From contig OY987273.1 of assembly GCA_963920665.1 (NCBI GenBank), positions 15,378,501 through 15,442,500 on the forward strand: a stretch of DNA of 64,000 nucleotides, read 5' to 3'. The DNA comes from Straminergon stramineum. Lineage: Eukaryota > Streptophyta > Bryopsida > Hypnales > Calliergonaceae. This document shows, piece after piece, positions 1 to 64,000 of the stretch (position 1 is the first letter of the stretch; each line of letters starts with the position of its first letter). Both the position numbers and the translations under genes were made by a program. Under the pieces are notes generated by a model, which was given only the letters and a program-made list of their open reading frames with translations, was not told the DNA's origin and ran no database searches.

Positions 1-2964
1 ACTTTTTTTAGCTAGAGCTAACCAATTTTTCGTTCAATGTAGAACAAAAGAAAAATTTGAAATACTCTAAAGATTCTTTGTCAAAAAGCATAAATCATAC
101 AAAATGCGTTGACTTCCAATGAGCACTTCCATTTTCTTACAAATTCATTATGTAATGCATTTTCAAAATTTCCATGGTCAATAGTACGTCTTACAAGGAA
201 TAGAGAATTAACCTCTAAACATCGCGATGGATGTTTATTGTCCACTAAATGACAAGGAATTTTCCCATGTAGGTCAGAATTGCAACTATTCATCCTCAAA
301 ATTAGAGGTGGAAAGGAAAGTTCTAAAGAGGATGATATCACATGGTTTGAAAATGGTTGATTTCCATGGTCACCAGCCTGGCATTCAATGGTTAACCCCT
401 AAATGCCCCAGGCACCAAAATGTTGTGTTTGCAAAACTTTGGAGTTAAAGAAAACCCTAACAATTAGCTATTTTGAGAAGCTTGTATTCCTGGAAAGTTC
501 TCTTTGAAGTCTATTTTGAGAATTACAAATCCGATTTTGAAAATGAATGATATTGATTTTTATATCCAAGATTTTGTACAAGGTTACCCATTGCAATCTT
601 GAATTTCCGTAGTGTTGAGGGTTCTTGGAAATGAGCCTCAAATCACTAGATCTTTGAGAAATAATCACATTCAAAATTTCCTTTAAAAGAATTGTACAGT
701 AGATTTTGAAAAGCCACAAATTGATTGGTGTTATGCATGTTAGGCCCTCCAACCTCATATTTTTTTGGTCACCTGTCAAACTTTTTAGATTTGACTAGTG
801 AAAAGAGGATTGAAAGGCTTCATATCACTTTTGTAGTTTTAACACCCTCATAGTCAAACATTATAATCTTTTACTCCATGAGTGATTTTTTTTTCTATGT
901 GATCTATAACATGTCTACTTTGAATTTGCATGATTACAATTCAAAAAAATTGATACTACTTATGAAAATGTTGGCATTTTCTTCATCTGAGAGCAAATAC
1001 CAAAAAACTCAAAATAGGCCTTGGTGGGCATTTAGAAGTTCTAGAATTAATACAAGTCATGTTCGGATCCAAATGTCTAGGTTTGGGGTTGGGTCAGCTT
1101 TGGAAAATTTGACAAACCTCTATACTACACTTGAGGTTTGGATTTGGTGCGGTTGGTTCGGTGGAGTCCGAACTTGCTAAGGCGGCTCGACATAGCATTG
1201 GGAGGTCTTCTCTCTCCTTGCACTACGAGTTTGTTACTGTTGCGTGTTGCGATTGTTGGGAGCTGGAGTCCGAAATTCATTTCATTCGATTTGTAGTGTG
1301 GTTTGTTGTTGTTTTCTTCTTGTTTTCTTTAGTGTGCGCCTGTGCGGTGTACCTTTACGGTCGTTTACATTCCCTTGTTGCAAGCGTTGGAAGAATGCAT
1401 GGGTAGCTTGTGAGTTGGCCTCAGTTTCAATGGCCGTGGACGTAGAAGTTTTAGTAGCCGTGGATGCTTGTGGGAGGTTGACTTCACTGTATTTACTCAG
1501 TTTGCGTTGTGTTGTCTTTAGAAGTTGTGATTGAGTTCAAGTTCCCATTCAGCTGTGGAGTTCTGGAGTTCGCAAGTACGATACAATTTTCTCAAATTTG
1601 TGAGTTTTTTCTTTCTTTCTCACTAGTTTTGCTATTTATTCCTTTATTGTTTGATTGTTTTGATAGTACCGCTAATTTTCTTTTTAGAAGTTGCTTACTT
1701 GATAGTTGATTGTGCTTAAACGTTGGGCACAAAATTTTTTCCAAAGGCTTTCTCTCATTCTGTTTCCAATATTGTGGTTGCGCATTGATAAAGTAGAGTT
1801 GTTGTTTCAAAATTGGGTTTCCATTGTTGGATTTGTTTAAGAATTGGGTTTTGATTGTTGGATTTGGAATTTGTAGTTCTGCTTTCATGAGTAATTGTTA
1901 GGAATAGGGTTTTGAACATATTTTTCTAAAATGTGGTGCTCATGGGCGTTGCTACATTTCACATGGACTTCCGAAACAAAGTTCTGTGTTTCGAAATCTC
2001 TGAGATTCCTTTTCTGTGCTTACAAGTCTATACTCCAATAAGGAAGAAGTGTGATTTCAATCTCCAAAAGCATTCATGAAGTCTACAACAAAGTGAGGTT
2101 TCAAGTATTCTATTTTATACAAATTAGTCTACAATTTAGGGTTTTAGAATCTCGATTCAGTCTTAGTACACAGTTTTTGTTTGCAAATTCTCCAATTTTA
2201 GGGTTTAGCTTATTCAAAGACACATAATGTCAAGTCGAGGACACACTACAAACCTAGTGAACAAATTATTGTGCAGAGTCTATATGTTTAGGGTTTTCAT
2301 CATCAAAGAAACGTATCGTCGACTCAAGGATACAATCATCCATGATAATCTAAAGAAAATCTTGATAACTTCCAAATTCCAATTCCAACATTCCCACCAA
2401 GAAATAACTAAGAAAATTTAATTCACAAAAACACGCTGCCTCCCAAGTCATCCACCTTATTGTTGAGTTGATGATACCGTCTTAGATAAAGAATTTCCGA
2501 AATGACATACCAACAATTTAGGAAAATTTTGCCAATAAGTACTAGTCCCTACCTATGTCATTGACCCAATAATACCTTCAGAATGATTTAAAGATCATTC
2601 CACTAATCAAAAGAGAAAACAACACAAAATTAATGATCTAAAAGAAGCATTTAGTCGTCACTGATATGAAATATGACTAATTTCATACCCGAAAACCAAC
2701 GTCAGAGAAACAAATTGTTAATATAGTAACAAATGAGTGTTAATGTCCATAGAGGTCTATATATCTTGACAGTAATTTCAACCAACAACCTCACCTAAAT
2801 GTAGCTATCACCGAGTCAATCATTTTTAAAAAACATTTAAAAAACTTCACCCAATTGTATGACCAATGGAATTTCTCTTCCAACAATCTAAATAAACTTA
2901 TCGTTAGATCGACAATAGATCAATTTCTAACAAATACACACAAATCACTTGGCAGGATTAAAAG
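1..2964. other. AT-rich stretch with no assignable gene
   Basis: Only short overlapping open frames without recognisable domains occur here. A moderately GC-richer part around 1,000-1,550 resembles a transcribed leader or repeat edge but has no coherent protein. T-rich tracts and short TTTAGGG-like words appear near 2,140 and 2,200. The last few hundred bases lie just upstream of the coding-like region that starts at 2,965 and could contain its promoter; no clear TATA box was singled out. Confidence 0.4.
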
Positions 2965-5900
2965 ATGGAGAAGCAAGACCTCTACGATTATTCTGTGACA
3001 GAGCATCATCTTCAACCTTTCATAAACCCCATGAACGATGAGCCCTTCATCAATAAAATGGCAGATAGCTACAGAATGCTATGGGAGTTCAAAGATCATA
3101 TCAGCACATGGACTTTCGCTATGAACCATTGGAAGAACTATGTCTACTTTAGATACCGAATACATGGCAAAACAAGCTACCTACCTTGGAATATGAAAGA
3201 AAAGGTGATAGTGATTGAGGATCACCAGAGCAATTATGTTGTCATTGTACTCTACGAAGTTGATGAGAATAGAAACCAGAAAGATTACTATCACTCCATT
3301 GTAATCAACGTAAATTCTCATTACGGGAAGTTTGATCTCGAGAACCTCATGACATTCTTGGAGGGGTCGCAGATGGAGTCTCTCAACGAGGAATTTGAGA
3401 AATCTGGCTACCTTCTTTGGAAAAATGGCACAGCAATGTCCAATGCAACTAGATTGCACTGTAATTTCCAAACTATTGATCGATCTGCCTTGGTAAATAT
3501 CAAGCCTGCATCATCACTTGGTAGAAAACCCTTACAAGGTTAGAGAGTGGAATCCGATAGTCGTCAACAAGATGGGTCTGCAGCCGGTGGTTCAATAAGT
3601 AAAGCAACAAGACTAGGTCAGACAAAATCGGCAACAAGAAAGAGAGACAACATCTCAACAGAAGGACCTCTATCTAGTAGGAAGAAAAAGAGAAGTCTTC
3701 CTAGAGGAGTTGTAGGTGCTGGAAGTTCAGGATCAGCGCTCACGACTGTATCAGCAGGTCCAGCATCCTCTGATACTCCACAACTAGACTATGAGAAGTT
3801 TTCTTTAATTCAAAGAAACTTCTGGGCTGACCACAAGGCCTATTTTTTACTCGGCCAGGAAACAGTATTTGTAGACATCAAATAGTGCATCCTGGCAAGT
3901 GATCAATATGTAATTCGAACACTGAAAAAGGATATCGTTGCTGCTGTGAAGAATTAACTCATTCAACTCATTGACATGAAGCAAAGGCAGAAGGTCTGCC
4001 TTACCCTCGTCGATTCTCATAATCAGCTTTTGAAAAAAAAGCCAAAGAAGTAGGAAGAAATCATGAATGGACGGTTCATGATTATCAATGGTCAACATAG
4101 CATCACGGCTTCAAAAGAGCTTCAGAAAGGAGGCTGTGGAGAATCCCACCAAGTAGAGTTTTAGACTTGGGATGCTTTTATTGTTTGGACCCTTGATCCA
4201 AACAAATTAAGAAACATCTCAAAATTCTACAAGTGCACTAATCATTTGGATCATGCTCAACCAATGTGGGGTAACCAAATCGTTAGCTGCAGAAACATCT
4301 GGCTCACCTAGAAACGTCCCACAGATGTCCGCTTGGAGGATTTAACTCGGAAGAACAAATCCGTCTTCAGCTTGACAAACTATAAGGTGTGCAATTGGTC
4401 TTCCTCATTATCATCGAGTCGAGGATAACTTCTTTATTTCCTGTGAGAATGTAAATTCAAATTGATAATATCGAATGTGAATAACGCTCCATTTTACTAC
4501 TATTTAGTGAATTACTTTATGTATGGACTATCTATGTTATTATTAATATAGTATTATCGTTCACTTGACGATACTAAGGAAACAAATTCAATCGTTTTCA
4601 TACTGGATTGTAATAGAATTCTTGTATCGAAAAGTGTAGAGCTTCACGAATGCAGTTGTCGAGAGATTCCAAAATATTAATCCTAAAAAGGATGGCGCAT
4701 CCATCAAAGGGACTACGGATTTGAAAAATGAAATTTAGATCATCACCTTGCCAGATGATCTCTGGGCATATTGGAATCGATTTTTGACGAGGCATTTCGA
4801 AGGAGAGCTGATGGAGTGAGTTTCCTTGAAATTATTTAAGGAAATTAAAGGTTTCAAGATCAAAGCAATGTCCTTGAAAAGAGATTTTTTCAAGCATTGC
4901 GGATGGTTCACAGACATTGACTTTGGAGTTTTTGCACAGCACCTACTAGGTGAAACTTTGAGGCGTAAATCAATATACTCGAAAGTCTCTATTGCGAGAA
5001 CAAAAATACTAGTTCCTGACAACATTGCGCACGATGATTGGGTAGAGCGGAGGAAACACAAGAAAGTTGTTATCCAAGATTTGATGGACTTCAAACCATC
5101 TCTGAAGTTCATAGACAATGGCGGCGATGTCATTGATACGACTTGGAGAGCATGGAAGGCAAGGCACCGGTTTACTTTCACGTCGTGGGATTTCCTTCTC
5201 TCGCATCCTAGTGTTGAGTATTTCAAGAAACGGCTCAGAAATGATGCGTGGCGGAAGTGGGTGAAGGATCTTGAGAAATAGTTTCTGGAGGTCCTATACA
5301 TGTTCAGGAGGTTTATGAAGTTGAAGTACCAACTTCCTAAACTTGCCGGAGGAGTATAAGTACGAGGAATTGACTTCATTGCGAAGGCGCTCGTTACCAG
5401 CACAAATTATACCTATAATCAACGAGAAGTTAATTTGGCAGTCTTAGATATTAGGGTGGTCCCACGATCAAATCCAACTGATACCGAAAGTGCTATCGAC
5501 CCCTTTTTGACTTTCCTTGATCAGAAATTAGAACCAAAAATAACTAAGCCAAATATCTAACTCTTCATTCTCGGTGGGAAGGAGGACGTGAAGGCTGTAA
5601 CTTCTTTTGCAGCTCTGAGGCTTATTGGGTATGACTCCATCATATCTACTTACATCCCTAGTAGAGAAGAGATGTTGAATAACGTGACGAATAGAGGAAA
5701 AGCTCCAGATGTGTTGCTCCTCTTCCTTTTCAAGAAGGATAATGACTTTGCCACCGCCGCCCACATGTGCCTCAAATCAAAATATGACACACCTTCCGGG
5801 TGTGTATACTATACCGATCCGTCAAAGAATACGGAAGCAAAGTGGAGGATACATCCTATTGAATTGCGGATGGAATTTTATCTAGAAATACTCGAAGCCT

Positions 5901-6144
5901 TCGCAACGCCAGATGAAAATGTTCTTGGCATCTATGCAGGACCAAAGTTCATGCTAGCCGCAAAGGTTAGTGTATCTTCTCTCTTAGAAATCATATTCTC
6001 GTATCTAGAATTATAGTTCTTTAATTTTCTCAGCTTCTCTTTGAAGTATGTGCAGTCCATTGTTATCCTCGGGTTGACGATAATGTCATCTACCTTGGAT
6101 ATACATTCAGCATTCATTTAGAAATGCAAAATCTAGAATGTTAG
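2965..6144 (+). pseudogene. Degraded multi-exon gene, ParB-like plus DNA methyltransferase-like
   Basis: One frame can be followed from 2,965 to about 4,390, broken only by stop codons (near 3,541, 3,883, 3,955, 4,050, 4,162 and 4,309). Its first 190 codons are unrecognised. A basic Ser/Gly-rich linker (3,550-3,780) follows. Around 4,060-4,110 the reading RFMIINGQHSITASKEL resembles the ParB-like core (hhhhDGxHRhxAxxxh), then comes a Trp-rich region. Coding resumes about 4,760-5,360 and 5,400-5,965. The stretch IHPIELRMEFYLEILEAF followed by NVLGIYAGPKFMLAAK (5,850-5,965) resembles the C-terminal HPxxKP...DPFxGxGTT part of N6/N4 DNA methyltransferases, although the FxGxG core is altered. A probable intron at 5,966-6,033 joins a last exon ending at 6,144. 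ParB-methyltransferase pairing is known in mobile elements; its use here is inference. The gene is non-functional as read. Confidence 0.38.
5966..6033 (+). other. Probable 68-bp spliceosomal intron
   Basis: The donor AAG|GTTAGT follows an in-frame AAG codon, and the acceptor TTTTCTCAG precedes an in-frame continuation (LLFEVCAVHCYPRVDDNV) that runs to a stop at 6,142. Without splicing the frame ends at 6,014. The intron is T-rich, as expected in plants. It implies the parent gene was a spliced nuclear gene, not a processed copy. Confidence 0.5.
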
Positions 6145-6239
6145 TTTTTGATTTGTAGATGTTAAGTGCATACTTCTATGGCTTAAGTGATAGAGAAGAT
6201 GCAAAGCCATACTCATAAATTGCTCTCCTAGAGAATAAG

Positions 6240-7622
6240 ATGGATAAAAATGACTTCATAATTTTGAATTCACCTTATTCGCTACTATATGATCGTCCTA
6301 CAAGTCATGGACCTGTGGTCGTTCACTCCAATTCACCTCTATTGCCACCCATGACGTTGGAGTCACTGCTAGAAAGTAATGTCGTGGGGAACCGCCAGAG
6401 GGAAGCTATCAGGCCACATGTAAGTACTGATCCTAGCGTTGAAGGAATCTATCAATTCGGGACTAACACATTCCAGGTCCACATATGGATGGACGCTCTT
6501 GTTGTTCTGGTCGTCTTGCAAAGTCAACATGATGAAGAGGATGTAGAGACCGACACTGAGTTTGAGAGACATCAGGAGGAGCAAGCTAGAGAGGATCGAG
6601 GGAGAGACAATGAGGACGTTGTCATTACCGAGGTGATCGGATCCCAAGGGAATCATGCAACTAAAGAGAGTCACCCTTCAATAGGATCTGATAACCCCAT
6701 CATCATTAGTAATGATGATGACATCGATCATCCGCACTCATCAGACGATGACACAGATGGTGTTCCCCAGCAAGTTGAGCTAAAACCTATCATCGCACCC
6801 TTTGGCGTGGTGGTGAAGGTCAAGAAGGATTGGTGGAAGAAAGACTAGGAAGCCAGGGAGAGGAGGATAGCCAAGCAAAAGGAGCGGGAGGAAAAAGAAA
6901 GGCTGGTTGCTAAGCTACTAGCGGACAACAAGGTTGCCAATGAGAAAATTACTGAACTCTAAGAGAAATTGGATTCAAAATATGATGAGCTACAAAGCTA
7001 GTTCGCAGTGCTCTTGAGTGCGTTGTAGTACCAGAAGAGACAATTGCAGAGCTGTCCAATTACATTCTTTGTTGCTCCAACACCACAACCTTAGGTGCTG
7101 TCGAGTAGCACTCCAACCATGTAGGAAATGGTGCACTTGGTTAGTGTGCTGTCCTATCCTCAAGTTGATGGTAAGGATGAGGCGATCTCACTAGCACATG
7201 AGGACCTCATCATCTCAACTCCAGCATCCCAAATGCCCAGGATGCCATCTCCAAATGAAGGGGCCTTCAAAGTCTTGGGTCCTGAGGCTGCTCTTGACGT
7301 TGCTCGATAAGAAGACACCATTCAAGGAAAAGAACATTATCATCGAGGTGATGATAATGTTGTCGAGGAGGCAACACGAACTTCTACGGTTGAGCCTCAT
7401 AATGCAGCAATGTGTGAGGAATCACGTGAAGTCCTCTTGGAGGTGAACTCGCCCCTTTTTGTGGAGGAAGAAAAAGTTGACTATAAAGGGGATGATGAAG
7501 ACCTTCTCGACAACGGTCTAGAGGAGAGCAAGAAAGGACAACCTTCAGTAGCAAAAGTGGCACCAGAGGATCTAGAAGGAACCGCTCAGATACAACCTTC
7601 TAACCCTTATGATTTCAATTGA
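6240..7622 (+). pseudogene. Acidic and coiled-coil coding relic, unknown function
   Basis: The first 202 codons begin MDKNDFIILNSPYS and become strongly acidic (6,520-6,770, with DDD/DDDTD clusters). The frame then meets a TAG at 6,846 but continues as a charged helix rich in Glu, Arg and Lys (EARERRIAKQKEREEKERL, about 6,850-7,000), a likely coiled coil. Further in-frame stops (TAA and TAG) appear at 6,959-7,120. A second acidic segment in another frame runs 7,410-7,622. It lies 95 bp after the methyltransferase-like relic and may be its C-terminal portion, or a separate gene. No catalytic motif was recognised. The stops are mostly of the CAG-to-TAG or CAA-to-TAA kind. Confidence 0.35.
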
Positions 7623-8189
7623 TTCTAGAACCTTGGAGTCATTCATGATTGTGTTCGGTGACAAAGGCTAGGAAGTCCTCTATTAGTTATCGAATCTCAT
7701 TTGTATCCATGCTTCTTGATAGGATGTCATCGCCGCTACTTGATTGCTTGGCGTTGACGATGAATCTATTTGTGGCTATGATCCGTGTGCAATAGTGTAG
7801 CATAGTGCTTAGAGTAGTTTTCAGTCGACTAGAGACGTAATATAATTTTGCGGCTATAATATGTAGACTTTGTAAATAAATTATACTCAATTTCCATGGA
7901 TTCGCGCATTGGTCTAATAGTCTTTGGCTTTCAATGTTTTTGTTGCTTAGCTGCAAAAAAATAAAAGCGTGCATCGTCCACTACCAATGAAAGCACTTTC
8001 TAATGGGAGACTGCAATCGATTAGGGGAATTGAATGCTTCTATGCGCTTTCTAGATCTCTTGTTTCTCCATTTAAACAGGTAACTCCATTTCTTTGTTGT
8101 TATGCTCTGATCAAGTAGTAGTAGTGGGCTAAAGAGAGATCGTGCCCAGGAATGTGCCTCCCGTACTTCCTCCACTGTGGAGGAAGTGG
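7623..8189. other. Spacer, no gene seen
   Basis: AT-rich sequence between two coding relics. The open frames on the minus strand here lack recognisable domains. The stretch 8,140-8,189 is in frame with the following phosphatase-like relic but lacks an ATG. Confidence 0.4.
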
Positions 8190-8957
8190 ATGAACATTGT
8201 CTTTGACTTGAACAACATACTTTGTCAAACGGCGATGAAGTCCTATGGGGAGAAATTCAAACCATACAAGCTCGAAGACAATGTTCTCTACCACAAGAAT
8301 CCCATGATCATCAGACCCAAGGCGGTATTTGCTTTGCAAAATCTAGGTGAATTCCTCCAATAGGAGTCCGTGATCGCGGATAGGGTCTTAGTGTGGACGA
8401 CGATGTTGAAGTGTAACGTAGAACCCATTGCTGGACACCTGTTTAACGCTTGTTGAGCACCCTACAATATTCTGAGTCAGGAACAATACAAAAAGATAGA
8501 GTACTCTCTGGAGAAGTTCTTTCATCTCAGTGAACAAGTGCATTGTATGAAAGTGCTCTCTGAGACCTTGTTCACCAATCCGAGCGGAAGCACATCCTTC
8601 ACCTCGAATAATACGCTTCTCATTGACGACTCTCTGAACAAGAGTGTCTGCAATGAGAATGGGAATGCTATATTCCTAGACACTTGGAGGCACCATAATC
8701 GCAGAGACGACGTCCTCATGGGGGAACTACTGCCATGGCTCAAACGTCTAGATTCAAACTACCAATTGGGCCAAATGCAGACATACATCGAGGAGAACCG
8801 CATTGGTTTGAACCCATTGGGAGCCACGGACTACAAGGTGGAGGAGCTCATAGATGGGATGAGAGAGTCCTCAAAGGTCATGGGCTCTAGATACAAGCTC
8901 CCTAGAATAGGCGTAATCATAGAGCGATGCCAAAGTAGGAAGTACACTGTAAAGTAG
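8190..8957 (+). pseudogene. FCP1/NIF-like HAD phosphatase relic
   Basis: The frame from ATG 8,190 to the stop at 8,955 is continuous apart from TAG at 8,361 and TGA at 8,454. Features of the FCP1 (CTD-phosphatase/NIF) fold appear in order: VFDLNNILCQ at the start (motif I position, normally DxDxT), IIRPKA...LGEFLQ, RVLVWTTMLKCNVEPI (the strand before motif II), and LLIDDSLNKSVCNENGNAIF (motif III, DDSxxK). About 90 further residues follow. These enzymes dephosphorylate serine in RNA polymerase II tails or act as import and adaptor proteins. Here the second catalytic Asp is Asn (DLN) and two nonsense codons interrupt it, so an active enzyme is unlikely. A decayed copy of a plant FCP1-like family is the best reading. 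Confidence 0.58.
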
Positions 8958-9385
8958 ATTCTTTCTAGATGTAAGATAACATTTTATGTATAGTCCTCGA
9001 TTTATATACTATGATCTTTTGTAAATAATATATTGAGTTCGCATTTCCCTTGAATCTTTGCCATGTACTCAGGGGTTTACTATACATGTTTCTTAGTCTC
9101 AATTGAAGATACTTTTGCATTTGTTGGATGGAGGTAATGTGGGTGGGCTTATTGATCATAAATGTATTGCAAGTTGGAAGCGTTCGCTTTGTTGAACCAC
9201 CAAAAAGGCAACGACTGAGTAGAAGTCTCCTCTCTGGATCGGAAAGGTCACTCTCCAACTAGTCAGAATCCTAGGGGGGGAGTTGCCACACTGCTCCGTA
9301 GTCCAAATCATACCTGCTGCGGTCTATTGCGGACGCTGCATCCGCGGCCAGAGACTATTCCAAGGGGGATATTGAAGACGAGGTC
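8958..9385. other. Spacer, no gene seen
   Basis: AT-rich, then GC-richer after 9,260. A G run occurs at about 9,274. No protein-coding or repeat structure could be supported. Confidence 0.35.
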
Positions 9386-10017
9386 ATGGACAGCCCCTCG
9401 AGTCGCGGACCTGTGAGGACTCCCATATGCTCTCCGTCGCCGTTGAAGCGAGCATCCTCAAGTCGTGGGAATTCCTTCTCGCCAAAACCGCAAACGGACG
9501 TGTCAACAAGTCGCAAACTAAAACTACCCTTGTATAAAGCGGCAGGACATCCTCGGCTCAAAGATGATGTTCCAACTCCGTCTGCAGTTCCTAATGTTTG
9601 CATCGATGGATGAAAGTTGGTGGTTGCATTGGAGGATGACAAAGGGGGGGGGGGGTGGTTACGGAAGTCGACTACTGATGTTACTATTCTTCGGATTGAG
9701 GATAAGCAACCTCGTCCCTCACAATCTGCAAGAGCCAGATGATCTCCTTCCGCCAACAATCTTTTCAAGCAACGAATTTTCAGAGAACATCGCTGTTTGC
9801 TCGACTCCAAAATAATAGGGACTCGACTTCCGGACATAGAGAATGTCAATGCGTTGCTATAGAGGCGGCCGTCTTGAGGGTCAAGATCGCTTTCGAGTTT
9901 AGGGGTCCTCCAAGCCACTCGAAGGTCAAAACGAAAGGAAAATGGAGCTCAAAGCTTGAGCTTATGCGAGTCTTTGGAGGGGGGGGGAAGTGGGCTGCAC
10001 TATCATTCTCGACGTGA
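9386..10017 (+). pseudogene. Unidentified coding-like relic
   Basis: A single frame starting MDSPSSRGPVRTPICSPSP can be followed for about 210 codons through several nonsense codons (TGA at 9,611; TGA near 9,758; TAG and TGA near 9,860-9,880). It has a Ser/Pro/Arg-rich start, then NLFKQRIFREHRCLLDSK and a Ser/Leu-rich part. Long G runs at 9,645-9,655 and 9,980-9,988 may mark slippage. No family was recognised. The consistent frame and amino-acid texture favour a decayed exon over chance, but an unclassified repeat remains possible. Confidence 0.3.
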
Positions 10018-10580
10018 GGATATCTTTAAAGGACTAGCAAAGCTCAAAGCATTGGAAGCAGCTAGGAGCAATTGTACAAAAATAGACAAAGGAAAGATTT
10101 TGCCATCAACAAGTGAATCAAGCAAGTAAATATTTTGAAGTACTTAGTTTTGAGGTACCTCTTACTATTAATAGTATAGTAAGTAGACATACAAAAATAC
10201 TTTCAGAAGTTCAATGCTTCATATACAAGAAACCACTACTTTGATTCCACTGAATCTTATGCCTTTATAGTTCATTCACTACAAAGAATATTTACATACT
10301 CTTTTTGTATTAAATCGCACAAGTAATTCCAACTTACTCACTTTAAAATGACTCCCTTTCTTTGTACGGAGTACTTCAGGTCCTCTATCTAAAAGAAAGT
10401 CTCACATCTTCTCTTGTATTGATGCAATTATAATCTCATGTTTCAAGTCAATTGGGGCAGCTTGTTCAAAGCTTTCTTTCGTTGTTATATGGCCGGCTCT
10501 ACATGTCGTTGGGTTCAACAACTCTTAATTCGCTAGAGCTTTGCATCCATTTTTCCAAGTCTCAAAATTGTCATTTTGTC
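10018..10580. other. AT-rich spacer; left end of element A not located
   Basis: No coding frame with recognisable content and no copy of the TAGGGTTGT terminal motif was seen. The left terminus of the outer element A should lie here or further left, or may have been lost. Confidence 0.35.
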
Positions 10581-11039
10581 TCAATTTAACAAATAAGGCC
10601 TTTTAGTAGCAATTATGGCTTTGTCATGAGTCAAATTCCTTACATTGCACCTTGCAATTGTACACCAATCTATTTCTTTGTGGAGTACTATCTCCGCCCA
10701 AATCATTGCCATGTTGCAATAGTTCATGATGTTTGGTTTGGAGCTTGGTAAACCTGAAGTGGAGGTTATTTCTTTGTATCGATGAACAAAATGTTTGCTC
10801 CTACATGTGGGCATTTATCCTTCCTACTAGCAACAAACCTGCACCTCTACTCGATCACTTGACCATAGTTTGGAGAGGTGCGTCATTTTAAAGTACTTTT
10901 TGCATGTTGTACAATCCTACATTTTCTTGGGCTCTTCCTCCCATCTAGGCTCCACTACACATGTCACATCTGTTGAATCTTTCCAATTAATTTCTTGGGA
11001 TTTTCCCTTCTTATTTCCTCCACCACTTCCACGCGACAT
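10581..11039 (-). pseudogene. WCHI-domain gene relic of element A
   Basis: From ATG at 11,039 the frame reads MSRGSGGGNKKGK, then the shared N-terminal domain in degraded form: CTTCKKYFKMTHLSKLW in the place of the TCxxYVxWCHIxKLFP core, and later WAEIVLHKEIDW matching the VYAExxLxKEVDW end of the domain. Stops occur after about 40 codons, near codon 70, and finally at 10,581. Only the domain survives; no coiled-coil tail was found beyond it. In B and C the minus-strand WCHI gene carries a coiled-coil tail, so this is probably the A counterpart. A GC-rich array lies upstream at 11,490-11,874. Confidence 0.55.
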
Positions 11040-11489
11040 GGTAACCTCCAAACCTCAATTAATAATGAAACAAAAAGGTTTTAGAGTTCAAATTCAATTT
11101 GGCAACGCTCTTGCCAGATGTCGAAAAGGGTGAATGAAAAACGGGAATGAAAAAAACTATGCTTGGTATTACTGACAACCAAGTTAATTGTAAAACTAAA
11201 CACCTTGAGTTCTTGACAAGGCAATAAACTCAAACAACAAAGAAGTACTTTAAAACAACCAAATGAACTCACACAAAATTAAACACTTGTAATTTGGGAC
11301 AAACCCCAAAACATTGAAATTGATCGAATAAAAGTTATTTAATATTAAAACACAATTGTTCATGCACCAAGCTAGAAGGAGTGTATAGATTCCTAAAGGC
11401 ACTAGATCACCCACTCCCAAAGGGAAATGACTATGAAGAACTAAGTCGCCCATGTCGCCATTTATGTGATATAGGGGACACTTGCTCAC

Positions 11490-11874
11490 TGCTATCTACA
11501 TTGGATGGCACGAAGGTGGATGGGCAGATTGTGCAGTCCGAAATTGCAATCCACTAGATCGCACAGCCATCGACAAAAAGCGCACTGGACAGTGAGATGC
11601 CGACAAAGAAGGCCGATGGGGTTCAAGTGTAGTGGACGGGCCAGCAAGCAAAACAACTCGTGGATAGGGAAATGGACAAGTGTGCAAACACCAAATCCGA
11701 AGGTACAGACGTCGAATGCATACGGGTAGACAAACAACATGGATGGGCAGATAGGGAGGAGGGCAGGAAGGAGAGGCAAGCAAGGGAGAGTAGTTTTCAA
11801 TTTCTCATTTTTCAGTTTGGTTGAGGTGTGCAAAGGTGCGAACGAGCGGACGAGGAGGAGGGCGGGAGGGAGAG
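11490..11874 (-). promoter_or_regulatory. GC-rich repeat array of element A, upstream of its WCHI gene
   Basis: Irregular repetition of GGATGGGCAGAT, GTGGACGGGC and GGAGGAGGGCGGG-like units on the + strand (C-rich on the gene's sense strand), standing out from the AT-rich surroundings. It is placed 5' of the minus-strand WCHI gene, as for the arrays in B and C. Its right edge is cut by the insertion of element B. Confidence 0.5.
11867..11874. repeat. Left target-site duplication of element B
   Basis: AGGGAGAG immediately before the left terminus CAGGGTTGTCACA. The right copy after position 26,676 reads AGGGAGAC, so 7 of 8 bases agree. Eight-base duplications are the hallmark of hAT insertion. 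Confidence 0.75.
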
Positions 11875-12004
11875 CAGGGTTGTCACACTAGACAAAAGGA
11901 CCACCCGCCCGTTTGTTCTATTTACCTGTCCGATGTGGTCAACATATAGTTGACTTCCTAGTTAGGTAAAAAAGACTAATGTGAATTTACCTTGTATCCA
12001 CTTG

Positions 12005-12240
12005 GCTACCGGCATAGACGCTAGGCGTGGACGTAAGTTGGTTGGGGCATGGATGTTGGTGGGGCGTGGACATAGAGAGGTAGGGGTGCGGATGGAAGAC
12101 AAGGCATGAATGGAGATCGGCTGGGGTGTGGACGTTGGTGGGGCATGGACGTAGAGTAGTAGGGGTGCGAACGGAAGACATGGTGTGTGGACAAAAGACA
12201 AGGTGCAAACATAGGTCGTTAGGGGTGCAGACGAAAGATT
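12005..12240. repeat. Left subterminal GC-rich array of element B
   Basis: Tandem units of the type GGGGCGTGGACGTAG or GGTGCGGACGGAAGAC on the + strand, about 12 irregular copies. Read inward from the left terminus it is G-rich. The array near the right terminus is its inverted counterpart. hAT transposases typically bind subterminal repeats; binding here is inference. Confidence 0.7.
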
Positions 12241-12595
12241 GCAAGGACAAAATGACACTTTCATTTTAATTACTTTGAAGCACTAAATTGCTAAGTCCAT
12301 GCATTTTCAAGGGTGCCAAATGACTTCTCATTATATCCATGCAGTTTTCCAATTTTCACTTAAATTGGCTACTTCATACACATTCATAATTTCTTGTAAG
12401 TGATATAATTGCTATAAGAGAAGAAAAACTTGCATATTATTGGGATTAGAATAAGTCGTTAGTTTTATATATAATTTGGTATTCAACAAATGCCAAGTAC
12501 ACATGATCCTCTTTCAGGATTAGAGCAAAATTGTCCTACTTGCCTTCAAGGTAACCACCACATGATGAACTTCAAAAAGTAAGGACCAAAAAATA

Positions 12596-14178
12596 CTATC
12601 TACAATAACAACACTTAGGCATACTCCAACAATGCGGTGCCTTCCTCAATGTATCTAGAACATCTGGCAAAGATGCCCTTTCTTCCACATCTTGTTTTGG
12701 GAGGCTTGCCAATTTCAACCTCAAGTTCTAGTATTTCTTTGAAATTTTCTTCGTAAAATAGTTTAGATCCCGTTCTTCCTTCCAAATGTGAGCCACTATC
12801 CATCTTGTTGCATATGCATCTGCAACCATAGGGTATAGATGTTTTTGTTGCATGACCTTAAGCGAGTTCATTGAGCTTTCTTCTCCGTATTGATAAAACA
12901 ATTCTATTGTAGTGCCACAAACCTTCGAACATCTTTCACCTTCTAAATCTCCTCTATGGAATGGTAACCATACCTCGATGGCTCTTTTTCTACAACTCGG
13001 CTAGAAAGTCTCCAATCACAAAGCCCTATGTATATCATATTATTTTTCCAAGTATCAAAATGGAGCAGAACATTGGATGTAGATATATCGTTGTGAATAT
13101 ATTTCACATCATGGCATTTCCCCACAATAACGAGCAAGGATAGTGCTAAGCTCACTCGATTTCTATGATAAGTAGTAATCCATAGTAGTTCCACCACTGT
13201 CAACCCTGTATCTTGTTGTTGCATAATTTCATCCACATTCACTGATTCCTTCACTTTCGAGTTGTATTTAGCCAAGAAAGAAATTAAAGATCCCCCATTC
13301 TACCAAAGCGTGTAGCCTTCCATCGTTTTTGGATGCAAGTATGAAAGTCTATTGATGCTTGGATGCTTCATTGGACACCCCCCTGCCTCATTTATGATTT
13401 CTTGATGCTTCTCCTTTTTATCTTTGGTATTCAAAGTCTTCCCCGCAAAAAAAATCCAACTAGGAATGCTTTTAAGTTTTGTAATCATCACCTTCCTAAC
13501 ACTCCTATATGCACCAACAACTTTTTCGTTAGGCATTGGTACCACTTTTACAAAACTTTCAAGCCACTTAAATGTTCGACTCACACAATGAGCCTCGACC
13601 TCATTTTCAATTGTTTGTTTCTATGGTGCTTGTTTTTTTTTACGCGAAGAAGAAAATCTTTGAGCCTAATCTTGGATCATCTTGAGTTTGGAAGCAAACT
13701 CTCTATCTTGCATGACCCAATCACTACCATCCTTTTTTAAATTTTCATAGTAATACCAATTTGCCACGATATTAGTTGTCAATGAAACCACTTGTTTATC
13801 CAACCAATCTACGTGCAACCAATAATCTGAGTAATTGTTGAATCTTTCAAATGCTTCAAACTTTGACTCAAGCTCCTTCTGCAAGTCTTGTGTCAATTTA
13901 TAGTAACCTTCTTCTTCATTGTTAAAATATTCCCTTGCCAACATCGAAAAACTTCTTCGACTATAGAATAGATAAGCTATTGCCCTACTTTCAACTACAT
14001 ACTCATGCAAAGGCACATGTAGATTTATGGGTTCTTTGCACCTCTTCTATAATGATGAAGGATTCGATGAACCTAGGGCCATTAACACTTCAGTCGATGG
14101 AAGTACTTCTTTACCAAAGTCATCCAAATCCACATACATTGGCCAATTCTCTAGCAACCCACTCCCTTCTCTTGCCAT
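12596..14178 (-). pseudogene. Atypical protein kinase relic of element B
   Basis: From ATG 14,178 one frame runs to about 12,943 with stops including a TAG after LGSSNPSSL. A shift then leads into the C-lobe (VADAYATRWIVAHIW...) ending at a TAG at 12,596. The N-terminal 180 residues form a Tyr/Leu-rich helical region (LHEYVVESRAIAYLFYSRRS) matching the kinase of element C. Kinase landmarks are a Gly-poor loop, FAGKTL with the likely beta-3 lysine, the catalytic loop YIHNDISTSNVLL (Asp and Asn kept; the Arg before Asp is Asn) and CDWRLS in place of DFG. Length, about 1.58 kb, equals the C copy. It is transcribed divergently from the WCHI-RING gene across a shared array. It is non-functional as read. 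Confidence 0.72.
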
Positions 14179-14385
14179 GATGGGAATGAATTCCTTCAAC
14201 GTTCTTACTTTACGATTCCGGCAATGCTCTTTCCAGTCTTTAGGGAAAAAAAATCAAAACCCCCAGGTATGCTGTAAGGGCCAAGCCCTACCACCCACCA
14301 AACTCACGCCACCTAGGCCGCTAAGCAAGCTAATGTGTGAGGCATAGGGCGTGGACTTGGCAAATGAAAAAGAGAGAAGGGATGG

Positions 14386-14748
14386 TTTATATAGTCCCCG
14401 CCCCACCTCCATCTCCACCCATTCCCTGAAGCGTCCATGAGAGTTCCCGTTCCACGATGACGTTCATGTCGAGGATAGCAACGTCCACGCTTAGGACGAT
14501 GACATCCATGCCTGTCCGCTTGTGCACCTCTGCCCCACTTGCATCACCGCCTTGATGTCCACGCCTCGACACTATGTCCACGCTTGTCCGCCTAGACATC
14601 CGCACCTTGACTACATGTCCACGCCTAGTTTCAATGAAGTCCACGCTTGGTATTTGATGACGTCCACACCTGGGTCAATGAGGTCCACACCTAAGTCGAT
14701 GACGTCCACGCCCTGTGCCGCCGCCACTTGCCAACCAACTATATAAAG
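14386..14748. promoter_or_regulatory. Bidirectional promoter: GC-rich array between divergent TATA boxes
   Basis: A minus-strand TATATAAA (14,386-14,393) faces the kinase gene, and a plus-strand TATATAAAG (14,740-14,748) faces the WCHI-RING gene. Between them, about 14,430-14,715, lie some 15 irregular units of the type TGTCCACGCC or CGTCCACGCCT. Distances to the start codons are about 210 bp and 133 bp. The layout directly suggests one enhancer-like array serving two core promoters. Its bound factor is unknown. Confidence 0.72.
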
Positions 14749-14880
14749 CTATCCCCGTCCCATTGCACACCACCTAACATACTTTCAATTCATCCTCTTC
14801 TTCATTGAATTGGATGTGGGCGTTGTGTAGGGTCTACTTTTGCTTTCCACCTACTAATTTTTTCCGACTTTCTTTACACA

Positions 14881-17193
14881 ATGGCGACAACGACTCTGAT
14901 GACGAAGGATGAACAAGACAAGACACGACAACAACAAGGGCAAAAACATCGAAAATGGCTTCATGTTCTCCGCAATCCAACAAAACTTGCCTTCAAGGGC
15001 TGGGAAGACATACCTGGGTCATGGACTTTTGAAGATTGCGCTCAATACATCGAGTGGTGCCACATTGACAAGGCCTTCTTGGAAGCACGATACAACTACC
15101 ACCGATGCTTCCATAAGGCAAACTTAAAGCACTACATTGACAACGCTTTCAAAAATTGATGCATTGAGGTATACTAGGTCTTGTATGATCACCCCACTGT
15201 CAAACGGAATGAAGTAAATCTCTTTATTGCTTGAGGTTTTCATGTTAAAGTGAAGCTAGGTAAGAGAGTAGACTAGTCGACCTTGAAGGCTCTAGGCGAG
15301 AATGTCAAAATTCCTACCCCAAACAATGGATTCATTCCAACAGGTGTGCGGAAGTATCCACAAGGCAGATTGGGCAAAATCAAGACAATGGTTGAACAAT
15401 CCGACACATATGTCACTATAGACTCTGATACAAATACCAACTCAGATGGATCTCATACTCCACCACGTCCATTAAGCCATAGAGCACAACTTCATGCAAA
15501 GAGAAGGAGGGCCCAACCTCCAACTGTAGATGAAGCTCTTGATGACATGTTGGTGGCTAAAGAAGATGAGTCAATGGCGGAAATTGCTGATGCTACTACT
15601 GTAGACACTATCACCAATTTGAAGACTAAATTGGAAGAAAATCATGTTGAGATGCATGTTCTTTATGAAGATATAAACAACTTGAATGAAGAACTGAAAG
15701 TGACGAACAATCTCATTGTGCAACAACAACGTGACATGGATGACCTTCGACACGTGCTAGAAGCTGCTACGATGACAAACGAGGGTCGTGATCCACAAGG
15801 GGAAGTCTAAGGCCTTGCGCTAATTTTCCAAACCCCTTTGCAAGAAATACAAGCTGGTGCATCCATCTTAACACTAGATGATTCTCTATCATTTGGTGAA
15901 TTACCTACCACTACAGATGTACCATTGGTGAAAGAACTTGAGGGCATCGTTGACCACAATAACAAAGAATTGACAAACTTGCATGCGAAGAATGTCATCC
16001 TCAAAGGTCATTGGGATGTAGTACTAGAGCAATATTACCAATGCAAATTGGCGTGCATCTTCATTGTGGATAGGACTCGGCAAATGACTAAAGAATTCCA
16101 AAAGATTTCCAACAATAATATGGAGAACAATCAAGAAAGGGTCTTCGGTTTAACATCATGGGCCCATGTGGATGACTTCTTCAACATGGAAACTATAGCA
16201 ACAAAAACCACTAGTGGTGGACACACCATCATTGATTGGTCCCAACACAATTTTGATTTTAAATATCAAATTTCAACTACCTTGGATAAAAAAGGCAATC
16301 CAATGTTGTTGTGTCCAAATCCTTCTAGCTTCGTGTCAAACGGTACTAAGTGCCCTATATGTTTAAATCCATTTGGTCCTGAAGGTGGAATACATCTGGG
16401 CACATGCAAACATCTCTACCATCCATTTTGCTTGATAAGCTTGATGATCACTCGGCGGCAGTGCTCACTATGCAAGGCTCCTTTCCACAAATGCTTATAT
16501 GAATTGTTTGGCTTAGTCCCATATATGCCACCTAATTGGGAATTCAACATTTTGAATGCCCCTGAGCATCTTGAAAAATGGGGAATAGACTTGGTGTGGA
16601 GCTGGCAACACAACATTCACTCTTTGTAGAAGCTAGCGCTCTCTGATGAATGGGGTTGGGAGAACAATCCTGATGAATTAGAAAGGATGTGCCATAAATT
16701 GATTCCAATGAAGGACAAGTTCAATCAAGGAAAAAGAAATTTTTTCTTCTAATGCTTCAATGGGCATTGGGACGAGGCCCATCAAAAATTCAAATTTGGA
16801 CCCCATCCCAAACAATTGTTTTGGGGCGTAGATGGAGTTCAAATAACCGATGATGATGGAGTTCGTATCGTGGAGGATGACAAATTAGAGATACCCGACC
16901 CTCGAGTATTGTTGTAGATGTCAAAATCAGAGTGGAGAGAAATTTTTAAGAATGAAGAGATGGACTTTTTGCTTGAGCAACACACTCCATCAACACATCA
17001 CGCTCTTCAAGAACTACAGTAATCACAAATCCTACAGGCCATATTGGAGGAAGATGGGCTAGCAAGAAGAACCCAGTCTAGTGCTCGAAGACTTCATTTA
17101 GGATTAGACGAAGACCTAGTTGTGGAAGTGGGGACTCATGACAACGAAGCCAAACCAGGTGGCACAACACACCACCCTATGAATGTTGACTAG
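14881..17193 (+). pseudogene. WCHI-RING gene of element B (decayed by point mutations)
   Basis: One frame of 771 codons spans the gene with no net frameshift but about ten nonsense codons (for example TGA 15,157; TAG near 15,175; TAA 15,808; TAG 16,627). The WCHI domain (residues 35-135) shows AFKGW, CAQYIEWCHIDKAF and the KRVD(W) end. A Lys/Glu-rich coiled-coil middle follows (about 225-300, IDATTV... ENHVEMHVLYEDINNLNEEL region). The RING-H2 finger is at about residues 490-530: CPIC, CKHLYHPFC and CSLC supply all eight ligands (C3H2C3). A Pro/Trp-rich tail includes ELFGLVPYMPPNWEF. Such fingers usually act in ubiquitin transfer; that role here is inference. Comparison with the C copy shows stops replacing Gln, Arg or Trp, such as FFF*CFNGHWD against FFFQCLGGYWD. 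Confidence 0.75.
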
Positions 17194-20100
17194 GTGTACT
17201 TCCATGTGTTGTGGTTAGTAGCAAGTACAATGTAATAGAATTTAGCATTATAAAGGCATGTAGAATTTCGGCTTCACTATTATTAACTACATACACTTAT
17301 ATAGCGTTCAATAGAATATTCACACAGTGACCATGTCATGCACTTTTCTAATTTTGTATTGTATGATACATATGAAATATATATACATTTTTTCAAGTTT
17401 ACATCTAAATATGTACACATGTGATTTTTGGATTCACTTGTTTCATAGGTACTTAAAGGAATAATGACCCTCTTACATTTCTTTCTTCTTTTCCAATATC
17501 TACTTTGTATTACTTCACCTAAACAAGATTGGGTCCATTGCTTACTTATAAAACATCGCGTACAAGCACAATGTAGGCAATTCCATGTTATGAAAATACA
17601 AATCCTACATTTTCATTACATTAAACTAGAAATTGCATATGATTTTCAAATTATCAATAAAAATATTTTGGTTTCTCACAAAATATTCAAGAAGGATTTA
17701 ACAATTCCCTTGAAGATTTTTAGAATTAATATTAACAATCAATAAAGAGAATGAAATGAAATAAGGCTATCAAAGCATTTCTATTAATCTCTTCTTTACA
17801 CATTCAACAACTACATGAAAAAATCCCTAAGGAAATACAAATTGTACATCCAAATAAAAAAAATAGGGAGGAAAATGCCCCCCTCCCCCCTTTTAAGCCC
17901 TCAATGCCCATTGCCCAACAACTTTGTGACAATGAAGATTTTCAAAGAATTATACTGTTTTGATCTTTTGGGCAACCCGAAGTCCAAAATGTGCCTAAAA
18001 TGTTTTATTTAAACCATACAAAAACAAAGACCACTTTGTCTACTATACAAGAATTAATGGTGGAAATCTTTGACATTTTCATTTTTACATTATAAATTTA
18101 TAACAACTTCAGATGATTAACTTTATAGGCTAAAGAAATAGATTTTGGAAGAAAAATTTAGAGAAGACAAATAATTCTTTTCTACACCCCCAAAAAATTG
18201 TCTTCGAATCTAAAGTGAATTTAGGAATTTCTTTTTTTCAAAACTTGAAAATACAAAAATCTCTGAAATTTGTACTTTTGAAGTGCTGTACAAATATTCA
18301 AAATTGAAGTAGAAGAAGTAAAAAGAGGATATTCAACAAATTGGATCCAAAAAAATATTTAAATATTCACATGAGTCAACTTTATAAATTTAACTATTAA
18401 ATGTATTCATATTATTTTCATATTTATAGCATCGACTTCCATGGATTTGGCTTCATTCTAATTATTTTGTATTCTTTATCCAAGTAGGTTGAAAATTTTA
18501 TTTTTGAAATTGTTGAAAAAAAATTCAAAAAATTCTCAACTTCCCGTTTATTTTTATACAATAAAGACCATAAATGTTCAAAAAATTGTTTCTTGGCATC
18601 TCTACTACTCTTTCCATTAGAAAAACATTATATTTGCTCCCTTTTTCTACTAGACTACATTTCCTAGATTGATTTTGTTCTTATTTTTCACATTCAAATT
18701 TTGAAAATAAAAAATTGCAACAAGTATGTAAACTTACTACTCTAAGAGCCTAAGATCCTAGTTTCTAAAATAATTAGATCCTTTTCACCATATCAAGAAT
18801 TTGCTATAAAAATTTGAAGAAGAAACATTAGGTCCACTTTGTCATTCAAGTATGAACCACGTCTTTTCATGTTCAATGAGTGAATAAGAAATTCCCTAAA
18901 AAAATATAAATCTACATTCAAATTGTATAAAATGTGGAGGAAGTGGCCTAGCCCTCAATTTATCCCTTCTTCACACATTCAACAACTAAATGAAAAGTCC
19001 CTAAGATAACATACACTCTACATCCAAATCCTTTAGAACAAATCAAGAAGGAAGTGCCCTCTTCTAAATCCTTTCATCACACTTTCATAAATTAAAGAAA
19101 AATTCCCATATGAGAAATAGACCTATACAACTAACACATGTACACATCCAATTTGGCAATTTCCAGTGTCAAAAGAAATAGAAAAGTGCTACCTTCATTG
19201 GATCATCCCCAATAATTCCTTCTTCACACATTGAAAAATTGTATAAAGATTTCTTTTTTGAATTATTAAATTTCCATTTCCCAACCATTTCTTCATTTTT
19301 CCATTAAAAATTCAAGATGCCAATGGCTTGGGAGGCACTACCACATGGTAAATTAGGCCAAAAGAGAGGGAATCCATTTTGCCTATGAGGCTTCAACACT
19401 AGAGCAAGTTGTATTGAGGTAAATGAGGTATTTTATGAGGCCATTTGATTGTCATATACTTGTAGATCTTGTCTACAGTATAATAAGGGGCTGGCAGCAT
19501 TGAAGTGCTCCCCTCTTTCCTTGGAGAGGTTTAGGATCCCATGTCCCAAAGACTATTTGAAAAGCCCTTGGAGGTTCCTGGTACGCCAATGTCCGTGCCC
19601 AGACGTCTGCGTCTACACCTTGGCATGAAGGAATTGGAAAGGCCAAACCCTGGTTCTCTTCGCTCAATGTCCCTAGTGTGATGTAATATGGAGGGCCCCT
19701 CTTCTGGGGCCTTTTGTTTGTGCCCTAGTCTTGATGCCGAAGCATCCCAAACTATGAGCCTTTCCTTCTTAATCCTTGAAATTATTAGGTTTAGGCATCC
19801 ATATAAAATGCTAAAAAAGAATAATTTGGTTTGCAAGAACATTTTCATTTGGGGTTGGCTAAGGCATCTATGGAATCCTTTTTTCAATTTGTATTCCTAA
19901 TGAATGGAAAAATGTTTATGGATACACCAACACATTACACATGTACAATAAGGAATATGTGCTTTAGTAATTTGTTTACAAGTATGATGGAGAACAAAGT
20001 AAAGGAGGGTGGCATTTGAGCCTAACATTACTTCTCAATTATAGGGAATGTTTGCATGTCAAAACATGTACAAGTAGTTAGTCGTAAATGACTAAATGCT

Positions 20101-20214
20101 CCTAAAAGTTTTCCTAAATCCTATATACAAGTAAACAATGTTCCTATGCTCCTATATGTATCTCAAAAATACAATCATTATCATGATTGGGTGATCATTG
20201 CACAAATTTCATGC
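17194..20214. other. AT-rich internal spacer of element B
   Basis: About 3 kb of strongly AT-rich sequence between two convergent genes. The open frames are short and lack domains. A more balanced stretch at 19,470-19,760 also yields no recognisable protein. Confidence 0.45.
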
Positions 20215-21285
20215 TTATTCACAATGGCCTTGTGCACACTGAAGGTTTTCAATCCTTTTTTGATATGCTTTCTCTCTAATACTTAAATCTCTCACTAAGG
20301 TTTCTATCTGAGAACAATGATGTTGTTTTTGTTGTTCAAGTTCAATCTCTAAGGCTTTAATCTTTTTCAACAATGTCTCATTGCCTTCAATAGGCTTCTC
20401 CATTTCCTCGCCCATTGAATGTAATAATTCTTTACTGAGCATAGGGAGGCATATTGTATTTTTTGGGAAAAGCCTAAGTAGTTCCTGGTCCTACTTGTCT
20501 AGTTCAACTAAGCGTTGGGTAATAGATATTGTTGGATTAAACGATGGCCTTGATACCATGTTATCAATTCCTCTTTCTCCCATTCCAAGGTCAACACATT
20601 CGATGTCTTCTGCTTGTAGTACCTCTTTCAAAAACCGTTCGACTTCAATACTCCTAAGAGTGTTCCTCTTTTTGTCCCTCTCTTCTATTGAACATCCGGA
20701 TTTGAGGTCAACATCAGAGTCTGTAGGCTAGTCCACACATGCGTCTGGAATGGGTTCATCATTGTGATTCACCTTTGAGAGCCCCCATTGCCCTTGGAAT
20801 TTTCGTTCTCTCGAGATGTCAATGCTCTCCGTAGCACTCACATTTGAGCTTTTAAATGTCTTCATAGTACACCAATCGACTTTGCGATTCAGCTTTTCCT
20901 CTGCATACACTTTACGTAAGATTACAAGCTTACATTCATTTCTTGTACAAAAGCGGTGCCATATACGTGTTGATATACTTGGATGCATCTTTCAAGGAAG
21001 ATAGAGTCCTAACAATGGTGGAGGTTTGCTACTTGGTACTTGCAATGCTTTTTATGCTCACTATGTATAAAGACTTTATCTATGTGGCACCACTCAATAT
21101 ACTTTTTCATACATTTTTTGGATCCAAGGTTGTGGTTCATTTTCCCAACCTAGAAAAGCATAGTTGATAGGGTCAAGTAGAATATACAAGTGCTTCTTGG
21201 ATATCTTACAATTGCGAGACCTCCCCTTATCACGAGGCCTCATTGCTCTAAGAGCACTACTGTTTGCATCGGTAGATTGGGACAT
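20215..21285 (-). pseudogene. WCHI coiled-coil gene of element B (decayed)
   Basis: ATG at 21,285 (MSQSTDANSS) opens a 357-codon frame with no net frameshift and a handful of stops, several of them clustered just after the first part of the domain. The WCHI domain is recognisable by YAFLGWENEPQPW near its start and VYAEEKLNRKVDWCTMK at its end. The middle is acidic and Ser/Asp-rich. The C-terminus (about residues 285-350) is a heptad-rich coiled coil, LLKKIKALEIELEQQKQ onward. It corresponds to the minus-strand coiled-coil gene of element C but is shorter. It is divergent from the transposase gene, with a GC-rich intergenic array between them. Role unknown; the coiled coil suggests dimerisation, perhaps with the WCHI-RING protein. 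Confidence 0.65.
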
Positions 21286-21469
21286 ATTGCACAACAATTT
21301 TTAGGACTTCGTCATATAGAACTCTTCATTATATACAGGTAACTATCTTACTTAATCATGTCTAGAGAATAGGTTTGAGCAAGCAAAATGTGTGGCATGA
21401 ATGTGTGATTCACACAGAAGACACCCCAACAAGGAGCTCAAAGGTGAAGTCCAAGGTTTAGGGGCAGAT

Positions 21470-22003
21470 GGGTGTCATCGTTTGTCAAGCGGATAGTTAT
21501 TGTATCTGGGTACGCAAGCGCGCAACTAGGTGCGCAGACGGTAGAGGCATAGACGCTAAGTCCAGTCGATGACATCCTCACCTGAATGTCCAAGTGAGCA
21601 TGTTAGGCCTTAACGGTGAAGTCCATGCCCGACCTTTTTTCCTTTGGTGGACAGATGAACGTGAATGTTGGGCCGTGGCAAAGGCATGGATGGATTGCAT
21701 GGTGTGGATGACGTCTCCCTCCGAGTGTTTGAATCTTCCTCCCCCACTCCCTTCCATTGACGCCCCATCCCCTTCCGTCTATGCCCCACCCCCCTCCATC
21801 CACGCCCTATCCCCTTCTGCCCACACCCTATACCCTTCCCTTCACGCCCCACCTTCTTATGTCCACGTCCATCCCCTTACATCTATGCCCTGACCTTCTC
21901 TACCATCTGGGCATGATGTCTTGGCGTCCCCACCTATTACTATTGTGTCCATGCCTAGGTGAGCGTCTCCGATTCCCGCCCCTCCAAAGACAAAGTATAT
22001 AAG
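21470..22003. promoter_or_regulatory. GC-rich array and TATA box before the element B transposase
   Basis: From about 21,720 to 21,970 the + strand repeats ACGCCCCATCCCCTTCCGTCT-like units (consensus CGCCCYAYCCCCTTC). A looser G-rich portion at 21,470-21,600 faces the minus-strand coiled-coil gene. TATATAAG at 21,996-22,003 follows the array and lies about 250 bp before the transposase start. This repeats the array, TATA, gene order seen before other genes. Confidence 0.65.
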
Positions 22004-22252
22004 CCATGGTGAGGTGCATCATTCCCTACGTTTTCTGCCTAGGCCTCTATTCCTTGGACTTCAATTCATTTGAGCTCTTTGTGTGAGTCTAGTTGGGTGG
22101 AAGACAGCCCTAGTTTGTTGCTAAGATGTCAAAATCAGTTCAAGCGGTATTCCAATGCTAACTACTATGACTTGCACTCAGTCCTATAAGATACCCAAAT
22201 TATATTTCCACTTGGTAGATGGAAGGCATTATCTTGAAACATCAAAAATGCA

Positions 22253-25200
22253 ATGGGAAGTTCTTGGAAGCAAACAAAAGAGTGGGAACCATGGTACAAT
22301 TTTTCGGAGGATGAGACCAAAGTGAGTTGCATTTTCTACAATGGGACATTCAGCTACAAACGTGAGCGTGTTTTTGCCTACTACGGGTATAGAGTGAAGT
22401 CAGAGAAGGCAGTATGTCCTAGCCTTCAGCGGGTAGTACGACATAGATTTGCTAATTGTACAAATTTTGTTCCGCCATGAATGAATCCTGAGGACATGTG
22501 GTCTATGGAGTTGGTTCCAAGTGGTACAATTAGACTTGATTCAATGGCAAGTTCAAGTCAATCCACTCAGAATGAAGCAATGGGAGCGGCCACAAGAGAG
22601 GGTGAAAATGTGACTAATGAAACAAAGCCTTTGCCTGGATTTAATAGTCTTGCTGCATCAAATTCCACGAGATCTAGGCCGTTGCGTCAACAACGTATGG
22701 CGGATGCCTTGAACATTGCAAAGAGGAAGGAGTTGGATGAGAAGTGGGCATTGTTTTTCTATGAGGCAAATGTGGCATTCAATGAGGCACGGAATCATGC
22801 TTTCCTCGAGGCAATGAGGGCAACCTCGTTGGCAAGGTTTGAATACTATCCACCTTCTTACCATCAGATGAGAACTCAATTCATTGAACCCAAGAGGTTG
22901 CAAATCCAAAACAAGATAGAAGCGAAAATGGGTTTTGCGGTGAAGAATTATGGGGTAACACTATGCAGCGATGGTTGGGACCATGTAACCCACCGGCCCC
23001 TATTGAACGTGATGATGTTGTGCCCCACTGGTGATGTTTTTTGGGGGTCCATGGACAGTACTGGAGAAAATAAAACCATGTTGTACATAGCGGATAAAAT
23101 GAAAACATTCATCAAGATGGTGGGTTCTCAATATGTGATGCAAATTTGTATAGACAATGCATCAAATATTCTTGGGGCAATAGATGATATTGTTGCTACC
23201 TACCTACATATCTTCAAACAAGGGTGCATGGCACATGCACTGGATCTGTTGTTGGAAGATTGGGCCCAGGTGCAGGAATTCAAAGATTTAATTGAGAGGG
23301 CCAAAAGGTTGTGCCAATACATAAGTAACCATCATGCGACTATGTTTGCTTTTCATGAGTTGAGTCCAAACTTACAACTCATAGTGCCTGCGGTAACATG
23401 TTTTGCTTGTCATTTCTTCATGATGAAACGATTAGTTGCTCTACGAGGAGTTTCGTTGGACCTGAAATTCAAACCACATGTTCACAATTACTTTGCAGGG
23501 CTATGGAATATAAAAGGTGGTGACCAAGCTGCTTCAAGAGGAACTAATGTGGTGTCCACCATGGAAAATCTTGTTTTTTGGCAAAGATGCACAAACTATG
23601 TTCACATGACAAAGGATGTGTTGAAGGCCTTGCGTGTGTTTGATGGCAAAGAACCAGCCATGGGTAGGGTGTGGTTGGTAATGCACAACTTGTGGGGTCA
23701 TGTTTATTCATTGAGAGATCCACCCTTTAGTGTACGACCAAACATAGCAAACATCTTGGAGAAAACCTTCACTGATAGATGGGACATGGTATTCAATGAC
23801 ATGCACTATGCTGCAACATTTTGAACCCTTACATTAAGGGTCATGTGGCCCTTAATGCTGACAAAACTGCTCTTCGTGCATTGTATTGAGTCATCCGAAA
23901 AATGGACGACATAGTAGGTGTACGTTACGATGTTGTCATGGCAGAATTAATGGAATATGAAGAGAGCTCCGGGCCGTATAACCCTACCATAGCACCTGAC
24001 ATCTAAGCAGCAGACATGCTTCCCCATAAATGGTGGCATAGGATTGCAAACAAGGCCTTGTCCAAACTCGCTGTGCGTCTTCTATCTCTCACGTGTTCTA
24101 AATCATCTTGTGAAAGGAACTAGAGCATGTATTCTTTTGTTCATAACAAGATCTGGAATCGCTTAGTGCGAGAAAAGGTTGAGTCTTTGGTATATATCTA
24201 TACCAATAGCCATGTGCTTTGCAAAAGACTAGGGGTCAATATGGTCCATTGGTATGAAGCAAACATCGTCTCGGAAGATTCCGATCCCGATGCCGTCAGG
24301 CTTGTTCCGGTAGGCGAACCCAATAGCGAACGTGATCTTGAATTCAACACGATGCGAGTAGAAGAAGACGAGGTCGCTGATAGGGAAGCAAACCATGCAC
24401 CTCGAGGAGATTGGGCACCTCCAACTTACCAAGTAAACTATGATCTTTGGAGGGAGGGTGCCAATCACATTGAGGAAGCGAGGCAGTACTATGGAGATGG
24501 GGAAGATATTGAAGACGATGTCCCTCATGATTGTCGAGGACCCAATCATTGTCATAGTCCTTCGCCTCCACTTCTTGAGAATAAAGACATTGTAGAAATC
24601 CACCCTTTGTCTTCTCCTTCGGAGGGAGATGAACCGAATGTTGCAAACCATGATAATCATGATAGCCCCCTGGATGATGACCACAACAACAAAAATCTTC
24701 CACAAAATAACAATGGAAATAAAGATGACTTCAACAATGGCAATGGAGGGAATGTAGAGAACCGCGCAATTCCGCCCTAAGGAAGGTCTACCTACAATGG
24801 TCATCGGAACACAAGGCCTATGGGGAGGGGTGGATCGTTTGGCGGTAGTAGAGTGGTCCAAGGACTTCATGGTACAAATGTTGGAAGTATTGCAACCGCT
24901 CCCACCATCATAGCAAATCAATTGAGCGATAATATAGCGTGGTGTTTTGACCCTGATTATGTAGAAGTTGATGGTTTTGCATTCACAGAGGATGTCACCA
25001 CTTTGTGCTCTCATGTTGCGCCTTCTATAGTTTGTCGTGCCCAAAATACATCAGTGTAGCGTTTGATGACCCCCCCTCATACTACAATTCAAAATGCAAT
25101 GTCTAGAGCTACCCAACAAGGGTTAGGCTTAGTGGGGACTACTTAGGCCACAACTCCAAACGTTTCTGATGTTGCTATTGGTGGTAGACCCCCTCAACCC

Positions 25201-25737
25201 GCTCGATCCCATGAAATGGGTTGGTACGGGTCGTGAGGTCACGAAGGTTGTGGAGGTCGCGGAGGTCGCGGAGGAAGGAACAATAATGAAGCATCATCGT
25301 TAAGGCCTTCCAAACATCCTCTCTGTAGAATTGGGGCACGAGATCCCAATGTAGTGATAGAACTGTACGTAGATGTAATCATTCTAGGCCCGACCTCATC
25401 CACTCCAACATTTGTTGTTCCTCGAGTTCCAACGGGCCCCAATTCTAATTTTGATGCAAAGGATCTCCATGCACAACGACACAAAAGGTTTCGGTGCAAT
25501 CGTGGCCTAGGTGACCGAGTTATGGAGCTTCAAAATGAAAACTCGGAAGTCGAGGATGGTATGACCTCAAATGGTGGCAACAAATATGATGGAGATGGAG
25601 TCAATGAAGGCTACTATGATGAGGATGACTACAATTGTGATGAGGCACCAGAGGATGATGATGTTGTCATTCAAGATGCTAATCCAATAGGTCCCCCTAA
25701 CCAACTACACCGTAGATCAAATCGTTTGAGTATGTGA
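22253..25737 (+). pseudogene. hAT transposase of element B
   Basis: ATG 22,253 starts MGSSWKQTKEWEPWYNF, a degraded BED finger. TGA at 22,478 is followed in frame by a long clean stretch to 23,824. That stretch contains the DUF659-like RNase-H core: LCSDGWDHVTHRPLLNVMML (first catalytic Asp), ICIDNASN (second Asp), GCMAHALDLLLEDW, and the insertion and VTCFACHFFMMKRL region. A single-base shift near 23,820 leads into the C-terminal dimerisation domain (LSLTCSKSSCERN*SMYSFV, HNK...NRL, SLVYIYTN, 24,080-24,210). A long Asp/Asn-rich tail with Gly repeats runs to 25,737. Stops include TAG 24,121 where Trp is expected. The family cuts and pastes DNA with 8-bp duplications, matching the element's flanks. 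Confidence 0.85.
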
Positions 25738-26224
25738 AGAACATCAAAAGTAGATCTTTTAGATTATTCTAGTGATAGAGAGATTGAAGATCTACATAAA
25801 AAAAGGAGTATCTTAGATAATTAATGAAGAAGCTAGTGTGTTATGGAAGTATAGATTCATCATATTGTTATTTGGATTAGTAGTGCATAAAATCTATAAA
25901 TGTTTTTGGTTATTATAAAGCCCCCTAGGTACATTAATTTTATAAATTTAAGAATGAATATTATTATCATGTTGTTTGGAACATCTTCCAAAAATTAGGA
26001 ATTGTACTAACTATATTGTCTTTTTAATGATAATAGATTGAACCTTTTATTTTGAAAATTGTTAATAATGAAAATTAATTTTTATTTCCCAAATCTTCTT
26101 TTCAAATGTAGAGTGAAGACTAAAATATCGAAGAAATAGTTTTTTTTCCATCTCTATCATTGGAAAAAAATAAAAACATGGTTCCAACTACACCTCGTAA
26201 GTAATGGGCATAGGGTCCATGCCC
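25738..26224. other. AT-rich 3' spacer
   Basis: AT-rich sequence after the transposase with no coding or repeat structure; probably its 3' untranslated region. Confidence 0.4.
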
Positions 26225-26500
26225 AATCAAGAGACATTTCCGCCCACACCCATATGTCCATGCCTAAATGTCATCTACTGGAGTGCATCTTAGTCCCTGC
26301 CCTAGACCACATGTCCATGCCCAAGTATTTCACATTCCAGCACATTTGTGTCCACACCCTGTCAACAATGTCTCCACCCCTATGAAGATGTCTATGCCTA
26401 GGTACATGACATTTACACCCACACCCCTTCGTTCCCGCCTAAACTATTGTCCACGCCCATGCCACTTCGTTCCTGCCTAGACTACCATCCATGCTTGGTT
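26225..26500. repeat. Right subterminal array of element B
   Basis: About ten irregular units of the type TGTCCACGCCCATGCC or CATGTCCATGCCCA on the + strand, that is, inverted relative to the left subterminal array. It ends about 180 bp inside the right terminus. Confidence 0.65.
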
Positions 26501-26676
26501 CTAGCGTGGAATGATACGTCAGTTACTTAAGGTAAATAAAACTTACCCTTGGAAAAATTTCAGGATCTACGAAATCGAAGTTGGACCAATTGGATGGACC
26601 GCTCGGTTGCCTAGTCCGATTTGTCCATTTGTCTAGGACGTTCGGTGACCTTAACTTGTGTGATGTGACAATCCTA

Positions 26677-26684
26677 AGGGAGAC
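26677..26684. repeat. Right target-site duplication of element B
   Basis: AGGGAGAC directly after the right terminus TGTGACAATCCTA. It differs at the last base from the left copy AGGGAGAG. Confidence 0.72.
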
Positions 26685-27998
26685 GTGTTTTTTACTTTGT
26701 GGAGGTGCTGGATGCAAGCATTGCATATTGAATCAAAAAAGCTATAGAAATTATATCTTTAATATATTATATTATGAGGCACTAAATTGATATAACTATG
26801 AAAAATAGCACCATATAGCCTATTGTTTGGAAAATCATTTGATTTGTAACAGAGAATTCAAATGGGTGTGTAAAGAAATTTAATTTTACATTGGTCCTTT
26901 TTTATAAGTTAGCCATATCAACAATACTTTTGGAAATTTGGCTAATAGCAAAACAAATTCAATGTCAACATTGTAGTAATTTAATTGGTTTCAATTTTTA
27001 AACGATTTGTAGGCCTTCGAAGGAAAGTAATTAATCCCTAAAGTCCAAAAGGCCCTACATCCTTATAAGAGACTCTTGTAATATGTGATCTCAATTAAAT
27101 GATTTATTTTCAGAATTTTTTGTTAAAAACTCTTCGCTTATTAGCTATATTCTTCAGTAGAAGATTTTATAAAATTAAATTCTTTAGTGCCAAAATTTAA
27201 AGTGAAGAAAATTAGAAGCCCAAGAATCATATAGAGCAAGATGGAAGGAAACATTTTTTTCCTTACTTTAAATGCAAATATCATGCAATGTATGCACTCA
27301 AAGTTTTCAAGATGACAAGATTACTCCCACACATTTTTATACAAGTCTAATACAAATTTCTATGGTTAGATATGCCAAAAAATTCATTTATGAATTTTTT
27401 TGCTCTTTCTAATAGAAATGACAATTTTTGAATGATACTTGATGGAAAAAAAAGGCTTAGGAAATTAGGGGTTCAAGATTTAAAAAAATCCTAGGCCTAG
27501 ACAACTAACACAAGTAACACAACTAAAGAAGCGATTCAATCAATATTGTAAATTTATAATCTATAAGATATGATTTTACAAACCTTCTTATAAAATCATT
27601 TGCAAAAAAGTCTTGAGATGAAACGTACTTGTGATCCTTGGAGTATGACCTACTTATGCCAATTGTTGTACTTGAAGTCTCATCATATTTGAAGGTCACT
27701 CACATTCTACACTACCTAAGCTCTAATATTTTTGGGTTGTGATAAATTTATTGACCGCTTACAATTTAGGGTGCACTCAAGTATACATAGGTATAAGCAT
27801 GCATGATTTGAACCTCAATTTCACTTTTGTTGTATAAATGCTTACTTGAATCTTGTCCATAGCACATCACATTAAATTACATGAAAGTGCTTAAATCATT
27901 TTGAGCATTATCCCGTAAATGTGATAATAAAATAATCAAGAAAGAGACAATATAATTTCATTTAGCCATTTAGGATATTTATGTTGGTGTTTTATACT
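26685..27998. other. AT-rich sequence of element A, no gene seen
   Basis: Strongly AT-rich sequence between element B and the solo LTR. No coding frame or structured repeat was recognised. Confidence 0.4.
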
Positions 27999-28003
27999 AT
28001 CAA

Positions 28004-29279
28004 TGTCACACCCCTACCTCCTTGGGGGTGACTTCTCAAGCCTTGCAATAGGCTAAGAACGGAGAAATGAGAGACTCTCGAGCAAATAGGGTGCAATAGA
28101 GCCTTGGTTAAGAAGGAAATAGTGGCATCGCATACATTCTTGGAAAGCTTTGGAGAATACGCTTTTAACCATCCAAAGAACGCGTAATTTGGACTAGTAG
28201 GCTAGAAGTTATGGCCGTTCAAAGTTGGGGGTGGCCTGATGGCCCTGGGACACTCAAAGCCTAGGTGGAAGGGGTTCTTAAGAACTCACTCAACAATGCA
28301 TGGCATGTAGCATATCATTGGAAAGCTACAAAGAAAAGGTACCTAGAATGCCAAGCATTACGAGGTTCTAAGTCATGAGCCAAAAGTTATGGCCAAAAGA
28401 AGGGTCGTGGTGAAGGCATGACGCCACTCTCGATAAACCTGAATCTTTGGAGGGCCATAACTTTGTGAGAACTTGTCCAAATGGGACAAGTGAGAAATTC
28501 ATCGACATCTACTCGTTGTGTAAATATCCACAATGGGCTCGCATGTGGGATTTGAAGCCTTGATAACAAAGTTACGCCGTTTGGAAGTTCGAGAGTCGAA
28601 ACGGAGTGAGAACTTGGGGATTTCGGTTGGAAACATGTGGTCTTCCTACATCCAAGGGGGTTTGGAAAGTCCCTTTGACCCATAAGGGGGGGGTCTATTG
28701 AAGACTACAGAGAGTACTATAGGAGGGGTTGGTCTCCCTCTTCACTCCCTCTTGGAGCCTTGGTGAGTCCTGGTGACTCATGGGTGGTGATGTAACTTCA
28801 CCACTAGCTTCAAGGCCCCTTGGGACACTTGTCTGTGTGTCCCGGGACACTGGTTGGTTGGAGTCCCACTCCTTGCTAAGCCTTTGGTAATGTGTCCTGA
28901 ATTGTGAGTCCTGATTAGTGTTGGTATGAGAGTAGCAAATGCACAACGAGCCTAATATGAAGTGGGGTGACAATTAAGGGCAGTTAGAACCATGGTGAGT
29001 AGTGCCACCATGAGTCCTAGCATAGTAAGATGGAAGTTCCGTCCGATGTCGCCAAGTGACATGCCAAGTGCCACGAGTAGGGTGTGTGCTAGAAGTCTCG
29101 GGCACCAGGATTTAGCAATGTGAGTTGGAAATGGAAACTAATGTTGTGAATGCATGGCATGTGCAGTATTAGTTAGTTGGGCCTAAGTGATACCGGTATG
29201 GGAGCATGGTGAGCCTTGAAAGTTGTGAAGGGCTCTTGAAGTTTGTTTGGAGCTGTAAGGTGTTACTAGGGCCGTGTCA
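28004..29279. mobile_element. Solo LTR, 1,276 bp
   Basis: The block begins TGTCACACCCC and ends GGGCCGTGTCA, with the TG...CA ends of LTRs. It is flanked by the perfect 5-bp duplication ATCAA (27,999-28,003 and 29,280-29,284). Base composition differs clearly from the AT-rich flanks. No internal gag or pol is present, so it is a solo LTR left by recombination. The start TGTCAC fits many plant Ty3-type LTRs; the family cannot be fixed without a search. Short open frames inside it are not genes. Confidence 0.82.
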
Positions 29280-29565
29280 ATCAATGCATTCTATGATAGG
29301 AAATTGAACAAGCACTCTAAGTTATAATCCAATGTTTACATTTGTGTAGTGACCCATAATAAAGTACATCTTAAGAACAATTGAAATCTAAACGACAAAG
29401 TTAGTAAGGTCTACATATGCATTACATTTTCATGATTGCATTCCAAACTTCAAAGGAGTCAAAGATAAAACATATTTCACACACTACAACACTAGGTTTG
29501 AAAACTTATGAAATGTTATAAGTTCTTTATGTACAATTGAACATTCTGTAGTTCACGTTTCTTTG

Positions 29566-29603
29566 TAGGGTTTAGGGTTAGGGTTTAGGGTTTAGGGTAT
29601 AGG
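29566..29603. repeat. Interstitial plant-type telomeric run
   Basis: About five TTTAGGG/TTAGGG units in a row. They lie about 650 bp before the WCHI-RING gene of element A. They may act as a telo-box promoter motif or be a chance or repair insertion. Confidence 0.7.
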
Positions 29604-29749
29604 ATTTGGAGAGCATGTTTAATTATGGGGAGGGAAATCTGAAATTACCCTTTCTTACATTAACTTTGCATAGAATACTTGTTGCATTGAAGAGTTCTTT
29701 TTTGAAAATAAATAAGGAGTTTTCAGAATTGAATGTTGTAAGATTGCCG

Positions 29750-29965
29750 CATGGTTAGAGGTTGAGTTTTTCCATATGGTGGATAGGGAGGCAAGCGACG
29801 TATCTTGGGTTTGGACAGTTAGGGTGTTGGCTTGAGTGGACGGTTAGGGTAATTGGACTACAACAATGGAGGTGGACGGCAGGTCTGGTGGTAGTCGGTG
29901 GTGGATGGCCAACTACCCATCCACCACCAAATCAATCACTCGCGGTCCGGTTCGGCAAATAGTAG
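29750..29965. promoter_or_regulatory. Possible GC-rich array before the element A RING gene
   Basis: Repeated GTGGACGG(T/C)(A/T)GG and GGTGGTGGATGG words, including a short hairpin around 29,895-29,925. It is far less regular than the arrays in B and C, and G-rich on the sense strand, so its equivalence to them is uncertain. Confidence 0.33.
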
Positions 29966-30227
29966 GTTTGGGGCTGTTTGGGCGAATCGCTTCTAGGTTT
30001 GGTGGGGACAAGTAGCTCATTTTCCTCACTTCTATTCTCCTTTGGTGCCAAGTTGGATGTCTTATTGTTGCTTCAAGCGCCAAATGCTCCTACAGGGTGG
30101 AGAGTAGGGGTCCTTGAGCTTTTGTTACTATTGCCTATTTACACATTCACTTATTAACATACATTTCACGATAATCATGAGCTATGAGTTTATTTTTTCA
30201 AGGGCTCACAAATTCAAATTATTTTTC

Positions 30228-33200
30228 ATGATTGGTCAAGGTGTTCCGACTAGCGATGGGATGACTTCAAGAGGTGAAAAAAAGAAAGGGACTAAGGCGA
30301 AGGGGGTCCCTCATGGCTCCACTATGAAATTTTAGATGACCCTAACATCAAAGCAAAGAGTGGTTGGGAGCAAGAGGAAGTGGAATATTGGACCTTTAAA
30401 ACGTGCAAGTAGTATGTGAAAATGTACCACATTGACAAGTTGTGGCCTCGAGATTGCCACATGGTACATACACATGGTTTTTGTTGTAAGCTGCATAATT
30501 GCAACAAGAAGCATTTTGTCCATTGATTAGAGAAGTTGTGGTGGGCCCTCTTTGGGAACAAGCCTAGGAGTAAGGGATGCATAAATTATAGTGTGGTGTC
30601 CATGGTATATGCGGAACTCATTCTAAACCGCAAGGTAGATTAGAGCACTTATATAACAAAGGTGGATACTCCACTTTTAATCCAATGCAATCAAAAAGAT
30701 ATTCACGATTTGTATGATCTTGAGGCAAGACCAAGTGAACCAATGAGGTCCAAAAAAGTGTTAAAAAATACTACAAGGCCTACAATAAAGGTCTCAAAGG
30801 TTTTAGATGATGTAGTATTAAATAGGCTCGCACAATTTTGAGTAGAAGTGAGCAATGTCTCCTCGAGAGGTGTTGATAGAGAGGTTTTTGTAACTCCTCT
30901 AACGTGCTTCACATCCACACCAAATGTAACAACATTGGGTGAGCAAAGCATGACTCCAAGTAAGGAAACTACAACAAATGAAACAACCTTGGGTGAGCAA
31001 AACATGGTTGCAAACAAAGAAACCCTAGTGCAAGAATGTGGGTCACTTTCTTCACCACATGAAGACATCAATGGGGAACAACTAGCAAGGGCCAATGCCA
31101 CAATTGAGAGTTATATAGATAGTAAACTTCTAGAGAACTTGACAGAATATGCAACTCCGATTTCTCACTTGCCAATGACACCAAAACAAAGCCAAATATT
31201 AAGCCCAAGTCAAATGTTGAGCCCTTGCCAAGTAGTAAGCCTAAGCCAAAGGTTGAGCTCAAGACAAATATTAAGCCCAAGAATTGGAATGAATCCACAT
31301 TTGTCAACTTTAAGTTCATTGCAATTAGAGATTCTCTATTCCATGACTAATGCCAATCAATTAGAGAAATTGTTGGAATGTTGTAGTCATTGGTGAGCAC
31401 TAGTAGAGCAACATCATGATTCTAGTCTAGGTAATGAGGTAGGTCCCTATAGTCCATCCACAACTACAAGTGAGTGGGGGCACTATTTTGGAAACTACAT
31501 GCAAACTAAGGCTTTCAGCAAAACGTGTAGTTGAAAGTACTCCTTGGGTTAGGGATATGGTGGAAGAATTTTCCAAACTGGCACCTAAACTATTCTCTAG
31601 TGCCTTGGTTTTTTGCAATTTCATTGAGAAATTGTCACCAATTCTTGACGGTGGCCTAAAGAACTTAAAAAGTTTGATTGCCTTAGACAGAAACATTGAT
31701 TAGCTGAAGTGAAAGTGCGAGGATTTGGCATTGAAGCTACTGATGTCATAGAAAGCCATGGGCTGCAAACGTTCGAGTATAATCTTTTAGAGGAAGCTCA
31801 TCAAACAATTGAGGGGCCAAATAAAAGAGTTGAAGAGTGGCATGCCTACCACATGCTCCAAGAATGTTCCATATGTACAAGAAAGTCAAGAGAGCGATCA
31901 ACTCTCTCTTCCTTTGGAGAAGGTGAAAGCGATGGAGATGTCCATAGTCTTGAATGTGGACAAGGTTGGAGATGACAAGAAATGTGAGAAAGCACTACGG
32001 ACTATCATTCATAATGTTTCCCCTACATTGCAGGATGCTTCTATGCAAACAGAAGGTGGATGAATTGGAAGTGCTAAAGTTGAAATTGGATGAGGGAATC
32101 CAAGAGAAAATCCATGCTTAGTCCAAGTTGAACCGATTTAAAAAAATCATGGGCTTGGAGGAATGCATGTCGGAGAGCGGATTAGAGTCTCGATGGTTGG
32201 CATGGGTACAGAAAGTCCAAGATAAACCCTCTGTAGTATGTCGAGCAATGAAAGGGCTTATGAAATTTGCAATGAAGTCAGATGAAAAATGCAATGCTAT
32301 GAAGACCTCTTTGGGTTAGTTCAAGAAGGTGTTTGATGAACATCCAAGGGGTTCCACTAAAACTACATGTTGGGGAGACATGGATGACATGTTTGAGCAG
32401 TTGAACCACACAAAGAAGGACCATCTTCCACACATCAATTAGGCCTTGGAAGTAGAGGAAGGGTGGGTCCCTTACAACACACTTTCAGTACACATCAAAG
32501 AGAAAGACAAGACAGTAGTGCATGCTTGTAGTCCAGCCCCAGGAATCTTGAATGGTCATTGTAGCCTTTGCCAAGGTCCTTTTGGCCCTGAAGAAGCCCT
32601 AACTATGGGTCAATGTCGCCACACTTTTCATGTCACATGCATCGTGAAAGCATCACTCGTTTGTTTGGTTTGTGCAGAGTGTCATTCTTCTTTGAGCCCT
32701 TGATTCTAGGAAATGCTTGGCATTTTGGAAGATATGCCCCCCAACCACAAATACAATCAATGGACCCTTCCACTTGACCAAGGGCCATACCACTTCCAAA
32801 ATTTCTCGCATTGGGGACAACCTCTCACATAGGATTCAATTGAACACGTACATGGATTGTATGAGGAGTCTGACGAGCCCATGGATCCCTTCATGTGGAT
32901 GACCCTCAATAGAGAGGTAGAAATACGGGCCCAAAGTATTGAAGATGGTGAGGCTTGTGAATTGTTTTGTCACAACACAGAGGGGCATTGGAGTGTGCAA
33001 TACAAGAAGTTTTTTTGGTTTCCTGAAAAAGAAGTGCAGAAAGGGCCAAACAACACTTGGGTAGAGGTGGAGTGTGCTCAAGAGTTCAATGAGCAATATG
33101 GGGCCTACAATCACACTTTGATTGGTAGGTCCCTTCCCTTGTCAAAGTTGGAAGAAGCTACCAAAGTTGGTGTTCTTGTCGAAATAGATGGGGAAACCAA

Positions 33201-33612
33201 TACGGGGCATTCATTTGTGGAGGTGGCATCACCATTTGACAAGAGGATAGGCAACATCATAGCTCACTGGAGGGGGTTCCTATTGGGCAGTTCTCAACCA
33301 AGCTTGATATCCATCAAAGCTGATGATGAATAGGTCAATGTGGTGGTAGATCAAGTGGATGCTGTGTTGAGAACCTTGAAGGTAGAGGAAGTAGATTTGT
33401 CTCCTAAACGGACCTTGAAATGGAAGAGGGAGGATGAGGATGAGGATGTCCACTTTCTGGAAACCAAATAGCTATTTTCAACAGTTGACATGGAGACTAG
33501 AGCCGAAGGAGGTATTGCTTGTAGTTCTGTTCAAAATGTTCAACAAATGAGCACAAGACTTATGGCTAAGGAGGGGCCATCTCATGATGTAGGAGAAGGT
33601 AGTGGTAGTTAA
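30228..33612 (+). pseudogene. WCHI-RING gene relic of element A
   Basis: ATG 30,228 opens a short basic start. After a small shift the WCHI domain runs 30,335-30,665: SGWEQEE, WTFKTCK*YVKMYHIDKLWP and MVYAELILNRKVD*ST. The middle (30,850-32,450) has repeated SPSQMLSPCQ-like Ser/Gln units and acidic helices in several frames. The RING-H2 finger at about 32,560-32,690 keeps all ligands: CSLC, CRHTFHVTC and CLVC. A longer tail than in B or C follows (32,857-33,333, MYEESDEPMDPFMWM...), ending at TAA 33,610. Several frameshifts and many stops mark it as more decayed than the copies in B and C, as expected for the oldest element. A function in ubiquitin transfer is only suggested by the finger. 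Confidence 0.65.
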
Positions 33613-33974
33613 ATATAAGAGAGTCTTCCCTTTATCTACTATGTCTAATGGTATAGAAGTATATGGAATGTTATTTAGATGTTATAACTTATAAGGGTTG
33701 AATACTAGTAATTTATTGTACTTATGATAATTTTTTATTTGTTTTGAAATTATAAATACATTAATATCAATATCAATATCTATCTATCAATCTATATCTT
33801 TGGATTTACCATTTGTTTTTCTTTCTTTTTAATTCATGCTATTATGAAGTATTCCTTTTTGTTTTTTTCATTCTCATCTTCCAATGATAAATAATAAGAC
33901 ACTTTGACTAAACCATTTTTCTCTAGAATCTTATGATTCCATCTATAAATCTATATTTTTCTCACATCTCCTAA

Positions 33975-34130
33975 ATGCGTTGTACCCATGGCCGTCTGCT
34001 TCAATTGCACCATCTGCCTATCCTCGTGTCTATTCGCCTATCCGCTTGTTTTCTCTTCCCAACCGACTACGGGTGTAGATGTCCACTTGTTTGGCCCGTT
34101 GTCCTCTTCCACCTAAATCGCATGTCTGCC
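33975..34130 (+). promoter_or_regulatory. Short C-rich repeat run before the element A transposase
   Basis: Loose repetition of GTCTGCC, TATCCGC and TTCGCCTATCCGC words on the sense strand about 310 bp before the transposase start. The position matches the arrays of B and C, but the repeats are few and diverged. Confidence 0.4.
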
Positions 34131-34439
34131 ATGTGAACCAACAAATTAGGAATTCAAAATTCATCTCCAATAGTTAGGGCTAGTTTTGGAGACTATAACT
34201 AGAGGAACAAAGTTAGTTCAAATTACTCTTGAGAATTTAAACGTGAAGATTTCTAAAGGTGAGGAGCTACAATTTTTGTGTCTCTTGCTTGGTAATGCAT
34301 AGTTCAATGGATATGAGGGCCTTGATTTCCAAGGCTTTGTGCACTCATTTTTTTTTATCATATTAAAACATTATTTATCTAGTCTTTACATTTTGAATTT
34401 CATTTCAATATATAGAATTCAAACTTGTGACTTGTCAAT

Positions 34440-35484
34440 ATGAGGAAAGATTGGTCTAGTTGGTATGGTGTCCCTTCAAATGGTAAAGTAAAGTGCAAGG
34501 CTTGCAACTCAATATTTGCCAAGAAGGTAAGCCATATGTTGAGCCACTTGGTATATGAAGGCCCATTACGTTTTCATGATATAGGAGTGAGCCTTTGTCC
34601 GCAATTGACGTTAGATGTTCGAGCTCTATTTATTCAATCCAAGGGGACATTCTTGAGAAGACTGGTTGTTGACAATGTGGATGGCAATAGCATGTGTATG
34701 GTTGGGAGCGATTTCTCAAATGAAAGGGGCATGGCACAATCTACTCAAGAAGACTCATGAGCGGTGCCGGAAGAATTTGTTGATGTTTGTTCAGAAGTGA
34801 ACTAAACTACAGAAACATCTGATGAATGTGAAACTCCGAGGGCATCAAGTAGTAGGCCTCAAAGATAGGACAGTTTGGTGGATGGCTTTGAATCAACAAA
34901 AAAACGTCATTTGGATGCAATGTGGGTCAATTTCTTTTACGCAGTGAACATACCATTTGGTGTAGCCCGAAATCCAACCTTCAAAGAAGCGATGAAAAGA
35001 ACGATTGAGTACAATGTGGGCTATACTCTACCATCGGATCATGATCTGCACCATAAATTGCTTGACCAAGTGAAGACCAACATCAAGACATAGCTTCATA
35101 ATAGAACTAAAGATAAATATTAGGGAGTTTGGAGCAACATTGTCTATTGATGGATGGAGCTCGGTTACCAATTGGCCATTGATAAATTGCATGCTTGTAT
35201 CTTCCGCGGGTGAACAATTCCTTGGATCGGTAGATACAAGTGGGGTCGAAAAGAACACAAAGTTTTTGGCCTTTGTCTTGGAGAAATTTATAGAACAAAT
35301 GGACCCGACAAATGTCGTGCAAGTGATTGCAAACCAAGCTCCAATGAACCCAACAGCATAGAATATAGTGTCAAGTACATATTTGCACATTTTCTTTCAA
35401 GGTTGTATGCTACATGCCCTAAATTTGATGCTCAAAGATTTGGAGAAGCAAGAATGGATTAAGGAAGAAGTTGACAAGGCCCAT
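34440..35484 (+). pseudogene. hAT transposase of element A, N-terminal piece
   Basis: ATG 34,440 begins MRKDWSSWYGVPSNGKVKC with a BED-type finger (CKAC...HMLSH). The frame carries stops near 34,758 and 34,804 and shifts near 35,095. The core then reads SIDGWSSVTNWPLINCMLVS (first catalytic Asp) and GSVDTSG. It is broken at 35,484 in the codons for DKAH by insertion of X1. The middle piece is at 38,987-39,475 and the end begins at 63,871. Many stops make it non-functional. Confidence 0.75.
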
Positions 35485-38400
35485 TGTCATATGCACAGTG
35501 GAGTGTCAATACCATTACAACACCAAAACGTCGTAAAATGACTCAATATATTGTCCCAAGGGATTCCAGACTGTTGCTGTAAGCCGAGATTATCTGTATT
35601 ACCAACTTAAGCACTCTCTTCACCTCTTTTCTCTCTTTTCCAAATCACTACCTTTCTAGAATCCAATCCAAATCCGCTCCTTTCCAGAATCCAGATCCAT
35701 CACTTCTCACATACATTAGTTTTTGATGCCTCTGTTTTATCCTCAGAGGGTCTGCCTTTGATCTTGTAGAGGGGTAGGGACTCACCACTCATATTCCTCA
35801 CTCTCTCTTCTCTCTCTAAACTACACAAAACACACTTAGACCAAATGTTGCACTAAATCAGACCAAAAAACACTCTCACAACTTCCCAAATGGCCAATCC
35901 GGAAGGCAGGTCACTTAGAGCCATAACAAGTCTTCTCCACTACAATGACAGATCAATAGAAATTGGAACCGATGGGGGATTGTTAATCGTTCACTAGACT
36001 AATCCTAAGGTTTGGCAATCCTTCCAGAGAATAGGATGGGAATTTTCCGTTGGCGGTTGCTTATTTCCGTACAGAACCCTCCTTGATATTCCGAATGCAC
36101 ACCCACACCACTCCTTGCCGGATTTCTGTTCCAGTGTTTTAAAGGCACTATGCACAAGACCATATTCACAAGTCTAAACTACGTCACAAACGTTCCCTCC
36201 CAAATTAGATCTAGTCACTTCAAATCCGGATTCCTCCTTTTCTCCTCCTCTCTCTTACACTTCAACACTCTCACAAACAAACACAAGAAAATTGGATATA
36301 CGATAGATCAATTCCTAAATGTCCACTTGGTGGCTCACATTAAAGAAAGGATGATAAGATAACGACTACAAGTACTAGGATGGAATGAGAGGACAACAAG
36401 CCTACCCTCCCTTTAAAACTCAAAACCCCAAAGGCAAAAATCCACCCAGAAATCTAGATGATCAATCACAGACTTTTCGAGAAACCTAGAAAGTCAGATC
36501 CTAAAAATCCGGAACCTAGGCCCACACCTAGAAACTTGGATCAGATTCAAAATTCAAATCCTAAATAACTAAAAACCTAACTACTTTGCCTTTTGCACCT
36601 TCTTCTAGCTGCACCCACCTTAACTCAATGGTGCCTGGATGGATGCCCTCGGATTTGCTTTCAGAGTCGCCTTCACCAAAGTTGTCCTCAATGTTGCCTA
36701 GGTTTGGATCTTCCGAATTTCCAAAGGTGAGTCTTCATCATCCATGTCTTCCTCCTCTTCTTCCTCTTCTGATCCGGTTTGGTACTCCTCTTCTTCAGAT
36801 TTCTTAATCTGAGTGACCTCCCTTTCGTCTTCTTCTCTTGGAGAGGTCTCATCTAGAACAATGGTAGTCCTCTCTTGCCTTGGTTGAGGCTATTGCATGT
36901 GCTCGAAGCTTTCCGGATGAGTCTAGGCTGGATTCTTGAGTCCTCCAATCTAGTCTGCCAAATCACCTCGGATAAGCAACCTAGGCATTTGAAGGGGTTC
37001 CTTATCAGGAAGACGGATTGTCATTAGCGGTGGCAAGAGAGTGACTTCTAGTAGTGCTAGTTCTTGTGTTGCGTCTGGCTACTATGTTTGCTCTCGAACT
37101 GTCTTCACGCTTTCGTGGATGGTCTTTTGCAGTTGAGTTGAGAAGGATTCGGTTGAATGTCGGAGAGTCTCCTTAGGAACTTCCGGTCTTGACGGAAGTA
37201 GTAGTGATGTTAAATTCACTAGAGTTTCTGTGTCAAAGTGGATTTCCGGAAAGTGGGAAAAATCCATGACATGATCTGGATCAATCCACCCTAAGAGCTG
37301 GCACATCTCTTTTAGTATGGAATCCATCCTTGATGAGAAGTTGACTAGGATCTGGACTACCTTGGATCCAGTGAAATGTCCTTCCTCTATTAGCCAGTTC
37401 TGGACAAAGGAGGCCTTAACAACGAGCTTTGTGGGTCTATCCACCAGACCGAATAGGTTCTTGACAAGCTGCAGAGCCTCCTTCTCCCTTTGCTTTGCTA
37501 TGGCTAACTCTCCTTTTGCCCAACTCAACTTGGCCTAAAGGTCAATCTTTTCCTTCTGTAGATTCTCAATCTGTTTCTCCTTCCATCCCAACTCTTCCAG
37601 ATTCGAAAGTTTCTTCATCGTGTCGAGTATATCCTCTGGCTCAACCTTCAACTCCTTGCTAATCCTTCTGAGAAGGTCTACCAAGGTCTTGTGGTACTCC
37701 TGTGCATAGAACACCTAGTTGAATCCGATTTTGAAGAACCCAGAAATGTCTTCTTCTAGCTTTTCCGGAACCTTCTCCGAAATAGGGAGTTTCCCACGTG
37801 ATGCCAGATCGGTAGATTTCCTTCATCTCTGATCTATGAGCTGCTCCTCTTCTTCTGACTCTTCCTCTTCTTCGAATGCTGGCTCCTCTGCCTCCACTTC
37901 ATCCATGAGGCCGTAATGAAGGATTGTGGATCCGATGTTGTATTCTACCATTTCTGCGTCATTCAAAAGTTCTACATAGTGCTAGAGGTGGAACAGGTAA
38001 GGACCAATTGGGCTAGTCTTTGCCTTTCCTAAGTTGGCGGAAAGCTTGGAGACCATTGCTCCAATTACTTTGCCCTAGTTGACCAGTCTACCCTCCATTG
38101 CACCAAAAATGGTGTTGGCTACTGTAACTGTAACCCGAGTAGGCTTTTTTGGATACAAGATCAGGATCAAAAATTCTAGGACTTGCTTCTGCCTTGCATC
38201 TAGATAGTCGCTGATGGCATATCCCTCCTTGGAATGGGTTGCATTCCTAAATTTTCCTACTATGAACTTATCCATGTGGGAGGCTAATCTGGTTCCCTTT
38301 TCGAGGAATCCGTATACCTTGGCCCAAACCTCATTTGTCTAGGTTCCGGGTTGCCCCCTCACTATCAACTCATATTGATTTGGAGCTCCTACGATGAGCT

Positions 38401-38980
38401 CCTGAATCATCCTATCATTCTTCATAATCCATGGCCTAAGAAACAGACCAACACACCGTATCGTGCTCAGGTCGTCTTCTAACTACGATCGGTCCTTCAA
38501 CCTTTCTAGAATGGTCAAACAAACCATCCGTGCTGTAACTAATGGTTTACGAATATCTCCCTCTGCCATCATAAATTGGAACTAACTGAACTATTGAAAT
38601 GATCACTAATTCACCACTCTTTCACTCAACTATACGAGCGCAAAACCATTGCGGAAGAAAGAAGGAGGAGAAATGGAAGTAGCGGGGGTTAAGTACCCGT
38701 CATCCTATCGACCATTCTAGAAATGGACCATTTCCCTGTAATGGATCTCTAGATTCCTAGACTGGAACTCTAGACTATAGGTTGTCACTATCTGGATTAC
38801 CGGAATCCGGATCTCTCTTGGATCCCTTTACAAAACACCTGGATCATCCTCTTAGCTTTAATGCAATGTTTAGGCTCAGAGGATTCTAATTCTATTTTCC
38901 TATTGGAATTTTGAAAAAATTCCATACTATTATGAACCTATTTTATACTTATCCAGTGGATTCCGAGATTAAGTCTCGCA
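35485..38980 (-). mobile_element. Repeat X1, about 3.5 kb, inserted in the element A transposase
   Basis: The boundaries are set by the break in the transposase reading: DKAH before it, HTIVKFF after it. The repeat reads TGTCATATGCAC... to ...AAGTCTCGCA, so it has TG...CA ends. A diverged 6-bp duplication is plausible (GCCCAT left, ACTCAT right; 4 of 6). A second copy, X2, of nearly equal length lies inverted at 39,476-63,870. X carries one long degraded gene on its minus strand. The class is uncertain: ends resemble an LTR, but a 3.5 kb LTR holding a gene would be unusual. Confidence 0.7.
36581..38579 (-). pseudogene. Unknown helical/acidic protein gene in X1
   Basis: ATG 38,579 begins MAEGDIRKPLVTARMVCLT. 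The translation runs about 660 codons with frequent stops. Parts that match X2 include HMDKFIVGKFRNATHSKEGY, VANTIFGAMEGRLVN, a Glu-rich segment (EEEEESEEEE), a coiled-coil region (LSWAKGELAIAKQREKEALQ) and FSHFPEIHFDTET. No reverse transcriptase, integrase or zinc knuckle was seen. A gag-like or structural protein of a non-autonomous element is one possibility, but no family was recognised. The 3' end coordinate is approximate because of frameshifts. Confidence 0.5.
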
Positions 38981-38986
38981 ACTCAT

Positions 38987-39475
38987 ACCATTGTGAAGTT
39001 CTTCAAGTTGTGGCATATGCTAATACCTATATTTCAAAAGCACCAAACGAAGTATAAGTTGTTAATGCCAATGGTAACAAGATTTGCCTCAAATTTCATC
39101 ATGATGGATCGTTTGTTGAAGGTCAAAGCTGGATTGCAATAAAGTGTGGTTGATCCACAATGGATGCAATACATGCTCAAATTATAGGATACCAAGGAAA
39201 GAAAATCTCATACAGAGTTTCAGGAGGTGAAGACAATTTTGAGTGAGCATTATTCGAACCGTGCCACCAATTTCCAAGAATTGATGGCTCCTGTGGTGTT
39301 TGTTCTTCGTGATTTGGATGCCAAGACGTTATGCATGGGCAAGGTGTTGCACATTATGAGGAATTTAGAAAAGCATGTCTTCTCTTTATGAAAGGAACAT
39401 TTTGGTTTGTCTTCGAACCTAGCCATTCCTTCGGAGAAGTCATTTTATAAGCGACACAAAATAGTAGAGACAAAT
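38987..39475 (+). pseudogene. hAT transposase of element A, middle piece
   Basis: Reads HTIVKFFKLWHML, then KYKLLMPMVTRFASNFIMMDRLLKV in pieces, and later LDAKTLCMGKVLHIMRNLEKHVFSL, matching the region after the second catalytic Asp in the B and C transposases. It lies between X1 and X2, which shows that X1 and X2 are two separate insertions and not the arms of one element. Confidence 0.72.
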
Positions 39476-39888
39476 TATCGCAAGACGGAACTTGGAATCC
39501 ACCGAGTTAGTATGAAATAGTTTATAATAAGTATAGAATTTTTCAAATTTTTCAATAGGCAAACAGAAGTAGAATCTTCTAAGCATAAACATCGTATTAA
39601 AGCTATGAGGATGATTGAGGTGTTCCGTAAAAGGATCCAGGACAGATCCAAATTCCGAAAACCCGAATAGTGATAGCCTATAGTCTAGAGTTCCAGTCTA
39701 GGAATCTAGGGATCCGTTATGGGGAAACGGTTCACTTCTGGAACGGTTGGTAGGATGACGGGTACTTAACCCCTACCACTCCCATTTCTCCTCCCTCTTT
39801 CTTCTATAGTGGTTTTGTGCTTGTATAGTTGAATGAAAGAGTGGTGAATTAGTGATCATTTCAACAATTCAATTAGTTCCGGTTTACG

Positions 39889-39974
39889 ATGGCAAAGGGA
39901 GATATCCATAAATCATTAGTTACAGCACGGATGGTTTGTCCAACCATTCCAGAAAGGTTGAAGGACTGGTCGTA
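39889..39974 (+). pseudogene. Start of the X2 gene, cut by element C
   Basis: ATG 39,889 begins MAKGDIHKSLVTARMVCPT, the counterpart of the X1 gene start. About 29 codons later it is interrupted by the insertion of element C and resumes at 60,872. Confidence 0.6.
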
Positions 39975-39982
39975 GTTAGAAG
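39975..39982. repeat. Left target-site duplication of element C
   Basis: GTTAGAAG, identical to the copy at 60,864-60,871. X1 has this site once, unoccupied, at 38,476-38,483 (reverse strand). Confidence 0.93.
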
Positions 39983-40156
39983 TAGGGTTGTTCCAGCGGA
40001 CAATTCGACAACTCGACGAACACGACGTCCAACACGTTAAGTAGACCTTCTTGTCTGTCTAATAGAGTCAAACTTACCTTTGACTTTTAAAAAAAATTTC
40101 ACCCTCCCCATGAGGCCACTTGGATGCCATGTGGCAGACACATGTCTTCGATGTAG

Positions 40157-40275
40157 CATCCGAAAGGGGCGCATGCAGGTGTGGGCGACCTCGGGTTTGG
40201 GCGACCATGGGTGTGGGCGACCACGGGTAGGGCGACTTCGGGTTAAGGCTGGTGGGCAACCGCGGGTGTCGAGTA
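40157..40275. repeat. Left subterminal GC-rich array of element C
   Basis: Five to six units of GGGCGACCNCGGGT on the + strand, about 175 bp inside the left terminus. It is the inverted counterpart of the right subterminal array at 60,412-60,660. Confidence 0.75.
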
Positions 40276-40335
40276 CGTGGCAAGCTGTGAAGCAAAGACA
40301 CGAAGTGAGAACCCAAAGAGAAGTAACGCCCCACA

Positions 40336-40666
40336 CACTATAACAAAACATGGTAAAAAAAACCGTAGTCAAAATGGATTATGGTTCTTTTTGCCACGTT
40401 TTTGTGCATGCATGCATAGTGGGCTGGTAGCTTCTTTTGCAATTTTCCACTGAAGTTTTTGGAATTTTGGGGTGTGTAATATACCATTGGAAAGGTCTTT
40501 TAAATACCTTTCCAATGGTATATTGCACGCCCCAAAATTCCAAAAATTGCAGTGGTAAATTGCAAAAAACGTTGGCTGCGCACGTAGTGGGCCTGCACTA
40601 AAACGTGGCAAAAAGAACCATAGTCAATTTTGACTATAGTTTTTTTTACCATGTTTTGTTATAGTG
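40336..40666. mobile_element. CACTA-like foldback MITE, 331 bp
   Basis: Begins CACTATAACAAAACATGG and ends with its inverted copy, with the 3-bp duplication ACA on both sides (40,333-40,335 and 40,667-40,669). The whole length is one near-perfect inverted repeat with arms of about 160 bp meeting near 40,500. CACTA ends and 3-bp duplications are typical of the En/Spm group. It has no coding capacity. It sits between two GC-rich arrays of element C. Confidence 0.88.
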
Positions 40667-40672
40667 ACAATT

Positions 40673-41014
40673 ACCCGCGATCGCCCCCAAAGACCCGCAA
40701 TCGCCTCCCAAGGGACCCGCATGCGCCCGCAAAGACCTGTAGTCGCCCCCCGGAAGACTTACACGTGCCCCTGAAACCACAGTCGCCCCCCAAAAGACCC
40801 GCACGTGCCCTTGGACCCGCAGTCGCCCCGTCCAGGACCCGCACGCGCCCTTGGACCTGCAGTCGCCTCCTCAGACCCGAATGCACCCTACTAGACCCGT
40901 AGTCGCTCCCCGAGATCCGTGCGCACCCCTTAGAGACTACGGGTACAACCGGTGGTCGCCCATCTACACACACCCCATGACCAACTCTCACTCGCGCTCG
41001 CCCCACCTATTTAT
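40673..41014 (+). promoter_or_regulatory. GC-rich array and TATA-like box before the element C RING gene
   Basis: About 15 units of ACCCGCAGTCGCCCCC with variants (40,673-40,965), then TATTTAT at 41,008-41,014. The start codon follows 186 bp later. The C-rich strand is the sense strand. Confidence 0.7.
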
Positions 41015-41199
41015 CCACTCACCCAAGACCTTTTGGGCACCTTTCATTGAGGCTTCTTGTCTTGTATCCTTTAGTGGCTACATGCGTGAACCTTGACTAT
41101 TTACTATTTATTACATTCATCCACCCTTTTTACCTTAGTAGTTGTGGACCACCTAAACTCCCAAACGAGTTTTTTGAGCCTTAGACATGACAATCATTG

Positions 41200-43688
41200 A
41201 TGGCCATTGGAGTTAACAATGCTAGGGCATTGCCTATCTTCGTTGCTGCACAGACTGCCGGGGCATTATGAAAGGCTGCCGAAGACAAACATCACAAGCG
41301 TAGGGGCACTATTCATCGGAAGCGATTGCACGTGCTCAATAGTGAAGCCCACCTTGCTTTTAAGGGTTGGAATGAAGAACCAGAGCCTTGGACAATACAA
41401 ACCTGCGAAGATTGCATCGAGTGGTGCCACATTAGCAAGTTCTTTCCTTTATGGCGTCATCATTATAATCGGCACACCAATAAGGCCAACTTGAAGTACT
41501 CTGAGAATCCAGCATTCCTTCAAAGATGCTTTGAATTGTGGCAAGTCCTCTACAAAATCGCCTTTGTAGATAGGAACGAGGTCCCCCTCTTCCTTGCTAG
41601 AGGAGTATATGCTGAGGTCGCTCTAAACAAAGAGGTTGATTGAAGCACAATCAAGAGAAGTATGTATATCACTTGTCCAGAGAGTGGTTTCATCCCAAGA
41701 GGAGTTCTAGCCTTTCCTAAGGGGGGGACTTGGTCCTATTCGAAGTGCATACAAAACGCAAACCCCTGCCACTGAGGTTGACACTGAGGAGTCTGAAGAA
41801 GATGATGACTCTGATGGTACACGCGTCCATAGGGTCATACGAATCGTGGAGCAATCTGTTTGCCCTAGTGAGGTTTGAAATGAAATTGTAGAAGGACCCG
41901 CGACATCCATGGGACAACAACGAAGGCAACCATCTAGAGTATGGCGTTCAGCAACACAAGTAGGACCCGCATTGATTCCAACTCTAGTTCCTAACTCATC
42001 GTTGCCAACACATCGCACAAATGACGTCTTCGACTTCGGGCCCGATGAGGACATGACTATGGAAGAAACTGACCGTGTTCCCATTTCTCCATCAACAATG
42101 GGCTCAAGCCATGACATTATGACTTTGGCAAAAGCTCTGGACCTCCTCAAGACCAAAGATGTTGAAATTTCTTCACTACATAATGAAATGAGGAAATTGT
42201 GATGTGAGTGTGAACACAAAAGTACACTCATCTCTCAACTACAGAACTACAACGCCTCCGTGAGAAAGACCATGACACTTTCACTTTGTCAGATATGGAT
42301 GATGCCTTTATTGAGCAAAACCTCCAAAATGTGGACAAGGTTGTGGGGGACCTTACCAACCATATCCTTCAGCGTTCTCCTCTTGCCAAGCGCACTAGAC
42401 ACTCCCCCATCATTCCAAATACACTTCCTACTATTGTCACAAGATATACTACCAATGACACAATTGACCTCAATGGGACCCAATACTCTCTTTCGTTTCC
42501 TGTGGTTCCATCAATTATTCAATTGGAGAAAGACCATGGACTTCAAGAAGAAAATAAGATGCTTTGAAGAAAATTGGCTAAGTTGACTGCCACATACTAC
42601 CATTTGAAGGTCGCTTGCATTCTCTCCGTGGATAGATCCCAACAGTTACAAAGGAGCTAGAGAAAGTTTCTAGAAACTTTGTTGCAAATGCTCCTAAATG
42701 TGAGAATGGATTGACGCCATGGGCATTGTTGGAGGACATGTTTTCCAATAACATGTGCATGGTGGAATTGCCACAAAAGGAGGTCATAGATTGGAGCAAA
42801 AATGGTTGGGACCACGAAAACCAAATGTCTAGCCACATAGAAGAGAAGAAACGAATGCTCCTTTGGCCCAAGCCTGCACCTTTTGTTTTGGACCATACCA
42901 AATGCCCCATATGTCTTGAACAATTTGGTCCCGAAGGGGGTTGGGCACTAGGATCTTGAGCACATGTATACCACCCCCAATGTCTCATCACGCAATGCTT
43001 GATTAGACGACGTTGTGTGATTTGTTCACCACCATTCCACGATCGCCTGTATACCATGTTCAACTTGATGACCTACATGCCTCCTTCTTGGGAACACACA
43101 CGTGATACTACAGCTGGCACAACCTTGTGGGGCCGAGATTTGGTTTGGAGTTGGCGAGAAGGACAACATGATCAAGAAAAAGGACCTACTAGCTCGCAAT
43201 TGAATTGGGAAACAGACCCAGACAAAATTGCTAAAGTTGCACCGAGGCTCATGGGAAAGGGGCCACAAAACGAAGGGAGGAGGGCATTCTTCTTCCAATG
43301 CCTTGGTGGATATTGGGACAAGACCTCCTCAACCTTCAACTGGGGTCCTCATCCACAATGACACCGTTGGAATTTAGAAGGAGAAAGGGTGGCTAATCAA
43401 GATGATAGTGCCTCCCTAGAAGACTTGACTAGTATGGCTTACTTGGACTCTATGTACGGACCATATTACCAAAGTCAAGCACTGGACTACTTGTTGGAAG
43501 CACATTCTCCACAAACAACAAGGACCCTCCAAGCTCTACAGGACTTTAACGTGTTGCAATCAATTTTGAAGGTACACAGACTAGCTTCACAAACCCGTGC
43601 AAAGCGAAAGCTAGGGGTTGGGGAAGCATTGACCTACGAACAAGGTGAAGGAAGTGGCTTTCAAAACAACCCAAATGTAATTGACTAG
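41200..43688 (+). pseudogene. WCHI-RING gene of element C
   Basis: ATG 41,200 reads MAIGVNNARALPIF; TGA at 41,269 comes before the conserved domain. The WCHI domain (41,360-41,645) is well kept: LAFKGW, CEDCIEWCHISKFFPLW, FLQRCFELWQVLY and GVYAEVALNKEVD. Frameshifts near 41,720 (a G run), 42,270 and 42,650 break the coiled-coil middle. The RING finger (42,900-43,035) reads CPICLEQFGPEGG, AHVYHPQC and CVIC, but the third ligand codon is TGA. The tail has LMTYMPPSWEH, LVWSW and FFFQCLGGYWD, matching element B, and ends at TAG 43,686. It would act, if intact, like other RING-H2 proteins in ubiquitin transfer (inference). It is more damaged than the kinase and coiled-coil genes beside it. Confidence 0.75.
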
Positions 43689-44923
43689 ACATTCGTAGGA
43701 ATCATGCAATTTAGCCTTACCTCCCATCATAATAGATGACAAGTAAGGGTTAGGTTTTAGTTACACTATGTTTCTAGTTGTTTTGGCAAGTACAATGGAG
43801 TGGTTTAGGGTTTGCTTCTTTCATTCCACTTCTACAACTTCCTAGCATACCTATATACGGCAATTCCATATGGCATCGATTTTTATTTAATACTACCTTT
43901 TTTTCCTCTCTACCAAAGTACCAATTTCTGAAATCATATCGAGAATGATCTTTTCCAGTTCTTCCAAAAATAGATTGTATGAATCAAATCAACAAAGCTC
44001 TTAAAGTTTAACTTTTCAAATTAATTTCACTTGCATTGAGAAGAAAACTAGGTCACTACTCACTAGAGTGGAGCATCATTGTCCAATTGGATATTTCCTT
44101 TCATATTCTTTAAAATCGTGTGGTTCTAATCACAGGAAGCTTTTCCTCTAAGCTTTCAAGATACTTGGCCAAAGAAGGAATAAAAGGGGTTCAAATACAA
44201 CATGCCCCTTTTCGTGGATGTTGACTTGTTGACTTCACATTACCATACCTTCAAATGGTTCACCCTGTCCTTGGAGGTTAAAATTTTGATTCATAAAAAA
44301 CATGAGTAGGCCAACTTACAGATAAAACCTACCTAATTCCTCAATATCCATTGTAATTTTCTTCAAATTACACTAAAGCTAGAATTCTAAAAAATCCTAC
44401 ATACAAGGAGGAACAATGCAGCAAATCACCTGAGACAAATAAGCCCAATAAATTTCCTCAATTAATATAGTATTTTGGTCACAATCAGTTCTTAGTTCTC
44501 CACTATTCATATGAAAATCATAAATACAAGTTGTATTGTAGATTTCATGAGGACATTCTCACAAAATACTATGTCGACTTTTATGGTCAAGAATCAAGAA
44601 CTTTCCATCAATCCCATGTTCCTATTCGATTGTAATTATGTGCGAGAATCCCATTCCATTCATCATACCATCACCTTCTCCCAAAACATGAGAAAGACAT
44701 ATTCATCCATTTACAAAAGTTGTAAGATCCAAAAATGATGTGGCATTTTCTCCCTTCCATGCAAGCCACCAGTGTGCCTTCACCAATGTAACTATTCTAG
44801 TACATACATTGCTTCAAGACACTATATACATTGTTTTATCTCAAAACATTGCATTTCTTTATAACACCATGATAGGCAAAATACAAAATAATCATGGTGA
44901 AAGTATTTATACTCATTATATTC
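43689..44923. other. AT-rich spacer between convergent genes
   Basis: No coding frame with recognisable content; presumably the 3' untranslated regions of the two convergent genes. Confidence 0.45.
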
Positions 44924-46396
44924 CTAGGTATTTAATTTTGTGTTGAGGTAGTCCTTCAAAATGGGCTCCGGATCCATTTGTTGTAATTCTGCATCAAACT
45001 TCCCTATGCTAGCTCTATTCGACTTATACCAATCCGAAAAAAAACGACTTTTTGTCCTCAGAGCTTTCAATTCCGATACCATCAATGGTAATCTTTGCTC
45101 ATGGAACTTCACCAACTTCTCAAGCGATGCTACTTCTCTAGCAACACTACCATATGTTGAGGAAGAAGCCAAAAGCTCTACTTTTGGAACGTGTTGGACG
45201 GTGGCCTCGTAATATTCTTTTTTCTTCTCCATTATTTGAAGTTCTAGGCTTCGCCTTTCATTTTGTGCCTGCTGACGTTTGTGGACAAGGGTTTCGAGTT
45301 TTGATTCCCATATCAAATAATGGTCCACTTTATGCACCTTCCCACTCTTCATTTCCTTCAAATAAAAATCGCAATTTCTTTTGAAGGAATGGAAGCCCTT
45401 GCCATTCTCTTCGATGACATTCGTTATGGCCTTCAACTGTTGCTTCAACACCTCTACAAAGGTGGGATTCATTTCTTGCTCCTTCAAAGTTTTCAATTGC
45501 TCGTTCTTTGCACGCAATGCTAATTTTGCACTTTCTATTTTGGCAAGTAACATTGCCTCTTCATTTTCTGAATCGCTTCCTCCGCCACTCTTGTCACCTT
45601 CTCGCAAAACGAGGTCCACTTTCCTAGCCACCCCATCATCCATGCCTTCTTCATCCGTATCTTGTACTATGATGGGCTCTTGAGCTAATTGTCCACTTTG
45701 GTCAACTCCCACATCCACAGCCGGCCTAGATTCTTATATGGCAACCTCCTCGTTATCGTTGTAGAAAGAATATCCATCGTATTCATGGGTGTGTTGATCA
45801 GAGCTAGAAGTCTCTGACCAAACCACGCTTTCATCGCGAACAAATGACTTCCCACGCTTCACCTTGGATAACATCTTCTTTACATCCACAAGTTCATCTG
45901 GTGGTAAAATTTTTGCAGTCTCCAGAATGATCGCAATAGGGACCTCCTTAAATGTAGACCAATCCACCTCCTTCTTCAATACATATTCAGCATACACCTT
46001 TCTCACAAGAAAGAAACAGAAATTGTCATTTCGGTAAGTTGAGTCCTCCAAATACAAGTGCTTCCACACCTCACAACATCTAAGTATGAAGCCCTTGTCC
46101 TTGGAGTATGGAAGATTTACTTTGTTTTGCTTCAAATGTTCTTTGTGCTGACACAAGGGAAATAATTTGCTGATGTGGCACCAATCCACGTATTTGCAAA
46201 CTGTTTTGCAACTTGAAGGCTCAAGTTCATTTCTCCAACCTTTAAATGCCTTAATCTTTGGATGGATCAAAATGGCCACATGCTTCTTGTGAATTTTACC
46301 GAACCATTTCTGACCCTTGTCGCAGATGAGCTTCATCTCTTGTCGTGTAAGGCGTTTGATTGTGGCAGGCGTCAATGGTGGGGGCTCATTCTCCAT
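44924..46396 (-). pseudogene. WCHI coiled-coil gene of element C, one nonsense codon from intact
   Basis: ATG 46,396 (MENEPPPLTPATIKRL) opens a 491-codon frame interrupted only by TAA at 45,734-45,736. The WCHI domain covers about residues 45-160: IKAFKGWRNELEP, CKYVDWCHISKLFPLCQH, FILRCCEVWKHLY and KVYAEYVLKKEVDWSTF. An acidic, Ser-rich linker (about 185-260) precedes a long coiled coil from about residue 275 to 470 (EEAMLLAKIESAKLALRAKN, then VASLEKLVKFHEQRL). No enzyme motif is present. A scaffold or dimerising partner of the WCHI-RING protein is a reasonable guess, not shown. The upstream array is at 46,715-47,065. Its low decay compared with the transposase of the same element is notable. 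Translation could be near full length in a sister copy. Confidence 0.8.
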
Positions 46397-46714
46397 AGTG
46401 CTCAATCTATACGATCAATTGTACTCGGATACTATGCCAAATATACCAAGCCTAAACCTTGTTGTACAAACTTAAATCTATTACCTCGTGGTAATTCACA
46501 TTTACAAATACATCAACATGAACATTTACAATCACAATCAAGTTTCAAACAATTCCGCATGATTTACAATCAATGGATGAAAGTGACATGAGGAGACATA
46601 GAATATCTTCCTCACAACACCCACCTCCCCTCTCAAGCCTGCAATTAGCCACTTCCAGGTGGATAAAAGACAAGGCGCAAAAGGGAAAGATGGGAGACTA
46701 TGGGTTTAGGCTCT

Positions 46715-47065
46715 GATTTTGTACCCGCAGTCGCCTTAGGGCGAGCGCGGCTCTAGATGGGGAACGTGCGGGTCCACAAGGGGAGGCGCGTGTGGGTTAG
46801 GAAGGCAACCGTAGGTCTAGGACCACAGCCAACGACCGCGGGTGATGGCGACTGCGGGTTTGGGGCGACTACGAGTCTGGGGTAACCGTAAGTGAGGGGA
46901 ACCCCAACTGGGGGCACGTGCAGGTCTGGGCGATTGCGGGTCTGGCACAACCACAACTGGGGGTGCTTGCAGGTCTAGGGCAACCGCGGGTCAAGGGCAA
47001 CTACGACTGGTGGGCGCGTGCGGGTCTGGGGCGACCGCGGGTCCCAAACCCCCGACTGCGACAAT
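46715..47065 (-). promoter_or_regulatory. GC-rich array before the element C coiled-coil gene
   Basis: About 16 units of GGGCGACCGCGGGTCTG on the + strand, C-rich on the gene's sense strand, about 320 bp before ATG 46,396. The segment at 46,632-46,679 between array and gene (TTTTATCCACCT, AAGTGGCTAA) closely resembles the one before the kinase gene. Confidence 0.7.
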
Positions 47066-47324
47066 ACATACCTTCACTGAATAGTGAAATTAGATTGCCT
47101 TAACAATTAGATTGACTTACCCCCAAATGGACCATGAAAAGAATTCATATTCAAACCCAAATGCATGCAAGTAGGTGATGTGTATGTACAATACTCAATA
47201 TTTTCGGTCCAAACATGCACTTCACATTAAAAATAGTTTATACACTTGCATTGCTTTTCCAAAATGAGATGCACAAAAGGTGGCCAACGTTACTATTCCT
47301 GCTAGAAAACTATTACATCAAATC

Positions 47325-48914
47325 CTATGAGAGGACAGAGTCCTGAAAGACGAATTCGGGTGGTTTCATGAACCATGGTTTACCCATGAGGAGGTCCACC
47401 ACTTGCGCACATGTTGGTCTTTTGTTAACATCAGCATCAGCTAATTCACGTAACTTCATGGCAAAGTACCTTGATGACTCATGATTTCTAAATAAGTTCT
47501 TGTCGTATTCAACCATGTGTTCTATGTTCATGCGTTGGGTCAACTTTCCAATCGAATAAGAGTCGGACTTCACCAAATATTTGTAGGTCACTTTCATCAC
47601 ATCTAGACTCGTATCTAAACCCTTTGGCCTAAACAAATAGAACAACTCTGGAGCTGCCCACCAACGGCCCATCCTCTCACTATCAAGTTTTTCCTGTTTT
47701 TCATATCCCAAATGCGAGGGAGCTCCTTCTTGAATACGACTTGCAATTCCCCAATCACAAATCCCAATGTTGATCTCTTTGTCCGAGAAGGGGGGATAAT
47801 GCAACAATATGTTCACAGGTGACAAGTCATTGTGCAGCACCCCTGCATTGTGCACGAGACTTGTCACATAAACTAGGGCCCACGCCAACTTTGCCTTGTG
47901 TCTTCGAAAGAGGCTAATTTCTTTTTGTTGTTGGCCTGTAAGTTGCTTGACCAACTTGATTTCATGCCATTCCGCATGCGGCACCACCTTCTCATTCAAA
48001 TGAAGCAACTCTTTGAAATTACCACCATTCCACCACAAAGTGTATGCTTCCATTGTTTGGTCATGGATAGCTAGGAATTTAATAATGGCCGGATGATTCA
48101 ACAGGCATACCAAAGCCTCCACTAACCATTCCACCCTCGCATCGCATTTGTTCCTTTGCTTTGACAATTTCCCCAGAAAATGTACATGTGTTGGGATCGT
48201 GGACATCCCTTCAATGCATACCTTGCACACCTTTGCATATCCTCCTTGACAGTCAAATCCAGTAAGTGGGACCACCTTGGCCTTTGAGTAGACCCACATG
48301 ATACATGAACCACTATCTCTTGTAAATGCAACCTTGAATGCATCCGTCTGCCACCCCATACCCCTAGCTTCAGACCTTGACAATCTTTTTGCTGCAATTT
48401 GCCACCAATCCATCTTCTCACGGAACTCCTAGGCCCTATCCGTTTCTCCAAATCCAGGCACTATAGGTCGCAACTCAAGCATCAACTTGTTGGTGTTGAA
48501 TATACCAGTTTGTAGGCAATTGCCAATCCACGTTTGCCATTGGTTGAAATACACTTCATCCACATCTGCATAGTCCGAAGATTCCTTGCATTTCCTTGTA
48601 ATACATTCGTCCAACTCATCCTTCAAGGATTGGATGCCTGCCTCTTTATTTCTCAAGTATTTCCTCTCCAAATATTGTACACTTTTTTCCTCATACCATT
48701 GGAGACAAGCCTCATGCGCATAGGTCCTATATCGTGTTGGAGGATAGGTAGGGTCCTTATCGTGTGCTGTCTTGGACTTCTTTGTCTTGGATGGTCTAGC
48801 ACCCCCAATTACCTCCTTGGTAGTTATATCTACAACAAATGCTACAGGATTATCAAGGTCCTTGTCCCAAGCCAATATCCAACGTGTACTACTTCCTTCC
48901 TTTGAAATAGACAT
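47325..48914 (-). pseudogene. Atypical protein kinase of element C, one nonsense codon from intact
   Basis: ATG 48,914 (MSISKEGSSTRWILAWDKD) opens a 530-codon frame with a single TAG at 48,429-48,431, where a Gln codon would fit. The first 160 residues form a charged helical region (YAHEACLQWYEEKSVQYLER). The kinase domain (about 200-520) shows GGYAKVCKV as a degenerate Gly loop, FLGKL with the likely beta-3 Lys, VLHNDLSPVNILLH (catalytic Asp and Asn kept, HRD changed to HND), ICDWGIA for DFG, AAPELF for APE, SDSYSIG, and KRPTCAQVVDLL with the late Arg. Key catalytic residues are therefore present, so an active Ser/Thr-type kinase is possible in an unbroken relative. The same gene lies in element B. 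An earlier in-frame ATG at 49,022 exists, but 48,914 fits the array-to-gene spacing better. Confidence 0.82.
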
Positions 48915-49004
48915 GGTCCTCTTTTGAAAAACGAGGCGTTCTTGACTTGAACTTGGAGAGAAAAATGGGCAAAAACTTCCCCTTCTGAAATCACCTTGGC
49001 CCAC

Positions 49005-49225
49005 GAGCACGCATTCAGCCACTTAAAGGTGGATGTAAGCCAATGCGCAAGACCAAGAATGGCGACCGCGGGTCTGGGTGACCGCTTAAGTACTCGAGGT
49101 CGCCTTGGGGCGCGTGCAGGTCTAGCACATGCGAAACGGGCGACCGCGGGAGGGGGCGACTGCGGGTTTCAGAGGTGCTCACGGATGGAGGCGACCATTG
49201 GTGTAGGGGCGACCGCGGGTCCGAA
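49005..49225 (-). promoter_or_regulatory. GC-rich array and proximal promoter of the element C kinase gene
   Basis: Six to eight units of GGCGACCGCGGGTC on the + strand (49,060-49,225), then a proximal segment (49,005-49,048) with TTACATCCACCTTTAAGTGG on the sense strand. It ends about 90 bp before ATG 48,914. Confidence 0.68.
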
Positions 49226-50227
49226 GAGGATGGACCATCATAAATAATAGCTAAAAGAAACCTTCATATGGAGTAGAAACATTGGCATTACAACTTCCCA
49301 CTTCTATTTCACTTGCTTTCAAATAAAATCATAAGACCACTATGATATGGTCTAGAATGTGGAATTAGATTTTGAGTTGTTTCTTTATGGTTTCAAATAT
49401 ATGACTACAATGTTCACAAAGAAAAAAAAAGAATGGGCCAAAACGGAAAAAGGGAATCAGAAATATAAAAGTATGGGACATGATTGACTTCTATTGAAAC
49501 AAAAAGGGAGAACTGGAAATACTTACATTCTACCATTGCATAATAATATTATAGAGGTTACTTTAGAAGTGTCCAAAGTCTTTTTCTAATTTCTTCAAGT
49601 TTGCTCTACATTGAACATGAATTCGGCTTTTTTACACAACCCTAAACCCTTTTGGGGTGGAAGAGGTCATAAATGCAAACATACATGTTGCAGAGCATAT
49701 TGAAATGAAAAATAAATGAAGCATATGCACATCAAGTCAAAAGATTGTTATCCTTGATGAAGACATTGTTCAAACCATCAAGGGTGTTTGAATGCTGTCA
49801 TTTCTTTTTTTTCCATGCCAATCCTTCAAAATTGGTCACCCACAAGATACAAGAAATTTCTAAATGGACAAGTGGGACACCTTCGAAATCATCTTTCTTA
49901 GACGTTGTAAATTGTTAAGTTACAAATTATAGATGTGGTCTTCGGAAGTAAACTTTCCAAGGAGGACCACCCCTTCTTACACTACAAAATTTACAAAATG
50001 AAGAGATGCTCTTCTATCATGTGTAGAGAGTTTCTATTATATATGGACTCAAAATTAGCCACCTAATCATTTAAAGATGAAGAACCGTCACATGCAAATC
50101 CTTATACAATGTACGATTTCTTTGGCTAAGTATTCTATGGAGGACATTCAATATGTTCTTGTAAAAGCTATCCAAGGTTTACTTCAACTTTTGTATACAA
50201 AAAATAATCTCTCTCAAAAGAGACAAA
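49226..50227. other. AT-rich spacer of element C
   Basis: No coding frame or repeat recognised. Confidence 0.4.
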
Positions 50228-50479
50228 ACGTCAAGTTTGGTCACTCCGATAGGTGAGCAAGAAACATCATTTGATTCCCAAGATTTAGGAGACGTACTAT
50301 GAGGGTTTAGACGGTTAGTATTGAGTTTAGAACGGAGATGTATGAGGTGCAAGGTTGCACCACACACATCTCTGTCCTAAACTCAATACTGATTTCTTAT
50401 AACTCTCATGGACCATCCCCTAGACCTTGAGAATCAAATCACCTTCCCTCCCACATACCACAGGGAATTAGCTTGACGT
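50228..50479. repeat. 252-bp imperfect foldback
   Basis: Begins ACGTCAAG and ends CTTGACGT. Arms of about 110 bp pair with moderate mismatches; the inner 25 bp (AGTATTGAGTTTAG... with its inverted copy at 50,366-50,390) are nearly perfect. No clear target duplication. It could be a MITE or a hairpin RNA precursor. Confidence 0.65.
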
Positions 50480-50699
50480 CTTTTTTTTTTCTTTTTTGTT
50501 GGTTGGCTACAAGAACCAAACCAAATTGATCTCATTGGGGATCAAACCTGAGACCTCCACAAGAACAATGACTTCCAGGAAGCCAATAACTTCCATGCAT
50601 CACCTGAAGATGCCTTGAAGACCCCAAGGTCCTAATGAAGTGACTTGTTCTTGGATGTTAAGAGTTGAAATCATTATACTTATTAAAACTTCTTTGGAT

Positions 50700-51655
50700 T
50701 AGAAGGCACGCCCCCACCCGCAGTCGCCCAGGACCTGAAGTCGCCCCCACCCGCAGTCACCCCCCATTCCACCAAATTGGGCTCAAAACCACTAGGACCT
50801 GAAGTCGCCTCCACCCGCGGTCGCCCAAGACCTGAAGTTGCCCCCCACCCGTAGTCACCCCCCATTCCACCAAATTGGGCTCGAAACCACCAAGACCTGA
50901 AGTCACCTCCACCCGCGGTCGCCCAGGACCTAAAGTTGCCCCCCACCCACGGTCCCCCCCCCATTCCACCAAATTGGGCTCGAAACCACTAGGACCTGAA
51001 GTCGCCCCTATCGGCAGTCGCCCAAGACTTGTACTCACTCCCCACCCGCAGTTGCCCCCCATTCCACCAAACTACGCTCCACAACCACCAAGACCTGAAG
51101 TCGCCCCCACCCACGATCGCCCAAGACCTGAACTCGCCCCCCACCCGTAGTCGCACCTCATTCCACCAAATTGGGCTCAACAACACCAAGCTAGAAATCC
51201 AACCCCCACCCGCAGTCGCCCAAGACCTGAACTCGCCCCCCACCCACAGTCGCACATCATTCCACCAAATTGGGCTCAACAACACCAAGCCAGAAATCCA
51301 ACCCCCACCCGCAGTCGCCCAAGACCTGAACTCGCCCCCCACCCACAGTCGCACATCATTCCACCAAATTGGGCTCAACAACACCAAGCCAGAAATCCAA
51401 CCCCCACCCATGGTCGCCCAGGACCTGAACTCGCCCCCCACCCACAGTCGCCCCTTTCCACCAAATTGGACTCAACAACACCAAGCCAAAAGACCAAGCC
51501 CCCACCCATAGTCGCCCAAGACCTGAACTCGGCCCCCACCCACAGTCCCCCCTTTCCACCAAATTGGGCTCAACAACACCAAGCCAGAAGACCAAGCCCC
51601 CACCCGCGGCTGCCCAAGACTTGAACTCGCCTCCCACCAGTAGTCCCCCCTATCT
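50700..51655. repeat. Higher-order minisatellite, about 99-bp period
   Basis: Each unit joins one or two CCCGCAGTCGCCC motifs to a fixed spacer (CCATTCCACCAAATTGGGCT and a CAACACCAAG-type stretch). AGAAATCCAACCCCCACCC recurs at 51,193, 51,292 and 51,391, giving a 99-bp period; earlier and later units are more diverged. About nine units are present. Proline-rich or Gly/Trp-rich open frames across it are by-products of the repetition, not genes. Confidence 0.85.
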
Positions 51656-51854
51656 TGAAGTCACGCCACTCTTGAAACCAACGTAGCAGAAGATGTGAGC
51701 CATCTCCAACACTAACGAAGTCAAACTTAATTGCGTCTTCCATAGACTTCAACTGACTTGTCCTTCAATGTTGGTAGCTAGTTAATACTACAAAATTAGT
51801 CTATAAATACAGAATTATAGTAAGACTAATTAGACAAATTGAAGAGGGTTTTCC

Positions 51855-51903
51855 AAACCCTAAACCCTAACCCTATACCCTAAACCCTATACCCTAAATC
51901 CTA
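51855..51903. repeat. Interstitial plant-type telomeric run
   Basis: About seven CCCTAAA-like units (some CCCTATA or CCCTAA) in element C, downstream of the 99-bp array. The telo-box AAACCCTAA is included; another copy lies near the right end at about 60,739-60,750. Confidence 0.7.
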
Positions 51904-52639
51904 TAGAAAAACCATGGACCTTTTCCATGTATGCCACTCCAAAAGTAATGTATTTCTATATTTTAAGGTGGATAAAATGATAAACACATGTGATTTGCTT
52001 TTCATTATATGTCATAAAAAAGTTTGAACTCCTAAACCTTGCACTTGTAAGATATAAACCATTGAAGGTGTCATTTCTGAACTTTTTCATCTTCAATAAA
52101 GTCAATATTCATTCACCCCTTCAAATGTGTTTTAAATCCCCTTCATGTAATAAGGGGAGGACTATATTGAAATTCCTATGTTGGAGGATGGAAAATGAAA
52201 TGACAAGGAGAAGGGCTTCCCCAAGTCTCCATTTTTAAAAACCACTTCTTATGTAGATCAAAAGATTTTTTTCTTCATGCATCTCACGTTGATAGTATTT
52301 TTTTTGTACATCGTTTCCTCCCACAAGGAAAGGTCTCCTCTTAATGTACTCCCTCCAAAAATTAAAGTAGGAAATGGTTACGTTGAATTTTACATGACCA
52401 CATGGATGGATGAAGAAGAAATAAAATGTTAGGAAGAAGGGCTTTTCCAAATCTCCACTTCCTCAACCAATTTTCTTTCTTTATTACTTAATTAACTTTT
52501 GATCACTTAGTATTGAATGCCTCAGTCTTAGGATTTTCTAGAGTTAATCCTCAAAAAAGGGGGGAGCGGTACTTGAAAAGTTTGAACACCTTCCCTCCAA
52601 TTTGTTAGGGGGGAAAATCAAACTCATGTTTTTTGGCGC
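51904..52639. other. AT-rich spacer of element C
   Basis: No coding or structured feature recognised. Confidence 0.4.
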
Positions 52640-53070
52640 CCCTAACCCGCGGTCACCCCATACGCAACCGCCCCCATCGTCATGAATTGGAAGACCTTTC
52701 AGAATCTGAGACCCGTGGTCACCCAAGAAATGACTTGTGGTCGCCCTATATGCAGCCACCCCCTGTACTTGCGGTCGCACCATTACCCGCGGTCGCCCAG
52801 GAAATGACCTGTGGTCGCCTTATATGTAGTCGCCCCCTGTACCTGCGGTCGCCCCATTATCCGCAGTCGCCCAAGAAATGACATGTGGTTGCCCTATATG
52901 CAACCACCTCCATATACCCGCGGTCACCCTGCACCCGAGGTCTCCTTCTAGAAACTCTAATTTTTCCTGAATGGCAGTTTCTAGACAGTGGGACCTAGAC
53001 CCGTGGTCGCCCAAGACCCGCACGCGCCCTCTTCCTGCACGCGCCCTAGGCGACTTCGGGTATTTAAGGG
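52640..53070 (+). promoter_or_regulatory. GC-rich array and TATA-like box before the second coiled-coil gene
   Basis: About 18 units of ACCCGCGGTCGCCC and variants, including a near-duplicate block around AAGAAATGACTTGTGGTCGC that recurs at about 52,728, 52,800 and 52,872. TATTTAAG at 53,061-53,068 follows directly and lies about 200 bp before ATG 53,266. Confidence 0.7.
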
Positions 53071-53265
53071 GATACTGGATTCCCAAGTCGTCACTTCCTT
53101 CGTTGCACCGCGCCTTTAATCCGCCTTGAAGCGTTTGATTGCCAGTTCGTCGGTTGGAAGTTTGGGCATCTACACGTGTTGTGGCTTCCACATTTACGAA
53201 TTCATTTCTTTGGTTATATTATTGACAAAGGTCTAGTTCTCTTTACGCTAGAGTGACATGACAAG

Positions 53266-54843
53266 ATGACGAAGAAGAAAGGAGATTGCCATAGCAGGCA
53301 ACGACGTCCCCTTCTTGACCCAGCGGCTAAGGCATATAGGGGATGGCGTCATGTAAATTCCGATTGGACCTTGACGACTTGCAAATTATTTGTGGATTGG
53401 TGCCATATCAACAAGCTATTCCCTTACCATCAACACATTCACCATGTAAAGCAAAACCAAGAAAATTTTCATTACTGCAAGGATGATGCATTTGTCTAGA
53501 GATGTATTGAAGTGTATCGAGCATTGTACGAAAAGCGAAAAATTCCATGGAGCGAAGTCTCAATGGGTATATGCCAAATGGTATATGCAGAGTAACAATT
53601 GGGGAAAACGATAGATTGGATGACCTTCAAGACATCCAAGAATGTCACGCTTCCAACTACGAAAGACATTCCAAGAGCAGGTCCTTCAAATAATCCTTGG
53701 GATGGGCTAGGGTCCAAAAAGAACATTATAGAAGGAGTGGCAGATGAGAATTATGTTTGGTCAACGTCAACTGGAGAATTGAACTCCGATGAAGAGCCAT
53801 TGCCTGAACCTAGGGACAAGATGGAAGATACATCAATGGAAGAAAACTTAGCATTGGTGGTATCAGAAGAAGGCAACATGCAATGGACCACACCAATGTA
53901 TGGAGAACCTTTTATGTCTGTGGAACCGATAGGGGTCCGTAGTCTTGAAGATGACGAAGTGTTCCATTACGTGCAAGCTCACTTGCAAGAAATTAATGAA
54001 GATAGGTTGGATGGGGAGAGTGAAGTTGAAGAAGAGATTCCTCTGACCTTGATGAATTTGCCTTCCATGGAAGGATTGCGTGAAATGGAACAAGAACATC
54101 AAGGTGTACTTGGAGAAGACAATAATCGGCGGACAAAAGAATCCTTTAAAGTAGAGTTGGAGGTACTTTTAAAGGATCTTGAAGAAAAAAAAAGGGAGTG
54201 TAGGATCATCGAGAAGTGAAACGCACAAGAGATTCAGGTTGAGGATGTGGGCACCCTCAAAGAACTAATTCAAGCTAGACAAACTCGTTTGGCAGCCCAA
54301 CAAAGAGAAATGGAACAACTGGAACAATTTTACCTCAAGTTCAATAAGGGAGAAGATGGAGGTTCCAGTTCAAATGTCAATCCTGTTATGAATGAACGAC
54401 TTCAAACAATAATGGGAAAATGTAGGATGGAAGGAAACAACCTTGCCATTGAAAAAGGAGGTGTGGAAAAGGCAAGATCGACATTGAACCACTTGAAGGA
54501 GATGAAGGATGCAGATCCTATTGACCAGTCGTTGCAATCGGATTCATTGTCTGTGGATGTTGAAGATTTGTCATCCACTACGGAAATAGAGAAGTTGAAG
54601 ATGAAGTTAGCTTTTGTGAAAAGATTGGAACAAAAGATGGAGGAAAAGATGTCCTAGCCAAAGGCACACATTAGGTTCATATCATTGTTCAAGAAGTGGT
54701 GGATCCAAAATAAGATGTGGATCCAAAATAAGATGTGGAACCATGACCTGACTCTTTTGAAGAGGGAAGAGAGAGTGGCAAGAGCCCGAATAGAACTAGA
54801 AAAGAAGAAAAGGGAAGAACAAGGGGAAATGGATGGAGTATAA
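53266..54843 (+). pseudogene. Second WCHI coiled-coil gene of element C
   Basis: ATG 53,266 (MTKKKGDCHSRQRR) begins a 526-codon frame with four stops (TAG 53,497; TAA 53,593; TGA 54,217; TAG 54,655) and no frameshift. The WCHI domain (residues 20-120) reads AYRGWRHVNSDWTL, TCKLFVDWCHINKLFPYHQH, RCIEVYRALY and MVYAE...IDWMTF. An acidic linker (about 150-270) is followed by two coiled-coil blocks (KVELEVLLKDLEEKKRECRI and QQREMEQLEQFYLKFNK). Near the C-terminus an 18-bp unit is doubled (WIQNKMWIQNKM), and the protein ends in a Lys/Glu-rich helix. It is a paralogue of the minus-strand coiled-coil gene of the same element. No equivalent was found in element B. Its function is not known. Confidence 0.75.
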
Positions 54844-55714
54844 ATTAGGTGGCTTTTGTTTCTTTTATGACTATGTACTTCTTCCAAGATATATGAAAAA
54901 AAAGGCTTTGTCCTTATTTTTGTTGAAATACAAGAATGTTTATTTTTATTTTTTGTGTATGAAAATGTAATTGCATTTGGATCCAAACATTTGAATTTTT
55001 GACAAATTTTGATGATTTCAAGTTATGTGAATGTTAATTTCTTGTTAAATTTGTGTAGTGTTTTAAAAAAAAAAAAGAATTCTAGTAACTTTGAGTCTAC
55101 ACAAAGAACCCTCAATAAATTTAAGCTGGATCATCCATGAGAGTTTCAATATAAGTTCATATGGTTGCATTTTTCTGTATTTTAACATATGGTTTGAACA
55201 TATTGTAAATGACAACATTCCCATGCCCTTCACCTCGTGAATGTATGGACTCTTCTTGAGATTTATAATTTGGGAAAAAACATCATAAAAAGGTACTCAA
55301 AAGAATACTTTTGGAATTGATAGAGAAAAGGAAGTTATACATTTTGAGTTGTGGATTCCATGTATATGGTTTGATCAACCAATGTTGTCCCCCATTTTTC
55401 TTTTTAATTTGAAAGAGAAAGTTCTTAATTTTTTCCACATTTGAGTACAAGCTAATTCTATTTATTTTTTATTAAGTTTGTTGGAATGGATTTGAAATGA
55501 GTTTCCCTTCATGTAGTTGTTTAAAGAAAAATTGTATTCTTTAAGTCTATGACCATACTCCTGAAAATCTTTTTTTGAAGTATCTATAAATACCATGTCA
55601 AACCCTTGGATAGCATTTAGGGTTTAATAAAATCTCTATCTAAACTAGGATGACTTTCATCTAGAAACTCAGTGATGGAATGCTAACGGGATAACAAAAA
55701 TGGCCTTGGGTCCT
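54844..55714. other. AT-rich spacer of element C
   Basis: AT-rich, probably 3' untranslated sequence followed by spacer. No coding content recognised. Confidence 0.4.
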
Positions 55715-56040
55715 AAGTGTAAGCGCGGTCGCCCTTCAAGTACCTGAAGTTGCCTCTTCTCTTGAGACCCGCGGTCGCCCCCTTCTACCCGCAGTCGCCC
55801 CCCTAGACCCGGAGTCGCCCCCTTCTATTCGCAGTGGCCCCCCCGAGACCCGCAGTTGCCCTCCCTTCCACCTGTAGTCGCCCCCTGGACCTGCACTCAC
55901 CCCCCCGACCCGCAGTCACCTCTTTTTTGACCCGCAGTCGCCCAGGGGGCAAGTGCGCCTGTTACGAGGTCGCCTATTTCCTGCACACATTCAAGCTCTT
56001 AGGGGGCGACTTGCGATGCTAGCAGGACGGCAATATAAAG
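55715..56040 (+). promoter_or_regulatory. GC-rich array and TATA box before the element C transposase
   Basis: About 14 units of GACCCGCAGTCGCCCCC and variants (55,715-55,965), followed by TATAAAG at 56,034-56,040, about 225 bp before ATG 56,265. Confidence 0.75.
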
Positions 56041-56264
56041 CTGAAGGCCCGGACTTTGGTTTTCACCTTGCTTCGGGGATGAACTCATGGCTTGAATCTT
56101 CGAAAGAGGCTTCTTATGGATGTTTGGTTCTTTGGAGGGCAACGACTTGGTTTGCGTGATTTAAAAGACCGTTCAAAGCAAGTGGCTTTGCCACTCTTTT
56201 TTCTAAATCAAGGCTCTGATTCATATGATAATATTGTTTTAAGAACTCATAGGCGAGGAACAAT

Positions 56265-59200
56265 ATGGCTAGTCGAGGTGAGGGGAGGAGGACTACCATT
56301 AACGATACAAGGAGAGCCACGAAGGAGTGGGACCCTTGGTTGGTTGTAGACATTGATTGTCAATTTGTGGGAAACACACGAACATGTGTTTTCTGTGGGT
56401 GGACCTTCGTGTTTGTATGAAAGCGGGCATTCTATCACTTTGGATTTGGCGGCAGGACTGCATCAGAGCGATGTAAGAAAATCCCATGGGCAGTATTGCA
56501 AAAGTTTAGAACTTGTCGTGGGGTTGTTTTGAAGGAAATGAGCTTTGAACAAATGCATGAGGATATTCCCGAATTTGATGATGTAGATGAGACTGTGGTA
56601 GAGCCTATGTTGGAGGGGGGTAGGGAGAGGTCAAAGGAGCCTAGTGCTATGAATGAACCAATGCTCCCTATTACAAATTCAGGAGATTCCACTCCTCAAA
56701 CAATTTTGAGAAGGAGGAAGAACCCTTCCATTTCTAGGCAAACTAGCATGGATGAGGCATTACAAAGTAGCACGAGAGCAAAGTTGGATACCATGTGGGC
56801 TTCCTTTTTTTATGAGGCTAGCATCGTATTCAATGTTGTGCGCCATCCTGCCTTTGTGAAAGCAGTGAAAGAGACAGCGGCATCAGGACTACGATACCAA
56901 CCGCCCTCATACAATGCTTTGCGTATAAGAATGATAGAGCCAAAGAAAGAAAGTGTTTCTAAAATGGTCACTGAGTGGACAAAGCACTCTATCGAAGTTT
57001 ACGGAGCGACTATTTGTTCGGATGGTTGGTCTAATACTACTAGCTGTCCATTATTGAATTTAATGCTGGTGTGTCTTGCAAGGGATGTGTATCTTGGATC
57101 GGTGGACACCACGGGGGAGAAGAAGGACATTGCGTACACAACCAATATGATGGCGCAATACATAGAAGAGGTTGGACCCAAAAACATTGTCCAACTATGT
57201 ACGGACAATGTCGTTGTCATGACAAGGACTTTGAAGGCGTTACAAGAGAAATATCCTCACATGTATACCCAAGGATGCGCAACACACATTTTGGACTTGC
57301 TTTTGGAAGACTAGGCAAAGGATGTCAAGGTAACGAGAATAGTACGACGTTGTACGCAGATAGTAAAGTACATCAAGAGGTACCATTCCACATTGGCTCT
57401 CTTCCGAAAGTACTCCCCGGACAAGGCATTGTGAATGCCTTCTAAAACATGCTTTGTAGTGAATTTCCTCATGATATCGCGTGTGGTGGAGTGCAAGTCA
57501 GCATTGATTCAAGTGATAATGGATGAGACATATGTGCAATTTGAGGCTAGTTTGGAACGTCACCAAAATGGTGATATATTGAGAGTGCGAGCCACTATAG
57601 CGCGGAATGACATTCATGCGGAATCTTTTTGGGTGGAGTGTGAGAATTTTTTGCACATGGTGGAGCCCGTCATTATTGCTCTCCGAGTGTTTGATGGGAA
57701 AGCCCCGGCAATGCCTAAGGCTTGGTTGGTTATGTAGACTCTTCAAGAGCACGTGTGGAGCTTGAGAAACGAACCTTTTTTTCTGAATGATGAAACTGCG
57801 ATAAACTTTGAGAAGCATTTCGAGGCTTGTTGGAAATTAATGCTCACAAACCTACACTATGTAGGGGCACTCTTAAATCCTTTCTTGATTGAAGTAGGAA
57901 CCCTTCGTAACGACGGTGTGGCCAAAAAAGCCTTAAATCAGGTGCTTCGAAAAATGAGCGAGTCATTGGGATTATCATACATGGAGGCATTGCAGGAGCT
58001 CACGTAGTTCGAAGAGAAGACATGACCTTTTGACCCCTTAGAAGAGGCTCCTAATATTACACAGTGTAAACTAATGCCTCATCAATGGTAGAATCTTGTG
58101 GGTGCTAATGTTCTCCCAAAAATTGCAATGAGAGTTCTATCTTTGACATGTTCAGCATCATCATGTGAAAGGAATTGGAGCATGTATTCGTTTGTGCACA
58201 ATAAAGTGCGAAATCGCCTAACCACATCCAAGGCGGAAGTATTGGTGTATATCTACACCAACAGTAAACTTGAACGTGAAAAACGTGGACGCAATCTTGC
58301 AATGTTCTACGAAAAGTACCTTGTGGATGGAAATACCTCGGAAGAGAATGAGGAGCCATTAGGTACTAGATCATCAGGGGATGGCGACCTAGTCAGAATG
58401 GCTCGAGCTAATGAGAACGTTAGGCTGGAAGAAGAGCGCCTACATGGAAATATTTGGACACGACTAAATCGTAGAGAAAAGAGTCCTCCATGGAGACACA
58501 ACTATGGAAATACATTTACAATTGAGAATAATATGTACTACTTTGAGGAGGAGGAGGTTCAACGTGCACCGCAAAGGCCCCCACAACCGTACGTCTCTAC
58601 TAGGGATAGGAATGTACCTCCTCCAATAAATTCATCGCCAACGAGGGCAAGTAGTCCCAACAACCCCAATAAAGGCATAAATAGTCCAATGCTCACAAGA
58701 GCTGAAGAAGCAAGATCTCCAAATGTTGTAGATTAGGGTTCTACAAGGGTAATGAACCTACGAAGCACCGCTCGAGTTGCTAAGGTAAACGAAAGGCAAG
58801 AGGAGGCAACACCGCCAACAAACGTCGAAGATGTTGTGCATACAAGCATTCCACTTTCTCCATTACAGAGCCCCTTAAGAATAGAAAATGTGGAATATGA
58901 TTCAGACTTGCCCTTGCAAGCTGTTATGAACCGGAATCGTACGGTGCCCTTAAGTGGAGGAGGAAACGCAAACAATGCTAGGGCAACTAGGTCTATACCA
59001 ACCCGTGCGACTAGGCCGCCCTTGCATAATAGTCCTCTTAGGGCAATTGATAATGAAGTCCATGCCTCAGCTCCGCAACCCACTCAACCCTCCTCAATTT
59101 CTAGCCCTAGAGAATCATCCTTGCTCGTGCATGAAGGCACAAGAGGACAGAAAAAGCGATTGAGGAAGACACAGGAGAGGCTGCAAAGAAATCCCAAACG

Positions 59201-59543
59201 ACAAAACCATGTTGTCCAAAGATTCATCATGGGTGAAGCCAATTCCAATTGAAACATCGGGCAATCCAGTAGAGGCAAACGACACCCTACATCCAACCTT
59301 GATGGAACAAGAGATGCATTGAGGTTGACTAAATGATTGGTGCAAACTAGCGGCGACGGCGTCGTGGATATTGAAGTGCGGAACATGAACTCAAAGGTAG
59401 AACATGAAGTGCAAAATGAACGAGTACGAAGGGAGGATGACGAGAATGATAACCATGATGATAATGAAAGGGTGGAGGGGTCGGATGATGATTCTGACCC
59501 TGACGCTGATAAGGTGCCTAGTGATTACACATTTTCACTGTAA
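56265..59543 (+). pseudogene. hAT transposase of element C
   Basis: A single frame of 1,093 codons with no net frameshift but ten stops (TGA near 56,418; TAG 57,312; TGA 57,429; TAG 57,735 and 58,005; TGA 58,023; TAG 58,089 and 58,734; TGA 59,250 and 59,334). A BED finger (CVFC, residues 43-46) is followed by the DUF659-like core with CSDGWSNTTSCPLLNLMLV (first catalytic Asp), LCTDNVVV (second) and GCATHILDLLLED. The middle insertion region and the dimerisation domain follow (VLSLTCSASSCERNWSMYSF, HNKVRNRL, LVYIYTNSK, about 58,130-58,270). A 420-residue tail, Arg/Pro/Ser-rich then Asp-rich (DDENDNHDDNERVEGSDDD), is much longer than in usual Ac-like proteins. The enzyme class explains the 8-bp duplication of the element. 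Confidence 0.88.
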
Positions 59544-60411
59544 CTTTATAAATATAGATTTAGAGGTAGTGAAGTGGTAATGTAATGCTTTTGCATAATT
59601 TTGGTGTGTTGAAGTTTTCTAGCTTAAGTTCATAGGCAAATAGCTTATAGATGAATTTTGTGTAGTATCTACTTTAGTATGAAAGCATAATAGTGTTAGA
59701 ATTACAAAGTTTTGTTCACTGTCTTTAGTGTGGACTTCTACAGGTATAGACGTGGAGATCTTAACAAAGTTCATGGAAGTACAATTGAAGTAGAAGTTCA
59801 TTTATAAGATTGGGTCACTACTCTATTAGTGCGTACAACTTATAAATACAGTAATACTAATTATCCTTACTTTTTTCTTGTTTTTGTATCTATTTTTGGT
59901 GTAATTATTAAATCCAATTGCGATATTGGCTTATACACTTCAATCGGAGTAGAAAATTTGAATTAGAAATTCCTAACCATATGTAATAAAAAAATGTAGA
60001 TCTCGGAGGCTCCTATGAATGAGTGAATGAGCACAAAATGTGAAGTACTTAATTTAAGGCTTAGGAGAATGCAATGGCACATGGAAACTGAAGGATCCTA
60101 AATCATGAGCAAGATTGAAATGGTTGTTATATCTATATTTGCAATTGCAACGGCACACGAGGTTGCTCTTAACCTTTAACAGATGGACTAGTGAGTATGA
60201 AAATCATCTCCAATGGAACTATGTGATGTGATGTGATGTACTTGCCTTTCCCCTCACAAAAATACTCATTTCCGGTATGAGGACTTAGTAAGATCTCTTT
60301 TGGGGAATTGGGACCCAATTTTCAAAGATGGACAATTGCATTTATGTCGTATATTAGAAGTTCTTATCATCCAGGGAACAAAAGAAATTCCTTGCGTATG
60401 GGATAAAGCCA
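59544..60411. other. AT-rich 3' spacer of element C
   Basis: No coding or structured feature recognised apart from a short GATGT run near 60,226-60,240. Confidence 0.4.
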
Positions 60412-60660
60412 AGATCGCCCTTTTCCTTACACTCGTGGTCGCCTTTACACCCTTAGTCGCCTTGAATTGGACCCATAGTTGCCCTGGGTTGGATCCACAA
60501 TCGCTTGGATTTTGGACCCACAGTCGCCCTCATTTTGGGACCCGGGGTCGCCCCACCGTACCCGCAGTCGCCCTTAGTTGGACCCGAAGTCACCCTCATT
60601 CTCGGACCCGTAGTCGCCCCACCTTACCCGCACATGCCCCACCCACAGTCGCCTATGGTG
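60412..60660. repeat. Right subterminal GC-rich array of element C
   Basis: About ten units of ACCCGCAGTCGCCCT and variants on the + strand, ending 200 bp inside the right terminus. It is inverted relative to the array near the left terminus. Confidence 0.75.
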
Positions 60661-60863
60661 ACGTGGTCAAAGCTTTCCACGTTACTGTTGACAACCCGCC
60701 ACGTAAGATAAAATTTTTGGCTGCCCTGCCCGAATACCCTAAACCCTAATTTCGCACTCGTCAAATTTGTCTTGTATATGCTACACTCGTCTTATACGAC
60801 ATGCAACATCAGACGAACAACTCGACACCCAAACCCCAAAACACGTTCGACAGAACAACCCTA

Positions 60864-60871
60864 GTTAGAAG
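60864..60871. repeat. Right target-site duplication of element C
   Basis: GTTAGAAG, identical to the left copy at 39,975-39,982. Confidence 0.93.
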
Positions 60872-62775
60872 GTGACCTAAGCACGATAGGGTGTGTTGGT
60901 ATGTTTCTTAGGCCATGGATTATAAAGAATGATAGGATGATTCAGGAGCTCATCGTAGGAACTCCAAATCAGTATGAGTTGATAGTGAGGGGGCGACTCG
61001 GAATGTGAATAGATGAGGTTTAGGCCAAGGTATACAGATTCCCCCAAAAAGGAACCAGATTAGCCTCCCACACGGATAAGTTCGCAATAGGAAAATTTAG
61101 GAATGCAACCCATTCCAAGGAGGGGTATGCCATCAACGACTGTCTAGATGTAAGGGAGAAGCAGGTCCAAGAATTTCTAATCTTGATCTTGTATCAAGAA
61201 AAGCCTACTCAAGTCACAGTTATGGTAGCCAACACCATCTTTGGTGCCATGGAGGGTAGACTGGTCAATTGGGGCAAAGTGATTGGAGCAGTAGTCTCCA
61301 AACTTGCCGCCACTGTGGACAAGGCAAAGACCAACCCAATTGGTCCATACCTGTTCCACCTCTACCATCACGTGAAACTCCTGAGTGATGTAGAAATGGT
61401 AGAGTACACCACCGGATCCACCATCCTATATTATGGCCTCATAGAAGAAGTGGAGGTGGAGCAACCAACATTTGAGGAAGAGGAAGAGCTGCAAGAGGAG
61501 GAGTAGCTCCTAGATTGGAGGCGGAGGAAATCCACCTATCCGGCTTTACGAGGAAAACTCCCTACTCAAGAGAAGGTTCCAGAGGAGGAAGAAGAAGACA
61601 TTTTTTGGGTTCTTCAAAACCGGATTCAACTAGGACTTGCAGGCGCAAGAGTATCATGAGAACCTCGGGGATATTCTCAAGATTTTCAACAAGGAGTTGA
61701 AGGTTGAGCCAAAGGACATGCTCGATGTTGTGAAGAAACTTTCGAATCCGGAAGAGTTGGGGAGGAAAGAGAAGTAGATTGAAAGTCTGGAGAAGGAGAA
61801 GACAGATCTTCAAGCCAGGTTGAGTTGGGCACAAGGGGAGTTTGCCACTGCAAAGCAAAGGAAGAAAGAAGCTCTGCAGCTCGTCAAGAACCTATTTAGT
61901 CTAGTGGATAGACCTGCGGATCTTGTCATCAAGGTTGGTCTCATCCAAAACCGGCTTGTAGAGGAAGGACATCTCACTAGATCCAAGGTGATCCGGATCT
62001 TAGTGGACTTCTCATCGAGGATGGATTCCATACTAAAGGAAATGCGCCAGCTCTTAGGGCAGATTGATCAAGACCGTGTCATCAATTTTTCCCACTTTCC
62101 GGAAATCCACTTTGATACGGAGACCCCGATGAAATTGATAGCATCCATGCCACTACTAGCTAGACCGGAAGTCCCTAAGGAGACTCTCCGGCATTCAACA
62201 AAGCCCTTCTCAACTCAGCTAAAGAAGACCATCCAAGGGAGCGTGAAAATAGTGCGAGAGCCAACCAAGTAGTTAGACGCAGCACACGAGTTAGCTCCAC
62301 TGGAAGTTATGATCTCACCACCAAATCCAACAATTCGTCCTCCTGCTGAGAAGTAAACCCTTCAAACAAATAGGTTGTTAACCCAGAGTGACCTAGCGGA
62401 CCGGATTGGAGGACTGATGAATCCAGCCAAGACTCATCCGGAAAGCTTTGAGCATGTGCTACAGCCTCAACCAAGGAAGGAGAAGACACCTATAGTTTGG
62501 GATGACACCTCTCCAAGAGAAGAAGACGAAAGGGACGTCACTCAGATTGAGAAATTTGAAGAAGAAGAATACTAAACCAGATTGGAAGAGGAAGAAGAGG
62601 AAGAAGACATGGAAGATGAAGACTCACCTCTAGAAATCTAGAAGATCCAAACCCAAGCAACATTGAGGACGACTCTGGTGAAGGCAACTCTGAAAGCAAC
62701 TCCGAGGGCATCCATCCGGGCACCATCGAGTCAAGGTGGGTGCAGCTAGAAGAAGGTGCAAAAGGCCACATAATT
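60872..62775 (+). pseudogene. Remainder of the X2 gene
   Basis: Continues the gene cut by element C. It matches X1 throughout: GKFRNATHSKEGYAI, VANTIFGAMEGRLVNWGKVI, a Glu-rich run, LSWAQGEFATAKQRKKEALQ (coiled coil), RILVDFSSRMDSILKEM and FSHFPEIHFDTET, then an acidic tail (EEEEEEDMEDEDSPL). Stops and shifts are common (for example near 61,504, 61,777 and 62,270). The family was not recognised. The sequence downstream to 63,870 is the non-coding 3' part of X2. Confidence 0.5.
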
Positions 62776-63870
62776 AGGTTTTTAGTTATTTAGGATTTGA
62801 ATTCTGAATTTGATCAAGGTTTCCAAGTGTGGGCTTGGGTTCCAGATTTTTAGGATCTAACTTTCCGGATTTCTCGAAAAGTCTGTGATTGGTCATCTGG
62901 ATTTTCAGGTGGCTTTTTGCCTTCGGGGTTTTGAGTTTTAAAGGGAAGGCAAGCTTTTTGTCCTCTCATTCCATCCTAGTACTTGTAGTCGTTGTCTTAT
63001 CATCCTTTCTTTAATGTAAGCCACCAAGTGGACATTTAGGAATTGATCTATCGTATATCCAACTTTCTTGTGTTTGTTTATGAGAATGTTGAAGTGTAAG
63101 AGAGAGGAGGAGGAAAGGAGGAATCTAGATCTGAGGTGACTAGATCTAATTTGGGAGGGAACATTTGTGACGTAGTTTAGACTTGTGAATATGGTCTTGT
63201 GCGCAGTGCCTTTAAAATACTAGAATGGAAATCCGGCAAGGAGTGGCGTGGGTGCGCATCCGGAATATCAAGGAGGGTTCCATGCGGAGATAAGCAACCG
63301 CCAACGGAAAATTCCCATCCTATTCTCCCCGGAAGGTCTGCCAAACCTTAGGATTAGTCTAGTGAATGACTAACAATCCTCCATCAGTTCTAGTTTCTGT
63401 TGATCTGTCATTGAAGTGGAGAAGACTTGTTATGGCTCTAAGTGACCTGCCTTCCAGATTGGCCATTTGGGAAGTTGTGAGAGTGTTTCTTGGTCTGATT
63501 TAGTGTGACATTTGGTCTAAGTGTGTTTTGTGTAGTTTAGAGAGAGAAGAGAGAGTAAGGAATACAAGTGGTGAGTCCCTACCCCTCTACAAGATCAAAG
63601 GTGGAACCTTTGAGGGTAAAACAAAGGCACCAAAAACTAGTGTGTGTGAGAAGTGACGGATCCAGATTCTAGAAGGGAGTGGATCCGGATTGGATTCTGG
63701 AAACGTAGTAATTTGGAAAGAGAGAAAAGAGGTGAAGAGGGTGCTTAAGTTGGTAATACGGATAATCTTGGCTTTTTGCAACAGTCTAGAATCCCTTGGG
63801 ACAATATTTCAAATCATTTTATGACGTTTTGGTGTTGTAATGGTACTTACGCTCCACAGTGCGTACGACA

Positions 63871-64000
63871 CTGATCTACATTATGCAGGAGTTCTTTTGA
63901 ACCCCTACCTTCTTCATGATAAAGAACTAGCCAACGATCAACATGCAACTAACGCATGCAAGCATGTTATCCGGAGAATATGTAAACCGAGAACTTACAC
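63871..64000 (+). pseudogene. hAT transposase of element A, later piece, runs off the window
   Basis: Reads DLHYAGVLLNPYLLHDKELA and onward, matching LTNLHYVGALLNPFLIE of the element C transposase and MHYAA of element B. It resumes the transposase exactly where the middle piece stopped before X2. The dimerisation domain should lie beyond the window. Confidence 0.72.

Follow-up and report, generated by a model that had tools for sequence, protein, structure and literature searches.

Element I, a transposon of 20,881 bp, is located at positions 39983–60863 of the window (the whole stretch of 64,000 nucleotides of Straminergon stramineum DNA that was analysed) and is a genuine copy of an abundant transposon family. 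Very probably this family, of which element I is a decayed copy, consists of giant multigene hAT cut-and-paste transposons with a five-gene module and a shared motif code, and there is good support for its transposition as a hAT.

Ends and target site of element I

Element I lies in X2, one of two inverted paralogous segments (X1 and X2), and X1 contains the empty site. The features are:

39983–60863, + strand: element I, whole, 20,881 bp (from flank alignment, collinear copies and end pairs)
39975–39982, no strand: left copy of the 8-bp target duplication, GTTAGAAG (read directly)
60864–60871, no strand: right copy of the 8-bp target duplication, GTTAGAAG (read directly)
39983–39993, + strand: left terminal inverted repeat, 11 bp, TAGGGTTGTTC (read directly)
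60853–60863, − strand: right terminal inverted repeat, 11 bp, TAGGGTTGTTC (read directly)
38476–38483, − strand: paralogous empty target site in X1, CTTCTAAC on the + strand (read directly)
40336–40666, no strand: nested 331-bp foldback insert, CACTA-like, with inverted ends CACTATAAC... and a 3-bp duplication, ACA

The preliminary description had proposed a perfect 8-bp duplication and an empty site in X1, and both are present: GTTAGAAG is found on both sides, and with element I and one duplication removed the flanks match X1, taken in reverse complement, over a single unbroken HSP of 3,126 bp with 84.3% identity. The perfect ends also claimed there are correct for the window copy, with the 11-bp TAGGGTTGTTC on both sides, but not as a rule for the family, where the ends are asymmetric; among the ends scored, 29 of 34 left ends read CATGGTTGTTC and 20 of 33 right ends read CAGGGTTGTTC. 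They are short inverted repeats of the YA.GG type.

The 11-mer TAGGGTTGTTC alone is found at chance level genome-wide, with 229 forward and 234 reverse matches where the reversed control gives 210 and 234, and because of these chance-level counts the pattern search was uninformative. Unlike the 11-mer alone, the 8-bp duplication combined with inverted ends is significant. The window was scanned for perfect 8-bp duplications with a 12-bp inverted end at a span of 1.5–62 kb, and at most one mismatch gave four pairs, three of them at mirror positions within X1/X2 and the fourth being element I; at two mismatches there are five additional pairs, two of them X1/X2. The site of the nested 331-bp insert is empty at all 29 other left-end loci examined.

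Copies in the genome

The genome size is 326 Mb, with 11 large scaffolds of 17–47 Mb and TTTAGGG-like repeats, and the counts below come from 40–88 scored places out of 773–1,446 candidates. Co-occurrence of the two ends in other copies, which the preliminary description had expected of a real transposon, is found when scored ends, 40 from each side, are paired at a left-right distance below 40 kb: there are eight long pairs, the window copy included, with a perfect duplication in four, 7 of 8 bases in two and none in two. Two short derivatives, L050 and L063, both have a perfect 8-bp duplication. L019, with two left ends facing one another and unequal flanks, was set aside.

Copy c1 (C1) is 19,881 bp with the perfect 8-bp duplication CTCTTTGC on both sides, and copy c2 (C11) is 21,907 bp with CTGTAGTG, likewise perfect. 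Both are collinear with element I from end to end, mostly at 91–94% identity and lower in the tandem array, except that c1 is without about 2.1 kb of the kinase region. The unit size first given as 20.9 kb agrees with the 19.9 and 21.9 kb of the collinear copies, and the five genes announced for it, which have no apparent introns, are read in the same order and orientation in all three copies.

For at least 43 of the 68 scored transposase matches a gene B lies no more than 30 kb away, with the side and strand as expected, against 1 (same strand) and 0 (wrong side) in the controls; 25 of the 68 are without gene B within 30 kb among the matches listed. Gene B is in the expected orientation at 26 of 40 left ends, 25 of these at 4.5–4.7 kb (left-end controls 0), and at 13 of 40 right ends. 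The linkage of the kinase is based on c2, the window copy, the part of the region kept in c1 and the second element described below. Of 67 target sites (some copies counted at both ends), 40 have T at position 2 and 32 have A at position 7, with flank frequencies of 0.319 for T and 0.297 for A; the family thereby shows the preference nTnnnnAn, a feature of the Ac-like hAT group.

The five genes

The genes of element I are:

41200–43687, + strand: gene A remnant, with the domain shared by A, B and D and a RING-H2-like finger; 43 stops in a single frame in the window copy
44936–46396, − strand: gene B, A/B/D domain and coiled coil, 487 codons; 1 stop in the window copy
47328–48914, − strand: gene C, divergent protein kinase, 529 codons; 1 stop in the window copy
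53266–54839, + strand: gene D, A/B/D domain and coiled coil, about 520 codons; 4 stops in the window copy
56265–59540, + strand: gene E, hAT transposase, 1,092-codon frame; 10 stops in the window copy

The earlier hAT classification is upheld by the 8-bp duplications and by gene E, which consists of a BED-like finger (by eye), DUF659, a hAT dimerisation region and a long tail; in the window copy the Pfam matches to DUF659 (5.7e-31) and Dimer_Tnp_hAT (7.1e-06) are both above cut-off. In the 652-aa transposase piece of c1, a truncated frame, DUF659 is above cut-off and Dimer_Tnp_hAT below it (17.0 vs 21.4 bits). The window copy reads ICSDGW, LCTDN, GCATH and SASSCERNWS, which may correspond to the catalytic D, D and E and the CxxH. 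All 68 scored places of 979 candidates are near full length over the 652-residue query, with 94–100% identity, and 13 of them are free of stops over that query, one being the query's own place. Even open transposase copies may be inactive, since c1 has ICSNGW where the window copy has ICSDGW.

Gene A has about 830 codons in other copies, and its RING-H2-like finger matches zf-RING_2 with an E of 5.1e-05 but, at 23.9 bits, falls below the Pfam curated cut-off of 27.3; by reading, the C3H2C3 spacing is complete. Gene B was scored at 88 of 1,446 candidate places, all near full length with 93–98% identity, and 32 of the 88 are free of stops. The A/B/D domain gave no Pfam match above cut-off, the gene B profile no match among PDB sequences, and Foldseek with a model of the domain 0 matches at E ≤ 0.001; as the predicted models are also of low confidence (mean pLDDT 58.6 at full length and 66.2 for the domain alone), the naming of a fold was dropped.

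Gene C matches Pkinase above the Pfam cut-off and carries the motifs of the protein kinase superfamily. The homologues P0061, P0064 and P0085 all contain the glycine loop, K, E, HxD...N, DxG and APE, which are marks of protein kinases, with HND for HRD and DWG for DFG; the loop of the window copy is GGYAKV. In other assemblies 63 kinase homologues were found, together with 12 homologues of gene B, at 40–51% identity apart from the near-identical P0049, and several of each are full-length open frames. No weight is given to P0050 (B-like) and P0064 (kinase) being on one contig on the ground that both have a longest contig of 6,460 bases, because P0055 and P0074 share 2,045, which is too short for both genes, so that such equality arises by chance.

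Judged by its stop codons the window copy is inactive. Differences between c1 and c2 are about equal at the three codon positions, and therefore no selection after insertion is visible in genomic copies. Long-term selection on the genes is inferred, its sole basis being the open homologues in other assemblies.

Arrays of a 14-bp motif

A 14-bp motif was found in arrays at these positions:

40183–40267, − strand: left subterminal array, 4 motifs, all outward
40673–40908, + strand: array upstream of gene A, 9 motifs
46723–47042, − strand: array preceding gene B, 6 of its 7 motifs in gene sense
49060–49220, − strand: array upstream of gene C, 4 motifs
50716–51551, + strand: central array in a tandem repeat of about 98 bp
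52645–53061, + strand: array preceding gene D, 7 of its 8 motifs in gene sense
55767–55943, + strand: array upstream of gene E, 7 motifs
60516–60654, + strand: right subterminal array, 6 motifs, all outward

At up to two mismatches, all 63 matches in the window are within element I. The motif precedes all five genes, with 33 of 35 matches in gene sense, and the subterminal motifs point outward on the left (4 of 4) and on the right (6 of 6), where 100 runs of a Markov control gave a mean of 0.02 and a largest count of 1. In c1 the 700 bp upstream of gene B hold no motif; this stretch is deleted there.

A divergent second element and a third set of genes

A divergent element of the same kind, element II, and remnants of a third set are also present in the window:

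11875–26676, + strand: element II, 14,802 bp, ends CAGGGTTGTCA / TAGGATTGTCA
12599–14178, − strand: element II kinase gene, broken
14869–17190, + strand: element II gene A, broken, with the shared domain and a region similar to the RING part of A
20548–21276, − strand: element II B/D-type gene
22241–24153, + strand: element II transposase
30302–32745, + strand: set III gene A remnant of the same kind
34446–63986, + strand: set III transposase, in three pieces separated by X1 and X2 (34446–35475, 38987–39475 and 63870 to past the window end)

The gene kinds of element II are kinase, RING, shared-domain and transposase, with 26–49% identity to their counterparts in element I, and its duplication agrees in 7 of 8 bases. 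A first scan for its ends gave six pairs, two of them tied at three mismatches in total, and the chosen pair resembles the ends of family I. The first end control, with up to one mismatch to CAGGGTTGT and C fixed, gave nothing in real or shuffled sequence; with Y at position 1 the real pair is found against 0 of 200 shuffles, and 1 of 200 at two mismatches, and the whole choice of ends and controls is post hoc. Ends of a set III element were looked for and not found. The motif arrays, the size of the family, the decay of the window copy, the nested CACTA-like insert and the second and third gene sets all go beyond the preliminary description.

Element II has its own motif, GTCCACGCC, with 23 matches inside vs 4 outside. 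It was picked after viewing the regions upstream of element II genes A and E, so that the 10 and 4 matches there are partly circular; the nine subterminal matches, outward in 4 of 4 and 5 of 5, are independent of the motif choice. Because this divergent element has the same gene kinds, its own motif and a similar layout, the comparison points to a multigene hAT lineage rather than a single hAT with captured cargo and to a gene set that is old, and motif and reader probably co-evolve.

Proposed mode of action and alternatives

The transposase of gene E should perform cutting and joining by hAT chemistry. The motif would be read by a DNA-binding protein encoded by the element, for which the A/B/D proteins and the BED-like finger of E are candidates, and a single protein-DNA code might thus mark the ends for assembly and switch all genes of the element in concert. 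Host or element proteins may be the targets of the kinase and of the RING protein, e.g. in release from silencing, transposase control or protein turnover. That a DNA transposon carries a kinase and a possible ubiquitin ligase suggests that it actively manipulates host control, which is known only rarely outside viruses. We see about an even chance that this is an undescribed giant hAT lineage run as a small regulatory network, in which a fixed module (a new, duplicated family of DNA-binding proteins along with transposase, kinase and RING protein) is governed by one element-specific motif serving as end-recognition site and promoter, and in which the motif, presumably with its reader, has been replaced between sister families in one genome.

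Less likely, although it deserves consideration, is that the arrays are promoters or enhancers read by the host, or silencing targets (GC-rich methylatable repeats), carried by descent and not sites for an element protein. They are GC-rich and partly tandem, including the 98-bp central array, and differences of the C-to-T type prevail (273 of 495 sites in two blocks, window copy vs c1 and c2), with a similar excess among the private changes of c1 and of c2; the polarity of these changes is unproven because c1 and c2 are close sisters compared without an outgroup. The outward symmetry at the ends, the sense orientation upstream of genes and the similar layout of another motif in element II are a better fit to a dedicated reader.

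Host genomes commonly contain protein kinases and RING proteins, and element I might be an ordinary hAT with captured host genes (Pack-type cargo), A–D being passengers without a role, but this is improbable. Maize Ds2 elements indicate that hAT ends are able to hold foreign filler (PMC3260210). Against capture are the recurrence of the same gene kinds in element II at 26–49% identity, the full-length open frames among the 12 B and 63 kinase homologues of other assemblies, the one motif common to the end arrays and the promoter arrays of all five genes, and gene B near full length in 88 of 88 scored places. Segmental duplication or an assembly join instead of transposition is very improbable, for although the flanks are an inverted duplication, which is error-prone ground for assemblies, the 8-bp duplications are exact and differ from copy to copy, units of similar length are found on several chromosomes, and the unbroken paralogous site is present in X1. 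Against an assembly join the argument is indirect, through the collinear copies at other places with different duplications.

Comparison with known transposons

hAT elements are textbook one-gene cut-and-paste transposons, and the small single-gene autonomous build of Ac-like hATs is not that of this family, with 19.9–21.9 kb and five genes. If our reading is true, a hAT lineage keeping four accessory genes, with one private motif at gene starts and both ends, would widen the idea of what a hAT is. Maize Ac/Ds is alike in its 11-bp ends C/TAGGG..., its 8-bp duplications, the repeats bound by transposase within 200 bp of the ends and its short internal-deletion derivatives (PMC3260210). Ac is however 4.6 kb with one transcript and one transposase, against about 21 kb and five genes, and the motif of element I is longer and GC-rich, with arrays also upstream of genes. 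Hermes shares the 8-bp nTnnnnAn targets, and its BED finger reads subterminal repeats (PMC10368747). Unlike element I, Hermes is about 3 kb with one 612-aa transposase.

CACTA elements have 3-bp duplications and CACTA ends, whereas the family has 8-bp duplications and YAKGG ends; TnpA acts at the Spm promoter. Large CACTA elements of plants, for instance soybean Tgmt* (20.5 kb) and maize En/Spm, are alike in size and in an element-encoded protein for subterminal repeated motifs (PMC2613891). Their transposase, in contrast to that of element I, is of the tnp2 type. ToxhAT of fungi (about 14 kb) is a hAT-named unit of many kb with an additional gene; it is described as moving the virulence gene ToxA between species, and the abstract openings make no mention of a family of many copies that shares a conserved gene set and a motif code (PMC12506042, PMC11857905). 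Starship, Teratorn, Polinton/Maverick and Helitron are also large with several genes, but they use a tyrosine recombinase, piggyBac or other machinery, and the word hAT is absent from the main text of a 2019 review of them (PMC6431247). Among the titles and abstract openings listed in searches of open-licence PMC papers, none reports a multigene or giant hAT of the element I kind, which is a weak indication of absence.

The two sister elements with different motifs in one window should make the reader protein findable by a swap. Such elements may be annotated as scattered host kinase, RING and DUF659 genes, given the linked transposase and gene B matches, at least 43 in number.

Insertion of element I and its flanks

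Element I is a 20,881-bp hAT insertion at 39983–60863. Its two ends and 8-bp duplication, like the empty site in a paralogous segment, are borne out by direct reading, as the preliminary description had claimed. The local arrangement is a nest with element I inside X2, which has an inverted paralogous segment, X1, carrying the empty site. The two segments align with about 84% identity, and removal of element I and one duplication from the X2 flanks leaves an unbroken alignment to X1.

X1, 35482–38967: inverted copy of the X2 segment
X2, 39491–39982 and 60872–63873: inverted copy of the X1 segment, interrupted by element I

By themselves the ends are too short to reach significance in a genome pattern search, but combined with the duplication they make element I conspicuous in a scan of the window for such pairs. 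X1 and X2 are about 3.5 kb each, lie about 0.5 kb apart and are both located within the transposase of set III, a third and older gene set. A frame in X2 (61778–62272) has no Pfam match over the cut-off.

Family I across the genome

Element I belongs to a family with copies across the genome. A 350-bp query from the left end gave 773 candidate places, of which the best 40 were scored, all with 91–95% identity except the window's own, and with the right end the best 40 of 965. At least eight properly oriented left-right pairs less than 40 kb apart were found, including the window's own, with lengths of 12.2–21.9 kb; the duplication is perfect in four, has 7/8 bases in two and is absent in two. 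Perfect 8-bp duplications also flank two short derivatives (L050 and L063). Among the target sites T is favoured at position 2 and A is favoured at position 7, a preference also reported for Hermes (PMC10368747). At one locus, L019, two left ends face each other in a stretch of 3.3 kb and their flanks are unequal; it may be a foldback derivative.

Besides element I two long copies were read end to end, c1 (C1, 19,881 bp) and c2 (C11, 21,907 bp). Both are collinear with element I at an identity of mostly 91–94%, less in the tandem array, and c1 is short of about 2.1 kb in the kinase region.

Genes of family I

Element I carries five genes with no apparent introns, each a single long frame that in some copies is interrupted by single stops.

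Gene A, about 830 codons: shared domain and RING-H2-like finger
Gene B, 487 codons: shared domain and coiled coil, open in c1 and c2
Gene C: divergent kinase, catalytic residues kept in its family, HND and DWG signatures
Gene D, 519 codons: shared domain and coiled coil, open in c1
Gene E, about 1,090 codons: transposase frame with DUF659 and hAT dimerisation region

The domain common to A, B and D comprises about 150 residues with 39–43% identity and conserved Trp, Cys and His, and no counterpart was found among known domains and folds. The window copy is decayed, since its frames contain 43 (A, frameshifted), 1 (B), 1 (C), 4 (D) and 10 (E) stops. Two blocks contain 495 sites at which it departs from c1 as well as c2, and 273 of the differences are of the C-to-T type, a share that is compatible with methylation-driven decay, the changes being unpolarised. 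Elsewhere in the genome gene B is stop-free in 32 of the best 88 places scored, and the transposase in 13 of the best 68, over a 652-residue query.

Gene B and the transposase are linked, with gene B within 30 kb of 43 of the 68 transposase matches, on the expected side and strand (controls 1 and 0). Of the 40 left ends, 26 also have gene B nearby in the expected orientation, at a distance of 4.5–4.7 kb in 25 cases (controls 0). For the right ends the count is 13 of 40, at 6.0–18.3 kb. These counts are among matches listed for both partners and are therefore lower bounds, some pairs being missed.

A 331-bp foldback insert (40336–40666) with CACTA-type ends CACTATAAC and a 3-bp duplication, ACA, is nested in element I; none of the 29 other left-end loci has an insert at this site. 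Element I also contains an inverted repeat of about 171 bp (50269–50439), imperfect at 76%, which is possibly another small nested insert.

A motif at the ends and upstream of the genes

There are 63 matches to the motif ACCCGCAGTCGCCC in the window when up to two mismatches are allowed, and every one is inside element I; Markov shuffles average 0.02 matches per element length. The subterminal arrays point outward (left 4/4, right 6/6), all five genes have arrays within 700 bp upstream, with 33 of 35 motifs in gene sense, and a further array lies within the central 98-bp tandem repeat. Copies c1 and c2 have 91 and 92 motifs in the same layout. The one exception is gene B of c1, which has no motif within 700 bp owing to a deletion of the adjoining stretch.

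Element II and set III

Protein searches of the window found a kinase, gene A, a B/D-type gene and a transposase again at 12.6–24.2 kb. Their order differs from that in family I, and they are 26–49% identical to its proteins.

Element II, 11875–26676: second giant element of this kind, enclosing these four genes; ends CAGGGTTGTCA/TAGGATTGTCA, duplication of 7/8 bases
Set III, 30302–63986 and positions 1–320 of genomic locus L080: older gene A and transposase

Element II has a motif of its own, GTCCACGCC, found with up to one mismatch 23 times inside the element and four times outside, with outward subterminal copies (left 4/4, right 5/5). Between kinase and gene A 9/10 are in gene A sense, and upstream of the transposase 4/4 are in transposase sense, gene-upstream counts that are partly circular through the motif selection. 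The divergently transcribed kinase has this array in common with gene A, one motif in it being in kinase sense, and no GTCCACGCC array was seen at the B/D-type gene.

The simplest account is a hAT lineage with a long-kept module of accessory genes, in which the motif is a putative end-recognition site and promoter element that differs between sister elements. The analysis shows the insertion and its family, the module and the layout of the motif; the binder of the motif and the roles of the kinase and the RING protein are inferred. Ac is described as 4.6 kb long, with a single transposase, and its terminal 200 bp contain hexamer repeats (PMC3260210); family I has five genes and long copies of about 20–22 kb. 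Sizes like that of element I do occur among plant DNA transposons, as a 20.5-kb soybean element of another superfamily, CACTA, shows (PMC2613891).

X1 and X2 interrupt the transposase of set III, and the set continues beyond the window end; its ends were looked for and not found. Telomere-like CCCTAAA/TAGGGTT repeats are present near its start (29566–29607) and in element I (51856–51905).
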